Assembly (NCBI RefSeq): GCF_000807255.1
Contig: NZ_CP009268.1
Location: 3,626,384-3,690,383 of the forward strand
Origin: Clostridium pasteurianum DSM 525 = ATCC 6013
GTDB taxonomy: Bacteria > Bacillota > Clostridia > Clostridiales > Clostridiaceae
Length of the DNA: 64,000 bases
Direction of reading: 5' to 3'
In this document: one piece after another, positions 1-64,000 of the stretch
Layout: every line of letters starts with the position of its first letter
Position numbering within the stretch: the stretch's first letter is position 1
Notes under the pieces: generated by a model
What the model saw: only the letters and a program-made list of their open reading frames with translations
Databases searched by the model: none
What the model was told of the DNA's origin: nothing
Program-made: the position numbers and the translations under genes

Positions 1-407
1 ACTGGTAATAGTGCAAGGGTAGAAGTTTGTCTAAATAATTGAAGCAGAGGATCTACATAAAATTCAATTTTCTTAAAGGAACCTATTATAAGCCCTAATG
101 GTATAGCTAATACTATTCCTAAAGAAAATCCCATTAAAGAACGTTTTAGACTAACTGAAATATTCTCAATAAGTTCTCCAGAAAATAACATTTGAAAAAA
201 TGTCTCTAACACTACAGAAAATGGCGGTAAAAAATTACTATCCACAAGACCTATTCGCGGCACTATTTCCCATAATGCTAAAAAAATTGCTATACCTAAC
301 AATTGTCTTAAACCAAATATTAAATTTATAATTTTAAAAACTATAGATTCATTCTCCAATTTCTTTGATTTTGATAACTTAACAGAGTTATCTAATGTTT
401 GATTCAT
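1..407 (-). CDS. SsuC-like ABC transporter permease, partial (3' end outside window)
   Basis: N-terminal ~135 residues of an integral membrane permease of the SsuC/TauC (binding-protein-dependent transport) family. The visible part has one strong membrane segment (LLGIAIFLALWEIVPRIGL) and a second one starting at GFSLGIVLAIPLGLIIG, and it aligns by eye along its whole length with the permease at 13627-14445. The start is ATG at 407, preceded by AGGAGG with 7 nt spacing. It is the first gene of a transcript with its own promoter (592-620) and leader (487-556), running off the left edge. By family it would import aliphatic sulfonates, taurine or a related sulfur/nitrogen compound; the substrate is not shown. 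Confidence 0.85.
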   Translation of the reverse strand, partial: MNQTLDNSVKLSKSKKLENESIVFKIINLIFGLRQLLGIAIFLALWEIVPRIGLVDSNFLPPFSVVLETFFQMLFSGELIENISVSLKRSLMGFSLGIVLAIPLGLIIGSFKKIEFYVDPLLQLFRQTSTLALLP

Positions 408-486
408 TTTATAACCTCCTATAAAATAAAATTAAAATCAGCTGTTTTAAATGTATTGGTTCTATAAATGTTTTCTGATTTAATAA

Positions 487-556
487 AGCAAAAAACCAGA
501 AAACATAAACAAAGATAATTATCTTTGCTTATGGTCTCTGGTTTTTCCAGTCGACA
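487..556 (-). ncRNA. Antiterminator/terminator leader RNA, copy 1
   Basis: Read on the minus strand: the small hairpin is CTGG-AAAAA-CCAG (reversed relative to the usual CCAG...CTGG, so pairing is kept while sequence is not), flanked by GTC/GAC outer pairing, followed by a stem CATAAGCAAAGAT/ATCTTTGTTTATG and a T run. It lies between the promoter at 592-620 and the SsuC-like permease start at 407. Confidence 0.75.
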
Positions 557-591
557 CATATCATAGTTTACCAGTATGTTAACTTTACTCA

Positions 592-620
592 ATTATAAAT
601 AAGTTTTATCAAATTGTCAA
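592..620 (-). promoter_or_regulatory. Sigma-A-type promoter of the left SsuC-like operon
   Basis: On the minus strand, TTGACA (615-620), a 17-nt spacer and TATAAT (592-597): a perfect consensus. TACTGGTAAACTATGATA lies downstream of -10 and resembles, weakly, the operator found at other leaders. Confidence 0.8.
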
Positions 621-639
621 TAAATATTTGTATAAGAAT

Positions 640-696
640 AATAGCTAAAAAGCCGTTTCACAATAATATATATTGTAAAACGGCTTTTTAGCTATT
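640..696. terminator. Bidirectional intrinsic terminator
   Basis: Near-perfect inverted repeat built on AATAGCTAAAAAGCCGTTT... with a short AT loop. It lies just downstream of the minus-strand dehydrogenase gene (stop at 792) and before the promoter at 592-620, so it insulates the two minus-strand transcripts. Confidence 0.85.
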
Positions 697-791
697 ATAT
701 AAATAAAAAAGTAATTCTGTTTTATTACATAAAAGTTAAATAAATTAATTATTCAAAAAATTACCATTCTTAAGAAAATCTTATGGTATCT

Positions 792-1895
792 TTATACTAT
801 AGCTTTCAACTTTAAACTACTACTTCCTAGTTCATCTACTTTGGTAATTGCTTTTATAATTAGATCCTTATTCACTTGAAAATTTAAATTTTCTAATTCA
901 CTGGAATCGAAATTTACACTATCAGCAATAATCTGTATTTTATCATGGATATTATCTTTTATTCCCAATTGACCCAATGTAACTGGTAATTCTAACTTAT
1001 TAAGTAAATTAATAAGTCTTGCTATTTCCTCTTCACTTTTTCCTTCTAATACAAATTGAACAATCAATCCAAAGATAACTTTTTCACCATGCAAAGTTCC
1101 CTTAGTATCTGGAATATAAGTTAAGCCATTATGAATGGCATGTCCTATAGCCGCCCTATGCTTTCCTCCATTTATACTTCCAACCAATCCTGCTAAAATT
1201 ATAATAGAGTCAACTACATCTTTATATTGACTTTTTACATAGCTTTCTTTATGCTGTACATGTAATTCATCAGCATATTTTTCTAATATATTAAGAGCTA
1301 ATTTTGCTGTTTGAAGACCAATTCTCAAAGATATATCACTATTATCTGATAGATGTGGTGCAGCTTCATACCATTTTACAATGGTATCTCCAATACCTGC
1401 ATTTAAATATCTAGCAGGAGCCTCTGATATTATATTTGTATCTGCTAATATGAGCTTAGGTGATTTTTCCAATAACAAATAATCAATATGTTCGCCCTTA
1501 TCATTATATATTACAGATAAAGCGGACCAAGCTGCACAAGTTGCCGCAATAGTTGGTATTGTTACTACAGGCAAATTTGTCTTTTCACCTATAGCTTTAA
1601 CTAAATCTAATACTTTACCTCCACCAATACCAATGATTATATTTACTCCTAATCTATTAGATAGTTCAGCATATTTATCTATATTAGCAAAAGTACAATA
1701 TCCACTAAATTCTTCAATTTCATATTTGATTTTTTCACTATTTAGGCTTTCAAAAACACCTGGCCCAGCTATCTTTAAAGCTGTTTTACCTCCAATAACC
1801 AAAGTATAATTTCCAAGCTTTGCGATATATTCACCAGCATGCTGTAAAATATTTTCTTCATTAATATAGACTTCTGGTGCCTTAATTTTTATCAT
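792..1895 (-). CDS. Iron-containing alcohol dehydrogenase family (glycerol dehydrogenase/HcxA-like)
   Basis: 367 aa, usual length for the GldA-type branch of group III metal-dependent dehydrogenases. NAD-binding GIGGGKVLD is near residue 90, followed by IPTIAATCA; metal ligands are expected at D in NAGIGD (~169), H in AIGHAIH (~250) and H in GTLHGEK (~268). The ATG overlaps the stop of the upstream aminotransferase (TAATG), so the two genes are translationally coupled and should act together. In E. coli the related ybdH (hydroxycarboxylate dehydrogenase HcxA) neighbours the methionine aminotransferase ybdL. By analogy this pair may interconvert a 2-hydroxy, 2-oxo and amino acid, possibly in sulfur amino acid salvage. 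That role is inference; the family call is firm. Confidence 0.85.
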   Translation of the reverse strand: MIKIKAPEVYINEENILQHAGEYIAKLGNYTLVIGGKTALKIAGPGVFESLNSEKIKYEIEEFSGYCTFANIDKYAELSNRLGVNIIIGIGGGKVLDLVKAIGEKTNLPVVTIPTIAATCAAWSALSVIYNDKGEHIDYLLLEKSPKLILADTNIISEAPARYLNAGIGDTIVKWYEAAPHLSDNSDISLRIGLQTAKLALNILEKYADELHVQHKESYVKSQYKDVVDSIIILAGLVGSINGGKHRAAIGHAIHNGLTYIPDTKGTLHGEKVIFGLIVQFVLEGKSEEEIARLINLLNKLELPVTLGQLGIKDNIHDKIQIIADSVNFDSSELENLNFQVNKDLIIKAITKVDELGSSSLKLKAIV

Positions 1896-3004
1896 TATAT
1901 CACCCTCTCAAAATATTTTAAAGCAACCTTCAATTCCTCAATTAGCAACTTATTCTCTTTAGGTTTACCAATTGTAATTCTAAGCCAAGTTGGCATATTG
2001 TATTCAATACCAGCACGAACAGCAATACCTTTTTGTAGGATTTTATTTGATATTTCAGTACTGTCTTCCTCAACATTAACCATAACGAAATTAGTTTCTG
2101 TTGGTATATATTCAAGACCTATTTCATCAAACTCTTTGTAGAAAAATTCTTTACCTATATTATTGTTTATGACACATGATTCTCTAAAATTTTCATCCTC
2201 TAAACTAGCTATAGCAGCTACTTGTGCTAACCCATTAACATTAATAGGCAATCTTATTTTATTTAATTCTCCAATTAAATTTTCATTTGCAATTCCATAT
2301 CCTATTCTAAGTGCAGCTAACCCATAAACCTTAGAAAAAGTTCTTAAAACTATTATATTATTATACTTATCTACTAATGAAGCAGTCTGAGGATAATCTT
2401 CATGTGTAACAAATTCGTAATAAGCTTCATCCAACACCACTAATATATTTTTAGGTATTGAATCTAAAAAGTTTATTAAAGCTTCTCTACCAAAAATAGT
2501 TCCTGTAGGGTTGTTGGGATTACATAACCATATAATTTTAGTTTTACTATTTATTTTATTCTTTACTTCATTTAAATCGATTGCGTGATTCTTTAACGGA
2601 ATCTCAACAGGGATACCATCCATGGCCAAAGTTACAACCTTATACCACCCAAAAGTTGGTATTGGTATTATAGACTCATCTCCTGGATTAACAAATCCTT
2701 CTGCTACTAAATTAATCAATTCAAAAGATCCATTACCAAAAATCAATTGATTTTCATTAAAATTATAAGTATAAGCTAATTTTTTTCTAAGTTCAGTACA
2801 TTGACCATCTGGATACAGATAGACTCCCTTTAATCCCTCTTCTATTGCCTTTAATGCTAAAGGAGATGGTCCCATAGTATTTTCATTTGCCGAAAGTCTC
2901 AAAATATTGTTAAGTCCAAGTTCCTGCTGTATTTCCTGAAGTGTTTTAGCAGGTGCATAAGATAGTATATTATCCAATGCTTTTCTACAACTAAGTTCTG
3001 ACAT
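1895..3004 (-). CDS. HisC-like (histidinol-phosphate-type) class I/II aminotransferase
   Basis: 369 aa, standard HisC length. PLP-binding features: ANEN near the N terminus, NPNNPTG (~residue 160), DEAYYEF and the Schiff-base lysine in TFSKVYGLAALRIGYG (~225). Ribosome binding site GGAAGG about 11 nt before ATG. It is the first gene of a pair with the downstream dehydrogenase (1-nt overlap) and lies 220 bp after the nitrogenase-like nifK1. No other his genes are visible, so it need not be a histidine enzyme: HisC-like proteins also transaminate aromatic amino acids and methionine. Function beyond aminotransferase is unresolved. Confidence 0.85.
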   Translation of the reverse strand: MSELSCRKALDNILSYAPAKTLQEIQQELGLNNILRLSANENTMGPSPLALKAIEEGLKGVYLYPDGQCTELRKKLAYTYNFNENQLIFGNGSFELINLVAEGFVNPGDESIIPIPTFGWYKVVTLAMDGIPVEIPLKNHAIDLNEVKNKINSKTKIIWLCNPNNPTGTIFGREALINFLDSIPKNILVVLDEAYYEFVTHEDYPQTASLVDKYNNIIVLRTFSKVYGLAALRIGYGIANENLIGELNKIRLPINVNGLAQVAAIASLEDENFRESCVINNNIGKEFFYKEFDEIGLEYIPTETNFVMVNVEEDSTEISNKILQKGIAVRAGIEYNMPTWLRITIGKPKENKLLIEELKVALKYFERVI

Positions 3005-3224
3005 ATAATTACCATTCCTTCCAAAAATAAATATTAAAATTAACTAATAAAATTTATGGTTTTATTACATTCCCAGTGTAATAATCCTATATATTAAACC
3101 CTCTTCATAAATCCCAATACTTTATCAATTTAAATTTTATAAATAATCTATAAATATATAATTCTAAATAAATTTATCTATATATAAATACCAAGTAAAA
3201 GTTTATAGAACTATAATAAAAATT

Positions 3225-4541
3225 TTACTGAAAATCCTGCAATACTGCTGAATAAATATCTTCTGTTAATCTAAGTGCACCTTCATATCCCAGATATGAT
3301 CTGCTAAGTACCATTCTGTCACTGACAGGTGCTGATATAGAAAGCTGATAGCCCTTAACCTCTCTTGAAATTACTCTATCCCAACCACTGCCCAATATAA
3401 GCGGCTTTGTTCTGAATTTAGTATTTCTTAAATAGTTTTTTATATTTCCACTATCACTGGTAAACTGAATATCCCCTATATTAGAACTAGGGTTTTCATT
3501 AAAATATTCTTTTATTTGTTTATGATACTCTTTAGGTACATCGTCTGTAATAAACTGTTTATCACCTAACAACCCCAAATCATTTGTTAAAAATTTAGAA
3601 ATACCTAGTGTATAAGCACTATCTGCTATAGTAATAAAATGCTTTGGCAAAAGTCTGGTTTCAAGTAAAACATCTGCTGCTCTTTCTATATAATAGAAAT
3701 ATCTATCCTCCTGCTTTTTTATCACTTCTTCAACAACATTATCATCAATATGAAGAATTTTTCCTATAGTCCTCAAAAATTTACCTGTTTCTGTTGGTCC
3801 AATAGGAAGTGTTTCATAGTGTAAATAAGGAGTGCCAAACTTCTCTTTAAGGTGAATAACATTCTTAAGTCCTACCCATGGAGATATTAATAGATTATAT
3901 TGAGCTTTTGGCACATCATTAAGGGCCTTTAATCCATTACCTGGTCCAAAAATAATATTGGCTTTAACTCCTATCTGAGATAATAAATCTTTTATTGTTT
4001 CATAATTTCCTGCCCAAAAGGTATCCTGATAAGGTACGGTAGCCCATATATTTATAAGTTTTTCCTCTATTTCATCTGACGGCTCTAAATATTGATCTAT
4101 AATAGCATCCATAATCAGTTCATGTCCTATGAAATTACTTCCTTTAAATCCTCCTGTTTCAGCATATATTATAGATTTCTCCCCATTTTTAAATTCTTTA
4201 ACAATTTCAGGTACATTATCTCCTACAATATCAGAAGTGCAACCAGTTAATACTACGTAAAGCTCTGCATCCATTACTTTAAATGAATTTGAAATAACTT
4301 TACGTAATCGATTGCCTCCTCCAAAAACTACCTCTTTTTCTCCTACATCAGTACAGGGTATTGAATGCCCTCCCATATAACCAGTTCCCTGGCATCCATT
4401 TTGCAGTCCTAAAGTGGACCATATTTTTGCAGCACAGCCTGGTCCGGCATGTATTATTGGAACTGCTTTTTCTATAGCAAGTACCGATTCATATCCCCCA
4501 AGGGTACAAACATGTCTTAATTGTTCAACTACCTCACTCAT
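3225..4541 (-). CDS. Nitrogenase-like component 1 beta subunit (NifK-like), copy 1
   Basis: 438 aa, shorter than true NifK (~520). The three expected P-cluster cysteines are present: C12 (RHVCTLG), C36 (GPGCAAK) and C101 (LTGCTSDIVGDN), plus extra cysteines C50 and C63. It starts in a TAATG overlap with the nifD-like gene upstream, so subunits are made together. It is very similar to the protein at 8655-9971 (shared GYQLSI, SDRMVLS, LTEDIYSVVL-type C terminus). The family includes nitrogenase, dark-operative protochlorophyllide reductase, the F430 enzyme CfbD and methylthio-alkane reductase; with NifB beside it, an iron-sulfur reductase carrying a NifB-derived cofactor is likely. The substrate is unknown. 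Confidence 0.85.
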   Translation of the reverse strand: MSEVVEQLRHVCTLGGYESVLAIEKAVPIIHAGPGCAAKIWSTLGLQNGCQGTGYMGGHSIPCTDVGEKEVVFGGGNRLRKVISNSFKVMDAELYVVLTGCTSDIVGDNVPEIVKEFKNGEKSIIYAETGGFKGSNFIGHELIMDAIIDQYLEPSDEIEEKLINIWATVPYQDTFWAGNYETIKDLLSQIGVKANIIFGPGNGLKALNDVPKAQYNLLISPWVGLKNVIHLKEKFGTPYLHYETLPIGPTETGKFLRTIGKILHIDDNVVEEVIKKQEDRYFYYIERAADVLLETRLLPKHFITIADSAYTLGISKFLTNDLGLLGDKQFITDDVPKEYHKQIKEYFNENPSSNIGDIQFTSDSGNIKNYLRNTKFRTKPLILGSGWDRVISREVKGYQLSISAPVSDRMVLSRSYLGYEGALRLTEDIYSAVLQDFQ

Positions 4542-6010
4542 TATTTCACCTCATCTTCAAGAAATTTAAATGTATCCTGTTGAAACCACCAGGAAGTATA
4601 AGGTAGTTTAACTCTTTTTGATAGACTAAGGGCAAGATTATTGTTTGCTAAAGCATCTATTATCCTGTATCCTAAATCTATTATTCCTCTATAGCCAAAG
4701 GCACTAAATTCATCTGCTACCATTACAGAGGGAATACCCATTTTAGTTGGCCATACAGTAGTACCAGGATGTCTTGATAAGTATAAATCTGGTTTTAATT
4801 TATTAAGCAGATTTAATATTTCAAAATTTTGTTGATCACATACACTTATTGGTGTATCATATTCCTTTTCAGACAATTCAATAGTAGATTCAGGTATACT
4901 ACCATGATCGTACTCCTGATCAAAATGCCAAGAAGCACCCCATATTACTTTAATACCTAATTCTCCAAGTACTCTAATATAATTATGAGAAAAACTTGGG
5001 CCCATGCCTACTACTGCAGTCTTTCCCTTCAGCTTTTCTTTTATTTCTTCTAGTTCAGGTGCTATTTTTTCTTTTTCCTGCTTTATATATTCCTCTATCT
5101 CTTCTACCTTTCCCACGACTTTTCCCAATTCACGAAGCCAATTATCCATACCGGCAATTCCATGGGGCTGCAAAGATCTTATATAAGGGACTCCATACTT
5201 TTGTTCTAATCCATTTCCAAAATAACTGCCAAGAGTACCACATATGCTCATAGTTGCTGCTGACTCAGACATTTTAGATATATCTTCTATAGTTGAAAAA
5301 GGTATTCCAAACTTAGGAACAAGGCCAAAATTTGACAATATTTCTGCTACATAATCACGACCACTACCATTAAAAGTTAACATATTAATGATCTCTGGGT
5401 GCTTTTCTTTTGGTGGTTTTACTATTCTAGTAAGTAAAGCATGAAATGCTGCATCAAAGCCAGAGGCCCATATCTTTGATCTGAATCCTTCACAAAAAAC
5501 TGGTACTACCGGTATATTTATCTGTGCTTCTATTTCATCTGCGACACTTTTTACATCATCACCAATAATAGCTGACGCACAAGAAGTAGTTATAAAGATA
5601 GCTTTAGGACTAAATCTCCTATAAGCTTCCCATATTGCATCCCTTAATTTTTTCAGTCCGCCAAAAACAGTAGTTTCCTCTGTCATATTAGTATTAATGA
5701 CATTCACATTTCTCTTTTCAAGATCTCGTATATTTTGACCCCAAAGAAAATTAGTATTTTCTCCAATAACATCTGCTGAACATCCCTTAGCTCCATGATT
5801 TACAATAGCTGAATCCATTATACGTGCTAAGTATCCTTGCGCACATCCAGAACTGCAGTTAGTAGCCTGACTAAAACATCTTTCTTTATTTTTAAGGCAT
5901 CCTGTTTTAGCCTTCTTTACAAGATCCTTTATAGTTCCCGTATATCCAGTAATTGATCCAAGCCTACCTTCTCTAGTAACAGCTTCTATTCTCTTAATAT
6001 TTATAGTCAT
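4541..6010 (-). CDS. Nitrogenase-like component 1 alpha subunit (NifD-like), copy 1
   Basis: 489 aa. P-cluster-type cysteines are C56 (CSSGCAQG), C77 (GAKGCSAD) and C144 (TTSCASAIIGDD). The cofactor-ligand cysteine of NifD (C275 in Azotobacter) corresponds to C257 (MSICGTLGSYFGN). The homocitrate-side ligand H442 has no equivalent: after KMGIPS the aligned position appears to be Ala. Additional cysteines C38, C45 and C52 precede the first motif and are shared with copy 2. The gene follows nifB by 46 bp and overlaps nifK1, giving nifB-nifD-nifK. Not a true dinitrogenase by these features; a reductase using a NifB-type cluster is inferred. Confidence 0.87.
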   Translation of the reverse strand: MTINIKRIEAVTREGRLGSITGYTGTIKDLVKKAKTGCLKNKERCFSQATNCSSGCAQGYLARIMDSAIVNHGAKGCSADVIGENTNFLWGQNIRDLEKRNVNVINTNMTEETTVFGGLKKLRDAIWEAYRRFSPKAIFITTSCASAIIGDDVKSVADEIEAQINIPVVPVFCEGFRSKIWASGFDAAFHALLTRIVKPPKEKHPEIINMLTFNGSGRDYVAEILSNFGLVPKFGIPFSTIEDISKMSESAATMSICGTLGSYFGNGLEQKYGVPYIRSLQPHGIAGMDNWLRELGKVVGKVEEIEEYIKQEKEKIAPELEEIKEKLKGKTAVVGMGPSFSHNYIRVLGELGIKVIWGASWHFDQEYDHGSIPESTIELSEKEYDTPISVCDQQNFEILNLLNKLKPDLYLSRHPGTTVWPTKMGIPSVMVADEFSAFGYRGIIDLGYRIIDALANNNLALSLSKRVKLPYTSWWFQQDTFKFLEDEVK

Positions 6011-6055
6011 AAACTCTCATCCCTTTATACACAAAATCATTTAAATTCTAACCCA

Positions 6056-6946
6056 TTAACCATGTGAAAAAGTTTCAAGTTTTTCATTTATAACTCCGTA
6101 AAGTTTTAAGGAAAGATCTTCTTTACCTGGTATTCCACATGCATCTGCACGGCAATGTTTGCAATGTCTAAATACTCCAAGGTATTTTTCAGCAGTTACT
6201 CTTGCTTTATCTAACTGTTCACAAGTAGGTGCTGGAATATGACTTAAATCGTGTTGTGGTATTAAAGGTATAATATTATATAAAGTAGCTCCTGCTTCTT
6301 TCACAGTTTTCGCTATCTCCTCTATATGTTCATCATTAACAGTTGGAATAAGCACAGAGTTTACCTTTACTACTACACCTAAACTGCTTATTTTAGCAAT
6401 TCCCTTAAGTTGGGCTTTTATAAGTATGTCTGCAGCCTCTTCCCCATGATATATCTTGCCATCTAATACTATATGAGATATAATCTGACTTTGAATCTTT
6501 GGATCAACTCCATTTACAGTTACTGTTATAGTTCTCACTCCAGCATCGTAAATATCCTGAGCATAACGTTCAAGTAACAATCCATTTGTACTTAAGCATT
6601 TAACAAGGTCAGGATAAGCTTTGTCCACAAGTTTAAAGGTTTCAATTGCCTGTGGTGTTGCCAAAGTGTCTCCTGGTCCAGCTATACCTACTACTGTTAT
6701 TTGAGGGCAAAGTTCCAATGCTCTTCTAATAGTATCTACAGCATCTTTAGGATCTAATATTCCATTGGCAACTCCCGGTCTCTCTTCATTACTATTGCAA
6801 TCTCTTTTGCAAAATTTGCATTGTATATTGCAGGCTGGACTTACTGGAAGATGAATTCTTCCAAAATTATGATGAGCTTCTCCTCCTAAGCAAGGATGTA
6901 TTTTGGAAAGATGGGAAAATCCTGAATCTTTATTTGGTTTTAACAT
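6056..6946 (-). CDS. nifB: NifB-like radical SAM cofactor maturase
   Basis: 296 aa if started at the ATG at 6946 (MLKPNKD), which has TAGGAGGG 7-8 nt upstream; the frame is open further upstream only because it runs through the leader terminator. It has the NifB-specific N-terminal HPC (SKIHPCLGGEAHHNFGRIHL), the radical SAM triad CNIQCKFC and the C-terminal CKHCRADACGIPG. NifB makes the carbide-containing Fe8S9C precursor of nitrogenase cofactors using SAM. There is no C-terminal NifX domain. First gene of nifB-nifD-nifK with its own promoter (7128-7156) and leader (7016-7085). Its presence argues that the linked NifDK-like proteins hold a NifB-derived cluster. Confidence 0.93.
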   Translation of the reverse strand: MLKPNKDSGFSHLSKIHPCLGGEAHHNFGRIHLPVSPACNIQCKFCKRDCNSNEERPGVANGILDPKDAVDTIRRALELCPQITVVGIAGPGDTLATPQAIETFKLVDKAYPDLVKCLSTNGLLLERYAQDIYDAGVRTITVTVNGVDPKIQSQIISHIVLDGKIYHGEEAADILIKAQLKGIAKISSLGVVVKVNSVLIPTVNDEHIEEIAKTVKEAGATLYNIIPLIPQHDLSHIPAPTCEQLDKARVTAEKYLGVFRHCKHCRADACGIPGKEDLSLKLYGVINEKLETFSHG

Positions 6947-7015
6947 AAAATTCCCTCCTAATAGTTTTAATATAAATTTTTTCAATTTTATTGAATGCAC
7001 AAATTTCTTTGGAAT

Positions 7016-7085
7016 CAAAAATAGACTAAGCCCCATCTAATAACGTTATAGATAGAACTTAGTCTCCAGTTTTTCTGGTAAACTA
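7016..7085 (-). ncRNA. Antiterminator/terminator leader RNA upstream of nifB, copy 2
   Basis: Minus strand: AGTT-TA-CCAG-AAAAA-CTGG-A-GACT, then the terminator stem GACTAAG...CTTAGTC with TATTTTT. The GACT that closes the small hairpin against AGTT is also the base of the terminator stem, so only one can form. It precedes the nifB start at 6946. Confidence 0.8.
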
Positions 7086-7127
7086 AAATCACTAATTCCA
7101 AGCATTCATATTTGTTTTATTGAAATT

Positions 7128-7156
7128 ATTATAATTCTTATTTTTAGATTTGTCAA
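7128..7156 (-). promoter_or_regulatory. Promoter of nifB-nifD-nifK
   Basis: TTGACA (7151-7156), 17-nt spacer, TATAAT (7128-7133) on the minus strand, about 45 bp before the leader hairpin. It sits just after the metY stop codon, so nifBDK can be transcribed independently of metY. Confidence 0.78.
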
Positions 7157-7173
7157 ATATTAATTTTATTTTT

Positions 7174-8481
7174 TTATTTTTCTTCTATAAAATTACCTTT
7201 AGCTTTTGCAAGGGCTTGTTCTAAATCTTCTATTAAATCCTGCACATTCTCTATTCCAATGGATAGTCTTATTGCATTAGAAAATGCTCCAGCTTTTGCC
7301 TTATCTTCATCAGTCAATGATCCATGGGTAGTTTCTGATGGTTGGGTAGCTAAGGACTTTGAGTCGCCCACATTTACAAGGAAACTAAAGACTTTCAAAC
7401 TATCAAGAAATACATCTATTTCTTCTTGATTTCCATTAAATCCAAAGGACAATATGGAACCAGCTCCCTTAGGAAGATATTTTTCAGCTAATCCTCTATT
7501 TATATCATCCTTGAGACTAGGATGACTTACCCAAGAAACTGACGGATGATTAGAAAGGTACTTAGCAATTTCCTCTGTATTTCTAACTTCTCTATCCACT
7601 CTTACAGATAGAGTTTCAATACCTTGAAGAATTAAAAATGCATCAAAAGGACTGAGTACTGCACCAAAATTAGATAAATAATGTATTCTTATTCTTGTAG
7701 TAAATACTGCTTTCGGAAATAATTCATATAAGTTCTTGTTTTGTGCTTTATAATCCGGTCGTGTAAAGTGAGGGAATTTACCGTTATCCCAATTAAATTT
7801 GTCATTTTCTACAATTAATCCTCCTAGAGTATTGCCATGTCCACCTAATGCCTTTGTAGATGAATATACAACTATATCCGCACCAAAATCAAAAGGTTTT
7901 AAAAGATATGGCGTAGGAAAAGTATTATCAACTATAAGCGGAATTCCATTTTCATGTGCAACTTCAGCTACTTTTTCAATATCTAGTACATTTATCAATG
8001 GATTTCCTATAGTCTCAGCAAATATTGCTTTTGTATTAGGTGTAATAGCTTTTCTATAAGATTCAGGGTCATTAGGATCTTCTACCCAATTTACTTTTAT
8101 ATTAAGTTCTGGCAGTGTATACTTTAATAAATTAAAAGAGCCCGCATATAATGCAGCTGGTGCAACTATTTCTCCACCGCCTTCTGCTACATTTAATAAG
8201 GCATAAGACACTGCAGCCATACCTGAAGCAACTGCAATAGCTGATGTTCCTCCTTCTAGAGCTGTTATTCTCTGCTGAAGCACATCTAAAGTTGGATTCC
8301 CACTTCTGCTATATAAAAATCCTTTCTCCTCATAATTGCGTATTCTTCTAAGCCTTTCTATATTACCAATATTAAAAGAAGCAGTTTGATAAATAGGTAC
8401 TGTTGAAGCATAGTTATGTTTTTCTGGATCATATCCTCCTCGTAATTGTAAAGTTTCAAATCTATAATTTTTTTCTGACAT
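7174..8481 (-). CDS. metY: O-acetyl-L-homoserine sulfhydrylase (MetY-type, Cys/Met PLP enzyme)
   Basis: 435 aa, normal for the long MetY branch, which carries an internal insertion absent from cystathionine gamma-synthase. Features: YSRSGNPT near residue 57, the PLP lysine in YSSTKALGGHGNTLGG (~208) and SLATQPSETTHGSLT near the C terminus. The enzyme joins O-acetylhomoserine with sulfide or methanethiol, giving homocysteine or methionine. Ribosome binding site AAGGAG before ATG. It sits between two nitrogenase-like operons, which suggests that these supply or consume a sulfur compound such as methanethiol or sulfide; that link is inference from position. Confidence 0.93.
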   Translation of the reverse strand: MSEKNYRFETLQLRGGYDPEKHNYASTVPIYQTASFNIGNIERLRRIRNYEEKGFLYSRSGNPTLDVLQQRITALEGGTSAIAVASGMAAVSYALLNVAEGGGEIVAPAALYAGSFNLLKYTLPELNIKVNWVEDPNDPESYRKAITPNTKAIFAETIGNPLINVLDIEKVAEVAHENGIPLIVDNTFPTPYLLKPFDFGADIVVYSSTKALGGHGNTLGGLIVENDKFNWDNGKFPHFTRPDYKAQNKNLYELFPKAVFTTRIRIHYLSNFGAVLSPFDAFLILQGIETLSVRVDREVRNTEEIAKYLSNHPSVSWVSHPSLKDDINRGLAEKYLPKGAGSILSFGFNGNQEEIDVFLDSLKVFSFLVNVGDSKSLATQPSETTHGSLTDEDKAKAGAFSNAIRLSIGIENVQDLIEDLEQALAKAKGNFIEEK

Positions 8482-8540
8482 CTATAAACACTCCTTAAAA
8501 TCAATAATTTATTAAAAACTAAAAGTTGTTAAACCTTTAA

Positions 8541-8586
8541 AAAGAAATAACAAGCCAAATACTTTAGTTGGCTAGTTATTTCTTTT
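8541..8586 (-). terminator. Terminator between nifK2 and metY
   Basis: Stem AAAGAAATAAC-AGCCAA with loop CTAAAGTA closing on the complementary arm, followed by TTTTTAA on the minus strand. It should end or reduce the nifD2-nifK2 transcript before metY. Confidence 0.75.
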
Positions 8587-8655
8587 AAACGTATCTTAGG
8601 CATCTTTAAAAAATATCCATCGTATCTTCGACTTGTTACTTATCTTCACATACCT
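8587..8655. repeat. Short copy of a dispersed 3'-end element
   Basis: CATCTTTAAAAAATA followed by TCGTATCTTCGACTTGTTA and a TTCACA end closely match the two ends of the longer element at 62387-62543, with the middle missing here. Both copies end at the stop codon of a minus-strand gene (nifK2 here, dmsA there). Confidence 0.5.
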
Positions 8656-9971
8656 TATTGAAAATCGTCTAAAACCACTGAATAAATATCTTCTGTTAAA
8701 TTAAGTCCACCTTCGTACCCTACATAGGAATGGCTTAATACCATTCTGTCACTAGTTGGAGTAGCAATTGACAATTGATATCCCTTTAATTCTCTGGTAA
8801 CCACCCTATCCCAGGCACTTCCAATTATTAAAGGTTTATTTCTAAGCTTTAAATCCTTTAAATGTTCTCGAACACTTCCACCATCATTTGTAAACAAAAC
8901 TTCTGCAGTAATATTATCTGTAAATTTTGTAAATTCTTTACCAACATCTATTTGATATTCTGCTGGTGTGTTATCTGTAATAAACTGAGTCTCAGGTATT
9001 AATCCCAGATCATTAGTCAGAAACCTTGAAATGCCCAGTGAATAAATACTATCTGCTATGGTAATAAAACGTCTTGGAATCAATCTAGTTTCCAGCAGTG
9101 AGTCTGCTGCTCTTTCAATATAGTAGTAATATCTATCTTCTTGTTTTTTTATTACATCTTCAACAGTAGATAATTTTACACCTGCAAATTCTCCAACTGT
9201 TCTTAAAAATTTAGAGGTTTCAGTAGGACCTACCGGTAAAACAGGATAATGTAAATATGGAGTTCCAAGTTTTTCTTGAAGATGTTTCACATTTTTAAGA
9301 CCAACCCATGGAGAAATAAGTAGATTAAATTCTGCTTGAGGAACTTTATTTAACGCTTCAATTCCTCCACCTAAGCCAAATATAACATTAGGTTTAAGTC
9401 CTATAGATGAAATTAATTCCTTTATTTGTTCAATATCTCCTGCCCAAAAAGTATTTTGATAGGGAACTACAGACCAAATATTTACTAATCCCTTTTCTAC
9501 GTTATGTGCGGGTTTTAAATACTGATCAATAATAGCATCCAATACAATTTCATGTCCTTCTAAATTACTTCCTTTAAAGCCACCCGTTTCTGTATAAACA
9601 ATTGGCTTACCTTGATCCTGGAATTTCTTTATTAGATCAGCCACATTATCTCCTACAATATCTGACGTACATCCCGTTAAGACCACAAATAAATCTCCAT
9701 CCATAACTTTAAATGTATTTTCTACTACACTTTTCAACTTATCTATACCACCAAATACTACCTCTTTTTCTGAAACATTAGTACATGGTATAGAATGACC
9801 TCCTACATATCCGGAACCCTGACATCCATTTTGTAATCCTAAAGTAGTCCATAGCTTTTGTCCGCATCCTGGACCTGAATGTAGTATAGGTACTGCCCTG
9901 TCAATAGCCAATACTGATTCAAAGGCTCCAAGAGTACACACGTGTCTTATTTGTTCAACTGTTTGAGCCAT
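8655..9971 (-). CDS. Nitrogenase-like component 1 beta subunit (NifK-like), copy 2
   Basis: 438 aa, same length as copy 1. Cysteines C12, C36 and C101 of the P-cluster motifs (RHVCTLG, GPGCGQK, LTGCTSD) and extra C50 and C63 are all kept. It starts in a TAATG overlap with nifD2 and is followed by a terminator (8541-8586). The two closely similar DK pairs on either side of metY look like a duplication that has since diverged in substrate or expression. There is no NifN-like reading (NifN would be expected to lose cysteine ligands), so this is a second enzyme rather than a scaffold; that is an inference from the motifs. Confidence 0.85.
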   Translation of the reverse strand: MAQTVEQIRHVCTLGAFESVLAIDRAVPILHSGPGCGQKLWTTLGLQNGCQGSGYVGGHSIPCTNVSEKEVVFGGIDKLKSVVENTFKVMDGDLFVVLTGCTSDIVGDNVADLIKKFQDQGKPIVYTETGGFKGSNLEGHEIVLDAIIDQYLKPAHNVEKGLVNIWSVVPYQNTFWAGDIEQIKELISSIGLKPNVIFGLGGGIEALNKVPQAEFNLLISPWVGLKNVKHLQEKLGTPYLHYPVLPVGPTETSKFLRTVGEFAGVKLSTVEDVIKKQEDRYYYYIERAADSLLETRLIPRRFITIADSIYSLGISRFLTNDLGLIPETQFITDNTPAEYQIDVGKEFTKFTDNITAEVLFTNDGGSVREHLKDLKLRNKPLIIGSAWDRVVTRELKGYQLSIATPTSDRMVLSHSYVGYEGGLNLTEDIYSVVLDDFQ

Positions 9972-11440
9972 TATTTCGCCTCACTTTCTAAGAATTTAAA
10001 TGGATCCTGTTCAAACCACCACTGTGTATATGGAAGTTTAATTCTCTTTGAAATATTACGAACAAGACTTGTATTAGTTAATGTATCGATTATTCTATGA
10101 CCAAACTCTATAGTTCCATCATATCCAAAAGCACTATACTCGTCATTTACCATAATTGAAGGAATACCCATTTTAGTTGGCCATATTACTAAACCTCCAT
10201 GTCTTCCTATATATAAATCAGGTTTTAACCTATTTAGCAAATTTAATATTTCATGACTTTGCTGATCACTTACACTTACAGGTATATCACTTTCCTGCTC
10301 ATTTAGAGTTGATGAACATTCAGGACAACCACCATCATCATGTTTTGAATCATAATGCCAGGATGTACCCCATACAACTTCGAGACCCAATTCCTGCAAT
10401 AACCTGATATAATTATGAGAAAAACTAGGTCCCATTCCAACTACTACTCTTTTACCCTTAAGTTGTTCTCTTATTTCTTTTAATTCAGGAGCTATTCTTT
10501 CCTTAGCTTCTGCAATATATTCTTCTACTTCTTTTTCTTTTCCCACAATCTTTCCTAAAGCTCTTAACCAGCTATCCATACCTGCAATTCCATGAGGCTG
10601 TAATGCTTTTACATAGGGAACACCATAGCTCTGTTCAAGAGCATTACCAAAATAGCCACCTAAAGTACCACACAGACTTATAGTTGCTGCAGCTTCAGAC
10701 ATTCTTGATATTTCTTCAATACTGCTATATGGTATTCCAAATTGAGGTACAAGACCTAAACGTGAGAATATCTCCTTTACACTTCCACTTTTACTAGCAG
10801 AAAAATTAATAACATTTATTAATTCTGGTCTCTTTTGTTCTGGTGTTTTTACTATTCGTGTAAGTAACGCATGAAATGCTGCATCAAAACCTGATGCCCA
10901 AATTTGAGATTTAAACCCTTCACAATAGACTGGTACTACAGGAACACCAACCTCTTCTTCTACTTCTTGCACTATACTATCAATGTCATCTCCAATAATA
11001 CCAGAAGCGCAGGAAGTAGTTACAAAAATTGCTTTAGGATTAAATCTTCTATAAGCCTCCCTTACACCCTCTTTAAGCTTTTTACTTCCGCCAAATACAG
11101 TAGAACCTTCTGTCATATTAGTATTTACAATTTTTATATTTGTAAATTCCCAGCCTCTCATATTTTGTCCCCATTTTAAATTGGCATTTGCACCTGCAGT
11201 ATCACCAACACATCCAATAGGTGCATGATTGACAACTGCAGCATCTGTTATAGATGAGAGATAAAATTGTGCACACCCAGAACTACAGCTGGTGGTTTGG
11301 CTAAAGCATCTTTTTGAATTTTTTAAACACCCTTCTTTAGACTGCTTTACTAAATCTTTTATAGATCCCTTGTATCCAACAATTGATTTAAGTCTATTTT
11401 CTCTTATAATTGCCTGAGTACGTTGTAAATTTATTGCCAT
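9971..11440 (-). CDS. Nitrogenase-like component 1 alpha subunit (NifD-like), copy 2
   Basis: 489 aa, collinear with copy 1 without gaps in the N-terminal half. C38, C45, C52, C56 (CSSGCAQF), C77 (PIGCVGD), C144 (TTSCASGIIGDD) and the cofactor cysteine C257 (ISLCGTLGGYFGN) are conserved. The position of FeMo-co His442 is not His (KMGIPSIMVNDEYSAFGYDG). Copy 2 has a CPECSS insertion-like stretch near residue 375 where copy 1 has PEST. SD AGGAGGC before ATG. The 183 bp between cysK1 and this gene show no clear terminator or leader, so it may be read from the ssuC-ssuB-cysK transcript. Confidence 0.87.
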   Translation of the reverse strand: MAINLQRTQAIIRENRLKSIVGYKGSIKDLVKQSKEGCLKNSKRCFSQTTSCSSGCAQFYLSSITDAAVVNHAPIGCVGDTAGANANLKWGQNMRGWEFTNIKIVNTNMTEGSTVFGGSKKLKEGVREAYRRFNPKAIFVTTSCASGIIGDDIDSIVQEVEEEVGVPVVPVYCEGFKSQIWASGFDAAFHALLTRIVKTPEQKRPELINVINFSASKSGSVKEIFSRLGLVPQFGIPYSSIEEISRMSEAAATISLCGTLGGYFGNALEQSYGVPYVKALQPHGIAGMDSWLRALGKIVGKEKEVEEYIAEAKERIAPELKEIREQLKGKRVVVGMGPSFSHNYIRLLQELGLEVVWGTSWHYDSKHDDGGCPECSSTLNEQESDIPVSVSDQQSHEILNLLNRLKPDLYIGRHGGLVIWPTKMGIPSIMVNDEYSAFGYDGTIEFGHRIIDTLTNTSLVRNISKRIKLPYTQWWFEQDPFKFLESEAK

Positions 11441-11622
11441 TTTTATGCCTCCTAATATACAATAATTTTTATCCCCATAAAATAAAATTGCTCAATTTAA
11501 GTTTAATATAGTCATACAAAACTCTATATTTTATAACATATCTTAAATATATAGACTAATATAAAGTCACTGCAAAAAAATAATTTTATATTAAACATAT
11601 ATAAATACTATGAAATACTCTA

Positions 11623-12570
11623 TTATTTTATAATACGTAGATGAGAAAATAATAGTGTAGATAAATACCTTTCCCCGGTATCTGGTAACAATACTACAAT
11701 ACTCTTTCCTTTATTTTCTATTCTTTGTGCAATTTTCATTGCAGCAAATACAGCTGCCCCCGATGACTTTCCAACTAATAAGCCTTCAGTTTTAGCCAAT
11801 ACTCTTGAAGTTTCAAATGCCTCATTAGATTTTACTTTATATATCTCATCTACTATGTTCAAATTAAATATAGTAGACATAAGACCTGCTCCCAGACCTT
11901 CTATTTTATTTAAACCTTTTGAATCACCTGGAAAAACAGATGAATCAAAAGGTTCTACTGCAATAACTTTCACATTAGAATTTCGCTTTTTTAAAACTTC
12001 TCCCACTCCAGTAATAGTTCCTCCTGTACCTACCCCTGCAACAAATATATCAACTTTTCCATCTACATCTCTCCATATTTCCTCACCTGTAGTTTGTCTA
12101 TGCATAATAGGGTTTATGGAATTTTCAAATTGATTTGGAATGAAAGAATTTGGAATTTGATCTGCTAATTCTTTAGCTTTTCTTATTGCGCCCTTCATTC
12201 CGTAAACCTCTGGTGTTAAAATCAGATCAGCACCTAGTGCTTTAAGTAAATTTCTTCTTTCTATGCTCATAGTTTCTGGCATAGTCAATATGAGTCTATA
12301 GCCTTTTGAAGCTGCAACAAAGGCTAAAGCAATTCCCGTATTCCCACTAGTTGGTTCAATTATAACTGAATCTTTATTTATTATTCCTTTATCCTCAGCA
12401 TCCCTAATCATGGCATATCCGATCCTATCTTTAACGCTTCTTGATGGATTGAAATACTCTAATTTTGCAATTATTTTCGCTTCCAACCCTTTATATTGAC
12501 TATAGTTAGATAGTTCTAATAATGGAGTATTTCCAATTAAATCAACCAGCTTTTTAGCTATTTTTGACAT
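11623..12570 (-). CDS. cysK: Cysteine synthase A (O-acetylserine sulfhydrylase), copy 1
   Basis: 315 aa from ATG at 12570, chosen because GGGAGG lies 7 nt upstream and because the protein then begins MSKIAKK exactly as the second CysK at 28129-29058. The PLP lysine lies in [10 protein letters not shown] and the phosphate-binding loop is [13 protein letters not shown]. The usual NPAGSVKDR is NPSRSVKDR here (A-G replaced by S-R), and the substrate-binding KSSGAAV replaces the usual GISSGAA, so specificity may differ from ordinary CysK. It uses O-acetylserine plus sulfide to make cysteine. It is third in ssuC-ssuB-cysK, 72 bp after ssuB. Confidence 0.9.
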   Translation of the reverse strand: MSKIAKKLVDLIGNTPLLELSNYSQYKGLEAKIIAKLEYFNPSRSVKDRIGYAMIRDAEDKGIINKDSVIIEPTSGNTGIALAFVAASKGYRLILTMPETMSIERRNLLKALGADLILTPEVYGMKGAIRKAKELADQIPNSFIPNQFENSINPIMHRQTTGEEIWRDVDGKVDIFVAGVGTGGTITGVGEVLKKRNSNVKVIAVEPFDSSVFPGDSKGLNKIEGLGAGLMSTIFNLNIVDEIYKVKSNEAFETSRVLAKTEGLLVGKSSGAAVFAAMKIAQRIENKGKSIVVLLPDTGERYLSTLLFSHLRIIK

Positions 12571-12641
12571 TTGATGTCCTCCCAGATTTCCAATCATAAC
12601 TTCATTTTTTAATAATTTTTACCACTAGTGAAATAAAAAAG

Positions 12642-13595
12642 TTATAAATCTACTGTAGGAGATATTTCCTCAGCAATATCACGATTTTCATTTATCACCT
12701 TGGTTTTCTCGTTACCCTCAACATTATGAAGTAATTCCCATACCTTATGGCTTAACCAGTTAAAGTCTGGCGAATTTTTTACATCTCCAAGTTTTCTAGG
12801 TCTTGGCAGATCTATGTCAATAATTTCTTTTACCATTCCTGGATTGGCTGACAAAACTACAACTCTATCTGCTAAGAATATGGCTTCATCTATGCTGTGA
12901 GTTATAAAAATTATAGTCTTATTAGTCTTCTCCCATATTCTTAGAAGTTCTTCCTGCATGGTTTCTCTTGTCTGAGCATCAACAGCTGCAAAAGGTTCAT
13001 CCATTAAAAGTACTGATGGATTATAGGCTAAAGATCTCGCTATAGCTACTCTTTGCCTCATACCACCCGATAATTCATGAATATATCTATCTTCAAATCC
13101 ATTTAATCCAACCAGATCTATAAACTCTTGACTAATTTCTTTTCTTTCCTTTTTAGGAACCTTTTTTAATTCTAATCCATATTCAATATTTTTGCGTACA
13201 TTTCTCCAAGGAAATAAGGCATATCCTTGAAGTACTATACCACGATCCAATGCTGGTCCAGTAACTAATTTACCATCAATATATAGCTCTCCAGAAGTTG
13301 GCTTTGAAAGACCTGAAAGTATATCTAAAAATGTGGATTTTCCGCATCCGCTGGGTCCTACTATAGTTATAAATTCACCTTCGCGTATTTCTAAATTAAT
13401 ATCTTTAATTGCTGTAAATTCCTTTACACCCTTTTCTCCTCGATTTTTAACTGTGAAAGTACGAGTTATATTCTTAGCTAAAATTTTTATCTCCTTTTTA
13501 TTTTTTTTTGAATTAACATTATTGTGTACACCAGTTCTTTTTTCTTTCTCATTGACAAAAACATTTTCCTTTAATACTGTATTTTCTCCACTCAT
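12642..13595 (-). CDS. SsuB/TauB-like ABC transporter ATPase
   Basis: 317 aa. Walker A GPSGCGKST (~residue 82), signature LSGGMRQRVAIARS, Walker B VLLMDEPFAAVD and switch His in ITHSIDEA are all intact. There is an unusual Lys/Asn-rich N-terminal extension of about 40 residues and a C-terminal tail of about 40. It energises import by the neighbouring permease (31 bp upstream). The family covers nitrate, sulfonate, taurine and bicarbonate importers; cysK immediately downstream and the SsuA-like lipoproteins at 20.5-24.1 kb favour an organosulfur substrate. Confidence 0.9.
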   Translation of the reverse strand: MSGENTVLKENVFVNEKEKRTGVHNNVNSKKNKKEIKILAKNITRTFTVKNRGEKGVKEFTAIKDINLEIREGEFITIVGPSGCGKSTFLDILSGLSKPTSGELYIDGKLVTGPALDRGIVLQGYALFPWRNVRKNIEYGLELKKVPKKERKEISQEFIDLVGLNGFEDRYIHELSGGMRQRVAIARSLAYNPSVLLMDEPFAAVDAQTRETMQEELLRIWEKTNKTIIFITHSIDEAIFLADRVVVLSANPGMVKEIIDIDLPRPRKLGDVKNSPDFNWLSHKVWELLHNVEGNEKTKVINENRDIAEEISPTVDL

Positions 13596-13626
13596 ATACG
13601 TACACTCCCTTTTATATAATAAATTT

Positions 13627-14445
13627 TTACATATTTGAAGAATCTTCTTTCCATGTGATTACTAGATTTTCTATTACAGTCAACAACTTTTTCATTCCAA
13701 GTCCAAGTGCTGCAATAACAACTGCTGCAGCGTACAATCTGTCAATATTGTAATTTACTTGTGCATTTAATATTAGCCAACCTAACCCCTTACTTGCACC
13801 TATCATTTCTGCAGCAATGAGCATTAAAAATGAAGTACCCACAGCATTTTTAAGTCCTGCAAAAATTAAAGGAGCTGCACCTGGTAAAACAATTTTATAA
13901 AAAAGAGAAAATTTAGGTGTAGCCATAGCCTTTGCTCCTTTTAATATAACAGGATCAATATTTTTCACACCATTAATTGTCTGAAACAATACTGACCATA
14001 TAGATGTCCAAAAGATTATTGCTACTTTTGCTACTTCTCCAATTCCAAAGAACAACATAAATATAGGAAAAAGTGTAAAAGGATTAATTTGTGAAAGAAC
14101 CTGTAGTAATGGATCTAACAATTCCTCAAATTTTTTGAACCATCCTCCTAAAAGAAATCCCAGTGGTGTTCCTACTAATACTGCCAGTGCAAAGCCTTCT
14201 AATGCCCTTATAAAACTTGCCTGTACGTGAATAAGTAAATCTCCATCTGCTAACATTTTCCCAAGATATACTACAATCTCAGATACCGGTGGTATAAACT
14301 GGCTATTTATAACTCCTATTTGAGGTAATACTTCCCATAAAATAAAAAAGACTATTATGGCTATAGACTTTCTAGTAAAAACTTGCAGTTTACCCACTAC
14401 ATCTGACTTTTTTTTGCTTGATTTTTCAATTGTTATAGCTGACAT
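13627..14445 (-). CDS. SsuC-like ABC transporter permease
   Basis: 272 aa, about six membrane segments (first at SIAIIVFFILWEVLP; others around residues 85-105, 125-150 and 215-260). The ABC-interaction (EAA) region ...GAKAMATPKFSLFYKIVLPGA... is present. It heads ssuC-ssuB-cysK with promoter and operator at 14638-14688 and a leader at 14557-14626. It pairs with the ATPase downstream. No binding-protein gene lies in this operon; the three lipoproteins at 20539-24127 are the obvious partners, though they are separately transcribed. Confidence 0.88.
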   Translation of the reverse strand: MSAITIEKSSKKKSDVVGKLQVFTRKSIAIIVFFILWEVLPQIGVINSQFIPPVSEIVVYLGKMLADGDLLIHVQASFIRALEGFALAVLVGTPLGFLLGGWFKKFEELLDPLLQVLSQINPFTLFPIFMLFFGIGEVAKVAIIFWTSIWSVLFQTINGVKNIDPVILKGAKAMATPKFSLFYKIVLPGAAPLIFAGLKNAVGTSFLMLIAAEMIGASKGLGWLILNAQVNYNIDRLYAAAVVIAALGLGMKKLLTVIENLVITWKEDSSNM

Positions 14446-14556
14446 ATAAAATATATCCCCCTTATATAAATAATTTTTTATTGCTTAAACCATTGATAAT
14501 AATCATTTATTCCTTTATTTATGTAATCATTAAGAATTCTCCTCCTCTTAATACAT

Positions 14557-14626
14557 AAAATAAAGAGACCAAGTTTTCTCAAATTAAATTTTAGAAAACC
14601 CAGTCTCCAGTTATTCTGGTCAACTT
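14557..14626 (-). ncRNA. Antiterminator/terminator leader RNA upstream of ssuCB-cysK, copy 3
   Basis: Minus strand: AGTT-GA-CCAG-AATAA-CTGG-A-GACT, then terminator GACTGGGTTTTCT...AGAAAACTTGGTC with a short T-rich tail. AGTT/GACT replaces the GGTT/GACC seen elsewhere, a compensatory change. Confidence 0.8.
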
Positions 14627-14637
14627 TGTATTAATAT

Positions 14638-14688
14638 ATCATTCCTATCTGTTTAGTATACAATACTACAATTTTTAACAGATGTCAA
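14638..14688 (-). promoter_or_regulatory. Promoter with Rrf2-type candidate operator, ssuCB-cysK
   Basis: TTGACA (14683-14688), 17-nt spacer, TATTGT (14660-14665), immediately followed by ATACTAAACAGATAGGAAT. The same block recurs after the -10 of ssuA1, ssuA3 and moeA and upstream of cysK2. It looks like the site of an Rrf2-family (CymR/IscR-like) repressor of cysteine metabolism; the assignment to Rrf2 is inference. Confidence 0.6.
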
Positions 14689-14708
14689 TACTTTTCGATA
14701 GTTATTTA

Positions 14709-15587
14709 TTATGGATTTTTGCTTATAGATTTTACTGTTATAACTTTAAAATATTTACCATCAGCATCAGGACCTGGATTGGTTTTAGTGTTTCCATTTA
14801 ATATCCCTGTTACAGTAACTGGCACTGCTTTCATCTTATTAGATCCATTATTTTCTTTAACCTGTGCTTCAACTATCTCCCATGCACTTAATTGAGAACC
14901 TTTCCCATTAAATACCCATTTACCATCAGATCCTTTATTATCTGTTGAAATATTTCCATCAAAATAGTAGAAAACCCATTGTCCATTTTGCTCAAAGGTT
15001 ATTCCAAGCCCTGACAATGCCATCAATCTCATGTATATCATAGAAGCAGTATCTTCTTTAAGCCCCGCTGCAAAATCATCCTCTGTTGTAATATATCCTT
15101 TAAAGGTCTGAATGGTTTGCGTCGATGTTTTTGGCGTTGGTGTTTTTACTGCTTGTGCTGATGTTTTTGGTGCTGGTGTTGGTGCTTTTGGTGTTAGCGC
15201 TGGTGCTTTTGGTGTTGATACCTTTGCTGATGGTTGAGATTGTTGTACATCAGACTTTGTTGTTAAAGAAGACTGCTTATCTCCACTATCTTTCGATGTG
15301 GATGATATATTAGATTGATTATTACCAGCATTAGTTACTGCTAATTCATTTTGAAAGTTAGTATTATTTTTAGATGAATTTACGGCACTATTATCTGCCA
15401 CTTTAGATTCATTATCACTAATTTGTGATGAAACATTATTATTGCTCTTACTAGATTGAGTAGTCTTATTTTCTACATTTTTATTATTCCTTGATGATAG
15501 ATTATTAGTTTTACCACATCCAACACTTGCTATTAACAAACATATTATTAAAATTGCAAATAAAAAATACTTTCTCTTTATTTTCAT
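14709..15587 (-). CDS. Secreted lipoprotein with a C-terminal GYITTEDDF domain
   Basis: 292 aa. Lipoprotein signal with lipobox ASVGC (Cys ~24), then a Ser/Asn/Gln-rich linker and a Pro/Lys/Thr-rich stretch (repeated TPKAP-type units), then a ~125-residue domain beginning QTFKGYITTEDDF and ending VITVKSISK. This domain occurs twice more in the neighbouring ChW protein, nearly identical in its last copy. It contains GLGITFEQNG.WVFYYFDG and NPGPDADGK. I do not recognise the domain. It starts 24 bp after the ChW gene in the same operon (SD AGGAAGG). Likely anchored outside the membrane; function unknown. Confidence 0.75.
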   Translation of the reverse strand: MKIKRKYFLFAILIICLLIASVGCGKTNNLSSRNNKNVENKTTQSSKSNNNVSSQISDNESKVADNSAVNSSKNNTNFQNELAVTNAGNNQSNISSTSKDSGDKQSSLTTKSDVQQSQPSAKVSTPKAPALTPKAPTPAPKTSAQAVKTPTPKTSTQTIQTFKGYITTEDDFAAGLKEDTASMIYMRLMALSGLGITFEQNGQWVFYYFDGNISTDNKGSDGKWVFNGKGSQLSAWEIVEAQVKENNGSNKMKAVPVTVTGILNGNTKTNPGPDADGKYFKVITVKSISKNP

Positions 15588-15610
15588 TTATATTACCTTC
15601 CTAGGCTATT

Positions 15611-17860
15611 TTAATTTTTAGTCATTGAATTTACAGTTATTACAGGGAAACTTTTTCCATCAGCATCAGGTCCAGGATTAGTTTGAACATTTCCATTTAA
15701 TGTACCTGTTACAGTAACTGGCACTGGTTTCATTTTATTAGCTCCGCTATTTTCTTTAACTTGTGCTTCAACTATTTTCCATGCGCTTAACTGAGAACCT
15801 GTTCCATCAAAGCTCCATTTACCATTATCTCCATTAGTATTATTTGTGGCAATTTTACCATCAAGATAATAAAAAACCCACTTCCCATCTTGCTCAAAGG
15901 TTATTCCTAGTCCTGATAGTGCCATCATCTTCATATATACCATAAAAGCAGTATCTTCCCCAAGGTTAGCCGCAAAATCATCTTCCGTTGTAATATAGCC
16001 TTTAAAAGTTTGTACTTTAGGTTTTACATCAATTGTATAATTAACTGTTTTGCCGTTAACATTAATGCTTAATACTTGTTTACTCAATGGCTTTGAGCTA
16101 TCAAACCCTGTTATATTGGCTACTGCTATTGGTATTACTGATTTACTTCCATCACTATAGGTTCCTGTTATTTCTAACCCTGCAATATTCAATTTGTCTC
16201 CTACTGAGTAAATTAATTTAGCCGCTGGTTTTGTTATAGAAATATTATTTAGAGTCAAAGCATTTCCTGTAGAATTAATATCCACTGTATAAGTAGTTGT
16301 CTTTCCTCCTGCCGTAATTGTCAATATTTGATCATTAGCAGTCTTCGAGCTATTAAATCCAGTTACATTTGCTGCGGTTATTGGTATTACCGACTTACTT
16401 CCATTACTATAGGTTGCTGTTACTTCTAATCCTGAAATATCTAATTTGTCTCCTACCGAGTAAACAAGTTTATCAGCAGGTTTTGTTATCGCTATACTAT
16501 TTAGCACTGAAGTTTCCTTTATGGATGATGCTTTTATTACAGGATAATATATTCCATCTGCATCACTCCCTGTATTAGTAGCTTTATCTTCAGTCAGCTC
16601 TCCTGTAACAGTAACAGAGATATGGCTAGCTTTTGTAGTATTTTGTACAAGATTCCAGGCATCTAGCTGTGAATCAGTGCCATCAAACTTCCATTTACCA
16701 TCTGCCCCATCATTATTATCTGTAGCAAATTTCCCATCAAGATAATAAAATTTCCATCCATTATTTTCTCTAACAGCTATACCTAGTCCTGATCTAGCCA
16801 TAGTTTTCATTAATATCATAGACTTTGTATCTGAGCTAGGATCGATTCCCCCTATTCGAGGATTTACAAAATCATCTTCTGTTGTAATATATCCTGTAAA
16901 TGTCTGAGTGCTTGGAATTGGTGTATCTCCATCAGATGTCTTAACTATTCTTATTTCTACAGCTTCAAGTCTTAAACTTTTTCCAGTAGTTCCTGCTTCT
17001 GCTCCATCCGATACCCAGGGCTGCCATCCTTTATTCTGTACATGTGCTCTATACTGAACACTATATCCCGGTAAATTTTCTAAAGATATTTTTATGGCTT
17101 CTGTTCTTAAACTTTTACCTTCTGTACCTGCTTCTGCTCCATTTGATTTCCATGATTGCCATCCTTGATTTTGTACATGAACTTGATAATTTATTTTTGC
17201 GTCTTTAGGTGCATTGACAAGACTTATTTTTAATGCTTCTAACCTCAAAGATTGTCCATCTGTTCCTGCTTCTGCCCCATTTAAAACTGATGACTGCCAT
17301 CCTTGATTTTGTACATGTGCCTGATAACTAACTCCTATATTACTATTTTTAACTATTCTTATTTCTACAGCCTCAAGCCTTAAACTTTTTCCCGTAGTTC
17401 CTGCTTCTGCTCCATCTGATACCCAGGGCTGCCATCCTTCATTCTGTATATGTACTCTATATTGAACACTATATCCCGGTAAATTTTCTAAAGATACTCT
17501 TATGGCTTCTGCTCTTAAACTTTTACCTTCTGTACCTGCTTCTGATCCATTTGATTTCCACGATTGCCATCCCTGATTTTGTACATGAGCTTGATAATTT
17601 ATTTTTGCATTCTTAGGTGCATTAATAAGATTTATTTTTAACGCTTCTAATCTTAAAGACTTTCCATGCGTACCTGCTTCTGAAGAATTTGAAACTATTG
17701 ACTGCCATCCTAAGTTTTGTACATGGGCCTGATAATTAACTCCTATTTGTGCTTCAGAATGTATATCATTATTATGTGCTTGTACTACTGGTGTAGTAAA
17801 TAATCCTGAGGTCACTATTGCTGCAGAAAGCAGAATTGCTATTATTTTCTTTTTGTTCAT
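15611..17860 (-). CDS. Secreted multidomain protein: six ChW repeats, two bacterial Ig-like domains, two GYITTEDDF domains
   Basis: 749 aa. Signal peptide ends around VVQA (~28). Residues ~38-310 hold six ChW (clostridial hydrophobic, conserved W) repeats with the core YQAHVQN.GWQ...EAGT.GKSLRLEA; repeats 1-3 and 4-6 are duplicate triplets. A GYITTEDDF domain follows (~318-450), then two bacterial Ig-like units (~455-530 and 535-610; SIAITKPADKLVYSVGDKLD-type), then a second GYITTEDDF domain to the end. ChW repeats are typical of Clostridium cell-surface proteins. It is transcribed from 18024-18052 through a leader at 17890-17966, so it belongs to the leader regulon. Adhesion or polymer binding is possible; not shown. 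Confidence 0.85.
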   Translation of the reverse strand: MNKKKIIAILLSAAIVTSGLFTTPVVQAHNNDIHSEAQIGVNYQAHVQNLGWQSIVSNSSEAGTHGKSLRLEALKINLINAPKNAKINYQAHVQNQGWQSWKSNGSEAGTEGKSLRAEAIRVSLENLPGYSVQYRVHIQNEGWQPWVSDGAEAGTTGKSLRLEAVEIRIVKNSNIGVSYQAHVQNQGWQSSVLNGAEAGTDGQSLRLEALKISLVNAPKDAKINYQVHVQNQGWQSWKSNGAEAGTEGKSLRTEAIKISLENLPGYSVQYRAHVQNKGWQPWVSDGAEAGTTGKSLRLEAVEIRIVKTSDGDTPIPSTQTFTGYITTEDDFVNPRIGGIDPSSDTKSMILMKTMARSGLGIAVRENNGWKFYYLDGKFATDNNDGADGKWKFDGTDSQLDAWNLVQNTTKASHISVTVTGELTEDKATNTGSDADGIYYPVIKASSIKETSVLNSIAITKPADKLVYSVGDKLDISGLEVTATYSNGSKSVIPITAANVTGFNSSKTANDQILTITAGGKTTTYTVDINSTGNALTLNNISITKPAAKLIYSVGDKLNIAGLEITGTYSDGSKSVIPIAVANITGFDSSKPLSKQVLSINVNGKTVNYTIDVKPKVQTFKGYITTEDDFAANLGEDTAFMVYMKMMALSGLGITFEQDGKWVFYYLDGKIATNNTNGDNGKWSFDGTGSQLSAWKIVEAQVKENSGANKMKPVPVTVTGTLNGNVQTNPGPDADGKSFPVITVNSMTKN

Positions 17861-17889
17861 TTTTTATTCCCCCATCTTATGATTTTTTG

Positions 17890-17966
17890 TAAATAAAAAG
17901 GCTGGCCGTTTTATGAAAAATAAATCTTTCATAAACAAGTCAACCTCCAGTATTTCTGGTTAGCAC
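17890..17966 (-). ncRNA. Antiterminator/terminator leader RNA upstream of the ChW protein, copy 4
   Basis: Minus strand: GCT-AA-CCAG-AAATA-CTGG-A-GGT, then stem GGTTGACTTG-TTTATGAAA / TTTCATAAAACGGCCAGCC and TTTTT. The outer pairing is three bases here. Confidence 0.75.
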
Positions 17967-18023
17967 AACTCTTTTACAATAAAAGAGAAAACAATATTAT
18001 ACCTATTTGATTAATGTGATTTA

Positions 18024-18052
18024 ATATTAAGAGATTATATTTTATTTGTCAA
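18024..18052 (-). promoter_or_regulatory. Promoter of the ChW-protein operon
   Basis: TTGACA (18047-18052), 17-nt spacer, TAATAT (18024-18029). Downstream AAATAGGTATAATA resembles one half of the operator seen at other leaders. Divergent from the promoter at 18292-18320. Confidence 0.7.
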
Positions 18053-18291
18053 TAAAAATATATAATTTTATTTTTATTTTATGTAGATATAATGCAGATA
18101 ATATGAATAATTTATGAATATTACTTTATTAATCAACCAATTTTTACTTAGTATAAATCTGTTGGTAAATTAAGATAATTAAAAGAAGACTAACAAAAAA
18201 GTCTTCGATAAGTAAAATATTTAAAATAAGTTTTATTCATAAAATATTAATAAATTCTACATTATAATTACACATAAATATAATTTTATCA

Positions 18292-18320
18292 TTGACAATA
18301 AAACAATAAAGTAATAAAAT
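18292..18320 (+). promoter_or_regulatory. Promoter of the secreted protein gene at 18475
   Basis: TTGACA (18292-18297), 17-nt spacer, TAAAAT (18315-18320), followed at 18373 by the leader RNA. The 600-bp intergenic region 17861-18474 holds this and the divergent ChW promoter and leader. Confidence 0.7.
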
Positions 18321-18372
18321 CTTACAAAAGGCACATTAAAAATATAGAAATAGCATGCACTTGTTTTTATTT

Positions 18373-18431
18373 GAACTGACCAGAAAACTGGAGGTTAGGA
18401 TTATCTTAATTGATTATCCTAGCCTTTTTTG
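18373..18431 (+). ncRNA. Antiterminator/terminator leader RNA, copy 5
   Basis: Plus strand: AACT-GA-CCAG-AAAA-CTGG-A-GGTT, then GGTTAGGATTATC...GATTATCCTAGCC with TTTTTT. The outer pairing AACT/GGTT is a full compensatory change relative to GGTT/GACC, strong support for the helix. Confidence 0.82.
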
Positions 18432-18474
18432 CATATAGAATATTTCACAATAATCATACAGGGAGATGATCATA

Positions 18475-19014
18475 ATGAAAAAAAGATTTTTCAGAGTATT
18501 CATATTTATTACCGCATTTATATTAATTACTTTATCAACAATAGGTTTAGGATATTATAAAAAGGCAACAGCCTTAGAACAAAGTTCAAATTTTAAAATT
18601 GAAGTCAGCAATAAAAGTGATAATAAAAATATATCAAAGACTACAATAGTGGATATAGCTCAGCAGGGATTGCCTAAACAATTAATCCAGCCTAATGTTC
18701 AATCAATTAAAGGTACTATTGTAAATAAAGATAGAGAAGATATTTCCTTACAATTACAGTATAAAGATTTTGACGGAAAAATATCAATAAATTCTAAAAT
18801 GGATAAATCCTTTGGAGTAAATGGTAATTTAAATACTGTATTAAAAGCAACTGAAGAATTCAATATAACAGTTTTATTGAATATACCTAGAAATGTAACA
18901 AATAGACATTTAGTAACTGAGGGAATTATAAATATAATAAATTTGAAAAATAACAGCATAATTGGGACCATACCTATCAAAATTATCAATTCAAATACTG
19001 CAGATAAACATTGA
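18475..19014 (+). CDS. Secreted or membrane-anchored protein of unknown function
   Basis: 179 aa from the ATG at 18475; an earlier in-frame ATG (18466) directly abuts the GGGAG ribosome binding site and is unlikely to be used. A single N-terminal hydrophobic segment (VFIFITAFILITLSTIGLGYY) acts as signal or anchor. The rest is predicted beta-rich and Ser/Asn/Lys-rich, with no cysteines and no motif I recognise. It has its own promoter and leader, so it shares regulation with the sulfur genes. Its stop codon lies inside the first bases of a dispersed repeat (19010-19249). Confidence 0.65.
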   Translation: MKKRFFRVFIFITAFILITLSTIGLGYYKKATALEQSSNFKIEVSNKSDNKNISKTTIVDIAQQGLPKQLIQPNVQSIKGTIVNKDREDISLQLQYKDFDGKISINSKMDKSFGVNGNLNTVLKATEEFNITVLLNIPRNVTNRHLVTEGIINIINLKNNSIIGTIPIKIINSNTADKH

Positions 19015-19249
19015 AGCAAGTTCTTAATTCAGGTTGGGATTCTTTTATCCCATCTGAATTTTAGAACTACAAATGCATGGCTTACTTGGCGTTGAACTCC
19101 CACTTGAAAAAAAGCAGAGAACCAAAATCTTTTTTTTGATTTTGTGTGAATCGCTTTCACAGAGTGCAAGCAGAGAACCAAAATCTTTTTTTGATTTTGT
19201 GTGAGGGCTGCACAGAGTGCGTTGGAGACTTACGCCAAGTTAGTCAGGT
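19010..19249 (+). repeat. Dispersed ~240-bp structured repeat, copy A
   Basis: Nearly identical to 40311-40549. It starts with GAAGCAAGTTCTTAATTCAG and ends ACGCCAAGTTAGTCAGGT. An internal hairpin (GTTCT.AATTCAG...CTGAATT..AGAAC) is followed by a long-range pairing CTTACTTGGCGT / ACGCCAAGTTAG enclosing two copies of a unit with a CAAAATC-T6-GATTTTG hairpin. It could be a structured RNA or a miniature mobile element. Both copies lie directly upstream of plus-strand genes. Confidence 0.7.
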
Positions 19250-19277
19250 GAAAAATTTATAGGAGGATTATAAAATA

Positions 19278-20186
19278 ATGATAGAAATAAAAAGAAGTAA
19301 TAAATTTTTAATTAAAAGAGGACTATGGTATTTATTAGGAATAATTCTGTTCTATGCCCCTTTCGCTTTATATGAAAAGCTATTGGGAAAATTAATACCT
19401 AATGCTGCGAACTCTCCAGATATCCATTCAATATGCCTTCGAATACCATTACTATATCTTTTTACAGGTAAGGGCATACAGTTTATGTCTGTTGTATTTA
19501 TAACAGTAGTTTTATTCTTTATTCTTACATTCTTCTTTGGTGCATTTTATTGTGGACGTCTATGCGCTGCAGGAGCTTTTACTGAATACTTAAGTCGTTT
19601 AGTTCCTGAAAAATTCAAAATAAATTGGTATAACACAATAAATCCAATACCTATTAGATACGGGTTTTTAGCTGGATATCTAATAACTCCATTTTTAGCT
19701 GGAAGTATTGCCTGTGCATTTTGTAATCTTTCCTTTTTACAAAGACTTATGAATGGGGGATTTTGGGGTAATTTTGGATTCCTTGGTTCAACTACAATTG
19801 TAACAGGATTTCTTTGGTTATTTGTTTTTGGAATATTCACTAAAGGTGGAAGAGGTTATTGTAATTTTATGTGTCCTGTAGGGGCTATACAGGGAATTGT
19901 ACAAAGTATAAGCTCAAAATTTGGTTTTACTTTTAAATTAAAACTATCAAGAGAAAAATGTGTTTCCTGCGGATCCTGCGTAAAAACATGTCCAATGGGA
20001 TCTTTACAAAAAAAGAACGGAGAAATAACCTATGAGATTCTTAATTGCATCACTTGTAGACAATGTGAAGCTACCTGCCCCAAAAATGCAATTTCTTATG
20101 GTATAGGGGACTCTGGATGGAGAAGTGGAAATATTAATGATTCTGATACTCTTACTCCTGAAATAAGGAGGGTTGTAAATGAATAG
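19278..20186 (+). CDS. NapH/MauN-type polyferredoxin membrane protein
   Basis: 302 aa. About five membrane segments carry CGRLCAAGAF and CNFMCPVGAI, the CxxxCP-like pairs of the NapH family. They are followed by a C-terminal dicluster ferredoxin: CVSCGSCVKTCPMGS (~residues 228-242) and CITCRQCEATCPKNA (~255-270). Such proteins pass electrons through the membrane to or from periplasmic or flavin partners. AGGAGG lies 11 nt before ATG. It overlaps the next small gene by 8 bp. It lies downstream of repeat copy A; no leader of its own. Confidence 0.8.
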   Translation: MIEIKRSNKFLIKRGLWYLLGIILFYAPFALYEKLLGKLIPNAANSPDIHSICLRIPLLYLFTGKGIQFMSVVFITVVLFFILTFFFGAFYCGRLCAAGAFTEYLSRLVPEKFKINWYNTINPIPIRYGFLAGYLITPFLAGSIACAFCNLSFLQRLMNGGFWGNFGFLGSTTIVTGFLWLFVFGIFTKGGRGYCNFMCPVGAIQGIVQSISSKFGFTFKLKLSREKCVSCGSCVKTCPMGSLQKKNGEITYEILNCITCRQCEATCPKNAISYGIGDSGWRSGNINDSDTLTPEIRRVVNE

Positions 20187-20391
20187 TAAAATGAAAGAAA
20201 TCGGAACTGGAATTGGCATTGCCAGTGTAAGTATAGCTGCAACAAGTAATTTTATACCAGGTTTAGGAGCATGTACAGGAACCTGCGGGGCTTGTGGATT
20301 AAGTTGTATAGTTCCTATTGTAAGTATATCCTCTGTTTATTTATTTTCTACAGTAAAGAAGAAATTTAAAATTAAACATAATAAATTGTAA
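20179..20391 (+). CDS. Small Cys-rich membrane protein
   Basis: 70 aa, translationally coupled to the NapH-like gene (8-bp overlap, GGAGG before ATG). It has an amphipathic N terminus, a hydrophobic middle and a Lys-rich tail. A cluster CTGTCGACGLSC (four Cys in 12 residues) could bind a metal or an Fe-S cluster, or face the ferredoxin partner. I do not recognise a family. Confidence 0.65.
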   Translation: MNSKMKEIGTGIGIASVSIAATSNFIPGLGACTGTCGACGLSCIVPIVSISSVYLFSTVKKKFKIKHNKL

Positions 20392-20411
20392 CAAATAAAT
20401 TTTTAAAAAAA

Positions 20412-20446
20412 TTAGTGTCAATACTATTTTTAGTACTGACACTGAT
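20412..20446 (-). terminator. Terminator downstream of ssuA-like copy 1
   Basis: Stem AGTGTCAGTACTA / TAGTATTGACACT with TTTTTTT on the minus strand. It also faces the convergent plus-strand gene ending at 20391. Confidence 0.75.
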
Positions 20447-20538
20447 TAACAATTACAAATTAGTAGGTAGGTTTTAGTTGAGTTATAGACATTTTAATTA
20501 TAAATATTATTCTTCTATAAATTATTGAAACTTGTAAT

Positions 20539-21609
20539 TTACTTATAATATTCGTCTGTTACTAAATCTTTAGTAGTTAACTTTTTAGAGATTGAACCAT
20601 TTTTTAATGATTCATCCAACCAAGGTTTTAGATACTTATCATTATCCACATTTAAAGTTTCAGCATAATAATGATTTCCACTAACTGGTTGCCCTATATG
20701 TTTTGCAGTTAAATCTGCTGCTTCTTTAGGATTATGATTTGCCCAAACTTGTGCTTCTGTCATTGCCTTAAGAAACTTTCTAGTTACATTTGGATTTTTA
20801 GCTGCCCAAGTTTTATTGACAACCCAATAGCTTAATCCTGCTGTTGGTCCAAGGCCAGTATCAAATGTATCTGCTATTTTAATATTTCCAGCTTTCTGCA
20901 TTCCTGTATAGTATGGTGGATGTACCGCTGATACGTCAACTGTTCCCTGAGTAAGAGCCTGTATTGCTTGAACATCTGGCATTGTTACCCATTCTATTCT
21001 GTCTCTTGGAATGCCATATTTATCAGCTAAAATATTGCCTTCAAAATCCATACAAATATTGGCAGATATTGTTGTAAATTTTAATTTTTCGCCCTTTTTA
21101 TAATTTACTAAATCCTTAAAAGTTTTTACTCCTGCTGCTTGAGCTTTTGGACTAACAAACCACCACATATGACGTAATTTAGGATCTATATCTTCAGATG
21201 CCGGATCTACTCCTGCAGCCCCAATTCCTATTATATTAGCTCCGCCTGCTATTGCTGGTGCATAAGTATTTGGGTGAAATGAATTTACATCATTATTTCC
21301 ATTTAATATGGATGGAATTTGCTGAGCTGCTTGAGTTTCACCAGTATACACTACTTTTAAACCATATTTTTTTAAGAATCCTTTTTTGTCGGCAACAACC
21401 CATGGTGTAGAAGAACAATCCAATTTTGAAGAAGTTTTAATTGGAATTAATCCATCCTTATCAGGCTTTAATTCATCACCTGTGGATTTTGATGAAGATG
21501 CTGAGGAACTAGAAGACTGATTACCGCATGCGGTTGCTATTAAACTTATTAAGCATATGAGTGAAATTAAAGTTAATACAATTTTTTTGTTAAATTTTTT
21601 CTTTACCAT
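20539..21609 (-). CDS. SsuA/NMT1-like ABC substrate-binding lipoprotein, copy 1
   Basis: 356 aa. Lipoprotein signal ending IATACG. Type II periplasmic-binding fold of the NMT1/THI5/SsuA family, with STPWVVADKKGFLKKYGL early, GTVDVSAVHPP in the middle and LPWL-type C-terminal helices. It captures the substrate for an SsuBC-type importer; the substrate is undetermined (aliphatic sulfonate, taurine and similar are typical). Most diverged of the three tandem copies and the only one with an independent promoter, operator and leader in front of it (21644-21775). There is no ATPase or permease next to it; 12642-14445 could supply them. Confidence 0.85.
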   Translation of the reverse strand: MVKKKFNKKIVLTLISLICLISLIATACGNQSSSSSASSSKSTGDELKPDKDGLIPIKTSSKLDCSSTPWVVADKKGFLKKYGLKVVYTGETQAAQQIPSILNGNNDVNSFHPNTYAPAIAGGANIIGIGAAGVDPASEDIDPKLRHMWWFVSPKAQAAGVKTFKDLVNYKKGEKLKFTTISANICMDFEGNILADKYGIPRDRIEWVTMPDVQAIQALTQGTVDVSAVHPPYYTGMQKAGNIKIADTFDTGLGPTAGLSYWVVNKTWAAKNPNVTRKFLKAMTEAQVWANHNPKEAADLTAKHIGQPVSGNHYYAETLNVDNDKYLKPWLDESLKNGSISKKLTTKDLVTDEYYK

Positions 21610-21643
21610 TGAACTTATTCCTCCTAATTTTTTATATTGAACT

Positions 21644-21710
21644 ATAAAAAATAGAGACCAAGTTCTTTCAATTTAAGAAAAAACTTGGCCTCTAGTATTT
21701 CTAGTCAACC
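21644..21710 (-). ncRNA. Antiterminator/terminator leader RNA upstream of ssuA-like copy 1, copy 6
   Basis: Minus strand: GGTT-GA-CTAG-AAATA-CTAG-A-GGCC, then stem GGCCAAGTTTTTTCTT / AAGAACTTGGTCTC with a T-rich tail. CTAG/CTAG replaces CCAG/CTGG. Confidence 0.8.
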
Positions 21711-21723
21711 AAAATTTATTTTA

Positions 21724-21775
21724 TATTATTCCTACCTGTTTAATATAAAATACTATAATCTTTTCTTGATGTCAA
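21724..21775 (-). promoter_or_regulatory. Promoter with Rrf2-type candidate operator, ssuA-like copy 1
   Basis: TTGACA (21770-21775), 17-nt spacer, TATTTT (21747-21752), then ATATTAAACAGGTAGGAATAAT, matching the block at ssuCB and ssuA copy 3. Confidence 0.62.
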
Positions 21776-21800
21776 TACTTTAATCAAAAAATACATAAAC

Positions 21801-21840
21801 AAAAAGACCAAATCTTTTAAAATATAAAAGACTTGATCTC
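21801..21840 (-). terminator. Terminator after ssuA-like copy 2
   Basis: Minus strand stem GATCAAGTCTTTTA / TAAAAGATTTGGTC with TTTTTG. It resembles the terminator half of the leader RNA but lacks the small 5' hairpin. Confidence 0.65.
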
Positions 21841-21868
21841 AATAACTTTTCAATTACTTTAAAACTAT

Positions 21869-22939
21869 TTATTTATAATATTCATCTGTTACCATATCTG
21901 AAACTTTTACTTTGCCTGCTGGAATTGAACCATTTTTAACTGAATCATCTAACCACGGCTTCAAATATTTTTCATTATCGATGTTTAGAGTCTCTGTATA
22001 GTAATGACTTCCACTTACTGGCTGCTTTATATGTTTTGCAGTTAAATCTGCTGCTTCTTTTGTATTATGATTTGCCCAAGTTTCTGCTTCTGTCATTGCC
22101 TTAAGAAATTTTCTAACTACATTTGGATTCTCAGCTGCCCAAGTTTTGTTTGTAACCCAGTAAGTCAAACCTGCTGTTGGCCCAAGCTCTGTATCACTTG
22201 TATCTGCTATTTTTACATTCCCTGCTTTTTCCATACCTGTATAAAATGGAGGATGAACTGCTGATACATCCACTGTTCCCTGAGTAAGAGCCTGTAATGC
22301 CTGAACATCCGGCATTGTTACCCATTCTATTCTATCCTTTGGAATTCCATATTTATTAGCTAAAGTATTTCCTTCAAAATCAGTGCAAATATTAGCAGCA
22401 CCCGTTGTGAACTTTAATTTTTGACCTTTTTTATAGTTTGCTAAATCTTTAAAACTTTTAACTCCTGCTTCTGAAGCTTTAGCACTAACAAACCACCACA
22501 TATGTCTATATTTAGGATCTATATCTGGGGCTGGATCTATTCCTGCTGGTCCAATACCTACTATATTAGCTCCTCCTGCTATTGCCGGTGCGTAAGTATT
22601 TGGGTGAAAATCTTCAAAATAGTTATTACCATTTAATATGGCTGGAATCTTTTGAGCTGCTTGAGTTTCTCCAGTATACACTACTTTTAAACCATATTTT
22701 TTCAAAAATCCTTTTTGGTCAGCAACAACCCATGGTGTAGAATCGCAGGCTATTTTTGAAGAAGTTCTTATTGGAATTAACCCATCACTATCAGGTTTTA
22801 ACTTATCCTCTTTGGATTTTGATGAAGACGCTGATGCACTAGAAGACTGTTTACCGCAGGCAGTTACTACCAAACTTACTAAGCATATTAGTGAGATAAT
22901 CAGCAAAAAAAACTTTTTGTTGGATCTTTTCTTAAACAT
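21869..22939 (-). CDS. SsuA/NMT1-like ABC substrate-binding lipoprotein, copy 2
   Basis: 356 aa, lipobox VVTACG. Nearly the same sequence as copy 3 and clearly related to copy 1, so a recent tandem duplication. Differences from copy 3 cluster at few positions (for example GNNYFEDF versus GNNYVESF near the binding cleft), which might tune ligand choice. Its leader (22985-23047) starts only 10 nt after the stop codon of copy 3, so this gene is likely reached by read-through with the leader acting as an internal attenuator. Confidence 0.85.
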   Translation of the reverse strand: MFKKRSNKKFFLLIISLICLVSLVVTACGKQSSSASASSSKSKEDKLKPDSDGLIPIRTSSKIACDSTPWVVADQKGFLKKYGLKVVYTGETQAAQKIPAILNGNNYFEDFHPNTYAPAIAGGANIVGIGPAGIDPAPDIDPKYRHMWWFVSAKASEAGVKSFKDLANYKKGQKLKFTTGAANICTDFEGNTLANKYGIPKDRIEWVTMPDVQALQALTQGTVDVSAVHPPFYTGMEKAGNVKIADTSDTELGPTAGLTYWVTNKTWAAENPNVVRKFLKAMTEAETWANHNTKEAADLTAKHIKQPVSGSHYYTETLNIDNEKYLKPWLDDSVKNGSIPAGKVKVSDMVTDEYYK

Positions 22940-22984
22940 AAATTAACCCCTCCTAATTTTTATGTATTCATATTATTTAAAATA

Positions 22985-23047
22985 TTAAAGAGACCAAAAC
23001 TTTTCAAATTTATGAAAAGTTTTGGTCTCCAGCATATCTAGTTAACC
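22985..23047 (-). ncRNA. Antiterminator/terminator leader RNA inside the ssuA-like array, copy 7
   Basis: Minus strand: GGTT-AA-CTAG-ATATG-CTGG-A-GACC, then a long perfect stem GACCAAAACTTTTCA / TGAAAAGTTTTGGTC. No promoter is evident between it and the upstream stop codon at 23057. Confidence 0.78.
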
Positions 23048-23056
23048 TAAAACTAT

Positions 23057-24127
23057 TTATTTATAATACTCATCTGTTACCATATCTGAAACTTTCACTT
23101 TGCCTGCTGGAATTGAACCATTTTTAACAGAATCCTCTAGCCATGGTTTTAAATATTTTTCATTATCAATATTTAAAGTTTCAGTATAATAATGACTTCC
23201 ACTTACTGGCTGCTTTATATGTTCTGCAGTTAAAGTTGCTGCTTCTTTTGTATTATGATTTGACCAAGTATTTGCTTCAGTAATTGCCTTAAGAAATTTT
23301 CTAGCTACATTTGGATTTTCAGCTGCCCAAGTTTTATTAACAACCCAATAAGTCAAACCTGCTGTTGCTCCAAGACCAGTATCTTGTGTATCTGCTATTT
23401 TTACATTTCCTGCTTTCTCCATTCCAATATAAAATGGTGGATGTACTGCTGATACATCTACTGTTCCCTGAGTAAGAGCCTGCAGTGCTTGAACATCTGG
23501 CATTGTTACCCATTCTATTCTATCCCTTGGGATTCCAAATTTATCAGCTAGCGTATTTCCTTCAAAATCAGTACAAATATTAGCAGAACCTGTTGTAAAC
23601 TTTAATTTTTGACCTTTTTTATAATTTGCTAAGTCTTTAAAACTTTTAACTCCTGCTTCTGAAGCTTTAGCGCTGACAAACCACCACATATGTCTATACT
23701 TAGGATCTATATCTGGGGCTGGATCTATTCCTGCTGGTCCAATACCTATTATATTAGCTCCTCCTGCTATTGCTGGTGCGTAGGTATTTGGGTGAAATGA
23801 TTCAACATAATTATTTCCATTTAAAAGTGCTGGGATCCTTTGAGCTGCTTGAGTTTCTCCAGTATACACTACTTTCAAGCCATATTTTTTAAAAAATCCT
23901 TTTTTATCGGCAACAACCCATGGTGTAGAATCGCAGGCTATTTTTGAAGAAGTTCTTATTGGAATTAATCCATCACTATCAGGCTTCAGTTTATCCTCTT
24001 TTGCTGTTGATGAAGATGTTGACGCGCTAGAAGACTGTTTGCCGCAGGCAGTTGCTACCAAACTTATTAAACATACTAGTGAAATAATCAGCAAAAAAAA
24101 TTTTTTGTTAGATCTTTTCTTAAACAT
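23057..24127 (-). CDS. SsuA/NMT1-like ABC substrate-binding lipoprotein, copy 3
   Basis: 356 aa, lipobox VATACG. Same architecture as copies 1 and 2, and first in transcription order. Conserved STPWVVADKKGFFKKYGL, HPNTYAPAIAGGANI and GTVDVSAVHPPFYIGM. Two leaders lie in tandem before it (24174-24236 and 24350-24411) under one promoter with operator (24422-24474). The sequence between the two leaders is the 3' end of a lost fourth copy (24237-24277). Confidence 0.85.
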   Translation of the reverse strand: MFKKRSNKKFFLLIISLVCLISLVATACGKQSSSASTSSSTAKEDKLKPDSDGLIPIRTSSKIACDSTPWVVADKKGFFKKYGLKVVYTGETQAAQRIPALLNGNNYVESFHPNTYAPAIAGGANIIGIGPAGIDPAPDIDPKYRHMWWFVSAKASEAGVKSFKDLANYKKGQKLKFTTGSANICTDFEGNTLADKFGIPRDRIEWVTMPDVQALQALTQGTVDVSAVHPPFYIGMEKAGNVKIADTQDTGLGATAGLTYWVVNKTWAAENPNVARKFLKAITEANTWSNHNTKEAATLTAEHIKQPVSGSHYYTETLNIDNEKYLKPWLEDSVKNGSIPAGKVKVSDMVTDEYYK

Positions 24128-24173
24128 AAATTGATTCCTCCTAATTTTTATGTATTCATATTATTTAAAATAT

Positions 24174-24236
24174 TAAAAGAGACCAAAACTTTTCTTAATC
24201 TTGAAAAGCTTTGGTCTCCAGTATATCCAGTGAACC
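24174..24236 (-). ncRNA. Antiterminator/terminator leader RNA upstream of ssuA-like copy 3, copy 8
   Basis: Minus strand: GGTT-CA-CTGG-ATATA-CTGG-A-GACC, then stem GACCAAAGCTTTTCAAG / CTTGAAAAGTTTTGGTC-like arms and T-rich tail. The inner hairpin can pair only through G-T wobbles, so it may be degenerate. Confidence 0.7.
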
Positions 24237-24277
24237 TAAAACTATTTATTTATAATATACGTCTGTTTACTATATAG
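24237..24277 (-). pseudogene. 3'-end relic of a fourth ssuA-like copy
   Basis: The ~40 bp directly upstream of leader copy 8 match the end of copy 3 and its junction with the next leader (CCTAAAACTATTTATTTATAATA followed by a diverged TCTGTTTAC). On the minus strand they still encode TD-YYK-stop. This is what deletion between tandem copies would leave. Confidence 0.65.
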
Positions 24278-24349
24278 AATAATAAATTTTGTACAAAATA
24301 TTTTTATTGCTAATAGAACCGAAATATATTTATTAGCAAAATAAATTTT

Positions 24350-24411
24350 ATAAAAAAAGCTAAGTTTTTTAAATTAATAAAGAACTTAGCCTCCAGTATT
24401 TCTGGTCACCT
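24350..24411 (-). ncRNA. Antiterminator/terminator leader RNA, promoter-proximal in the ssuA-like array, copy 9
   Basis: Minus strand: GGTGA-CCAG-AAATA-CTGG-A-GGCT, then GGCTAAGTTCTTTA / TTTAAAAAACTTAGC and TTTTTTT. The outer pairing is the weakest of the set. Confidence 0.75.
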
Positions 24412-24421
24412 AAAATTTATT

Positions 24422-24474
24422 TTATTATTCCGATGTGTTTACTATAAAATACTATATTTTTAACTAAGTGTCAA
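24422..24474 (-). promoter_or_regulatory. Promoter with Rrf2-type candidate operator, ssuA-like array
   Basis: TTGACA (24469-24474), 17-nt spacer, TATTTT (24446-24451), then ATAGTAAACACATCGGAATAAT. Including -10 this block is a partial palindrome (TATTTTAT...ATAAAATA). Confidence 0.62.
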
Positions 24475-24503
24475 TAGTTTGTTTACATTTTTTAAATATA
24501 ATA

Positions 24504-25544
24504 TTATTTTACTACTATTTTACTCTTAATCATTCCCATCCAGCATGTATATTGAATTTCTCCAGCTTCTTCAGGAGTAAATTCTATTAAATTGTCTCCT
24601 ACACTAAGTTTTTTTTCTATTTTTAGTTTTGGGATTTCTATACTGTTATTACATTCATTAATTTTATCTTTATCTACTTTTATTGTCCATTTTACAGGTA
24701 TACCCTTATGCACAGTAATAGGAGGATAACTATCATCATCTATTTCCGTAGTGATAATTTGCGCATCACCTTCTATTTTTGAATTAGACAATTTATCAGA
24801 TTGTTGAAAAATACTTGGAGCATTGATATGTATTCCAGATAAAGACAGTCCTCTTCCAATCATTCCAATTCCTAATATAAGTACTATAACAGCACTTACT
24901 TTTAATATTTTAACTGAATATTTTTTATTTATAGCTGAATTAATTATTCCAAAAGTAAATAATATAGGTACTGTACCTAATGCAAAAATAAAAGAGGATA
25001 CTGCTCCATATAAAAAGCTCCTGGTGCTCAACGCATATAACTGTACTATCTGAAGAGGAGCACAAGGCATTAAACCATTCACAATTCCAATATATAGCGG
25101 CCCATAACTATTGTCATTTCTTATTTTCTTTGCAATAAATAGAGGCATCCTAATATTTAATTTTCTTAGAAAGGGAAATATTCCAATTAAATTAATAGCC
25201 ATAATCACCATAAATATTCCACCTATAACAGGTATAATTCCTCTTAAAATTCCTGGAAAATTTATTATACGCCCAATTCCTCCAACTATTCCTCCTATGA
25301 TTGTATAGGATAATATTCTTCCAAGATTATATAACAATGTAGGAAGAATAGAGATATTTTTTTTATACTTTTTATTTCCTATAGATTGGGATATTGCTAT
25401 ACCTCCACACATTGCTAAACAATGAAATGATGTCAATATTCCAAATATAAAAATAAGTCCATAGCCAGCTCCAGTCTGTATATTAGGTAAATATTTTAAA
25501 AGTAATAAATTTTGTAAAAACTCTAGAATATTATCAGCGGTCAC
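24504..25544 (-). CDS. TauE/SafE-like (DsbD/UreH-type) membrane protein with C-terminal cupredoxin-like domain
   Basis: 346 aa from a GTG start at 25544 (AAGGGG upstream). Six or so membrane segments contain FGILTSFHCLAMCGGIA and NGLMPCAPLQ, the two Cys motifs of this family. After about residue 245 follows a soluble beta-rich domain ending EIQYTCWMGMIKSKIVVK, typical of cupredoxin tails with Cys/Met metal ligands. Proteins of this architecture accompany copper P-type ATPases in Firmicutes and probably handle copper at the outer face. It lies 15 bp after copA in the same operon. Confidence 0.78.
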   Translation of the reverse strand: MTADNILEFLQNLLLLKYLPNIQTGAGYGLIFIFGILTSFHCLAMCGGIAISQSIGNKKYKKNISILPTLLYNLGRILSYTIIGGIVGGIGRIINFPGILRGIIPVIGGIFMVIMAINLIGIFPFLRKLNIRMPLFIAKKIRNDNSYGPLYIGIVNGLMPCAPLQIVQLYALSTRSFLYGAVSSFIFALGTVPILFTFGIINSAINKKYSVKILKVSAVIVLILGIGMIGRGLSLSGIHINAPSIFQQSDKLSNSKIEGDAQIITTEIDDDSYPPITVHKGIPVKWTIKVDKDKINECNNSIEIPKLKIEKKLSVGDNLIEFTPEEAGEIQYTCWMGMIKSKIVVK

Positions 25545-25559
25545 TTTTCTTCATCCCCT

Positions 25560-27977
25560 TTAATTTCCTTGATGCTTAAATTGTTTATTTATTCTAAATT
25601 TAAAAAATAAATTAGAAAATACTTTTATTAATCGTATACCGCTGCTATTAGATGTTTGAATTTTAGAATTTTTTAAGCTAAGCGAATTCAACAAAACAGA
25701 TATGGAACTAAAACACATAGCCACTGATCCCACAACTGGATTTAAATGTCCTGTAGCTGCAATTGGTATGGCAATTATATTATATATAAATGCCCAAAAT
25801 AAATTCTGTTTAATTTTTTTCATTGTAATTTTAGACAATTCTATAGCTTTTACTAAAGATTTTAATTCACCACTTAAAAGAACTATATCCCCGGTTTCAA
25901 TAGCCACATCTGTACCTGTCCCCATAGCAAAACCCACATCTGCAACTGCAAGCGCAGGAGCATCATTTATTCCATCCCCTACCATAGCTATAATTTCCCC
26001 TGATTTTTTTAGTTTTTCTATTTCATGAGCTTTATCTTTAGGTTGTACCTCCGCAATAACATTATTTATTCCAACTTTTTTTGCCACTGTAAGTGCTGTT
26101 TTTTCATTGTCACCACTAAGCATATAAATTTCTATATTCATTTTCTTTAATACTTTGATTACTTCTGCTGAGTCTTCTTTTATTTTATCTGACAACGCAA
26201 TAATACCTGCTAAATTGTTATCGATTGCCACTAAAGCAGCCGTTTTACCTTGATTTTGCAGTGAATTTAATAATTTATTTAATTCCTTTGACTCTATATT
26301 ATTTTCTTCCAAAAAATTCTTTGTTCCTATCAATATTCTCTTATCTTTAACCCTTGCAATTATCCCTTTACCTGGAATAGCTTCAAATTCATCTGGATCT
26401 TCTAATTCTCTTGTAAATTTAACTTTAGCAAATTTATATATGGCTTCCCCTAGCGGGTGCTCGGACTTCTTCTCAGCTATTGCGGAAATTAGCAGTAAAT
26501 AATTCTTCTTATCAAAATCATCTTTTCCACCTATATTTTTATTATTGAATAATATTATATCTGTCACTTCTGGCTTACCAGTGGTTATAGTACCAGTTTT
26601 ATCAAAAACTATTGTATTTATTTTACAAGCCCGCTCCAGTTCCTCGCCATTTTTAATAAGAATACCATTTTGTGCGCCTTTCCCCATACCTACCATAATA
26701 GCAGCTGGAGTTGCAAGACCTAGTGCACATGGACATGAAACCACAAGTACTGCAACTGCATAAATAATTGCACTGTCAAGAAGAAAAGTTTGCCTTCCAA
26801 AAATGAAAAAATACCATATAACAAAAGTATACGCAGATACAATAAGTACAAAAGGCACAAAATTACCCGCTACTTTATCAGCGATTTTTTGAATTGGAGG
26901 TTTACTGTTTTGAGCATTATCTACTAATTTTATTATATTTGCAAGTATAGTATCATTTCCGATCTTCGTAGCTCTAAATTTAAATGTTCCAAATTTATTT
27001 AAAGAAGCTCCTGTTACAGAATCTCCTTCTACTTTTTCTATTGGAATACTTTCACCAGTAATCATAGATTCATCTACAGTTGAATATCCATTTATAATAA
27101 TACCATCAACAGGTATTTTTTCTCCAGGTCTAACTACTATAATGTCTCCAACACTCACCTCATTTACAGGTATTTCAATTTCAATCTCACTTCTTATCAC
27201 TTTAGCTTTTCTAGGTTGAAGATTTATTAATGATTGTATAGCTTTTGAAGTTTTACTCTTAGCACTAGCTTCTAAATATTTACCAAGTAAAACCAAGGTA
27301 ATTATAGTAGTTGAAGCTTCAAAATATATATCTCTCATCCCAAGAGTATATGTAGCCACTTGGAAAAATACTATATAAACACTATATAGATAGGCTGCAG
27401 TACTTCCTATGGCCACTAATAAATCCATAGTTGCACTTTTAGCTTTTAAGGCATAATAAGAATTTTTATAAAATCTTAATCCAACAGTAAATTGAACAAT
27501 AGTTGCTAATATTAACTGTAGTTTCCAGTTATGAAGTCCATAGGCCTTGTATCTTAGCAACTGAATATACTCTCCTATTTTAGTTGATGTTTGGGGATCA
27601 AAATTATCATGACAAAAACCCAATCCCCCCAATATCATAGCCAATACCAACGGTGTGCTAAATAAAGCAGATATTATAAATGTATTTCTCATTTTCTTTC
27701 TTTCAATTTCATTTCCAGTTAATCCATTTTTATAAACTAATTTACTTTCGCTTTCATCCACTGAAAATCCTAATAATTCTATTTGCCTTATTATGTATTC
27801 CAACTTTATTTTTGAATCATCATATTCTAATTTTGCTTTTTCAGAAGCATAACTAACATTTACCTTACCAATACCATCTAACTTCTCTAAAGTTGATTCT
27901 ATCGTCATGGAACATAGGGCACAAGTCATTCCATATATATTAAGTGAAATATTTTTCAACACATTTCCCACATCCAA
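25560..27977 (-). CDS. copA: Copper-exporting P1B-type ATPase
   Basis: 805 aa. One N-terminal heavy-metal-associated domain with GMTCALC (~14-20), the transport motif [10 protein letters not shown], phosphorylation site DKTGT, and [10 protein letters not shown]. The YN...NSLSL pattern in the last membrane helices matches Cu(I) ATPases. The start is uncertain: the frame opens with TTG at 27977 without a convincing ribosome site, and a GTG a few codons in is possible. A leader at 28034-28098 lies between the cysK2 stop and this gene, making copper export part of the sulfur regulon. Copper and thiols are linked through cysteine and sulfide, which may explain this. Confidence 0.9.
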
Positions 27978-28033
27978 TTTTAAAGTATTTAAAGTTTATT
28001 TAATAAAATTAAAGTATAATATTTTAATATAGA

Positions 28034-28098
28034 TTTAAAAAGGCTAAGCATATAATAAATGTTAAAATATACTTAACCTCCAGTTTTTATGGCAAACT
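28034..28098 (-). ncRNA. Antiterminator/terminator leader RNA between cysK2 and copA, copy 10
   Basis: Minus strand: AGTT-TG-CCAT-AAAAA-CTGG-A-GGTT, then GGTTAAGTATAT / ATATGCTTAGCC with TTTTT. Only 30 bp separate it from the cysK2 stop (28129), so it acts within the cysK2-copA transcript. Confidence 0.72.
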
Positions 28099-28128
28099 TA
28101 TTAATCTTAAGAATAATGTATTAATATA

Positions 28129-29058
28129 TTATTGAAATAATGGAGTTGATAAATATCTTTCACCAGTATCCGGTAGCAAAACCACTATCTTCTTACCTTT
28201 ATTTTCTGGTCTCTTTGCGATTTGTGTTGCCGCAAAAGTAGCTGCTCCTGAAGATATTCCTACTAGTAGTCCTTCATTTTTTGCTAATTCTTTTGCTGTA
28301 TTAATAGCTTCTTCATTTTTGACTTGAAATATTTCGTCTATAACCTTCGGATTAAAAGTATCAGGAATAAAACCTGCTCCAATTCCTTGAATTTTATGTG
28401 GTCCTGGCTTTCCTCCAGATAATACTGGTGAATCGTAAGGCTCAACAGCAATAATTTTTATATTTGGATTTTTACTTTTTAAAGTTTCACCTACACCACT
28501 AACAGTTCCACCAGTTCCAACACCAGCTATAAAAATATCCACTTGACCATCTGTATCTTTCCAAATTTCTTCAGCAGTAGTCTTCTTATGAATTTCAGGA
28601 TTATTGGGATTTTTAAATTGTTGTGGTATAAAAGAATTTGGATTTTCTTTTGCTAATTCTTCTGCCTTTTTAATGGCACCTTTCATTCCTTCCGGACCTG
28701 GTGTTAATACAAGTTCAGCTCCAAGTGCCTTGAGAAGATTTCTTCTCTCCAAAGTCATAGTTTCAGGCATAGCTAATATAAGTCTATAACCTTTTGAAGC
28801 TGCTACAAACGCAAGTCCTATTCCAGTATTACCGCTTGTAGGTTCAATTATAACTGTATCTTTATTTATTAATCCTTTTTCTTCTGCATCTTTTATCATA
28901 GCATATCCTATTCTGTCTTTTACACTTCCTGCAGGATTAAAATACTCCAATTTAGCAATGACTTCTGCTTCCAACCCTTTGTGAGCATTATAATTTGATA
29001 ATTCCAACAATGGTGTATTTCCTATTAAATCCACTAATTTCTTTGCTATTTTTGACAT
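28129..29058 (-). CDS. cysK: Cysteine synthase A, copy 2
   Basis: 309 aa with the canonical motifs NPAGSVKDR (PLP lysine), [13 protein letters not shown] and [11 protein letters not shown]; this is the ordinary form, in contrast to copy 1. It condenses O-acetylserine with sulfide to cysteine. AGGAGG precedes ATG. Upstream lies the Rrf2-type operator (29101-29124) but no leader RNA, so it should be transcribed constitutively with respect to the attenuator and feed read-through into copA. Confidence 0.94.
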
Positions 29059-29100
29059 ACTTATTTCCTCCTAAAATCATATTTGTATAATTAATTAACC

Positions 29101-29124
29101 TACTATTCCTATCTGTTTATTATA
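29101..29124 (-). promoter_or_regulatory. Rrf2-type candidate operator at cysK2 promoter
   Basis: TACTATTCCTATCTGTTTATTATA (plus strand; complement read by the gene) is the best match to the recurring block. A -10-like TATTAT overlaps its distal end. Confidence 0.55.
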
Positions 29125-29179
29125 ATAGCATAAAATGTAAATAAATTCTACAGTTTTTTTATTTTTTGCAAATAAAAAT

Positions 29180-30574
29180 TTATTTACAACCTACAGGTAA
29201 TAGTACAGTAAATTCAGTACCTTTTCCTAAAATACTTTTTACATCTATATTTCCATTGTGAAAATCAATAATTGCCTTTACAATGGCAAGTCCTATACCA
29301 ACACCTCCAGTAACCCTGTTTCTAGATCTATCAGCACGATAAAAACGTTCAAAGATATATGGTAAATCTTCTTGTGCTATTCCTATACCTGTATCTTTAA
29401 TCTTTATTATTATTTCATTATTAATCTTATTAATACTCACCTCTACAGTTCCATTCTCTTTAGTATATTTTAATGAATTTGATAAAAGATTTATTATAAC
29501 TTGACTAACTTTATCTTTATCCGCAAATACAAGTTCCCTTTTACCGCTTAAATTAATATTAATACCCTTGTTTTTAAAATCAGCTTGAAAATTATATATT
29601 ATCTTTTTTACTTGATCGTAGATGTCATATGTAACTTTTGATAATCCATAATTTCCACTTTCGTATTCATCTAAACTTTTCAATTGACCTACTAATTTAT
29701 TTATTCTTATACATTCTTCATGACAACTTATTAATCGTTCTTTATCTGGCTTCCATATTCCATCTATCATAGCTTCTAAATGACTTTGAAGGGTTGCCAG
29801 AGGTGTTCTAAGTTCATGAGCAATATCAGTAGACATTCTCTTTCTCAAATTTTTTTGATTTTCAAGAGTTTCTGCTAAATTATTAATAGATGAAATTAAT
29901 AAATCAATTTCTTTAGTTTTAGATTTTTCAATAACTCTATTATTAAAAAATCCATTAGAAATATTTTGTGTTGCCCTTACAACTCTTGATATGGGATTAC
30001 TTAAAACTTTAGCCATAAATAATCCTATAATTAAAGCAAGAAATAATGATAATATACCTATTATGAATAAATTTTTGTTTAAAGTATCTATAAAATTCAT
30101 ATCATTATCACTATAATAAAAAGGACCATAATAACCTATTTCTAAATGTCCAATTACATTATTGTTATTATAAATTTCATATGATTTTTCTTCATATTTA
30201 CCGTCATTACTGTCATAATATTTACTCATATTATTTTCCATATGTTCTATCATTTGTTTACATAAGCCATTATTATGTGTAGCTGCATCCCATATTGTAT
30301 TCCTGGAGTTATCTTCTAATTTAATAATTAAGCCCTGTTCAATGGCATTTATTCCTATACTTTCAACAGCCTTATAATTCCATATTTTATCTTCTGCATA
30401 TTGTTTTCCAATCAAATCAACTAACTCCATATTTTTTCTTTCTTGATTTTCAATAGTATATCTTTTAAATTGTTTTCCTAAAAATATGTTTATCATAAAA
30501 CTTATCATTAATATACTTATAATAGCCACTAAGGAATAGGTAAGAGATAACTTTGTCCTTAAACTCCCATTCAT
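29180..30574 (-). CDS. Sensor histidine kinase
   Basis: 464 aa. Two membrane helices (~11-33 and ~168-190) enclose a ~135-residue extracellular sensor; HAMP follows (~190-240), then the phosphoacceptor H253 in DIAHELRTPLATL, N box NLLSNSLKYT, G1 box DTGIGIAQ, F box and G2 box GVGIGLAIVKAI. It phosphorylates the regulator encoded 20 bp upstream. The operon is preceded by a leader (31347-31406) and operator, so the signalling pair itself belongs to the regulon. Signal unknown; the sensor domain has no motif I recognise. Confidence 0.88.
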   Translation of the reverse strand: MNGSLRTKLSLTYSLVAIISILMISFMINIFLGKQFKRYTIENQERKNMELVDLIGKQYAEDKIWNYKAVESIGINAIEQGLIIKLEDNSRNTIWDAATHNNGLCKQMIEHMENNMSKYYDSNDGKYEEKSYEIYNNNNVIGHLEIGYYGPFYYSDNDMNFIDTLNKNLFIIGILSLFLALIIGLFMAKVLSNPISRVVRATQNISNGFFNNRVIEKSKTKEIDLLISSINNLAETLENQKNLRKRMSTDIAHELRTPLATLQSHLEAMIDGIWKPDKERLISCHEECIRINKLVGQLKSLDEYESGNYGLSKVTYDIYDQVKKIIYNFQADFKNKGININLSGKRELVFADKDKVSQVIINLLSNSLKYTKENGTVEVSINKINNEIIIKIKDTGIGIAQEDLPYIFERFYRADRSRNRVTGGVGIGLAIVKAIIDFHNGNIDVKSILGKGTEFTVLLPVGCK

Positions 30575-30594
30575 TTATTACACTCCCTCTATAA

Positions 30595-31299
30595 TTAAAC
30601 ATCTCCAAATTTATAACCTATACCTCGTATTGTCTGAATATAATCAGGATTTTTAGGATCATCTTCAATTTTTTGTCTCAAATTTTTTATATGAGAATCA
30701 ACAGCTCTATCATATCCCTCAAAATTTTTACTTAATGCAATATGAATTAACTCTTCTCTAGTAAATACTTTTGAAGGATATTTAGCCATAGTTATGAGTA
30801 TATTATATTCGTTAGGTGTGAGATTGATTAAACGTCCAGACTTTCTGACCTCATAAGATATATTATCTATAACAAGATCATTTTGTCTAAAAGAATATAA
30901 ATCATCATACTGAACCTCATCAACTTCCACTCTTCTTAACAAAGCCTTTACTCTTGCAATAAGTTCTCTTGGACTAAAGGGTTTTGTTATATAATCATCT
31001 GCCCCCATATCAAATCCATTAATCATGTCTTCTTCAGCAATTTTTGCCGTAAGCATAATTATAGGTACTTTTGATTTTTTTATTCTTAAAAACTTACATA
31101 TATCTTCACCATTTATGTCTGGCAACATTAAATCCAAGATCACAAGATCTGGATTTATATTGTAAAATAAATTTATAGCTTCATTTCCATTATTGGCAAA
31201 AAAAGCATAAAAATCATTATTCTCTATATAGGATTTTATAACTTCTATGATTTTAACTTCATCATCTACAATCAATATCTTTTTTTTATCCTTCTTCAT
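30595..31299 (-). CDS. OmpR/PhoB-family response regulator
   Basis: 234 aa from the ATG at 31299 (MKKDKKK), 8 nt after GGAG; the earlier in-frame ATG at 31317 overlaps that site. Receiver with acidic pair (VDDE), phosphoacceptor Asp in VILDLMLPD and Lys in ITKPFSPRE; C-terminal winged helix with GYDRAVDSHIKNLRQKIE and YIQTIRGIGYKF. DNA-binding transcription factor partner of the kinase downstream. Targets are not evident. Confidence 0.9.
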   Translation of the reverse strand: MKKDKKKILIVDDEVKIIEVIKSYIENNDFYAFFANNGNEAINLFYNINPDLVILDLMLPDINGEDICKFLRIKKSKVPIIMLTAKIAEEDMINGFDMGADDYITKPFSPRELIARVKALLRRVEVDEVQYDDLYSFRQNDLVIDNISYEVRKSGRLINLTPNEYNILITMAKYPSKVFTREELIHIALSKNFEGYDRAVDSHIKNLRQKIEDDPKNPDYIQTIRGIGYKFGDV

Positions 31300-31346
31300 T
31301 ATTAAGACTCCATTCAAATATCAAAATTCCATTTAGTTTTAAATAT

Positions 31347-31406
31347 AACAAAAGGCTAAATAACCCTCCATAATAGGTATTCAGCCTCCAGATTTCTGGT
31401 CAACTA
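31347..31406 (-). ncRNA. Antiterminator/terminator leader RNA upstream of the two-component system, copy 11
   Basis: Minus strand: AGTT-GA-CCAG-AAAT-CTGG-A-GGCT, then GGCTGAATACC... / ...GGTTATTTAGCC with TTTTG. Loop of four rather than five. Confidence 0.78.
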
Positions 31407-31430
31407 ATAATAATTTTCGCAAGTATTGCA

Positions 31431-31488
31431 TAGTATTCCTATTTAATTGATATGTTTATATATTATTACACTTTATTTATTTTGTCAA
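31431..31488 (-). promoter_or_regulatory. Promoter and variant operator, two-component operon
   Basis: TTGACA (31483-31488), 17-nt spacer, TAATAT (31460-31465). Downstream lies TATAAACATATCAATTAAAT then AGGAATA, the common block with extra bases between its halves. Confidence 0.6.
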
Positions 31489-31612
31489 TATAATTCATCA
31501 ATTATTAATATTTTCTACATTATTTATACAATAAGTATTAGCATATATGTTATTAAACCTATGATATAAACTTTAAACCATTAAATTATATCAATGCTTA
31601 ACTCAAGCACAA

Positions 31613-31648
31613 AAATACCAGTTCATAAATTATGAACTGGTATTTTCA
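31613..31648 (-). terminator. Terminator after glnK
   Basis: Perfect stem AAAATACCAGTTCATAA / TTATGAACTGGTATTTT, 18 bp beyond the glnK stop. Confidence 0.85.
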
Positions 31649-31665
31649 TTACTATCTATTGTAAA

Positions 31666-32028
31666 TCATTCATTATATTGTAATGCGTCTCTTCCTTCTT
31701 CACCACTGCTTACACGTATAACATTTTGTACATCATATACAAATATTTTTCCATCACCTATTTTACCTGTATGAAGTACTTTCTTCGCTGTTTCAACCAC
31801 AGAATCTACCGGTACATCACATACTACTATTTCTATTTTTATTTTTGGTAATAACTTTATATCTACTGTCTTTCCTCTGTAGTATTCTTTATGACCTTTC
31901 TGCATACCGCATCCTAAAACATTTGAAACCGTCATACCTGTAATTCCAATCTCATTTAAGGCATCTTTTAATTCATCAAACTTTCCAGGTGCAGTTATAA
32001 TATCAACTTTAGTAAGTTTCTCGCTCAT
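31666..32028 (-). CDS. glnK: Nitrogen regulatory protein PII (GlnK-type)
   Basis: 120 aa. PII fold with the T-loop GHKEYYRGKTVDIKLLPKIK (uridylylation-type Tyr in EYYRG) and the nucleotide-binding GKIGDGKIFV. It senses 2-oxoglutarate and ATP/ADP and gates the ammonium channel made from the gene 59 bp upstream. The first helix differs somewhat from classic GlnB (KVDIITAPGKFDELKDALNE). No leader or operator of the sulfur type precedes the amt-glnK operon. Confidence 0.92.
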   Translation of the reverse strand: MSEKLTKVDIITAPGKFDELKDALNEIGITGMTVSNVLGCGMQKGHKEYYRGKTVDIKLLPKIKIEIVVCDVPVDSVVETAKKVLHTGKIGDGKIFVYDVQNVIRVSSGEEGRDALQYNE

Positions 32029-32087
32029 AGTAATACCCCCTTTTTAGTATATTATACCCTTAAAAGAACATTTATTCATAGAAATAA

Positions 32088-33314
32088 TTATTCTATTCCA
32101 CCATAGGCTTCTTCGCCGTGAAGTGTTACATCTAAACCTGTTTCTTCTTCTTCTTCGCTTACTCTAAGTCCTACTATTTTATCAACCACTTTTAGTATTA
32201 TAAATGTAACTATCGCTGCATATATAACAGTTATTATAATAGCTATTAGTTGAGCTCCTAATAATTTAGGGTTTCCATAATATAATCCATTTGCTCCTGC
32301 AGAGTTTATTCCTGTAGATGCAAATATTCCAGTAGCAATTCCACCCCAGATTCCACCAATACCATGGCATCCGAAAGCATCTAAAGCGTCATCATATCCA
32401 AATTTAGATTTTATAACTGTAACTCCGTAAAAACAGATAACTCCACCTAATAGACCAATAACCAATGATGCAATTGGTGTTACAAAACCTGCACCAGGAG
32501 TTATAGATACAAGACCTGCAACTATTCCACTTGCAACCCCAAGAGATGTTACCTTTTTTCTATGAGCATATTCGCAAGCACTCCAAGCTATAGCCGCAGC
32601 AGCTGCCGCAGTGTTAGTTGTCAAAAATGCACTTCCTGCCAATTCGTTTATTCCAAGAGCACTTCCTGCGTTAAATCCAAACCATCCAAACCATAATAGT
32701 GCTGCTCCTAAAATAGTCATTGGAAGATGATGTGGTGTACCTGTCTTCTTTCTCTTTCCAAGAACTATAGCTGCTACAAGACCTGATACTCCAGAGCTTA
32801 TATGAACTACATTTCCTCCGGCAAAGTCTAGAGCTCCTAACTTTCTTATCCATCCTCCTACGCCCCATACCCAATGAGCAATCGGATCATAAACAAAAGT
32901 TGTCCATAATAATACAAATAATGCAAAAGCTAAAAATTTCATTCTTTCTGCAACAGCTCCTGAAATTAATGCTGGAGTTATTATTGCAAACATAAGCTGA
33001 AATAACATAAATACCTGTTGAGGTATTGTAGCTGCATAATCAGCATTTGGTGCAAAGCCTACACCACTTAATCCAAAAAATTTAAAATTACCTATTATTC
33101 CACTTATATCAGTTCCAAAACATAAAGTATAACCTATAAATAACCATTGAACAGAAACAATTGCCATTGCTGCATAACTATACATAGTGGTGCTCAATAC
33201 ATTCTTTCTTCTTACCATTCCTCCGTAGAATAATGCTAGTCCTGGAGTCATTAATAAAACTAATGCCGCTGACATAATGACAAATGCCGTATCTCCTGAA
33301 TTTACTCCATTCAT
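32088..33314 (-). CDS. amt: Ammonium transporter
   Basis: 408 aa, eleven membrane helices. The N terminus (MNGVNSGDTAFVIMSAALVLLMTPGLALFYGGM region) is as in Amt proteins; conserved DPIAHWVWGVGGW, the pore histidines in GNVVHISSG and CHGIGGIWG. AAGGGGG precedes ATG. Operon amt-glnK. It lies next to the third nifDK-like pair but has its own promoter; together they could suggest nitrogen control, but the nifDK3 genes carry the sulfur-type leader instead. Confidence 0.93.
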   Translation of the reverse strand: MNGVNSGDTAFVIMSAALVLLMTPGLALFYGGMVRRKNVLSTTMYSYAAMAIVSVQWLFIGYTLCFGTDISGIIGNFKFFGLSGVGFAPNADYAATIPQQVFMLFQLMFAIITPALISGAVAERMKFLAFALFVLLWTTFVYDPIAHWVWGVGGWIRKLGALDFAGGNVVHISSGVSGLVAAIVLGKRKKTGTPHHLPMTILGAALLWFGWFGFNAGSALGINELAGSAFLTTNTAAAAAAIAWSACEYAHRKKVTSLGVASGIVAGLVSITPGAGFVTPIASLVIGLLGGVICFYGVTVIKSKFGYDDALDAFGCHGIGGIWGGIATGIFASTGINSAGANGLYYGNPKLLGAQLIAIIITVIYAAIVTFIILKVVDKIVGLRVSEEEEETGLDVTLHGEEAYGGIE

Positions 33315-33365
33315 GTAAAAAACCCCCTTTTAAAATAATTTTTTATTATATTAATAACATCTAAT

Positions 33366-33394
33366 ATTCTACTGATTTTTATGTTAGAAGTCAA
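33366..33394 (-). promoter_or_regulatory. Promoter of amt-glnK
   Basis: TTGACT (33389-33394), 17-nt spacer, TAGAAT (33366-33371). No leader hairpin of the recurrent type follows. Confidence 0.6.
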
Positions 33395-33583
33395 TAATTT
33401 TATTATATTATCAAAAAAACTTTATGTAAAATGACAATTTTTCATTTCATTATTTGGAAATTTATTATTAATAAACCATAAATTAGTTATTTTTTTATTT
33501 ATATAATTTCTTTCTGAGATTTATTAACCATTTTTTTACTAATGAATACTATATAACTATAGTAAAATTTATGGAGGTACACT

Positions 33584-33943
33584 TTGAATACTAATAACAA
33601 TAACAAAGAGCAAGAAATAAACAATTACTATGATCCAGAAAGTGTAAATTACAATCTTAATACCAATACTTATCCATCACCATATTATTCTTATTATCCT
33701 GAATACAATGATTATAGATCTTATGATGAACCTACATTTGATAATTATGAGGCTCCAGATTCATATGAATATCTCAATATTAATCCAAATTATCAATTTA
33801 GGCAGCAGGATTATGAATATTATGGAAGACCTAGACGCAGAAGACGTAGGAGACGTAGACGCAGACAACAATTTCCTTTCATTATATTCCCATTTTTCTT
33901 TCCATTCGATGGATTTTATGATGATTACTGGGATGAATATTAA
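33584..33943 (+). CDS. Small Tyr/Asn-rich protein with an Arg tract
   Basis: 119 aa from a TTG start (33584) placed 6 nt after GGAGG. The first 85 residues are acidic and very rich in Tyr, Asn and Pro; then comes PRRRRRRRRRRRQQ, then a hydrophobic FPFIIFPFFFPF and an acidic tail. Low complexity of this kind occurs in spore coat proteins and in disordered nucleic-acid-binding proteins; neither is shown. Terminator at 33966-34008. Confidence 0.6.
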   Translation: MNTNNNNKEQEINNYYDPESVNYNLNTNTYPSPYYSYYPEYNDYRSYDEPTFDNYEAPDSYEYLNINPNYQFRQQDYEYYGRPRRRRRRRRRRRQQFPFIIFPFFFPFDGFYDDYWDEY

Positions 33944-33965
33944 AAAATATTTTTTTATTTAAAAA

Positions 33966-34008
33966 TAGAGAGCTATTTATTTTTTCTCACCTGAATAGCT
34001 CTCCATTT
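33966..34008. terminator. Bidirectional terminator
   Basis: Stem AGAGAGCTATT / AATAGCTCTC with T-rich flanks, between the plus-strand gene ending at 33943 and the convergent nifK3 ending at 34037. Confidence 0.75.
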
Positions 34009-34036
34009 TATAATTTAAATTCTTTATTTTTTATAA

Positions 34037-35362
34037 TCAATTATGCTTTGATAGTATCTTATTATATATATCCTCTATTAAATTTAATCCTCCAGTATAT
34101 CCCACATAATTTCGTTGGAGTATAGTTCTATCAACTACTGGAAGTCCTACGCTTATATTTGTAGCACCAATCTCAGAAGCAATATCAACATCCCAAGAAC
34201 TTCCTAAAATCAATGGACTTTTATTAACATGAAACTTTTTTAATTGTGAATTAATTATTCCGCCATCCTGAGAAAAAGTTATCTCAGAAAATATGTCTGG
34301 TGCTATATCTTTAAAATATTCTCTTATTTTATTTTTAAATACCTCCGGTACATCTTCAGTTATAAATTGATGTTCAGGTAAAAGCCCTAAGTCATTTACT
34401 AAGAATCTCGTCATTGCCAATGAATAAGCTGAATCATTTATAGTAAAAAATCTCTTTGGCAAATCAAATCTAAATTCTACTAAAAAGTCTGCGAGCCTGG
34501 TTAAATAGTGATAGTATTCATTTTCTTTCTTTTCTATAACTTTATTAACTATTTCTTTGTTTATATCAGCATAATCAGCTACTTTATTTAAAAACTTTGA
34601 GGTTTCAACTGCTCCAATAGGTAACACAGGATAATGTAAATAGGGTATTTTAAACTTTTTCTCTAAGAGTTTTGCAATTTTAACACCTATCCATGGAGAA
34701 ATTACAATATTAAATTCTGCCTTAGGTATATCATCTATTGCTTCAATACCACCACTATCATAACCAAATAATATGTTAGGCTTAAGCCCTATACTCTCAA
34801 GCAATCTCTTTATCTCATTTAAATCCCCTTCCCAAAATGGATCATGAATTGGAACTGATGCAAATACATTTACAAGACCTTTAACTTTTTCTTTTTCTTC
34901 TTTTAAATATTGATTTATTATAGACTCAAGTACAAGTTCATGCCCCTTATAAGCATCCCCTTTAAATCCTGCTGTTTCTGCATATACTATTGGAACTCCC
35001 TCTTTCTGAAAGCCTCTTACAACATCTCCAACATCATCACCAATTATATCGGAAGTACATCCTGTAAGAACTACAAATAGATCTCCATCCATTATCTTTA
35101 AAGTGCTTTCTATAAGTTTTTTAAGTTTATTTTCGGCTCCAAAAACCACATCTTTTTCTAACATATTACTACAGGGAATAGCATCTCCTCCAGCATATCT
35201 AGTACCTTGGTATCCACCACAAGTAGACATAGCTGCAGATAGCTTGGCACTGCATCCTGGTCCCGCATGCAATATGGGAATAGCTCTTTCTATAGATATA
35301 ACTGTCTGCTGAGCACCGAGAGCACAAAAATGCCTTGGTTCTTGAATTAATTCACTCATCAT
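34037..35362 (-). CDS. Nitrogenase-like component 1 beta subunit (NifK-like), copy 3
   Basis: 441 aa. P-cluster-type cysteines C13 (RHFCALG), C37 (GPGCSAK) and C102 (LTGCTSDIIGDD); additional C48 and C64 are at places similar to the other copies. Clearly the most diverged of the three (STCGGYQGTRYAGGDA replaces GLQNGCQG). The ATG overlaps the nifD3 stop by 4 bp (ATGA) and has GGAGG 7 nt upstream. No NifB, NifH or NifEN adjoins it; it presumably relies on nifB at 6 kb. Confidence 0.85.
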   Translation of the reverse strand: MMSELIQEPRHFCALGAQQTVISIERAIPILHAGPGCSAKLSAAMSTCGGYQGTRYAGGDAIPCSNMLEKDVVFGAENKLKKLIESTLKIMDGDLFVVLTGCTSDIIGDDVGDVVRGFQKEGVPIVYAETAGFKGDAYKGHELVLESIINQYLKEEKEKVKGLVNVFASVPIHDPFWEGDLNEIKRLLESIGLKPNILFGYDSGGIEAIDDIPKAEFNIVISPWIGVKIAKLLEKKFKIPYLHYPVLPIGAVETSKFLNKVADYADINKEIVNKVIEKKENEYYHYLTRLADFLVEFRFDLPKRFFTINDSAYSLAMTRFLVNDLGLLPEHQFITEDVPEVFKNKIREYFKDIAPDIFSEITFSQDGGIINSQLKKFHVNKSPLILGSSWDVDIASEIGATNISVGLPVVDRTILQRNYVGYTGGLNLIEDIYNKILSKHN

Positions 35363-36828
35363 TTGCTTTCCTCCATAAATTTAAAAGTTTCTTGTTTAAG
35401 CCACCAATCGGTATAAGGCAATTTATTATGTGCGGCTATACCCTTTACAAAAGAAGTATTGCTTATAGTATCTAAAATTAATTCTCCATAATTTATTAAT
35501 CCTTGATATCCAACACCATAGTGCTCATCTAAGGACAAAAATGATGGTATTCCAAGTTTTGTAGCCCATATTGTTCCAGTATGTCTTCCTATATATATGT
35601 CAGGTTTATATTTGTAAAGCATACTTACTAATTCATAAGATTGCTTATTACAAACAGAAATTTTAAAATCTCCATAATTCTCCAAAGCACTTCTTAATGT
35701 ATCTGCTTTTTTATCAAAATTATCAAATATGGGATCATGATGCCAGGTAGATGCACTTACAAGTTCCATTCCAAGTTCTTTTACAATTGCAATTATTCCA
35801 TGAGCATAAGCTGAACCTGCACCTATAAAAACCTTTTTGCCAGCTAACTTTTCTCTTAATTCAGCTATTCTCGGTGCTGTTCTATTTTTTTCTTCTTCTA
35901 TAAGTTTCTCTACTTCCTCTTCCTTATGAACTATTTTACCTAGTTCCCTAATCCATGCATTAAATCCCGCAGCCCCATAAGGTCCTGGAGCTTTTACCTC
36001 AGGCACACCAAAATACTTTTCTAATCCTGCAGCTAAATAAGTTCCTAGACTAGAGCATATTTGAAGTGTAGCTGCTGCTTCTGAAATATTACTGAGTTGT
36101 TCTATAGTAGTAAATGGTACAATATAATTAACCTTAAGACCTATTTTAGCAAAAAGTGGTGAAAATACATCTGTACCATGAAAATTTATTATATTAACTA
36201 CATCTGATTGTCTCTTCACTGCAGGTTTAACTAGCTTTCTTAATATACCATGGTAAGAAGCATCAAATCCAGTGGCCCATATTCTAGAACGAAAACCTTC
36301 ACAGTATATAGCTACTACAGGTATTCCAATCTCTTCCTCTATTTTATCTGTTACACTCTCAATATCATCTCCAATTATTGCCGATGCACAAGTAGTAGTA
36401 ACAAATATAGCCTTAGGATCAAATCTATTTTTTGCTTCTCTTATAGCATTCTCCAGTTTTTTTAATCCACCATATATAGTATCTTTCTCCATCAAATTAG
36501 TATTTATATATTGCACATTAGCTACTGGTATATTTCTAGCTCTTCTTCCCGATCTGTTTACTAGGTTACGTCTTGGTATATCACCACTACATCCCGCAGG
36601 ACCATGCTCTACAATTGCCGCATCCTGAATACAGGATAACTGGTTCATAACCTGATCTGCACTGCAAGTAGTGCATTGAGTAAAAGATCTATTACGATTA
36701 CATAAAGTTTTATTATCATAACTTTTACATAAATCAGAAGCAGTACCTTCATATCCATTAATTGAATTCAGTCTTTTTTCTCTTATTTCAACTGAAGTTT
36801 TTTCTATATTAACCCCATTATATCCCAT
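35359..36828 (-). CDS. Nitrogenase-like component 1 alpha subunit (NifD-like), copy 3
   Basis: 489 aa. C52/C55 (QCTTCSAD), C80 (GPAGCSGD) and C147 (TTTCASAIIGDD) are P-cluster-type; the cofactor cysteine is C258 (LQICSSLGTYLAAG). No His at the FeMo-co H442 position (KLGIPSFLSLDEHYGVGYQG; the His in DEH is displaced by three residues). It has C34, C43 and C66 not shared with copies 1 and 2, and RRNLVNRSGRRAR where the others have a Trp-containing segment. Own promoter (36987-37015) and leader (36893-36963). A paralogous enzyme with a probably different substrate. Confidence 0.86.
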   Translation of the reverse strand: MGYNGVNIEKTSVEIREKRLNSINGYEGTASDLCKSYDNKTLCNRNRSFTQCTTCSADQVMNQLSCIQDAAIVEHGPAGCSGDIPRRNLVNRSGRRARNIPVANVQYINTNLMEKDTIYGGLKKLENAIREAKNRFDPKAIFVTTTCASAIIGDDIESVTDKIEEEIGIPVVAIYCEGFRSRIWATGFDASYHGILRKLVKPAVKRQSDVVNIINFHGTDVFSPLFAKIGLKVNYIVPFTTIEQLSNISEAAATLQICSSLGTYLAAGLEKYFGVPEVKAPGPYGAAGFNAWIRELGKIVHKEEEVEKLIEEEKNRTAPRIAELREKLAGKKVFIGAGSAYAHGIIAIVKELGMELVSASTWHHDPIFDNFDKKADTLRSALENYGDFKISVCNKQSYELVSMLYKYKPDIYIGRHTGTIWATKLGIPSFLSLDEHYGVGYQGLINYGELILDTISNTSFVKGIAAHNKLPYTDWWLKQETFKFMEESK

Positions 36829-36892
36829 ATGTTCCCCCTATAAAAATTCATAATTACTAATTATCGAACTGTTCAAAACTATTAACATTTTA

Positions 36893-36963
36893 TAAAAAAA
36901 GACTATGTCTACCCTATCTTCTGAAATAGCAGTAAACATAGTCTCTAGTTTTTCTAGTCAACT
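36893..36963 (-). ncRNA. Antiterminator/terminator leader RNA upstream of nifDK3, copy 12
   Basis: Minus strand: AGTT-GA-CTAG-AAAAA-CTAG-A-GACT, then GACTATGTTTAC / GTAGACATAGTC and TTTTTTT. Both helices are fully paired. Confidence 0.82.
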
Positions 36964-36986
36964 ATTTGCAATATTAGTTTAAAATT

Positions 36987-37015
36987 ATTATAAATATTAT
37001 TATTAAATTTGTCAA
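36987..37015 (-). promoter_or_regulatory. Promoter of nifDK3
   Basis: TTGACA (37010-37015), 17-nt spacer, TATAAT (36987-36992). A block CCTACTATTCCTATTTGACA overlaps -35 in the opposite orientation to the operator elsewhere, so any repressor would sit upstream here. Confidence 0.72.
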
Positions 37016-37139
37016 ATAGGAATAGTAGGCTAATTATTTACAAAATCATATTATTAAAATATTCATAAATATAAGTAATATAAGTTCATCAGCCTTATAT
37101 TATGCTGAATCAATCTAAATTTTTATACTCTATATGATG

Positions 37140-38090
37140 TTAATTTACTACATTAGTTGCTTTATTATTAATAAAGGATTCTATGTTTTTACCTAATAAA
37201 TTAATTAGTCTTTGTCTCGATTCAATGCATTTACATCCTATATGTGGCGTTAAAATAACGTTATCCATAGAAAAAAGAGGATTATCAAAAGCTGGTGGTT
37301 CTGGATATTGAACATCTAAAGCAGCCCCTGCAATTTCTTTATTTTTAAGAGCTTCAATTAAATCCGTTTCCTTTATTATAGCACCTCTTGCTGTATTTAT
37401 AATGAACGCAGAGGATTTCATAAGATTTAATTTACTTCTATCGATAAGATTTTTGGTACTCTCAGTAAGTGGACAATGTAATGTTACAAAATCACTTTTC
37501 TCAAGTAATTCATCTAAGGAAACAAACTTTACATTATCAATAGCTTTTACACTTCTGTTATACACTAATACCTTCATTCCTAAAGCTAACGCAGTTTTTA
37601 TTACACGTTGTCCTATAGCCCCAGCTCCAATTACGCCTAAAGTTTTTTCCTTTACTTCAAAATGAGGCACTTGTAAATCTTTGCTGAAATTATCAAAATT
37701 ATTTTGCTTAATCATAACCTGCTGCTTTGAAAGTGATGAACTTAAGTTCAATATAAAAGCTATAACCAGCTGTGCTACGGCATCAGTACTGTAATCTGGT
37801 ACATTACATACAGTAATATTTTTCTTCCTTGCAGTTTTTATATCTATATTATTATAGCCCGTACCAGCTTCACAAATAAGTTCTACAGAAGGTGGAAATT
37901 TAGATATCAATTCTCCACTAAGTGGAAATTCTTTAGTTACTACTATATTTTGTCCTTTAATTCTCTCTAATATTTCACTTTCAGCACTACTATCATATTG
38001 TGTAACCTTAGTAAAATTGTTCAAATTAGAAAAATCAATGTTATTATCAAAATTTAATTTTTTAGAATTTAAAAATACTGTATTTTTCAT
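37140..38090 (-). CDS. D-isomer 2-hydroxyacid dehydrogenase
   Basis: 316 aa, usual length. Rossmann fingerprint GVIGAGAIGQRVIKTALALGMKVLVYNRS (starts ~residue 148), catalytic Arg in NTARGAI, Glu in the following YPEPP region and His in LTPHIGC. NAD-dependent reduction of a 2-oxo acid (glycerate, lactate, phosphoglycerate or 4-methylthio-2-oxobutyrate type). TAGGAG precedes ATG. Monocistronic by appearance, without leader. Substrate not predictable. Confidence 0.88.
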   Translation of the reverse strand: MKNTVFLNSKKLNFDNNIDFSNLNNFTKVTQYDSSAESEILERIKGQNIVVTKEFPLSGELISKFPPSVELICEAGTGYNNIDIKTARKKNITVCNVPDYSTDAVAQLVIAFILNLSSSLSKQQVMIKQNNFDNFSKDLQVPHFEVKEKTLGVIGAGAIGQRVIKTALALGMKVLVYNRSVKAIDNVKFVSLDELLEKSDFVTLHCPLTESTKNLIDRSKLNLMKSSAFIINTARGAIIKETDLIEALKNKEIAGAALDVQYPEPPAFDNPLFSMDNVILTPHIGCKCIESRQRLINLLGKNIESFINNKATNVVN

Positions 38091-38308
38091 ATTTAGAACT
38101 CCTAATTTAATAAAATATTTTCAATTTTAGTATAGTCTTTATGTTTATTTCTGTCAAAAATCTATTATTAAAAAAATTTCATATGTCAATATGTTGTTAT
38201 ATTTCAAATTATTATTTTATCTAGTTTGTAATACCAACTTGTCCTATAATTACATAGGATATGTTTATTAAAACCACATAACATAATATCAGAAAGGAGA
38301 TGTTAGTT

Positions 38309-38506
38309 ATGTCAAGTAGTAGAAATAGAATTTTAGTTCCTGAAGCAAAAGAAGCTTTGAACCAATTCAAGATGGAAGCTGCTCATGAAGTTGGTACTCC
38401 TTTAACTAACGGTTATAATGGAGATCTTACTTCAAGACAAAATGGTTCCGTTGGTGGTCAAATGGTTAAAAAAATGGTTCAAGACTATGAAAATCGTTTA
38501 AAATAA
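38309..38506 (+). CDS. Alpha/beta-type small acid-soluble spore protein, copy 1
   Basis: 65 aa from ATG at 38309, 8-9 nt after AAAGGAG; the ATG at 38300 abuts the ribosome site. Contains the family signatures EALNQFKMEAAHEVG and TNGYNGDLTSRQNGSVGGQMV. These proteins coat spore DNA and protect it from damage. Nearly identical to the gene 51 bp downstream. Confidence 0.95.
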   Translation: MSSSRNRILVPEAKEALNQFKMEAAHEVGTPLTNGYNGDLTSRQNGSVGGQMVKKMVQDYENRLK

Positions 38507-38557
38507 CTTAAATCTAATAAAATATATATTAAATAAAATCAAAGGGAGATGTTAATT

Positions 38558-38752
38558 ATGTCAAGTAGAAATAGAATTTTAGTTCCTGAAGCAAAAGAAG
38601 CTTTAAATCAATTTAAAATGGAAGCTGCTCACGAAGTTGGTACTCCTTTAACTAACGGTTATAATGGAGATCTTACTTCAAGACAAAATGGCTCTGTTGG
38701 CGGTCAAATGGTTAAAAAAATGGTTCAAGACTATGAAAATCGTTTAAAATAA
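38558..38752 (+). CDS. Alpha/beta-type small acid-soluble spore protein, copy 2
   Basis: 64 aa, differing from copy 1 only by one Ser in the SSS/SS start. Start ATG 38558 chosen for the same spacing reason. The tandem pair shares high similarity in DNA too, including the ribosome binding site, pointing to a recent duplication. Terminator at 38801-38841. Confidence 0.95.
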   Translation: MSSRNRILVPEAKEALNQFKMEAAHEVGTPLTNGYNGDLTSRQNGSVGGQMVKKMVQDYENRLK

Positions 38753-38800
38753 TTAATTTTTATAAAAATTATAGTATATAGTTACTATATTAAAATAGAA

Positions 38801-38841
38801 GTTGTCTCACAATGTATATATGTTGTGAGACAATTTTTTTA
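38801..38841 (+). terminator. Terminator after the spore-protein pair
   Basis: Perfect stem AAGTTGTCTCACAA / TTGTGAGACAATTT with TTTTTTT. Confidence 0.88.
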
Positions 38842-38914
38842 ATTATATACAAAAGTACCTTTACTTTCAGTGCATAAATTTATATTCCATTAATGATTAC
38901 TTTATAAACTTTAT

Positions 38915-40063
38915 TCAAATTTTTTCAATCCTATCAAAAGCCTCTTTAAGCTTTTTTATTCCAACAATACAAGCTATTCTCACATACCCCTCTCCACTAT
39001 CTCCAAAAGCAGTACCAGGTATAACAATTACTTTGGCTCTTCTTGCCAGCATAGCCGAAAATTCTACGGAAGTCATTCCAGTCTTCTTAATATTAACAAA
39101 GTGATATATACTTCCTTTAGGTGGTAATACACTTAGTCCTGGAATTTTATTTATTCTTTTATAAGAATAGAATATTCTTCTTCTAAACTCCTCTATTATT
39201 TTAGGTTGTACTTGTTTTCTCTTTCTCAGCGCATGTAAGGCTGCCCTTTGTGAAATAGAAGGTGCTGAATAACATATATTTTCATTAATATTTTTTATAC
39301 AATCTATTATAGACACTGGAGCAATTACATATCCAATTCTCCAGCCTGTCATAGCATAACCTTTAGAAAAGCTTCCTATAGTTACAGTTCTTTCCTTCAT
39401 TCCTGGCATAGCAGCAATAGGATAAAATTTTTCTCCATAAATAAAATCATCATATACTTCATCTGATATTACCATTAAATCATTTTTTATAACTATTTCA
39501 CTTATCTTTTCTAATAATTTTCTATCAAAAAAAGCTCCTGTAGGATTGTTAGGAGAATTCAATATTATAGCTTTTGTTCTATTGTTTATTAAACTTTTTA
39601 GTCCATCTATATTTATATTAAAGTTATCTTGTTCTAAAGTTTTTAAAATAACCGCCTTACCGCCAACTAATTTTATCTGTTCTTTATAAGGTGTAAAATA
39701 AGGTTCATGGACTATTACTTCGTCACCATCATTTATTATTGATTCAAGTACCAGATACATTCCATGGCAAGCACCTACTACAGCCATTACTTCTCCTATA
39801 TTAAAGTTATAATTGTATTCTTGTTTATAAAATTTTATTAATTCTCTAAGAAATTCTGGATCACCTGCAGGATCCGTATATTTTGTATGGCCATTTTTTG
39901 CATCCTCCATAGCCTTTTCAATTATAATTTTATCAGTTATAAAATCAGGAGTTCCTATACTTAAATCTATTATATCGTTATTTTTCTTTAATTCTGGTGA
40001 TAAATCGAACATGGTAGTATTCATATTGTTAGAATATTTTTTTGAAATAAATTTATGCTTCAT
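38915..40063 (-). CDS. Class I pyridoxal-phosphate aminotransferase
   Basis: 382 aa. NSPNNPTGAFF (~residue 168), SDEVYDDFIY, Schiff-base Lys in GSFSKGYAMTGWRIGYV (~230) and the C-terminal Arg in YVRIACIVG. The closest family is AspC/PatA-type aminotransferases (aspartate, aromatic or methionine/alanine specificity). AGAGGTG before ATG. Single gene, no leader. Confidence 0.88.
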   Translation of the reverse strand: MKHKFISKKYSNNMNTTMFDLSPELKKNNDIIDLSIGTPDFITDKIIIEKAMEDAKNGHTKYTDPAGDPEFLRELIKFYKQEYNYNFNIGEVMAVVGACHGMYLVLESIINDGDEVIVHEPYFTPYKEQIKLVGGKAVILKTLEQDNFNINIDGLKSLINNRTKAIILNSPNNPTGAFFDRKLLEKISEIVIKNDLMVISDEVYDDFIYGEKFYPIAAMPGMKERTVTIGSFSKGYAMTGWRIGYVIAPVSIIDCIKNINENICYSAPSISQRAALHALRKRKQVQPKIIEEFRRRIFYSYKRINKIPGLSVLPPKGSIYHFVNIKKTGMTSVEFSAMLARRAKVIVIPGTAFGDSGEGYVRIACIVGIKKLKEAFDRIEKI

Positions 40064-40310
40064 AATATATCACCTCTTATAGTGATTTGAACTTTTCCTT
40101 ATAATTGCCTATCTTCTATTGTTATCCTAGTAATTTTATTAACAGGCAAATTATAAAATTTATTTCATTATCTTTTCTATAACATAGTTTTCAGATTCCC
40201 CTTCACTTTTTAAAATATTATGAAAACAGTAAGGTGGTGCAAAAAATAAATTCATAGATATGAAATTTAATGCTATAATTTTAAATAGAGCATATATTAT
40301 TAATACTTTT

Positions 40311-40549
40311 ATTGAAGCAAGTTCTTAATTCAGGTGGGAATTCTTCTACCCCATCTGAATTTTAGAACTGCAAATGCATGGCTTACTTGGCGTTGAACTG
40401 CCACTTGAAGAAAAGCAGACAAAACAAAATTTATTTTGTATTTGGTGTGAATCGCTGTACAGAGTGGAAGCAGAGAACCAAAATCTTTTTTTGATTTTGT
40501 GTGAGGTCTGTACAGAGTGCGTTGGAGACTTACGCCAAGTTAGTCAGGT
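40311..40549 (+). repeat. Dispersed ~240-bp structured repeat, copy B
   Basis: Second copy of the repeat at 19010-19249. The first hairpin shows paired changes relative to copy A (TGGGAT/ATCCCA there, GGTGGG/CCCCATC here), so the fold is preserved. The open frame across it (40374-40577) is explained by the repeat and lacks a ribosome site. It occupies most of the 519-bp gap before the HxlR gene, 33 bp upstream of its start. Confidence 0.7.
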
Positions 40550-40581
40550 TAAATTTTTGAATGTTAAAGGGAAGTGAAAAT

Positions 40582-40950
40582 ATGCCAAAAGATAGACTTA
40601 ATAAAATCAGTTGTAGCAATTATAAAAGTGAAGTTGAAGTTACATTAGAGGTTTTAAGTGGAAAATGGAAAGCACTTATTCTTTTAAATCTCAGTGAACA
40701 TAAAGTTATCAGATTTAATGAATTTAAAAGACTGATTCCAGAGATAACTCAAAAAATGTTATCACAGCAATTACGAGATCTAAATGATAATGGATTAGTA
40801 AACAAAACTATCTATAGTCAAGTTCCGCCTATGGTTGAATATTCACTTACTAAAATAGGATTAGATTTAATTCCCATTTTAAAATCAATGGATAAATGGG
40901 GAAAACGCTTTGTAAATAATTTTATGAACTTACATAATGCATCAAACTAA
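40582..40950 (+). CDS. HxlR-family winged-helix transcriptional regulator
   Basis: 122 aa from ATG at 40582 (GGGAAG upstream). The HxlR core is complete: LEVLSGKWKALILLNL, FNEFKRLIPEITQKMLSQQLRDLNDNGLV and VEYSLTKIGLDLIPIL. A Cys near the N terminus (ISCSNYK), preceding the first helix, is the redox or electrophile sensor position in several family members. Targets unknown; the divergent neighbour 38915-40063 and the convergent alcohol dehydrogenase are candidates. Confidence 0.88.
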   Translation: MPKDRLNKISCSNYKSEVEVTLEVLSGKWKALILLNLSEHKVIRFNEFKRLIPEITQKMLSQQLRDLNDNGLVNKTIYSQVPPMVEYSLTKIGLDLIPILKSMDKWGKRFVNNFMNLHNASN

Positions 40951-40962
40951 ATTTTTTTAATA

Positions 40963-41008
40963 TAAAAAAGGCAGCCTTAAAATAACCATAAAAGCCATTT
41001 AAGCCGCC
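40963..41008 (-). terminator. Terminator after the alcohol dehydrogenase
   Basis: Minus strand stem GGCGGCTTAAA / TTTTAAGGCTGCC with TTTTTTATATT; also positioned after the convergent HxlR gene. Confidence 0.65.
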
Positions 41009-41097
41009 AATTAACAAAGCATATCAATATAATTAGTTTTAATTTTTTATATGCATCAATTTATAGATACAGAGGGAGTTTTTACTCCCCTTAAATT

Positions 41098-42264
41098 TTA
41101 AAAGTCAACTGCTGTTCCATAATAAGCAGCTTCAAATAATTCTTTCATTTCCTTTGCAGATATTTCTCTTGGATTTGTACCTGTACATGGATCCTTTACT
41201 GCTGCCTTAGATATTTCATCTAGATTATCCCTGAACTTTTCTTCTGATATACCATATTCTTTCAAAGTTATAGGCATATTCATAGAGGCTCTAATATCTT
41301 TAACCAATTGAATTAGTGATTGAACTAGTGCATCTGTTGTTTCTCCCTTTAAGCCTAATCTTTTAGCTATATCAGCATAAGCTTCTCCAGCTTTCTTAGA
41401 ATTAAATTTTATAACAAGAGGTAAATATATTCCATTCAAACGTCCATGAGGAACATTAAATATTTTTCCTGACTTGTGTGCCATAGAATGAACAATCCCA
41501 AGTATTGCATTGGAAAATGCCATACCAGCCAAGCATTGTGCTATATGCATATCTTTTCTGGATTGTTGTTTTCCATTAAAGGAGCTAACTAAATTATTTA
41601 CAATCATTTCTATTGCTTTTATAGCTAAACCATCAGTTATTGGATTTCCAGCTTTCGAAACATAAGCCTCAAAAGCATGAGTTAAAGCATCTATTCCAGT
41701 GTTAGCAATTAGTGCTTTAGGCATGCTTTGGACTAAATTAGTATCAAGTATAGCAATGTCTGGAGTTAAATTGTAGTCTGCTATTGGATATTTAATTCCT
41801 GTTTCATTATCAGTTATTATGGAAAAGGAAGTAACTTCTGAACCTGTACCGCTGGTAGTTGGTATAGCTATAAACTTTGCTTTTTCCCTAAGCTCTGGTA
41901 AAGTGAATGGTTTAGACACATCTTCAAAGGTAAGCTCTGGATATTCATAAAATATCCACATTGCTTTAGCTGCATCTATTGGCGAACCCCCTCCTACACC
42001 AATTATTAAATCTGGATTGAATTCTGACATTTTTTGAACACCTTTTTTAACAGTGGCAACTGAAGGGTCATTCTCAACACCTGAAAATACATCTGTATCA
42101 ATATCAGCTTCTTTTAATAAATTTTGTATTTTGGGAATTGTTCCATCCTCTATTAACCTCTGAGATCCAATAACCAGTATAGCCTTATTTCCCTTTACTG
42201 ATTTTAAGTGTTCTATAGCATTATCTCCAAAATAAACATCTCTTGGTATAGTAAATCTATTCAT
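41098..42264 (-). CDS. Iron-containing (group III) alcohol dehydrogenase
   Basis: 388 aa. GGGSPIDAAKAM (~residue 95) binds NAD(P); TTSGTGSEVTSFS follows; metal ligands lie in DALTHAFEAYVS, SMAHKSGKIFNVPHG. Resembles clostridial butanol/ethanol dehydrogenases acting on short aldehydes. GGGGGA before ATG. Single gene, convergent to HxlR; it may be an HxlR target. No leader. Confidence 0.92.
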   Translation of the reverse strand: MNRFTIPRDVYFGDNAIEHLKSVKGNKAILVIGSQRLIEDGTIPKIQNLLKEADIDTDVFSGVENDPSVATVKKGVQKMSEFNPDLIIGVGGGSPIDAAKAMWIFYEYPELTFEDVSKPFTLPELREKAKFIAIPTTSGTGSEVTSFSIITDNETGIKYPIADYNLTPDIAILDTNLVQSMPKALIANTGIDALTHAFEAYVSKAGNPITDGLAIKAIEMIVNNLVSSFNGKQQSRKDMHIAQCLAGMAFSNAILGIVHSMAHKSGKIFNVPHGRLNGIYLPLVIKFNSKKAGEAYADIAKRLGLKGETTDALVQSLIQLVKDIRASMNMPITLKEYGISEEKFRDNLDEISKAAVKDPCTGTNPREISAKEMKELFEAAYYGTAVDF

Positions 42265-42561
42265 TTTAATTATTTCCCCCTTTTACCAATACCATTTGGC
42301 CATTAATTTTTATATGGTTAATACAAGTATTAGTATAGGCTTCTCAATTACTAAAAAAAAGAAGTTACTTTTTAGTAGTAGAGTTTCAAAAAGGTAGGAA
42401 ATATGTAATTGCGGCAAAATAAAAATTTCTCATGACTAAATAATTTTTTAATTTTTTATTACCAATTTAATAATTTACTTGTAATCAATCAAAAAATATG
42501 AAAATATTATAATGTAATAATAAAATATTCCAAAGGTTAATTAAAGGAGGACAATAGTATA

Positions 42562-43938
42562 ATGAATAGCAAACACAAATTTACAGATATCAGAGTTCCC
42601 ATTGAAAAAGATAACCCATCAATTATGAGACATGAAGAGCTTTGTGTTAAGTGCAAAGTATGCAAAAAGGTCTGTACTGAGGAGATTTCTGTATATGGTC
42701 ATTATGATCTAGAGAAAACAGGAGATAAAGCTATATGTATTTACTGTGGCCAGTGCGCTAATGTTTGCCCTGTTTATTCAATTACAGAAGTTTCTGATGT
42801 TCAACAAGTAAAAGACGCCATTAATGATCCTGATAAAATAGTTATATTTCAAACTTCTCCTTCTGTACGAGTGTCACTTGGAGAAGCCTTTGGCATGGAG
42901 CCAGGCACTTATGTTGAAGACAAAATGGCTGCAGTGTTAAAAAATCTTGGAGCAGATTATGTATTTGATACTACCTTCGGAGCAGATTTAACTATAACCG
43001 AAGAAGCTTCAGAACTGGTTCAAAGGATTACCAGCGGCAACGGCACTTTACCACAGTTTACAAGCTGTTGTCCAGCCTGGGTAGAATTTGTGGAAATATA
43101 TTATCCTGAACTTATAAATAATCTGTCATCCTCTAAAAGTCCTATACTTATGCAGGGTCCAACTATAAAAACTTACTTTGCAAAAAAGGCAGCTATAGAT
43201 CCTAAAAAAATTGTGAACGTTGCTGTAACCCCTTGTACTGCAAAAAAATATGAAATCACTCGTGCTGAAAAAAATGATGCTGGTAAATATTACAATGATG
43301 AAAACATACGTGATATGGATTATGTTATTACTGTAAGAGAGTTATCAAACTGGATTAAGGAAGACAAAATAGAATTTAAGGCTCTTCAAGGAGCAGAATT
43401 TGATTCCCTGCTATCAAGAGGTTCAGGTGGGGGTATAATCTTTGGAATTACAGGTGGAGTTATGGAATCAGCTATTAGAACAGCCTATTATTATATAACC
43501 AAGAAAAATCCACCAAAAGATTTATATAATCTAGAAGCCGTAGGTAATATGGATGGCATCAGAGAGGCACAGGTTACAATTGGTGATTATACTATTAACA
43601 TAGCTATTGTACATGGAACCGCTAATGCAAGAAAACTTATTGAAAAAGTAAAAAGTGGAGAAAAAAAATATGATTTTGTTGAAGTTATGACCTGTCGTGG
43701 AGGCTGCATCGGTGGTGGCGGACAACCTAAAGTTAAAATTCCTATGGCAGATAAAGTCCGCCAAAAGAGAATTGCAGGTCTTTATAACAAAGATCAAAGT
43801 GTTACCCAAAGACTTGCTCATGAAAATCCTGATATAACAAAAGTATATGATGAATTTTTTAAAAAACCATTAAGTCCATTAGCTGAAGAACTATTACATA
43901 CTGTATATAGTTCAAAAAAACACATTTTAGGTGAATAG
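42562..43938 (+). CDS. [FeFe]-hydrogenase-type protein with two N-terminal [4Fe-4S] clusters
   Basis: 458 aa. Ferredoxin-like CVKCKVCKKVC (28-38) and CIYCGQCANVCP (59-70), then H-domain motifs L1 TSCCPAW (168-173, both Cys present), L2 TPCTAKKYE (223-231, Thr instead of the usual Met of MPCTAKK) and L3 MTCRGGCIGGGGQP (Arg instead of Pro). All four H-cluster cysteines are in place. It could evolve or oxidise H2, but the L2/L3 changes fit the less-studied clostridial subclasses (group B or sensory types). SD AAAGGAGG. Monocistronic; terminator at 44004-44033. Confidence 0.88.
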   Translation: MNSKHKFTDIRVPIEKDNPSIMRHEELCVKCKVCKKVCTEEISVYGHYDLEKTGDKAICIYCGQCANVCPVYSITEVSDVQQVKDAINDPDKIVIFQTSPSVRVSLGEAFGMEPGTYVEDKMAAVLKNLGADYVFDTTFGADLTITEEASELVQRITSGNGTLPQFTSCCPAWVEFVEIYYPELINNLSSSKSPILMQGPTIKTYFAKKAAIDPKKIVNVAVTPCTAKKYEITRAEKNDAGKYYNDENIRDMDYVITVRELSNWIKEDKIEFKALQGAEFDSLLSRGSGGGIIFGITGGVMESAIRTAYYYITKKNPPKDLYNLEAVGNMDGIREAQVTIGDYTINIAIVHGTANARKLIEKVKSGEKKYDFVEVMTCRGGCIGGGGQPKVKIPMADKVRQKRIAGLYNKDQSVTQRLAHENPDITKVYDEFFKKPLSPLAEELLHTVYSSKKHILGE

Positions 43939-44003
43939 ATAATTTTTCTGCTTTTTTAAAAATTAAAGATAACATCCATAGGTTCTTGAATAATTTATCT
44001 AAA

Positions 44004-44033
44004 CTTAGTGGGAATACAAACTCCCACTAAGTA
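44004..44033. terminator. Bidirectional terminator
   Basis: Stem ACTTAGTGGGA / TCCCACTAAGT between the convergent hydrogenase and P-type ATPase genes. Confidence 0.8.
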
Positions 44034-44037
44034 AATA

Positions 44038-45903
44038 CTATCTCTTATCTTTCCATTTTAATAACAGAGATGAATTTATAATAACTGCAACTGATCCAAC
44101 ATTATGTACTAAGGCACCTACAATTGGATTTAAAATGCCAGTTATAGCTAATATTATAGCTGCAAAGTTAAGTCCCATGGAAAGTATTAAATTAAGCTTA
44201 ATAGTCTTCATTATCTTTTTTGATAAACTAAGTAAATGCGGAATACAATTTATATCATCATTTACCAATGCAATATCTGCTGCATCAACAGCAATATCAC
44301 TTCCAATACTAGCCATAGCAACACCAACATGGGCTTTCTTTAATGCAGGAGCATCGTTAATTCCATCTCCTACCATACAGATCATCTCACCCTTATCTTG
44401 ATATTTATCAACCTGATCCATTTTATCTTCTGGTAAGCAATCAGATTTTATATATTTTACTCCAACGGCATTGGCAATATGATAAGCCGCTCTGCTATTA
44501 TCTCCAGTTAATAATATACTGCTGACACCAATTTCATGAATGTTTTTTATCATTTTTGAAGCACCTGCACGTACCTCGTCAGAAAGAGCTATAAAGCCTG
44601 CCAGCACTTGATTTACAGCTATGTATATAATAGTACATCCTTCATTTATATATGTATCTGCTTTTTCAGATATTTTTTTTGGTATAGAAATAGATTTTTC
44701 AGATAGCATTTTATTATTTCCAGCAATGATAAAGTCTTTTTCTATTTTTCCACTAACTCCACGTCCTGCTATCATATTAAAATTTTCTATTTCTTTTGTT
44801 GTAACTTTTGAAACAGATTTAAAGTGCTCTACAATTGCTTTTCCCAAAGGATGCTCCGATCGCATTTCTAAAGACGCTGTAAGTAACAATAACTTTTCAG
44901 ATGATATATCTTTTTCAAAACTCTCTACAACATTTACTATAGGTTTACCATAAGTAAGTGTACCTGTTTTATCAAAGGCAATATATTTTATTTTAGCAAG
45001 TCTTTCTAATGCATCTCCTTCTCTCACTAAAATGCCATACTTTGTAACATTGCCTATACCTGCCATAATAGCAGTAGGTGTTGCAAGCACTAAGGCACAT
45101 GGACAAAATACAACCAGTATTGTTACAGAACGTATAATTTCACCAGTAAAAATCCATGTTAAAATAGCAGCAGTTAGTGCAATTACTACAATCCAAGTAG
45201 CCCATCTATCAGCCATACCTACAATTTTTGCCTTGCCGGCATCAGCAGATTCTACAAGCTTAATCATTTTTTGCATTGAACTATCCGAATCCACTTTTGT
45301 AGCTCTCATTTCAAAAGTACCAAATTGATTTACGGTTCCACTAAAAACCTCATCATTAACACCTTTATCCACTGGCAAAGATTCCCCTGTCATTACTGCT
45401 TGATTAATAGATGTTTGTCCACTTATAATTATTCCATCTACTGCAATACTTTCTCCAGCAAGGACCCGTAGAGTATCTCCAATCTTTACTTCACTGGAAG
45501 AAATTATACGTTCCTCTCCATTTATTATGATTCTTGCAGTACTAGGAGTGAGATTAACCAACTTTTCAATACCCGCACGAGCTTTGGCAACAGTTCTTTC
45601 CTCTAATAAAGCTCCAATAGTCATAATAAATGCCACTTCTCCCGCAGCAAAAATTTCACCTATAAATATGGCTGCAACTAACGCAATAGAAACTAGAACA
45701 TCAGCCTTTATATCAAATTCAGTAATTAAGCCCTCTATTGCTCCTTTTATAATGGGAATCCCACAAAGTATAATAGCTATCCAAGCTATATCAAAGGGCA
45801 AGTTACCTTTAAAAACATTAAAGAAACTAAATACAAGTGATAATCCTGATAATACAACAAATATAATTGTATGCTTTTCTTCATCCACTAACCATTCTTT
45901 CAT
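44038..45903 (-). CDS. Heavy-metal P1B-type ATPase without N-terminal metal domain
   Basis: 621 aa. FCPCALVLATPTA, DKTGTLTYGKP and [13 protein letters not shown] are intact; no CxxC heavy-metal domain precedes the membrane part. The last helix pair reads ALVHNVGSVAVIINSSLLL, with Asn where Zn/Cd pumps (ZntA type) have Asp, closer to CtpC-like pumps. Metal specificity is therefore open (Mn, Zn, Co or Cu). A CsoR-like box overlaps the promoter (45928-45966) and csoR lies upstream, so the pump is probably derepressed by the CsoR ligand. Confidence 0.85.
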   Translation of the reverse strand: MKEWLVDEEKHTIIFVVLSGLSLVFSFFNVFKGNLPFDIAWIAIILCGIPIIKGAIEGLITEFDIKADVLVSIALVAAIFIGEIFAAGEVAFIMTIGALLEERTVAKARAGIEKLVNLTPSTARIIINGEERIISSSEVKIGDTLRVLAGESIAVDGIIISGQTSINQAVMTGESLPVDKGVNDEVFSGTVNQFGTFEMRATKVDSDSSMQKMIKLVESADAGKAKIVGMADRWATWIVVIALTAAILTWIFTGEIIRSVTILVVFCPCALVLATPTAIMAGIGNVTKYGILVREGDALERLAKIKYIAFDKTGTLTYGKPIVNVVESFEKDISSEKLLLLTASLEMRSEHPLGKAIVEHFKSVSKVTTKEIENFNMIAGRGVSGKIEKDFIIAGNNKMLSEKSISIPKKISEKADTYINEGCTIIYIAVNQVLAGFIALSDEVRAGASKMIKNIHEIGVSSILLTGDNSRAAYHIANAVGVKYIKSDCLPEDKMDQVDKYQDKGEMICMVGDGINDAPALKKAHVGVAMASIGSDIAVDAADIALVNDDINCIPHLLSLSKKIMKTIKLNLILSMGLNFAAIILAITGILNPIVGALVHNVGSVAVIINSSLLLKWKDKR

Positions 45904-45927
45904 TATGTTATTCCTCCTTTATACCTT

Positions 45928-45966
45928 ATACCCCTATATAGTATATTGAATTATCATATATGTCAA
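45928..45966 (-). promoter_or_regulatory. P1B-ATPase promoter with CsoR-like operator
   Basis: TTGACA (45961-45966), 17-nt spacer, TACTAT (45938-45943), overlapped by ATACTATATAGGGGTAT, a G-tract pseudo-palindrome of the type bound by CsoR-family repressors. Confidence 0.6.
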
Positions 45967-45985
45967 TATTTATCTAAAAAAATAA

Positions 45986-46013
45986 AACCTTTAGCAAAAA
46001 ATATCACTAAAGG
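45986..46013 (-). terminator. Terminator after csoR
   Basis: Stem ACCTTTAG / CTAAAGGT followed by TTTTATTTTTTT on the minus strand; separates csoR from the ATPase promoter. Confidence 0.7.
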
Positions 46014-46109
46014 TAATTTACAATTTGTTACAAACTATATTTATGAAACTATTTTTCTTAATCTAATGTGATAGTTATCTGTATAGCTACAAGGAGATTA
46101 CAATTCTTT

Positions 46110-46385
46110 TTATCCCATACGCGAAAAATGTTCTACTGCCTTTGCAAATTCTGCAATAGTTTTTTCTGCATCGCCATGTTCGATTCCTTCTCGAACACAA
46201 TGCTGTAAATGTCCCTCTAAAATTATTTGTCCAACTTTATGTAAAGCAGATTTTGCAGCATTAATCTGTACTAAAACATCTTCGCAGGGAACATCTTTAT
46301 CTACCATTTCAGAAATTCCTCGTACCTGTCCCTCAATTCTTTTTAATCTCGCTTGTACTTTTGGAACATCCATACATTTTCTCAT
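46110..46385 (-). CDS. csoR: CsoR-family metal-sensing repressor
   Basis: 91 aa from ATG at 46385 (MRKCMDV), 8 nt after TTGGAG. DUF156 fold with the C-H-C ligand set of copper sensors: Cys in DVPCEDV, His in LEGHLQ and Cys in QHCVREG. RLKRIEGQVRGI is the family start motif. It represses metal efflux genes until Cu(I) (or another metal) binds. Own promoter at 46431-46459; the ATPase downstream is the likely target. An RcnR/CstR-type specificity is not excluded. Confidence 0.87.
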   Translation of the reverse strand: MRKCMDVPKVQARLKRIEGQVRGISEMVDKDVPCEDVLVQINAAKSALHKVGQIILEGHLQHCVREGIEHGDAEKTIAEFAKAVEHFSRMG

Positions 46386-46430
46386 AGCTTTATCTCCAAT
46401 CAAATATTAATAATCACCATCTACATCTAT

Positions 46431-46459
46431 AGATTATATAAACAGCTGTATCTTGTCAA
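46431..46459 (-). promoter_or_regulatory. csoR promoter
   Basis: TTGACA (46454-46459), 17-nt spacer, TAATCT (46431-46436). Confidence 0.6.
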
Positions 46460-46588
46460 TGTTTTCTGTGATTACTTGCAATTGCTTTACTATTTGTTAT
46501 TATAAACTTTACAGGGAAAATGTATTTGATATGGGAAATATATTATATATTTCTTTCAATTATCACAACTAATAAAAATCTTTCTCTG

Positions 46589-47776
46589 CTATATAAAAAT
46601 TGCTTCAACTGCTTTCTCATAGCCGCCTGATTCCTTAAAAGAATCACTTATCTTTTTAATATTTTCAACATAATTTGAATCTGTTAAAACTTTTCCAATA
46701 GAAGTTTTTAAAATTTCTGCAGTAAGTTTGTCCTTATCAAGAGAAATAGCTGCGCCAAGTTCCGATGCCCTTTTTGCCATATAGGGCTGATCTCCTCCTA
46801 TAGGTATTGCCACAAATGGCACATTATTATACAGTAAATCACTAATACTATTCATTCCTGCATGTGTTACCGCCACATCTGCATATTTTAAAATTTGTGA
46901 TTGAGGAACATAATTTTTAACTATGAAATTTTCAGGTATGTTAAACTTGGAAATATCTATATTGTATGCAGTCATAACTACTACAGCATCACTATCTTTA
47001 AAACTTTCAAAGAATATATCATAAAGATTAATATGCATATTGTTAAATACAGTTCCCAGGGAAATGTATATAACTTTCTTCCCCTGCAGCCTTTCAAAGG
47101 GAAAATCTAAATTCTCTTTTCTATCATATATTGGCGGACCTATGAATTTAAAACTATCATCATAATACTCAATATGTGAAACAAAATACTTAGAAGTATA
47201 TGCAATATTTGTATCACCTTTATTAAAGAACAATTCACTTATATCATCAGATAATTCTACATTATAAGTTTTCTTTAAATTTCCAGAGACTTCTTTATGC
47301 GTTTGAATAATTGGATGATCTTTTATCAAATCTTCAATGGAATAGATCTTACCCATCATACGTTCCTTTGGAGTAACAAACACTGCAAAAGAAGAAATAG
47401 ATGGAATATCTAATATTTTAGCAATAACATTTCCTATAGGTATTATAGAATCATAAACTATGTAATCAAATTTTATATCTTTAGTTTGATACAAAATATC
47501 ATCTATAATCTCAATACTACAATTAAGAATTTTATTTACAAAATTCATCAATTTATTGATGCCAGTTTCCTTGCCCTTATTATGCTGCATTTTTAAAGGA
47601 TTTAATTCTCCTTTGTAAGTTTTAAATACTGCACCTGACTTTTCAATTTTTTCTCTAAATTCTTCTGAAGAAAAATATATAACTTCATTTTCTTGATTTA
47701 CCAATTCATTTACCAATCCCAATGTTGGATTAACATGACCATAGGCTGAAATATTCAAAAAAAGTATCTTTGACAT
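46589..47776 (-). CDS. MGT/UGT-family (GT1) glycosyltransferase
   Basis: 395 aa. N-terminal acceptor half begins KILFLNISAYGHVNPTLGLV; the C-terminal nucleotide-sugar half contains NYVPQSQILKYADVAVTHAGMNSISDLLYNNVPFVAIPIGGDQP, the GT1 signature with the HAGxNS and GGDQP elements. Related enzymes glycosylate macrolides, sterols or diacylglycerol. AAGGACG precedes ATG. Although unrelated to sulfur by family, it has a full promoter, operator and leader of the recurrent type (47861-48026). Acceptor unknown. Confidence 0.85.
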   Translation of the reverse strand: MSKILFLNISAYGHVNPTLGLVNELVNQENEVIYFSSEEFREKIEKSGAVFKTYKGELNPLKMQHNKGKETGINKLMNFVNKILNCSIEIIDDILYQTKDIKFDYIVYDSIIPIGNVIAKILDIPSISSFAVFVTPKERMMGKIYSIEDLIKDHPIIQTHKEVSGNLKKTYNVELSDDISELFFNKGDTNIAYTSKYFVSHIEYYDDSFKFIGPPIYDRKENLDFPFERLQGKKVIYISLGTVFNNMHINLYDIFFESFKDSDAVVVMTAYNIDISKFNIPENFIVKNYVPQSQILKYADVAVTHAGMNSISDLLYNNVPFVAIPIGGDQPYMAKRASELGAAISLDKDKLTAEILKTSIGKVLTDSNYVENIKKISDSFKESGGYEKAVEAIFI

Positions 47777-47860
47777 AAGTTCACGTCCTTTTTCTCATCT
47801 TTTCTAATTAAATTCTATAATCTTATGAAACTCAAATATTATATTCAAATTTAAAACACA

Positions 47861-47929
47861 TAAAAAGACCAATTATTCTTAAACTTAAACTCTTTTAAGA
47901 AAAATTGGTCTCTAGTGCTCTAGTCAACC
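47861..47929 (-). ncRNA. Antiterminator/terminator leader RNA upstream of the glycosyltransferase, copy 13
   Basis: Minus strand: GGTT-GA-CTAG-AGCA-CTAG-A-GACC, then GACCAATTTTTCTTAAAAG / CTTAAGAATAATTGGTC and TTTTT. The loop differs (AGCA), all helices pair. Confidence 0.8.
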
Positions 47930-47967
47930 ATAATATTAAAGTTTGATTTCGAAGTTTTAATTATACA

Positions 47968-48026
47968 CATTATTCTTATATATTTAGTACGATATATATT
48001 ATCTCTGTTCTATCATATTATGTCAA
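47968..48026 (-). promoter_or_regulatory. Promoter and operator of the glycosyltransferase gene
   Basis: TTGACA (48021-48026), 17-nt spacer, GATAAT (47998-48003), then TACTAAATATATAAGAATAATG. Almost the same block lies at the moeA promoter (55153-55210). Confidence 0.62.
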
Positions 48027-48093
48027 TATGGTTTTTAGTAAATCCAATATTTATTTAAAAATCACTTAAATAATTCCAACAAAAAATTCAAAC

Positions 48094-49422
48094 TTATATA
48101 TCTTTTAAACTAAACATTTCCGGCGTCGTATAATCAACTTTTAATTCCCTTAAACAGGTCATATTATCTCTTTTCTCTGTAATATTATAGGAAATAGCCA
48201 CTTCTATTTCAGTACCTTTCAAATACTTAATTTTCTCTGGTTCAAACTGGATAAAGCCATATTCCTTATTTTCTTCATAATCTTCTATTCCATTTTTACT
48301 AAATGCTGATATTACCTCTGAAATATCCTTTCCAAATACCTTAGCTGTCTTTAAATAATAATCTCTGTTTGAAAAAATTGTGTTTTTCAATGAAGCTTTA
48401 TAAATTGTATTTTGTCTATATATCTGGCCAGTATGTTTATTTTCCAACGAACAGTAATGTGCACCTATTTTCAAATTGTTATCCAATATAAATTCTAATA
48501 ATTTTAAACTTAAAAGCTCACTTTCAGATACAGCCAAGCCACCAGAATACCAGTAATTATAAAGTACTTTGAAAGGTGGATATTTTAGCTTAAATCCTCT
48601 TTTTACATATTCATCTCTATTGTTATATGGAAAGCAAAATTCTAAGAGATTAATTCCATCTACATTTAATTTTTCTAAATCAAATATTAATTGCTTCATT
48701 TCTTCAAAGGTTCCTGGAATAACAGGCATTTCTACAAATACCTCAGGTATATATTGACGAGCAAGTGCTATTTTTTTCAATACTGTATTGTGTAATTCTA
48801 AACCATCTTCTAATTTAATACTAAAACGTATTTCTCTTAATTCTGCTTCACACAATTTTTTAGCAAGCTTTTCATCCAATAGATCACCAGAGGTATATAA
48901 TCTTGTATGTACATTTTTCATGTAATTTTTAATATAATTAAAATACTCAACAGTATCTTGCTTATGTAAGAGTGGTTCACCTCCTGAAAGAGCCATATAA
49001 TTAATATTTTTCTCTGTTTTTATGATATGTTTTAATTGTGATTTCCAATCTCTTTTACTATTATGAAACGATTCATACTCTTCCTGATTTGCGTTAAAAC
49101 AATAATAGCAATTTCTATGGCACATCAAAGAAATATATGTAGTTACACTTCCAATGCCCTTAGCGCAAGCCTCACAGGCAGGAGATATAAAATTATTATA
49201 AATACTTTTATCATCATTGCGAAAAATAATTTGTTTTTGTTTTAAGCGATTTAATACCTTTTTTGTCTCTATACTTATCTCTTCATTTTTATCAAAAGAA
49301 ATTCCGTATTGCTCTACCTGTTCAATAAAATTCTTTAAAATATCCAGATAAAAGGATGCATATTCTTTAAATACTGGATTTTTAACTAAATTTATTGTCT
49401 TCTCATTAATATCTATTACCAT
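48094..49422 (-). CDS. Radical SAM protein of unknown function
   Basis: 442 aa. Cluster-binding CHRNCYYC (C101, C105, C108), SAM-binding ALSGGEPLLHK and an upstream CEAC (C83, C86). The central part fits a TIM barrel; the C-terminal ~140 residues have no motif I recognise and contain few cysteines, arguing against a SPASM-type RiPP maturase. GGGGAG precedes ATG. No small peptide gene is evident beside it. Its promoter (49513-49542) includes a striking palindrome (49459-49486), so it is probably under a dedicated repressor rather than the leader. Confidence 0.8.
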   Translation of the reverse strand: MVIDINEKTINLVKNPVFKEYASFYLDILKNFIEQVEQYGISFDKNEEISIETKKVLNRLKQKQIIFRNDDKSIYNNFISPACEACAKGIGSVTTYISLMCHRNCYYCFNANQEEYESFHNSKRDWKSQLKHIIKTEKNINYMALSGGEPLLHKQDTVEYFNYIKNYMKNVHTRLYTSGDLLDEKLAKKLCEAELREIRFSIKLEDGLELHNTVLKKIALARQYIPEVFVEMPVIPGTFEEMKQLIFDLEKLNVDGINLLEFCFPYNNRDEYVKRGFKLKYPPFKVLYNYWYSGGLAVSESELLSLKLLEFILDNNLKIGAHYCSLENKHTGQIYRQNTIYKASLKNTIFSNRDYYLKTAKVFGKDISEVISAFSKNGIEDYEENKEYGFIQFEPEKIKYLKGTEIEVAISYNITEKRDNMTCLRELKVDYTTPEMFSLKDI

Positions 49423-49458
49423 AAAATCTCCCCTTTTATTTTTAAATTGCTGTAATCA

Positions 49459-49486
49459 GTATACTAAATTTTAAAATTCAGTATAT
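49459..49486. promoter_or_regulatory. Palindromic operator candidate upstream of the radical SAM gene
   Basis: GTATACT-AAATTTTAAAATTC-AGTATAT: an almost perfect 26-28 bp inverted repeat between the promoter (TTGACT 49537-49542, 18-nt spacer, TATAAT 49513-49518) and the start codon at 49422. Confidence 0.6.
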
Positions 49487-49688
49487 GAACCCCCTTGTTA
49501 TACTTTAAATGAATTATAAGTGAATTATTTAATTAAAGTCAATAAACACATAACAAACTAATATTTATTTTACTATTCTAAAATAAATATATAATTTATT
49601 GTTAAATATGAAATATAATTTATATATTTTCAAAATTTATAATTTTAATATAAATTTTAAGTAAATTCCAACTTTTTTTATAATCGTA

Positions 49689-49717
49689 TTGACATAAAAT
49701 AAAAAAATAATGATAAT
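49689..49717 (+). promoter_or_regulatory. Promoter of the NapH/FMN-binding gene
   Basis: TTGACA (49689-49694), 17-nt spacer, GATAAT (49712-49717). About 80 bp around it closely match the tatA promoter region at 55270-55340, as if copied. Confidence 0.75.
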
Positions 49718-49828
49718 ATAAATATATTAAAATGATAATAAGACTAAAGATATAAAAAATGAATCAGCATACTGATAGCTATTTCTTTTAAAACACTTAT
49801 AGAAAATATTAAACAAAATTGTAATTAT

Positions 49829-49894
49829 GGTTGACTAGAAATACTAGAGGCTAATTTTTTCTCAAAACAATTTGAGAAAAAATTAGCCTTTTTA
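49829..49894 (+). ncRNA. Antiterminator/terminator leader RNA upstream of the NapH/FMN-binding gene, copy 14
   Basis: GGTT-GA-CTAG-AAATA-CTAG-A-GGCT, then GGCTAATTTTTTCTCAAA / TTTGAGAAAAAATTAGCC and TTTTT, a perfect 18-bp terminator stem. Confidence 0.82.
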
Positions 49895-49988
49895 TATTAT
49901 GTAAATAAATTAGAAATTAATATTTACAAATTTTATAAATATTTAATATAACCTATATTTAAAAATTATTCTAAAAGGAGTTGTAAAC

Positions 49989-51164
49989 ATGTCAAAAAAA
50001 ATAAAGGAAATACAAATCTTCAGGCATATCATACAGATAATCTTATTTTTTCTTTTACCCGGTGTATACATATTGGCCTTTAGTGAATTAAAATCTATTT
50101 TCCAGATGATCATCAGAGGAAATTTTAATTTTATTCAATCTCTTCCTGGTTTAATAGAATTTACAGTAGCAATTATTTTTACTATTTTAATGGGTAGATT
50201 TTTCTGTGGATGGTTTTGTGCTTTTGGCAGCTTTAATGATTGGATACATATAGCTTCAAAAAAAATATTAAAAACTGATTTTAAAATTAGTGAAAAACTT
50301 GATTCTATACTCAAATATATAAAATATGGAATATTAGCTTTAATTCTAATTTTTATACTTACTGGTAAAAATGACATTCTAAACGGCACAAGTCCTTGGG
50401 ATGCTTTTGCGCAGATAACTAATTTCTCCACTGTAATATCTACTATAACTATTGGCTTTATATTTTTAATTTTGATACTTATAGGAAATATTTTTATTGA
50501 AAGATTTTTTTGCAGATATTTGTGTCCTTTAGGTGCTGTGTTTTCTTTAATCTCTAAAATAAGTATATTAAAAATAAGCAAACCAACTGAGAAATGTGGT
50601 AATTGTAGAATATGTACAAATAATTGTTCAATGGGATTAAAACTTTATAGTATAGATAACATCCGTGGAGGAGAATGTATAAATTGCTTAAGATGTGTAG
50701 AAACCTGTCATAGGGAAAATCCACATGTAAATATAATTAATACAGAAGTTAATTCAGCAACAGCCAGTTCTTTTGTTGTAGCTATTTTTGCAGGTATATA
50801 TGGCATAACTAATTTTGGAAATTCAATCTCAATTCAGAAAGGCTTAGCTTCTTCCAATGCAGTAATATCCAGTACTGTTTCACAAGGAATTAAATATAAG
50901 GATGGAGATTACCCAGGAACTGGTATAGGCTTTAATGGCGGTACAACAAAAGTTTCTGTTACTATAAAAAATAGTAAAATTAATGCTATCAAAACAATAT
51001 CAACTGAAGATACTCCAGACTTTTATAAAAATGTGGAAAATATTATTCCAAATAAAATAATTTCAACTCAATCAACAAGTTCAGTTGATACTGTATCTGG
51101 AGCAACTTATAGCAGTAAAGGCATTATTGATGCAACTCAAAATGCATTGAATAAAGCCAAATAA
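49989..51164 (+). CDS. NapH/NosR-like membrane ferredoxin with C-terminal FMN-binding domain
   Basis: 391 aa. Five membrane segments with CGWFCAFG and CRYLCPLG, a dicluster ferredoxin (CGNCRICTNNCSMG ~197-210; CINCLRCVETCHREN ~229-243), a further membrane or signal-like segment (~258-275) and an FMN_bind domain (~295-391) ending VDTVSGATYSSKGI. The SGAT Thr/Ser is the site flavinylated by ApbE in this family. Such proteins move electrons across the membrane to extracytosolic flavins. AAGGAG before ATG. Leader-controlled; terminator at 51176-51222. Confidence 0.85.
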   Translation: MSKKIKEIQIFRHIIQIILFFLLPGVYILAFSELKSIFQMIIRGNFNFIQSLPGLIEFTVAIIFTILMGRFFCGWFCAFGSFNDWIHIASKKILKTDFKISEKLDSILKYIKYGILALILIFILTGKNDILNGTSPWDAFAQITNFSTVISTITIGFIFLILILIGNIFIERFFCRYLCPLGAVFSLISKISILKISKPTEKCGNCRICTNNCSMGLKLYSIDNIRGGECINCLRCVETCHRENPHVNIINTEVNSATASSFVVAIFAGIYGITNFGNSISIQKGLASSNAVISSTVSQGIKYKDGDYPGTGIGFNGGTTKVSVTIKNSKINAIKTISTEDTPDFYKNVENIIPNKIISTQSTSSVDTVSGATYSSKGIIDATQNALNKAK

Positions 51165-51175
51165 AATTAATTAAA

Positions 51176-51222
51176 AAAGTGCCTTACAATGTATAAAAAC
51201 ACTTTGTTAGGCACTCTATTTT
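51176..51222 (+). terminator. Terminator after the NapH/FMN-binding gene
   Basis: Stem AAAAGTGCCTTACAA / TTGTTAGGCACT with TCTATTTT. Confidence 0.8.
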
Positions 51223-51250
51223 CACATAAATTATTTAGTAATATCCAATA

Positions 51251-51688
51251 TCATAACAATTGAATTTCATCTCCTGATTTTATCCACCCATCCCTCAGTA
51301 CTCTGGCAAATATAACTTCTTTTGACATAGCACAGGTGCCTGTTGAATTTCTTATTTTTATTTTACATCCTTGATAGCATTCCTTACCTATCTGAGTAAT
51401 TTCTAAAATAACTTCTCCAATCTTAAGATTTTTTCCCACAGAAAGTTCATGAAAAACTACTCCTTCACTAGTAATATTTTCCACAAACTTAGCATTGCAA
51501 AATCCCTTTATTTTTAATTTGTTAATCTTATCTATACTCTCTTGACCAAGTAAACTTACCTGCCTAGCTCCGCTTCCAGCGTGGACATCACCTAATAACC
51601 CATAATCAACTTTAAAATATCCCTTTTCAATAGTATGTTTTGCGATTCCTTTTTTCTCACTTATGTTTAATGCAACAATACTGGCCAC
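51251..51688 (-). CDS. MOSC-domain protein
   Basis: 145 aa from GTG at 51688 (GGGGGAAG upstream). MOSC fold with LLGDVHAGSG.RQVSLL, SVGKNLKIGEVILEITQIGKEC and a conserved Cys (GKECYQGC). MOSC domains handle the molybdenum cofactor or its sulfuration; stand-alone forms of this size are common next to moaB/moeA in clostridia. Last gene of the moeA-moeA-MOSC group (117 bp after the MoeA-PBP gene). Confidence 0.85.
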   Translation of the reverse strand: MASIVALNISEKKGIAKHTIEKGYFKVDYGLLGDVHAGSGARQVSLLGQESIDKINKLKIKGFCNAKFVENITSEGVVFHELSVGKNLKIGEVILEITQIGKECYQGCKIKIRNSTGTCAMSKEVIFARVLRDGWIKSGDEIQLL

Positions 51689-51805
51689 TACTCTTCCCCC
51701 TTTAAAGACAGCTATTTATCTTTTACAATATACCCCATATGTTGCTTTGTTTACATCTATTGTAAAACTTTCAAACTAATAAATTTCAATAATTAATGTT
51801 TAACT

Positions 51806-53782
51806 TTAAACTCTATCAATAGCTTTTAAATGAACATCTTTATCTACTTTCTTTGCAAAAGTCAACTTTTTATCATTATGTGTTATTACCCTGCCAATAC
51901 TTGAATAATCATAGCCTCCAAGCCTATCCAGTTCTTTTAAGAATATATTGCTTTTCATAATATCAATTAACTCTTTAATAGTCTCCATTTCCAAATATTC
52001 TTCAGGCACTGCAAAATCGTATTCTTCATTGCACACTGGAATAAAATCAAGACCCATAATCTCTGCTGCTGAATATACTCCAAGACCGCAGTCTACATCT
52101 CCACTGGCTACTGCTGCAGCTACAGACAGATGAGTAAATTCCTCTCTTTCATATCCGTTAATATCTTTTGGAGAAATATTTAATTTTTTCAAATAATAAT
52201 CTAATAACAGCCTTGTGCCTGCTCCTCTTTGTCTATTTACAAAACGTACACCTTTTTTGTATATGTCTGAGATTTCTTTAAGGCACAATGGATTTCCCTT
52301 TTGAACCATAAGCCCTTGGATTCTATTTACTACCTTTATTAAGGCTATATTTTTACCTTTTAAGTATTTATTAATGTAAAAAATATTATATTTTCCACTT
52401 TCCATATCCAATAGATGAATTGGAGCGATATGGGTTTCTCCATTTTTCAGTGCCATTATACCTCCCATACTTCCAGTATGAGCAGATGATAAGTAATAAT
52501 CAGGATTTTTTACATGAATCAGATCGGAAAGTATGTCCAATATAGGATCATGGCTTCCTATACAAACAATAGTATTTTTAATTTCATCTATATTTTTCAT
52601 AAGGCTTATTTGTACCTTGCTTCCAGCCTCAATCCCCTCTACATTTTGTGGAATTTCCAATATTCCATCTGCTCTTACAAGAGACATGGTAGACCCTGCC
52701 CCTCTTGAAAGTGGGGTAGCAATGAATTTATTTCCCACATATCCAAGCTTCATTCTCACAAATTCCAAATACTTTAAGGAAGACATAACTCTTCTCGATA
52801 GAGTAGCCTCTAGCCTTTGTACTTTTTCAGTTTTCTTTCCCTGATATCCTTCTATAATTACTTTGAGAATCTTATCCATTATAAAATAAGCGGAAACTGG
52901 ATATCCAGGAATTCCAAGAACCGGCTTGTTTTCAACTTCTCCCAGGACAACTGGTTTACCTGGCTTTATAGATACACCGTGTATATAAACTTCTCCTAAA
53001 TCCGAAATCACATCGCTGGTATAGTCCTCCCTACCTGCAGAAGAACCCGCATTTATTATCACTATATCACATTCTGAAACAGCCTTTTTTAAGATACTTT
53101 TTAAAATATCATAATTATCCTTAACTATCCCATATCGTTTTGGTATCCCGCCGTATTGAGTAACTTGAGCACTAAATACTCTTGAATTAAAGTCAATTAT
53201 ATCTCCTATTTTAAGATTGCTGCCCGGATCTACAAGTTCAGTGCCGGTTGGAATAACACCTATTAAAGGCTTTTTATACACTTCAACGGTATTTACTCCT
53301 CCTGCTAACATTGCTCCTATATCCACCGGTCTTATCATATGCCCAGAGGGTACAATAAGTTGATTTTCAACTATATCTTCACCTAATGGCCTTATATGCT
53401 GCCAGGGTGCTGCACTTTTATATATTTTAACTTTATCTCCATCTATTTTAACTGTATCCTCAACCATTATTACACAATCATATTCTCTTGGAATTGGATC
53501 ACCTGTATCTACAACTAAATAATCCTTGCCTTCTTCTAGTGTAATAGGCCTCTTTTCAGAAGCACCTATAGTTTTTAAGCTTTGGACAGCAATACCATCC
53601 ATAGCAGAACAATTATAGAAGGGAGAAGATATTTTTGAATAAACTGCTTCTGAAGTAACCCTTCCTAAGGCTTCTTCTGTATTTAGCAATTCCTTATTTA
53701 AAAATGAATGTTTTATTCTTCCCAAATATTCACTGAGAGCTTCTTTTAATTCATAATTTGACAAATATACTTTTTGCACCAT
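51806..53782 (-). CDS. MoeA-like protein fused to a C-terminal periplasmic-binding-protein-like domain
   Basis: 658 aa from ATG at 53782, 8 nt after AGAGG. Residues ~1-405 are MoeA (GDPIPREYDCVIMVEDT, IINAGSSAGREDYTSD, SIKPGKPVVLGEV, GIPGYPVSAYF); residues ~410-640 are the PBP-like domain seen in LysR/ModE-type substrate sensors (CIGSHDPILDILSD, RQRGAGTRLLLDYYL). MoeA inserts Mo or W into the cofactor. The fused domain may bind molybdate or tungstate. It follows the first moeA directly (its stop overlaps the ribosome site), so the two are co-translated. Confidence 0.88.
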   Translation of the reverse strand: MVQKVYLSNYELKEALSEYLGRIKHSFLNKELLNTEEALGRVTSEAVYSKISSPFYNCSAMDGIAVQSLKTIGASEKRPITLEEGKDYLVVDTGDPIPREYDCVIMVEDTVKIDGDKVKIYKSAAPWQHIRPLGEDIVENQLIVPSGHMIRPVDIGAMLAGGVNTVEVYKKPLIGVIPTGTELVDPGSNLKIGDIIDFNSRVFSAQVTQYGGIPKRYGIVKDNYDILKSILKKAVSECDIVIINAGSSAGREDYTSDVISDLGEVYIHGVSIKPGKPVVLGEVENKPVLGIPGYPVSAYFIMDKILKVIIEGYQGKKTEKVQRLEATLSRRVMSSLKYLEFVRMKLGYVGNKFIATPLSRGAGSTMSLVRADGILEIPQNVEGIEAGSKVQISLMKNIDEIKNTIVCIGSHDPILDILSDLIHVKNPDYYLSSAHTGSMGGIMALKNGETHIAPIHLLDMESGKYNIFYINKYLKGKNIALIKVVNRIQGLMVQKGNPLCLKEISDIYKKGVRFVNRQRGAGTRLLLDYYLKKLNISPKDINGYEREEFTHLSVAAAVASGDVDCGLGVYSAAEIMGLDFIPVCNEEYDFAVPEEYLEMETIKELIDIMKSNIFLKELDRLGGYDYSSIGRVITHNDKKLTFAKKVDKDVHLKAIDRV

Positions 53783-53787
53783 AATGA

Positions 53788-55020
53788 TCACCTCTGAAAT
53801 TTATAAACATATACTTTTTCATGTTCATAAACTCCTTCCACATTTTTATTGATTTTTATGTAACCCCATGCTTTTGTAAATCCACTGATAGCTGCAGATT
53901 TACTCAAAACAGGTGCAGCTATATATTCTCCATTCACATTGTTAATAGTAACTGGAAGATATTCTTCTCTTCCCTTAGCTTTATGATAATTCATGTTGAA
54001 TTTACAGGGAATAGGATAATCCACATCCTCAAATCCCATCATTGCATTAATAATGTATCTAACTAGTATTCTATAAACCACAGCACAGGAAAGTGGATGC
54101 CCTGGAAGACCAAAGATAGGCTTATCTTTTATCTTCCCAAGTATAGTTGGCTTACCTGGCTTTATAGATATTCCATGAAAAAGTATTCCATGAGCTCCAA
54201 GTTCATCAATAACCTTTGCAGTTTCATCTTTTTTCCCTACAGAACTGCCTCCAGATACTAGCACTAAATCACATTCATTTACAGCTCTTTTAACAGTTTC
54301 AAATAATTCTTCATAATTATCTTTAATGATCCCATATAGTATAGGTTGTCCACCATCTTCAATAACCGAAGAATAAATAAGATAAGAGTTAATATCTCTA
54401 ATTTCACCAAGCTGCGGCTGTTTTTCAGGAGATACAATTTCATCTCCTGTAGAAATTATTCCAATCCTCGGTTTACAAAATACTTGTACTTTAGTGATTC
54501 CTAAGCTGGATAGCATACTTATGCCGTAAGGTTTCAGTATTGTTCCCTGTTTCAGCACAGTTTCTCCAAATTCCACATCTTCATCTTCATTCAATACATT
54601 TTCTCCAAAGGAAATAGACTTATTGGCAAGTACAGTAGCATCATCCATTTTATCTATGTATTCTATCATAATCACACTATCAGTACCCTCAGGAAGCATT
54701 CCTCCAGTTGGTATATACATACATTCACCTGGATACTCTAGTGATTTAACTGGCATTTTCCCCATTTTAACTTCTCCTTTTAAATCAAGCAAGGAAGGCA
54801 TACTTTCACTAGCACCCTGAAGATCTCTAAACTTAACAGCATATCCATCCACCATAGATCTTTTAAATCCAGGAATGTTTAAAGGTGATGTAATATCCTT
54901 GGATAACACTCTGCCATTGCACTCTTTAATATCTATCAATTCTGTTTTTAAAATTAACTTAAAGTTACAGTTTATAATATTCTTTGCCTCTTCTACAGAT
55001 ACTACATTATAAAAATTCAT
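53788..55020 (-). CDS. moeA: Molybdopterin molybdenumtransferase
   Basis: 410 aa, standard MoeA length with all domains: [18 protein letters not shown] near the N terminus, [45 protein letters not shown] and [13 protein letters not shown]. Uses adenylylated molybdopterin and molybdate (or tungstate) to finish the cofactor used by the dms enzyme at the right end. Two MoeA proteins, as here, often coexist in organisms using both Mo and W. Leader (55041-55106) and operator-bearing promoter upstream. Confidence 0.93.
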
Positions 55021-55040
55021 ACTAAGCCCCCTATAATATA

Positions 55041-55106
55041 AACAAGAGACTAATTTTTCTGAAATAAGCTTAAGAAAAATTAGTCTCTAGTGTCTTCTAG
55101 TCAACT
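55041..55106 (-). ncRNA. Antiterminator/terminator leader RNA upstream of moeA, copy 15
   Basis: Minus strand: AGTT-GA-CTAG-AAGACA-CTAG-A-GACT, then GACTAATTTTTCTTAAG / TTCAGAAAAATTAGTC with a poorer T tail (TCTCTTGTTTA). Six-base loop. Confidence 0.78.
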
Positions 55107-55152
55107 AAATAATTATTATGATTCCAATTTAGAATTTAATAGCAATATAACA

Positions 55153-55210
55153 TATTATTCTTATGTGTTTAGTAAGATATATATTATCACCATTTTTTAT
55201 ATTATGTCAA
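55153..55210 (-). promoter_or_regulatory. Promoter with Rrf2-type candidate operator, moeA
   Basis: TTGACA (55205-55210), 16-17 nt spacer, GATAAT/ATAATA (55182-55188), then CTTACTAAACACATAAGAATAA. Divergent from the tatA promoter 80 bp away. Confidence 0.62.
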
Positions 55211-55289
55211 TATGTTTTAAATAAATTTTGTAAATTTGTAATTAAATAAAATAATTTTTAGATAAATACCAGTTTTGTTTATAATCATA

Positions 55290-55318
55290 TTGACATAAAG
55301 GGAAAAAATAAGGATAAT
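55290..55318 (+). promoter_or_regulatory. Promoter of the tat operon
   Basis: TTGACA (55290-55295), 17-nt spacer, GATAAT (55313-55318). Confidence 0.75.
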
Positions 55319-55348
55319 ATAAATATATTAAACAAATAAAAATATTAT

Positions 55349-55414
55349 GGTTGACTAGAAAAACTAGAGGCTAATTTTTTCTTAAAAATATTTAAGAAAA
55401 AATTAGCCTTTTAT
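55349..55414 (+). ncRNA. Antiterminator/terminator leader RNA upstream of the tat operon, copy 16
   Basis: GGTT-GA-CTAG-AAAAA-CTAG-A-GGCT, then GGCTAATTTTTTCTTAAA / TTTAAGAAAAAATTAGCC and TTTTATTTTATT. Almost the same as copy 14. Confidence 0.82.
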
Positions 55415-55520
55415 TTTATTTAAATTTAATAATTATTAAAATATTTTTTATTTTAATCTTTAATATTTATTTTTTGTTAATAAAAGTAATTTTTCCATAT
55501 AGAAAAGGAGGAAATTTATT

Positions 55521-55832
55521 ATGTTTAATATTGGCTTTGGTGAATTAATTTTAATTCTATTGATTGCTTTCCTTGTAGTTGGTCCTCAGGACTTACCTAA
55601 AGTTGCCAGAGCACTTGCCCGTGCCTTGAAGTATTTTCATGGTATTATAGGTGAAATAACACAATCTGTAAACTTAGATTCAGAATTAACTGAAATCAGT
55701 AATGTAAAAAGTAAAATTCAACAGACAGTAAAAAATGTTAATCCGTTAAATGATATTGACAATGAAATAAACGACGTAAAAGAGAAATTGAAATCAACTG
55801 AAAAGACATTAAAAAAATCAAGTAATTTCTGA
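55521..55832 (+). CDS. Twin-arginine translocase TatA/TatB-family protein (TatB-like)
   Basis: 103 aa. One N-terminal membrane helix (IGFGELILILLIAFLVVGPQDLPKVA) followed by an amphipathic helix and a long charged coiled-coil-prone tail; the F-G-E start and GP...LP pattern are TatB-like. First gene of the tat operon, AAAGGAGG before ATG. With TatC it would receive folded, cofactor-loaded proteins such as DmsA. Confidence 0.88.
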   Translation: MFNIGFGELILILLIAFLVVGPQDLPKVARALARALKYFHGIIGEITQSVNLDSELTEISNVKSKIQQTVKNVNPLNDIDNEINDVKEKLKSTEKTLKKSSNF

Positions 55833-55944
55833 TTCATATAATTTTTACATAAGAATTACATAAATTAAAAACTTAATTTATATCAAAGAAAATCATAATG
55901 AAAAACTTATTTAATTTATAATCATACTATGAGGAGGAAAATTT

Positions 55945-56130
55945 ATGAGATTTGGAAAAGCAGAAATTTTATTACTTATATTGCTTGCACTAATATTTTT
56001 TGGCGGTGGGAAACTTGGCAACGTGGGTAAATCTCTTGGAAAAAGTATAAAAGAGTTCAAAGAAGAAATAAAAGATAATAACAAAGAAACAGTTAAGAAG
56101 GCTGAATCTGATGATAAAGAGAAAGCATAA
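55945..56130 (+). CDS. tatA: Twin-arginine translocase TatA-family protein
   Basis: 61 aa. Single membrane helix AEILLLILLALIFFGGGKLG, then amphipathic KSLGKSIKEFKEEIKD and a charged tail, the TatA plan. GAGGAGG before ATG. The IS91-like element begins shortly after its stop codon and separates it from tatC. Confidence 0.9.
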   Translation: MRFGKAEILLLILLALIFFGGGKLGNVGKSLGKSIKEFKEEIKDNNKETVKKAESDDKEKA

Positions 56131-56303
56131 ATTAGAAGAACATATCCATATTTATAATAAAAAAGCGGCCACAGCCGCGTTATTTCGCTTCGCTCAACTT
56201 CTTTTGGGCGAAGCCCTTTAATTAGACCCATTTCTTAGCATATCTATTTCATAATATTTTTATAAAGCTAAAACCTTTGCGAAGCATATTGATGCTCCGC
56301 ATT

Positions 56304-56573
56304 TTAATACTCATAAGTTATACCATGAACTCCGTCATATTTTCTTGGTCTCATTATAGCTCCGCATTTCTCGCAACTAAATGTAGGAGGTTCAATTACA
56401 TTTTCATCATCTATTTCATCAAACATCTCAACTACATCCCTTGGTATATATTCTTCAACTCCACATTCTGTACATATATATAAGACTCCGTCTTCTTCAA
56501 TTAAATTTTCTTTCAATTTAGCTTTATATTTTGCCCTTTGTTTATCTTTTATTTTTTTATTCTTTTTAGCCAT
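56304..56573 (-). CDS. Small zinc-ribbon protein carried by the IS91-like element
   Basis: 89 aa. Lys-rich N terminus, then two CxxC pairs (CTEC ~34-37 and CEKC ~67-70) forming a likely zinc ribbon. It lies 15 bp after the transposase in the same direction, inside the element. No known function; perhaps an accessory DNA-binding factor or a passenger. Confidence 0.65.
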   Translation of the reverse strand: MAKKNKKIKDKQRAKYKAKLKENLIEEDGVLYICTECGVEEYIPRDVVEMFDEIDDENVIEPPTFSCEKCGAIMRPRKYDGVHGITYEY

Positions 56574-56588
56574 AATAACTACCTTCCT

Positions 56589-57827
56589 TTATACATATAA
56601 TGGCTCTATTTTATCACGAATTATTCCCTTAATCACACCATAATTGTACATTATCTCTTCAATTTTTATTTTGTTTTCACCTATTATTTTCTCTTTAAAT
56701 TTTTCTCTTACACTTACATTTTTATAGTATATATCATGAAATTTCATCTGTGTTCCACACTTTTCACATTTTAATGGATTCACTCCAAATGTAAGAAGTA
56801 TTCTTGTTTGCCAATTATTAATTTTTCTTTTGAACTCAGCAACTTTTTCATTTACCAACTTAAAAAATTTATTTTTATGTCTTGTGTTTTTAGCATATAT
56901 TCCATAATATCTTATCATCTTAAAATTCTTTTCTGGTATGTGTCTTATTACTCTACCTATAAAATCAATAACATCTATTTCCTCTACAACTTCTTCACCA
57001 TCTTCATGTCTTTCATAACGAAAAGTTACTTTTTTACCATCATACTTTATTATTCTTGATTCAGCGATAGCTGGTCTTGCTGTATATCTTCCAACATACT
57101 TTCCTGCTTGCTTTGCTGTTTTTATTTCACCTTTTCCATATACATAAAATCCATTCTCTAACCTTTTATATAGCTTATTTTTTAATTTTTTAAATTCTTT
57201 TTTTCCACTTTTAAGATTAATTCCTATTTCGTCTAACAATATTTTTTGCCATCTTTTCCTTAGTGCTGTATAATTTATATGTTTTGTATTCCTCCAAATT
57301 GTAATTTCTCCAGCACCACCTTCGGTGACAATTAAGTGAACATGTGGATTCCATTTTAAGTCTCTTCCAAAAGTATGAATTACTGAGATTATTCCTGGTG
57401 TAAAACATTCTTTTTTATTTAAATCTCTAAACCAGCTCATAATTGCTTTTGCTGAACATTTAGGTAATAATGATAATAGTTTTCTATCCCTAGCAAAATA
57501 TATTCTAAGTTCCTGTGGAATTGTAAATACCATATGTCTATGCTTTGAGTTAATAAGTCTTGCCACCATTTCATCAGACCATTCTTCAGATTTTTTCTTA
57601 CCACATGAGGTACAAAATCTACTTTTACAGCTAAATCCAACTCTTTTTATATGACCACAATTTTCACACTTAAACTCAATAAATCCATTATCTAAGGATT
57701 TACAATTAATCATCTTATCAACTTCTCTACTTATGTTAGCTCTAATTTTCCCTTTATATATCTCACTGAATTTTTCCCAATTATCCACAAATATTTGTTT
57801 TATAACACCTTGCATAATCATCACCAA
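56589..57827 (-). CDS. IS91-family (HUH) transposase
   Basis: 412 aa. N-terminal zinc-binding domain with CENC, CKSRFCTSCG (~50-75), the HUH motif in WNPHVHLIV (~138-146), the catalytic Tyr region IRYYGIYAKNTRH (~310) and a C-terminal CEKCGTQM. Matches the Y1/Y2-transposase plan of IS91/IS801. It appears full length, so the element could be active. Several Met/Val starts are possible at the beginning (MVMIMQGV). Confidence 0.9.
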   Translation of the reverse strand: MVMIMQGVIKQIFVDNWEKFSEIYKGKIRANISREVDKMINCKSLDNGFIEFKCENCGHIKRVGFSCKSRFCTSCGKKKSEEWSDEMVARLINSKHRHMVFTIPQELRIYFARDRKLLSLLPKCSAKAIMSWFRDLNKKECFTPGIISVIHTFGRDLKWNPHVHLIVTEGGAGEITIWRNTKHINYTALRKRWQKILLDEIGINLKSGKKEFKKLKNKLYKRLENGFYVYGKGEIKTAKQAGKYVGRYTARPAIAESRIIKYDGKKVTFRYERHEDGEEVVEEIDVIDFIGRVIRHIPEKNFKMIRYYGIYAKNTRHKNKFFKLVNEKVAEFKRKINNWQTRILLTFGVNPLKCEKCGTQMKFHDIYYKNVSVREKFKEKIIGENKIKIEEIMYNYGVIKGIIRDKIEPLYV

Positions 57828-58038
57828 TCACTAAATTTGCTAATAATTATATCAAAAATCCTATTCCAAAATATTACTTGTAATATTTTCCTCAAACTTC
57901 TAACATTAGATTTTTCAAGCCCTGCCGGGCAATATTTTTATACAAAAAATTTTTAAATTCCTAATATATGAAAAATTTAATGACAATAAATTAGGAACCC
58001 CAAAAACTATATTAGATCACTTAAAAGATCTGCGTAAA

Positions 58039-58701
58039 ATGTTATTAATAATTTCTATTTCTATAGGTGCTGCTTTTAATATAATTCTTATCTTTTTTGT
58101 AACCTACATAATGGATTTTATAGTTAGGCCTTTAAAAACTATGCATATTGAAATTATCTATACTGGATTGTCTGAATCCTTTACTTCACAAGTTAAGGTT
58201 TCTTTAATTGCCGGTGTAATTGTAGTATCACCAATTATTTTTTGGCAAGTTTGGACTTTTTTAAAACCAGCTCTTTACCCGAAAGAACGATTAATATTTG
58301 GCAGTCTGTTTATTTCAGGTATTTTCCTATTTATTTTGGGAGTAGTATTTGCCTATTTAGTTGTACTAAATTTATCCATTAATTTTTTTGTTTATACCAG
58401 TGGTACTTCGGCAACTCCCATGATTTCCATAAGCAAATATGTAGATTTCCTATTTAGTTTTCTACTACCCTTTGGAATAACTTTTGAACTTCCAATAGTA
58501 CTTATTATTTTAACACGATTAGGCATAATTACTGTCAGCAAGCTTTCAAAATATAGAAAATATGTTATATTTGCTATATTTGTTATTGCAGCCATATTAA
58601 CTCCACCTGATGTGGTTTCCCAAATTTCAATGGCTATACCCATTATAATTCTCTATGAAATCAGTATTTTAGCATGTAAATTAGTTAAAAAACGAATCTG
58701 A
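58039..58701 (+). CDS. tatC: TatC, 5' end disrupted by the IS91-like element
   Basis: 220 aa from the first ATG; six membrane helices and the TatC family features (FTSQVKVSLIAGVIVVSP, YPKERLIFG, FGITFELP). However the conserved N-terminal cytoplasmic motif continues upstream in frame as TILDHLKDLRK (58003-58038), and the frame stays open to a stop at 57907 with no ATG, GTG or TTG and no ribosome binding site. The native start has therefore probably been separated by the insertion. Starting at 58039 would remove the HLxxLR motif used for signal-peptide recognition. Function is doubtful unless a non-standard start is used. Confidence 0.75.
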   Translation: MLLIISISIGAAFNIILIFFVTYIMDFIVRPLKTMHIEIIYTGLSESFTSQVKVSLIAGVIVVSPIIFWQVWTFLKPALYPKERLIFGSLFISGIFLFILGVVFAYLVVLNLSINFFVYTSGTSATPMISISKYVDFLFSFLLPFGITFELPIVLIILTRLGIITVSKLSKYRKYVIFAIFVIAAILTPPDVVSQISMAIPIIILYEISILACKLVKKRI

Positions 58702-58736
58702 TGCAATAATAATATAATTTATCCTTCTAAAATTAG

Positions 58737-58773
58737 AGCTGTATTACAATGTATATATTTATTGTAATACAGC
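58737..58773 (+). terminator. Terminator-like hairpin after tatC
   Basis: Perfect stem GCTGTATTACAAT / ATTGTAATACAGC with a 10-nt loop; T run is poor. Confidence 0.55.
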
Positions 58774-58846
58774 ATCATTTAACAATATAAAAGAGATTTC
58801 TTTCCTACTGATTTCTAAAATCATTTTGAGACAATCTCATCCATAA

Positions 58847-59917
58847 CTAAATTGGTTTCAAGTATTTCTTTTTACTATAACATGACATGCAAAGCTCTTC
58901 TTCTGCCTCCGGCTTTACAGGTGCACCACATTCTTTACAAACTGCCGACTTAATTTTTGTTTTTACTGGGAGAAAAGCATTGTAAATATATACTAATTTC
59001 ATCCCTTCAATTGCTTTATTTATACAGACATTTTCACATACTCTGCAGCTGTCACATTTCCATACAGTATGATTTATAATCCTTGTGCCCTTTTCTCCTT
59101 CAGAAATATGAATTGCTTTTTGAGGACAAACTTTTTCACAAATTCCACACCCCCAGCATCTACTGCCAAATACAGGTGTATACCATCCAAATTTTTTTTG
59201 ATCAATATTCAGATATTTAATATTTTTTAATCTGTTTAGTAATACTTTCCTATAAAGTATTCCATCTAATTTAATACTTGCATCTTCTGGCAGCAGAGTA
59301 GTAATTGTCGCCTTTGTTTTTTTCAATATAAATGCAAACATATCCCTTCTAGAAAAATGTTTTTGAGGCATTGCTGACCCAATATCGTTGATAATAATGC
59401 GCTTATTGTATAATTCCTCTCCCAAAAATTCTCTTACACGTTTTAGCTTTATTTCTATTAATTTTTCATCAGAAGACTTTTCTGAACAACTATCACAACT
59501 TCTTCTGACAATTATTACTGGTCTTTCTAAAGCTAAACAAGCCAATATCTCCCAGGGATAGGAAGCTATACAATGTAATTTTATATCCACAGATATTTCT
59601 TCCTTGTGACATGCTAAAATAATCTCCTCTCCCTTTACTTCATATATAATATTTAGAATTTTATTCATGGTACTAGAAGAAGATCGTATCGTTCTTGATG
59701 GACATACAGAAACACATATATTACAATTAATACATTTATACCAATCAATCTTTTTTAAATTTGTAGATTTTATTATTCCCTGACTGCAGAATGTCTGACA
59801 TGCTGTACATACCTTTTTCCTCTGATTTTTATTGATACAACCATCATATTCAATAGTTGGATGATTTTCATCTATTAATTTATTGAATAAATAATTAGTT
59901 AACAGATCATTTAACAT
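58847..59917 (-). CDS. Multi-cluster ferredoxin-like protein of the dms locus
   Basis: 356 aa, soluble. Cys-rich N terminus (CTACQTFC, then CINCNICVSVCPSRT ~41-55), a cluster-poor middle with CDSCSEK, then CWGCGICEKVCPQKA (~254-268), CDSCRVCENVCINKA (~286-300) and a terminal zinc-ribbon-like CKECGAP...CMSC. Likely an electron carrier feeding or draining the DMSO-reductase-type complex. Weak ribosome site before ATG; separated from the torD-like gene by a perfect 12-bp inverted repeat (60033-60077). Confidence 0.75.
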   Translation of the reverse strand: MLNDLLTNYLFNKLIDENHPTIEYDGCINKNQRKKVCTACQTFCSQGIIKSTNLKKIDWYKCINCNICVSVCPSRTIRSSSSTMNKILNIIYEVKGEEIILACHKEEISVDIKLHCIASYPWEILACLALERPVIIVRRSCDSCSEKSSDEKLIEIKLKRVREFLGEELYNKRIIINDIGSAMPQKHFSRRDMFAFILKKTKATITTLLPEDASIKLDGILYRKVLLNRLKNIKYLNIDQKKFGWYTPVFGSRCWGCGICEKVCPQKAIHISEGEKGTRIINHTVWKCDSCRVCENVCINKAIEGMKLVYIYNAFLPVKTKIKSAVCKECGAPVKPEAEEELCMSCYSKKKYLKPI

Positions 59918-60032
59918 TATAGTACCGTTGTCAAAACCTTATAAAACTCTATAAGTTTGGTTAATTTTCCGTTCAATATACTAAAATTTTGTTGAAGCTA
60001 CTTTAATTCGTATAGCACTCAGTACTTAAATT

Positions 60033-60077
60033 TTCATACTGTTCATACTATATAGCAGTTTCATCAACAGTATGAAA
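60033..60077. terminator. Hairpin between the torD-like and ferredoxin genes
   Basis: Perfect 12-bp inverted repeat TTTCATACTGTT / AACAGTATGAAA with a 21-nt loop and no T run. Could be an mRNA-processing or regulatory hairpin instead of a terminator. Confidence 0.45.
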
Positions 60078-60111
60078 TACTTATAGGTATTATTTTACGT
60101 TTTACAACAAT

Positions 60112-60804
60112 TCACCTCTTTAAATTTATATTATCTAATACCTCAATAATAATATCGTAATCAATAACTAAAAATTCCTTCAAAATATTAGCCATCTCTG
60201 GATAATATAATTTAGAATCTGACTTTTGCATTGCATTTGCAAAATCAGGAATCCATTTTTGAAGATGATATTCCAAGAAATTTTTTTGATCCTTTAACAG
60301 TTGAACTACTATTTCCATATTTTCATTTTCAAATTCCTTTTGCATTTTTTTGCTTAAGCAGAAAATGAATTCTAATTCCAGTGCAATATGGTCATCTGCT
60401 ACATGAAGATATCTGGTGGGAATAATGCCATGCTTCATATAAATTTTACGGACTTGTAAAGTGCTTTCCCTGAATAAAATACGTTCCTTTGTTATATATA
60501 CAGATTCCCAGGGAGGGGCTGGCATTTTTTCCGGTCCTATAAGTAATCTTGTATACTCCATTTTAAGTTTATCAATAAAATCATCCTTTATTTTATAGGC
60601 AATAGATTTCAAAAATTCTGCTGCATCCACCATGGAATGATTATCTTCCATATCCAATAACTCCAAAGCATCTGTGGTAGTGTGAGCGGTTACTAATTTT
60701 AATTGTTCACGGCTTGGTTCAGCACCAAATATATTGTGAAATATTCCATACAAATAAGTTCTGCTTGCAATAAGTATTTCAATACTTTCTCTTTGATCTA
60801 TCAT
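60112..60804 (-). CDS. TorD/DmsD-family redox enzyme maturation chaperone
   Basis: 230 aa from ATG at 60804, one base after the dmsC stop and 9 nt after GGAG. Almost entirely helical; contains the family-typical EYTRLLIGPEKMPAPPWESVY and HIALELEFIFCLSKK. It would bind the twin-arginine signal and insert cofactor into DmsA before Tat export, tying it to the damaged tat operon nearby. Confidence 0.85.
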   Translation of the reverse strand: MIDQRESIEILIASRTYLYGIFHNIFGAEPSREQLKLVTAHTTTDALELLDMEDNHSMVDAAEFLKSIAYKIKDDFIDKLKMEYTRLLIGPEKMPAPPWESVYITKERILFRESTLQVRKIYMKHGIIPTRYLHVADDHIALELEFIFCLSKKMQKEFENENMEIVVQLLKDQKNFLEYHLQKWIPDFANAMQKSDSKLYYPEMANILKEFLVIDYDIIIEVLDNINLKR

Positions 60805-60805
60805 G

Positions 60806-61777
60806 TTAAATTTCTCCAATCTTAGTGGTTATAAATACTGCATAGAACAAATATTTACTTATAATCGCTGACACTATTATAAAAAGAACAGCTAAAAGCT
60901 TTGCTTCATTTCCCACCCTTATCAAATTTATTCCATTATATTTTTTCCCTGAAATACCCTTCCAGAAGAAAAATATAACTGCAAAAACTGCAAATAAATA
61001 TTTTAATATAACCAATATACTGCTCCCACTAGCAGATACTGTTCCTAATGTAGATAAATTGTACCTATAAAAAACTTCACTTACAATTTGTATTATAAAT
61101 GCCAAAAATATTGCTGTACCAATAAATTTTTTAGACTTTTCTGTCTGATATCTATAATCAGAAGAATAATATAATATTCCTCCAATCAAAATTACACTAG
61201 TATAAAAATTTATAAAGGTCCCTATGCCATTCCAAGAAGGAATACCTGTAAATGTATAAACATTTCCAATGATAGCTATATCTATAATGCCTATAACTGA
61301 TGATAACCAGATAAATATATTTTGTGTAAGCCTTGAGGAAGGTTTTACAAATGTTATTATAACATTTGCCACAATTAATGCTATTAATATTCCAAAGAAT
61401 AAAATTTCTTTAGATAATCCTGTAAGACCTATAGCCACTGCTAATAATGTAAGTATAATCTGTGTTATTCTTTGGGAAGGTTTCACAAATGTAACAATAG
61501 TATTTATTACATTTAAAGCTACCAATATTCCAGAAAATAAAATTGCCCTAGACAACCAAGAGCTTTTAATGTTTTTTAAAGTGTTCACCATTTTAAATGG
61601 CTGACCTAGATTCAACCAATATGCAAATACAGCAATAATTATGAATGCTGCTGCTATAATAATAGGTAGTTTTTTAATACTATCTCTATTTTTTAATTTA
61701 ATAATAGCTAAAAATAATATAATGCCTACTGATGATTCAATTCCTATAGAAAATATTAGCAATCCTAATTCCGACAT
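60806..61777 (-). CDS. dmsC: DmsC-like membrane anchor subunit
   Basis: 323 aa, eight to nine membrane helices. It shows an internal duplication: FSGILVALNVINTIVTFVKP... at ~80 and FFGILIALIVANVIITFVKP... at ~127 repeat a ~45-residue two-segment unit including VKPSQRITQ / VKPSSRLTQ. It would anchor the catalytic subunits and exchange electrons with menaquinol or a substitute. Three bp after dmsB; the torD-like gene follows after its stop. Family call by context as much as sequence. Confidence 0.78.
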   Translation of the reverse strand: MSELGLLIFSIGIESSVGIILFLAIIKLKNRDSIKKLPIIIAAAFIIIAVFAYWLNLGQPFKMVNTLKNIKSSWLSRAILFSGILVALNVINTIVTFVKPSQRITQIILTLLAVAIGLTGLSKEILFFGILIALIVANVIITFVKPSSRLTQNIFIWLSSVIGIIDIAIIGNVYTFTGIPSWNGIGTFINFYTSVILIGGILYYSSDYRYQTEKSKKFIGTAIFLAFIIQIVSEVFYRYNLSTLGTVSASGSSILVILKYLFAVFAVIFFFWKGISGKKYNGINLIRVGNEAKLLAVLFIIVSAIISKYLFYAVFITTKIGEI

Positions 61778-61780
61778 ACG

Positions 61781-62362
61781 TTATACCTCTCTTTCAACAT
61801 AAACCTTTGAATATGCTGCTTTTCTTGGCTTAATCAATACCGATGGATTTGTAACAGACGCTGATGGTAAAATTGGTAGTTCACTAACTGCATCTTTGCC
61901 ATACTTTTTCTTTAAATCATCTAGTTCGCCAAATTCAATACAGCGCATAAGACAAGCATCTACGCAGGCTGGATTTTGCCCTTTAGCTACCAAGTCCTTG
62001 CATGCATCACATTTGTTTATAATTCCTTCATCCTCTACATACTGTGGTACTCCATAAGGACAATTCCAGATACAATATTTGCATCCAATACACATATCCG
62101 GCTCATAATCTACAATCCCGTTTTGTTCCACCTTATGCAATGCTCCAGTTGGACAACCTTCTGCACACTTAGGATTTTTACAATGATTACAAGTAGTAGA
62201 AAGATGATAAATACTTGGATTGGGAAAAGTACCTGTTTCGTATGTTTTTACATTACGAAACAAACTTCCCACTTCCAAGCGATTTTTATCCTTACATGCA
62301 ATTTGACAGGTACGGCATCCTATACATTTTGTCATATCAAAATAAAATCCATATTGACTCAT
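61781..62362 (-). CDS. dmsB: DmsB-like electron-transfer subunit (four [4Fe-4S])
   Basis: 193 aa. Four cluster motifs: CIGCRTCQIACKDKN (15-29), CNHCKNPKCAEGCPTGAL, CIGCKYCIWNCPYGVPQ and CDACKDLVAKGQNPACVDAC. The layout is that of DmsB/NrfC. Transfers electrons between the membrane anchor and the molybdopterin subunit. Starts 180 bp after dmsA with AAAGGTGTG before ATG; that gap is filled by a dispersed element. Confidence 0.92.
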   Translation of the reverse strand: MSQYGFYFDMTKCIGCRTCQIACKDKNRLEVGSLFRNVKTYETGTFPNPSIYHLSTTCNHCKNPKCAEGCPTGALHKVEQNGIVDYEPDMCIGCKYCIWNCPYGVPQYVEDEGIINKCDACKDLVAKGQNPACVDACLMRCIEFGELDDLKKKYGKDAVSELPILPSASVTNPSVLIKPRKAAYSKVYVEREV

Positions 62363-62386
62363 TTTATTTCACACCTTTCTTTAAGT

Positions 62387-62543
62387 CATCTTTAAAAAAT
62401 AACTAAGTCAGTATGCTAGCCTATTTTGAATCCCACTGTGTCAACAGAACCTTCTGATAGCTTAGGCTATCATCAGAACCTGTTTCCTTGTTGAATTCAA
62501 AATATTCGTCGCATCTTTGACTTCTTATTTATTTTCACATGCC
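62387..62543. repeat. Dispersed 3'-end element between dmsA and dmsB
   Basis: Ends share CATCTTTAAAAAATA and CGTCGCATCTTTGACTT...TTCACA with the short copy at 8587-8655. Between them are inverted arms (GAACCTTCTGATAGCTTAGG with CTATCATCAGAACC; ATTTTGAAT with ATTCAAAAT). It lies inside an operon, so it must be transcribed. Confidence 0.55.
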
Positions 62544-64000
62544 TAAAATATAATTCGCTGCGGAACATCCACATCATCTGGCAATGGAGATCCTGTCCAC
62601 TTCTCTAAGTTTACATTTTGCGTATTCCATCCTGAAACTCCTCCACCTGTGGAGATATTACCACATAAATAATTATCTGCCCCTGCTTTGTCAATTTCAT
62701 TAGATTCATCTATATCTGCCCAGGCGCCATGTGGAAGACCGATAACCCCTGGAGCAATACGTTCTGTTACATAAGCAGGACGAAGTGTTTTACCATAGGC
62801 ACTTGTAATTAAAACAGTATCTCCATTTTTAATTCTCTTTTTATCAGCATCTTTCTTTGAAATATAGGCAGGCTGCTTCAAAGCCTCTCTAAGCCATGGA
62901 ACATTATCATAAATAGAATGAGATCGTCTGATATAATGAGGATTTATTAACTGATAAGGATATTTCCCTTTAATCTTATCATGAAAATCTGAATATGTAC
63001 TTTCATACCCATCCCTTGGCGACACATATTTTGGCAGAGGTGAAACTTCATTATAACCCTGACTGTATAAAACATCAGCCTTTGTCTGAGAGTAAATTTC
63101 AATGAGACCTGTTTTAGAATTTAAAGGATTTTTTACAGGATCTTTTATAAATTTTTCATAGGCAATATTCCCATAATTATCTCCCGCATGTCTTTCCACC
63201 TGATAAATACCATCTTCTAAAAATTTCTTTAAAGGAACTCTTCCTGATTGCGGCTTACCCTCACACCCCCACTCTTCTATATCTTTAGCTGTAATCTCTA
63301 ATAAAGATTCATAAGCTGTACCTTCCTTATTTATTACGGTAGAATTTGCTAACTTATTAAAGAATCTTTGTTTTTGACTTATAGGATACATATCTTTTTC
63401 TGACACACCTAGCAATTTACCAAGCTGAAGGTTTACCCATTCGTCATCCTTCGCTTCATAAATAGGTTTTATTACATTGCTGTATACCAGCATAATATCA
63501 CGGTTGCAGCCAGAAGAGGGAAAATTTCCTTCACGTTCCCACCAAGTAGTAATAGGAAGAACAATATCTGCATATTTTGAATTTGTAGTTAGAAATGAAG
63601 ACTGACTTAATACAAATTCTACTTTTCTATGTACTTCTATACCCTGCTTCATGCCTTCACGTGTCTGAAGAAGTGCACTTCCACTATGCCATATCATCTG
63701 GATATTAATTGATTTTCTCTCAATTTTCTTTTTCAAATCTACTTTTGACACTACTTTTTTCCAATCAGCTGGTTTACCATTAATAGAAGGAAAGACTGAG
63801 GATGGATTATAACTTCCTTCCAAAATAGCTTTCCAGCCTTCTGTATCATTTAAATAAAGAGGTTTATAAGTCTTCGCCTTTGATACCATACCATCACTGC
63901 CGGCAACCACTAATGCTTTTCCAAAATTAGCAGCATTATTCCAGCAGGATGTCCCAGTAGCATGTCCAGTTTTACCAATATGTCCGCCCATAGCACCCAA
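62543..64000 (-). CDS. dmsA: DmsA-like molybdopterin oxidoreductase, C-terminal part (5' end outside window)
   Basis: 485 residues of the C-terminal portion. Visible are GHATGTSCW, VLSQSSFLTTNSKYADIVLPITTWWEREGNF (typical of the family) and the molybdopterin-dinucleotide-binding domain (VLITSAYGKTLRPAYVTERIAPGVIGLPHGAWADID near the end). The N terminus with the expected [4Fe-4S] motif and twin-arginine signal is beyond 64000. By operon (A-B-C-torD) it is a DMSO/TMAO/sulfur-oxyanion-type reductase; the substrate cannot be fixed. Confidence 0.9.
   Translation of the reverse strand: MGAMGGHIGKTGHATGTSCWNNAANFGKALVVAGSDGMVSKAKTYKPLYLNDTEGWKAILEGSYNPSSVFPSINGKPADWKKVVSKVDLKKKIERKSINIQMIWHSGSALLQTREGMKQGIEVHRKVEFVLSQSSFLTTNSKYADIVLPITTWWEREGNFPSSGCNRDIMLVYSNVIKPIYEAKDDEWVNLQLGKLLGVSEKDMYPISQKQRFFNKLANSTVINKEGTAYESLLEITAKDIEEWGCEGKPQSGRVPLKKFLEDGIYQVERHAGDNYGNIAYEKFIKDPVKNPLNSKTGLIEIYSQTKADVLYSQGYNEVSPLPKYVSPRDGYESTYSDFHDKIKGKYPYQLINPHYIRRSHSIYDNVPWLREALKQPAYISKKDADKKRIKNGDTVLITSAYGKTLRPAYVTERIAPGVIGLPHGAWADIDESNEIDKAGADNYLCGNISTGGGVSGWNTQNVNLEKWTGSPLPDDVDVPQRIIF

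Follow-up and report, generated by a model that had tools for sequence, protein, structure and literature searches.

In the systems of BglG, LicT and SacY, the RAT sequence is a short RNA hairpin with two internal loops, the 3' side of which overlaps an intrinsic terminator. It is stabilised by a protein whose gene adjoins the protein's own site. ANTAR targets are dual hairpins with six-base loops, and terminator/antiterminator logic is also used by SAM riboswitch (S-box) and T-box leaders. In CsrB and RsmZ, many copies of the CsrA-binding hairpin are carried by one RNA. In mycobacteria, short cysteine-encoding ORFs reportedly serve as cysteine-responsive attenuators. The EutX RNA, as portrayed in the relevant portion of PMC5821096, has a constitutive promoter, a terminator under the control of a sensor, and a terminator-less binding site.

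The element described here was found in a stretch of 64,000 nucleotides of the Clostridium pasteurianum DSM 525 genome (the window). It is a two-helix hairpin of about 24 bases, in which two helices of 4 bp are separated by one asymmetric GA/A bulge, and all 16 sites claimed as leaders by the original prediction hold it. The loop is mostly 4-5 bases long and varies in length and letters, as does the spacing between the arms; the surroundings of the bulge and the loop are strongly conserved in sequence. The GA expected before the hairpin is present in most copies and is replaced by TA at 7061, AA at 17942 and 23024, CA at 24213 and TG at 28075. The element resembles RAT in being a short RNA hairpin that overlaps an intrinsic terminator on its 3' side. 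It differs in its 24 bases and single bulge, in its association with sulfur rather than sugars, and in its roughly 50 sites rather than a few; with one asymmetric bulge instead of two internal loops, it was not assigned to RAT.

Thirteen copies are on the minus strand and three on the plus strand (18374, 49829 and 55349); the start coordinates first given for the minus-strand copies mark the terminator side and not the hairpin. Terminators were assigned by a rule in which the stem begins 5-8 bases before the hairpin end, the outer 3' arm being the last 4 bases. On the minus strand, the copy at 533..558, with inner arms CTGG/CCAG and a terminator (489..540) that overlaps its outer 3' arm, is the leader of a gene, SsuC-like by eye only, which starts near 410 and continues past the window edge. 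The copies at 7061..7086 (terminator 7015..7065) and 14602..14627 (14557..14607) precede a NifB-like gene (6056-7036) and the gene of an SsuC/SaoP-like permease (13627-14445), and the copy at 17942..17967 precedes that of a ChW-repeat/Big_3 protein (15611-17860). Genes for SsuA-like substrate-binding proteins (20539-21609, 21869-22939 and 23057-24127) follow the copies at 21687..21712 (terminator 21644..21694), 23024..23049 (22981..23030) and 24213..24238 (24170..24219). The last of these has another copy upstream on the same strand (24388..24413, terminator 24349..24392), so that two leaders stand in series. A CopA-like P-type ATPase gene (25560-27977) is preceded by the copy at 28075..28100 (28033..28079), and a response regulator (30595-31317) and histidine kinase (29180-30574) by that at 31383..31407 (31343..31389). 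The remaining minus-strand copies, at 36940..36965 (36890..36946), 47907..47931 (47856..47913) and 55082..55108 (55037..55088), precede a NifDK-like pair (35359-36828 and 34037-35362), a macrolide-family glycosyltransferase gene (46589-47776) and MoeA-like genes (53788-55020 and 51806-53791), respectively. On the plus strand, the copy at 18372..18396 (terminator 18391..18434) lies ahead of an ORF without an NCBIfam match (18466-19014) and a NapH-like gene (19278-20186), that at 49827..49852 (49846..49899) ahead of another NapH-like gene (49989-51164), and that at 55347..55372 (55366..55419) ahead of a TatB/A-like gene (55521-55832).

The four-base pairings foreseen in both helices are standard in 96.9% of the 128 pair cells of these 16 copies; one pair fails in each of four copies, an inner one at 28075, an outer one at 24388 and the outermost at 533 and 17942. 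Pairing fell to 28-56% when the 3' partner was shifted by 1-3 columns. The compensatory changes that had been claimed are real: both sides change at 5 of the 8 pairs in the window, and 7 of 8 covary among 122 distinct sequences. The alignment had been fitted to the structure; of its 975 pair cells 96.8% are paired, and 157 double-change cells were counted against 31.6 in shuffles. Among hits at yezD loci (see below), mostly from different species, the count of such cells was 73, against 18.0. The genome matches the exact pattern GACYAGN5CTRGAGRC at 11 sites and a reversed control pattern at none.

The inner arms are palindromic (CTAG/CTAG, for example), as would befit an inverted repeat acting as a DNA operator for a transcription factor. 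The innermost outer pair, however, is U-G in 109 of the 122 sequences, which is not palindromic in DNA and indicates that the signal is RNA; moreover, the arm spacing varies, the better promoters are situated 21-78 bases upstream of the element, and the terminators, where present, follow it on the same strand. A DNA operator is therefore hardly credible, and was rejected on account of the conserved U-G pair and the same-strand terminators.

The outer 3' arm is located within the 5' arm of an intrinsic terminator in 15 of the 16 copies by the rule, compared with 38 of 2000 random window positions; in the sixteenth (17942..17967) the terminator, at 17891..17946, is weaker and below threshold. 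This anatomy supports the two mutually exclusive folds that had been proposed. The median energy over the window copies is about -5.5 kcal/mol for the hairpin and about -18 kcal/mol for the terminator, which implies that the hairpin needs outside help to prevail. Such help might come from a sulfur metabolite bound directly by the RNA, as in a protein-free riboswitch, and the conserved bulge and loop surroundings and the sulfur gene context would suit this. That explanation is very unlikely, since a 24-base hairpin would need to beat the far stronger terminator, neither the length nor the letters of the loop are constant, the presence of the element follows that of a protein gene, and the multi-copy arrays described below are sensible as decoys for a protein.

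The number of copies in the window is correct, but it is only a part of the total. Genome-wide, a model built from the window copies found at least 49 at E<=1 and at least 44 at E<0.002; both are lower bounds, since scoring covered 150 of the 3321 first-look candidates. A terminator overlaps 37 of the 49 hits; among the other 12, four belong to an array, and 22 of the 49 have no promoter above the 95th percentile of the control. A tandem pair (G000:C1:3478197/3478239) has no terminator, and its locus has no ORF with a cysteine cluster. The original prediction was also right in placing the sequence outside known families: Rfam gave no match across the window at gathering score, and the element was likewise unmatched in 7 loci with the limit relaxed to E<=1 and in another 42 at gathering score.

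The genes controlled had been taken to be a sulfur/molybdenum/redox regulon. The sulfur part stands, and they are best read as a single sulfur-assimilation regulon, of which the Moco, Tat and MOSC genes may be a part; no separate molybdenum or redox signal became apparent. The scores of the NifDK-like proteins fall well short of the nitrogenase cut-offs, that of the NifB-like protein is somewhat under its own, and the Nif-like genes neighbour sulfonate-type transporters, cysK and O-acetylhomoserine sulfhydrylase. In Bacilli the element is found ahead of the genes for cysH, adenylylsulfate kinase and uroporphyrinogen-III methyltransferase. In other lineages the targets that score above NCBIfam cut-offs are sulfur genes: cysH, adenylyl-sulfate kinase, uroporphyrinogen-III methyltransferase, O-acetylhomoserine sulfhydrylase and metK.

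A search for a co-occurring regulator, which had been suggested, produced DUF2292/YezD as the candidate. This is a protein of roughly 50 residues, uncharacterised in Pfam; the protein of this genome matches DUF2292 (PF10055) with 65.8 bits against a gathering score of 22. The element tracks DUF2292/YezD in two bacterial classes. Among 393 Clostridia (element at E<=0.001), 28 have both, 8 the element only, 9 DUF2292 only and 348 neither, the corresponding numbers being 16, 6, 8 and 190 at the genus level and 51, 1, 6 and 63 in 121 genomes of a Bacilli family; the Fisher tests applied to co-occurrence ignore phylogeny. At E<=0.01, DUF2292 is present in 29 of 50 Clostridia with the element and absent from 21, about 4 chance hits being expected from the E-value. 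Among the eight element-only Clostridia at E<=0.001, two (G127 and G389) have an overlapping terminator and look genuine, two (G056 and G263) fall short of the terminator rule, two (G236 and G306) look like chance, and in G025 the hits fall within dispersed repeats rich in CTAGAGACT. No element was detected in 9 of the 37 DUF2292 genomes among the Clostridia, nor in 6 of the 57 from the Bacilli family. The only proteobacterial DUF2292 locus reached (L189, on a Novosphingobium plasmid, 61.6 bits) has no element hit at E<=1, so that a reach beyond Firmicutes is not supported, one weak hit (E 2.4e-5) in a spirochaete-labelled MAG (G455) aside.

An ANTAR-domain protein was considered as the reader of the hairpins, because the single one in the genome is encoded about 2.2 kb downstream of an element copy (G000:C1:3232555). 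No ANTAR match exists, however, in G003, which has 49 copies, or in G005, and ANTAR, present in 36 of 58 relatives, shows no association with the element (9/3/27/19, p 0.24); the element is a single hairpin with a loop of mostly 4-5 bases rather than a pair with six-base loops. The ANTAR partner was rejected for its absence from those two genomes and the lack of association, and is extremely improbable.

At 80 yezD loci, 47 of 51 element hits (E<=0.01) are on the yezD strand. The element often begins a few bases past yezD, and in 19 loci it lies within 500 bases after the stop or overlaps it; 24 of 31 hits examined, from a total of 53, overlap a terminator. Of 46 loci scanned, 14 have a SAM riboswitch or T-box within 450 bases upstream of yezD on the same strand. 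Such leaders are shared by bacteria that carry the element, but they are large aptamers, and Rfam detects them near yezD and not the element. In one locus (L178) yezD is preceded by a poly-Cys ORF, a terminator and a tRNA-Cys gene.

It is conceivable that another protein reads the sulfur antiterminator and that YezD, though often part of the regulon, has a different job, for example in sulfur metabolism. This would agree with the position of yezD within sulfur operons, with sulfur-responsive RNA before or after it, and with a genome (G033) in which the model finds no copy of the element and an EF-Tu-like GTPase, CysN by eye, has DUF2292 as its C-terminal end. YezD, moreover, has no recognised RNA-binding fold: its predicted model, a helix and a beta-hairpin (mean pLDDT 77.6), has no PDB match at E<=0.001 and no solved relative (best E 0.25), so that the predicted structure lends RNA binding no support. 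Yet the targets differ between Clostridia (Nif-like and ssu genes) and Bacilli (cysH and others), and DUF2292, one of the two families profiled (the other being ANTAR), follows the element in both. The element without DUF2292 is rare at E<=0.001 (1 of 52 and 8 of 36 genomes), and in G036 three tandem 50-codon ORFs adjoin the element, two of them weakly matching DUF2292 (E 1.5e-4 and 0.017). A reader other than YezD is thus rather unlikely. OscA is presumably a DUF2292 member. In the part of PMC2996968 that concerns it, OscA is a small protein of a sulfate-transporter cluster, its function not known there; chromate exposure leads to overexpression of its transcription unit, and inactivating OscA makes cells susceptible to Cr(VI). 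Both effects fit a positive role.

In four genomes, this one and three others, arrays of 10, 5, 5 and 2-3 terminator-less hairpins follow a poly-cysteine ORF and a terminator, which is the sole one found by the rule and is located before the hairpin run. Judging from their promoters, the arrays are probably transcribed. They are possibly a cysteine-sensing decoy RNA, both the decoy function and the polarity of the cysteine response being putative; inspection by eye for an antiterminator partner of the decoy terminator gave no consistent result. With the EutX/Rli55 sponge of ANTAR antitermination, the likeness consists of antiterminator sites in leaders combined with a separate transcript carrying terminator-less sites. 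Here, however, the sensor would be a poly-Cys ORF instead of a B12 riboswitch, there are up to 10 sites, the hairpins are single and ANTAR is not associated. CsrB and RsmZ likewise carry many hairpin copies, here putative protein sites, in one RNA, but the copies in the present arrays match those of antiterminator leaders, and a cysteine-rich ORF and a terminator come before them. The output of the mycobacterial poly-cysteine attenuators is an operon, whereas here it is apparently a decoy RNA (in L178, yezD itself). Neither these arrays nor the roughly 50 copies nor YezD/DUF2292 had been foreseen.

The element is probably the RNA site of protein-dependent antitermination for sulfur assimilation, with YezD as its reader and a decoy layer above it. 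The leader transcript would first fold the small two-helix hairpin, the alternative being the stronger terminator, whose 5' arm would take in the outer 3' arm of the hairpin. When sulfur is short, YezD would bind and stabilise the hairpin, block the terminator and allow the genes to be read; RNA binding and the positive sign of control are inferred. YezD itself would often be controlled by SAM riboswitches, T-boxes or, in one case, a cysteine-rich leader ORF. In the decoy layer, proposed for this genome and the three others with arrays, a strong promoter would drive a poly-cysteine ORF, the end of which overlaps or abuts a terminator. With plentiful cysteine the ribosome would get to the ORF end and mask the terminator, and the hairpin array would then be transcribed, titrate YezD and shut the regulon.

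What is new here is that the element tracks DUF2292/YezD. No earlier report of the element was found in the full-text literature searched, which most subscription journals lie outside; among the matches listed there, by title, no paper is visibly about YezD, and the protein is unmentioned in PMC10418091 and PMC2965389. It is suggested tentatively, at a little under even chances, that DUF2292, comprising YezD and, through kinship, OscA, represents a new antiterminator family that binds RNA and governs sulfur assimilation in Bacilli and Clostridia, and that in some clostridia a cysteine-codon attenuator sets a titrating multi-site decoy. The system, with a protein of about 50 residues and an RNA of 24 bases, is small enough for direct tests. 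If true, it would give a function to a Pfam-uncharacterised family to which OscA lends a link with sulfur supply and chromate resistance, and a sulfur regulon would be controlled at transcription elongation in two bacterial classes. It would also provide a decoy RNA that titrates a protein and is itself governed by a cysteine attenuator, by which translation through cysteine codons would set the activity of a global RNA-level regulator.

The hairpin is present at all 16 places where it had been predicted, when both strands are read; 13 copies are on the minus strand and three on the plus strand. The RNA consensus, R-G-Y-U-GA-CYRG-(A-rich loop, mostly 4-5 bases)-CYRG-A-GRCY, comprises an inner helix of 4 bp, an asymmetric GA/A bulge and an outer helix of 4 bp. 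Standard pairing is found in 96.9% of the 128 pair cells of these copies, and in only 28-56% when the 3' partner is slid as a control. The compensatory changes also hold, five of the eight pairs being altered on both sides across the 16 copies. As claimed, the outer 3' arm doubles as part of an intrinsic terminator. By a fixed rule (stem score of at least 18 plus at least five T within the next eight bases), the terminator stem begins 5-8 bases before the end of the hairpin in 15 of the 16 window copies. The median RNA folding energy is about -5.5 kcal/mol for the hairpin and about -18 kcal/mol for the terminator region. The original prediction took the element for an unfamiliar one, and no known family matches it in Rfam searches of the window and the scanned loci.

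A model of the element (R1), built from the 16 copies, matches far beyond the window. In the whole C. pasteurianum genome, a single 4.35 Mb contig that includes the window, R1 gives at least 49 matches at E<=1, at least 44 of them below 0.002; 150 of 3321 candidates were scored, so that these counts are lower bounds. A broader model of the same element, R2, counts 55 at E<=0.1. A terminator overlaps 37 of the 49 matches, compared with 38 of 2000 random window positions. A sigma-A-like promoter that outscores 95% of random window sequence lies upstream of 27 of the 49 and was not found upstream of the other 22; nine of the 27 have an exact TTGACA-17-TATAAT, and the end of the -10 box is 21-78 bases from the hairpin. 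The copies thus belong to a regulon that spans the genome and is densest in the window, and the 16 hairpins are confirmed as part of this larger system. A separate feature is a TAAACAnnTnGGAATnAT-like word common to the minus strand upstream of copies 3, 6 and 9 (window 14628-14675, 21713-21760 and 24414-24461), which is possibly the CymR-like site of a second, DNA-level sulfur regulator.

In a multi-genome alignment of 138 matches, the 122 distinct sequences have 96.8% of cells paired, seven of eight pairs covarying and 157 double-change cells vs. 31.6 in shuffles; the alignment was fitted to the model and is biased toward structure, and sequence kinship too inflates the double-change and covariation counts. 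For the 45 distinct matches at loci of yezD, the gene of a small DUF2292 (PF10055) protein, mostly from different species, there are 73 double-change cells vs. 18.0 in shuffles, and two further measures are within the shuffle range (48 and 231 of 500). The element might be read as a palindrome at the DNA level, but the pair of columns 6/29 is U-G in 109 of the 122 sequences, which makes no sense in a DNA palindrome; that reading is ruled out and the signal is RNA. Anatomy and covariation together strongly support the predicted antitermination logic of the element.

The window genes behind the element encode NifB-like and NifDK-like proteins, an SsuC-like permease, three SsuA-like binding proteins, a P-type ATPase, two-component, MoeA-like, Tat-like and NapH-like proteins, as well as a glycosyltransferase and a ChW-repeat protein. 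An IS91-family transposase (window 56589-57827) sits between the TatA/B-like and TatC genes. The NifDK-like proteins, with relatives that go by the name methylthio-alkane reductase, score far under nitrogenase cut-offs and have as neighbours cysK, O-acetylhomoserine sulfhydrylase and sulfonate-type transporters. Sulfonate assimilation is reported to involve a nitrogenase-like enzyme (PMC11423573). In other genomes, NCBIfam was used to name nine genes that lie behind an element or yezD: cysH (two), adenylyl-sulfate kinase, uroporphyrinogen-III methyltransferase, O-acetylhomoserine sulfhydrylase, NifH and metK are above the cut-off, and the NifD/E-like and NifB-like ones are below it. The order on a Cytobacillus spongiae plasmid is yezD, element, phosphoadenylyl-sulfate reductase, a transporter annotated as phosphate permease, sat, cysC, nitrite/sulfite reductase, DUF3906 and cobA. 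At L193:1880-2600 (+), a locus of G323, two leaders look by eye like SAM riboswitches, each followed directly by an element and terminator, an arrangement like two consecutive sulfur switches; after the first leader comes a short MNKIYLFSYSMYCCK ORF.

The search for a conserved regulator co-occurring with the element, also foreseen in the original prediction, produced DUF2292/YezD as the candidate. Among 58 relatives, 12 have the element by R1 at E<=0.01 and 12 have DUF2292, ten being common to both. The exceptions include G036, where a weak element is followed by three 50-codon ORFs in tandem (L072:4724-5288), two of which match DUF2292 weakly (best E 1.5e-4, 21.7 bits vs. 22); G034, which contains the element though it is absent from the genome-wide R1 listing; and G033, where DUF2292 makes up the C-terminus of an EF-Tu-like GTPase (L082, ORF 5582-6979, 26 bits vs. 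22), by eye CysN. The element match of G025 is probably false. In 393 Clostridia, searched with 19 element candidates scored per genome, 28 genomes have both at E<=0.001, eight the element only, nine DUF2292 only and 348 neither; at E<=0.01 the same counts are 29, 21, 8 and 335, with about four chance genomes expected. Phylogeny is addressed in all the association tests by the genus count only, which is 16, 6, 8 and 190 at E<=0.001. DUF2292 matches strongly (E<1e-8) in 28 genomes of this set, and 25 of them have the element. Weak DUF2292 genes in G081, G100 and G242 (L173, L175 and L174; E 1.3e-4 to 1.6e-5) still precede the element by 31-151 bases on the same strand, which suggests that the Pfam model does not cover the whole family. 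In an independent set, made up of 121 genomes from the taxonomic family to which a Sporosarcina belongs, 51 have both, one the element only, six DUF2292 only and 63 neither. The ANTAR family is not associated with the element in the genome sets profiled, and G003, a genome with 49 element copies, has no ANTAR match.

The two are also linked in position. A YezD alignment was compared with 84,980 genomes, and among the best 80 of 131 confirmed places R2 finds the element at E<=0.01 in 40; 47 of 51 element matches in yezD loci share the yezD strand. The element overlaps the yezD stop or lies within 500 bases after it in 19 loci, two of them near-identical, and begins 2-5 positions past the stop in four Bacillus-type loci. 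In the Bacilli family, 49 of the 122 elements listed are within 12 kb of a same-strand DUF2292 gene, and five pairs are on opposite strands. A terminator overlaps 24 of the 31 matches examined out of 53 at yezD loci. The element is carried by 17 of 19 genomes behind these loci at E<=0.01; R1 at E<=1 found none within the yezD locus in ten of the 19, eight of which have one elsewhere. A regulator gene adjoining its own site is known for bglG and licT, an arrangement that yezD and the element resemble. Co-occurrence and linkage thus support YezD as the candidate reader of the hairpin.

YezD orthologues have 38-69 residues, mostly 47-61, by our own start calls at 80 loci. Over the 80 aligned sequences G35, E53 and K54 (C. 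pasteurianum numbering) are invariant, and T38, Q42, D43, Q48, E50 and R56 nearly so. The AlphaFold2 model is a helix plus a beta-hairpin (mean pLDDT 77.6, pTM 0.50), for which Foldseek finds nothing in the PDB at E<=0.001. OscA of Pseudomonas, which we take to be a DUF2292 protein, is reportedly required for organosulfur use. The part consulted of PMC2996968 describes OscA as a small protein of a sulfate-transporter cluster, with no function assigned, which is required for chromate resistance and whose transcription unit is overexpressed following chromate. These data would fit an activator role, without proving it. A SAM riboswitch or T-box lies at most 450 bases upstream of yezD in 14 of 46 scanned loci, and L178:4270-6087 (-) contains, in one apparent operon, a poly-cysteine ORF, terminator, tRNA-Cys gene, yezD, element, terminator and metK. 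With such leaders, the level of YezD should often report sulfur status.

Elements without terminators also form arrays. In C. pasteurianum (G000:C1:845.4-846.2 kb, locus L033), a 93-codon ORF with the cysteine runs CCCTCC and CCCCC is followed by ten hairpins, eight of which form a 42-base tandem repeat. The other arrays have five hairpins in G003, five by pattern in G338, and two by pattern or three by model in G323; each array is 3' of a small cysteine-cluster ORF and an intrinsic terminator with a similar-looking stem. G338 also has a smaller instance, a CCC ORF with two hairpins, in which the rule found no terminator. Small ORFs with a ribosome site and at least four Cys in eight residues number only six in 907 kb of partly overlapping loci fetched for their elements: the four array ORFs, the L178 yezD leader and one inside a methionine-rich gene. 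One terminator-less tandem pair of C. pasteurianum (3478197/3478239) is a counter-example, its locus lacking a Cys-cluster ORF. All four arrays have consensus-like promoters, and the stop codon of each cysteine-cluster ORF is beyond or adjoins the start of the terminator 5' arm. From this position we infer that decoys would be synthesized at high cysteine: a ribosome reaching the end of the poly-Cys ORF would mask the terminator. The reverse cysteine polarity is a possible alternative. The anatomy points to a putative decoy function. When the C. pasteurianum array is folded by itself, its stability exceeds that of shuffles (z -4.4); in the minimum-energy structure most copies, though not all, retain the inner helix, and few retain the complete hairpin.

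Methionine-rich protein genes directly follow the arrays of G003 and G323. The corresponding stretch of G338 has an interrupted frame, and in C. pasteurianum the gene is 1.8 kb past the array, beyond an IS110-type transposase gene. The Met- and Cys-rich proteins near arrays (L033:5462-5992 (+); L086:2882-3346 and 3485-3949 (+); L192 (rc) 410-886; L186 about 2700-2370 (-)) have about 154-177 residues, and Pfam has no match for that of C. pasteurianum. They are possible sulfur stores or metal binders.

Compared with the RNA families tried (Rfam, RAT and ANTAR), the element falls outside them by their membership tests. As a kind, the system would belong with the protein-dependent antitermination of RAT and ANTAR, from which it differs in its candidate protein family, DUF2292, for which RNA binding is not reported in the literature searched; the arrays would belong with the sponge RNAs (EutX/Rli55). 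As judged from gene context in two classes, sulfur assimilation is the common denominator of the genes behind the element.
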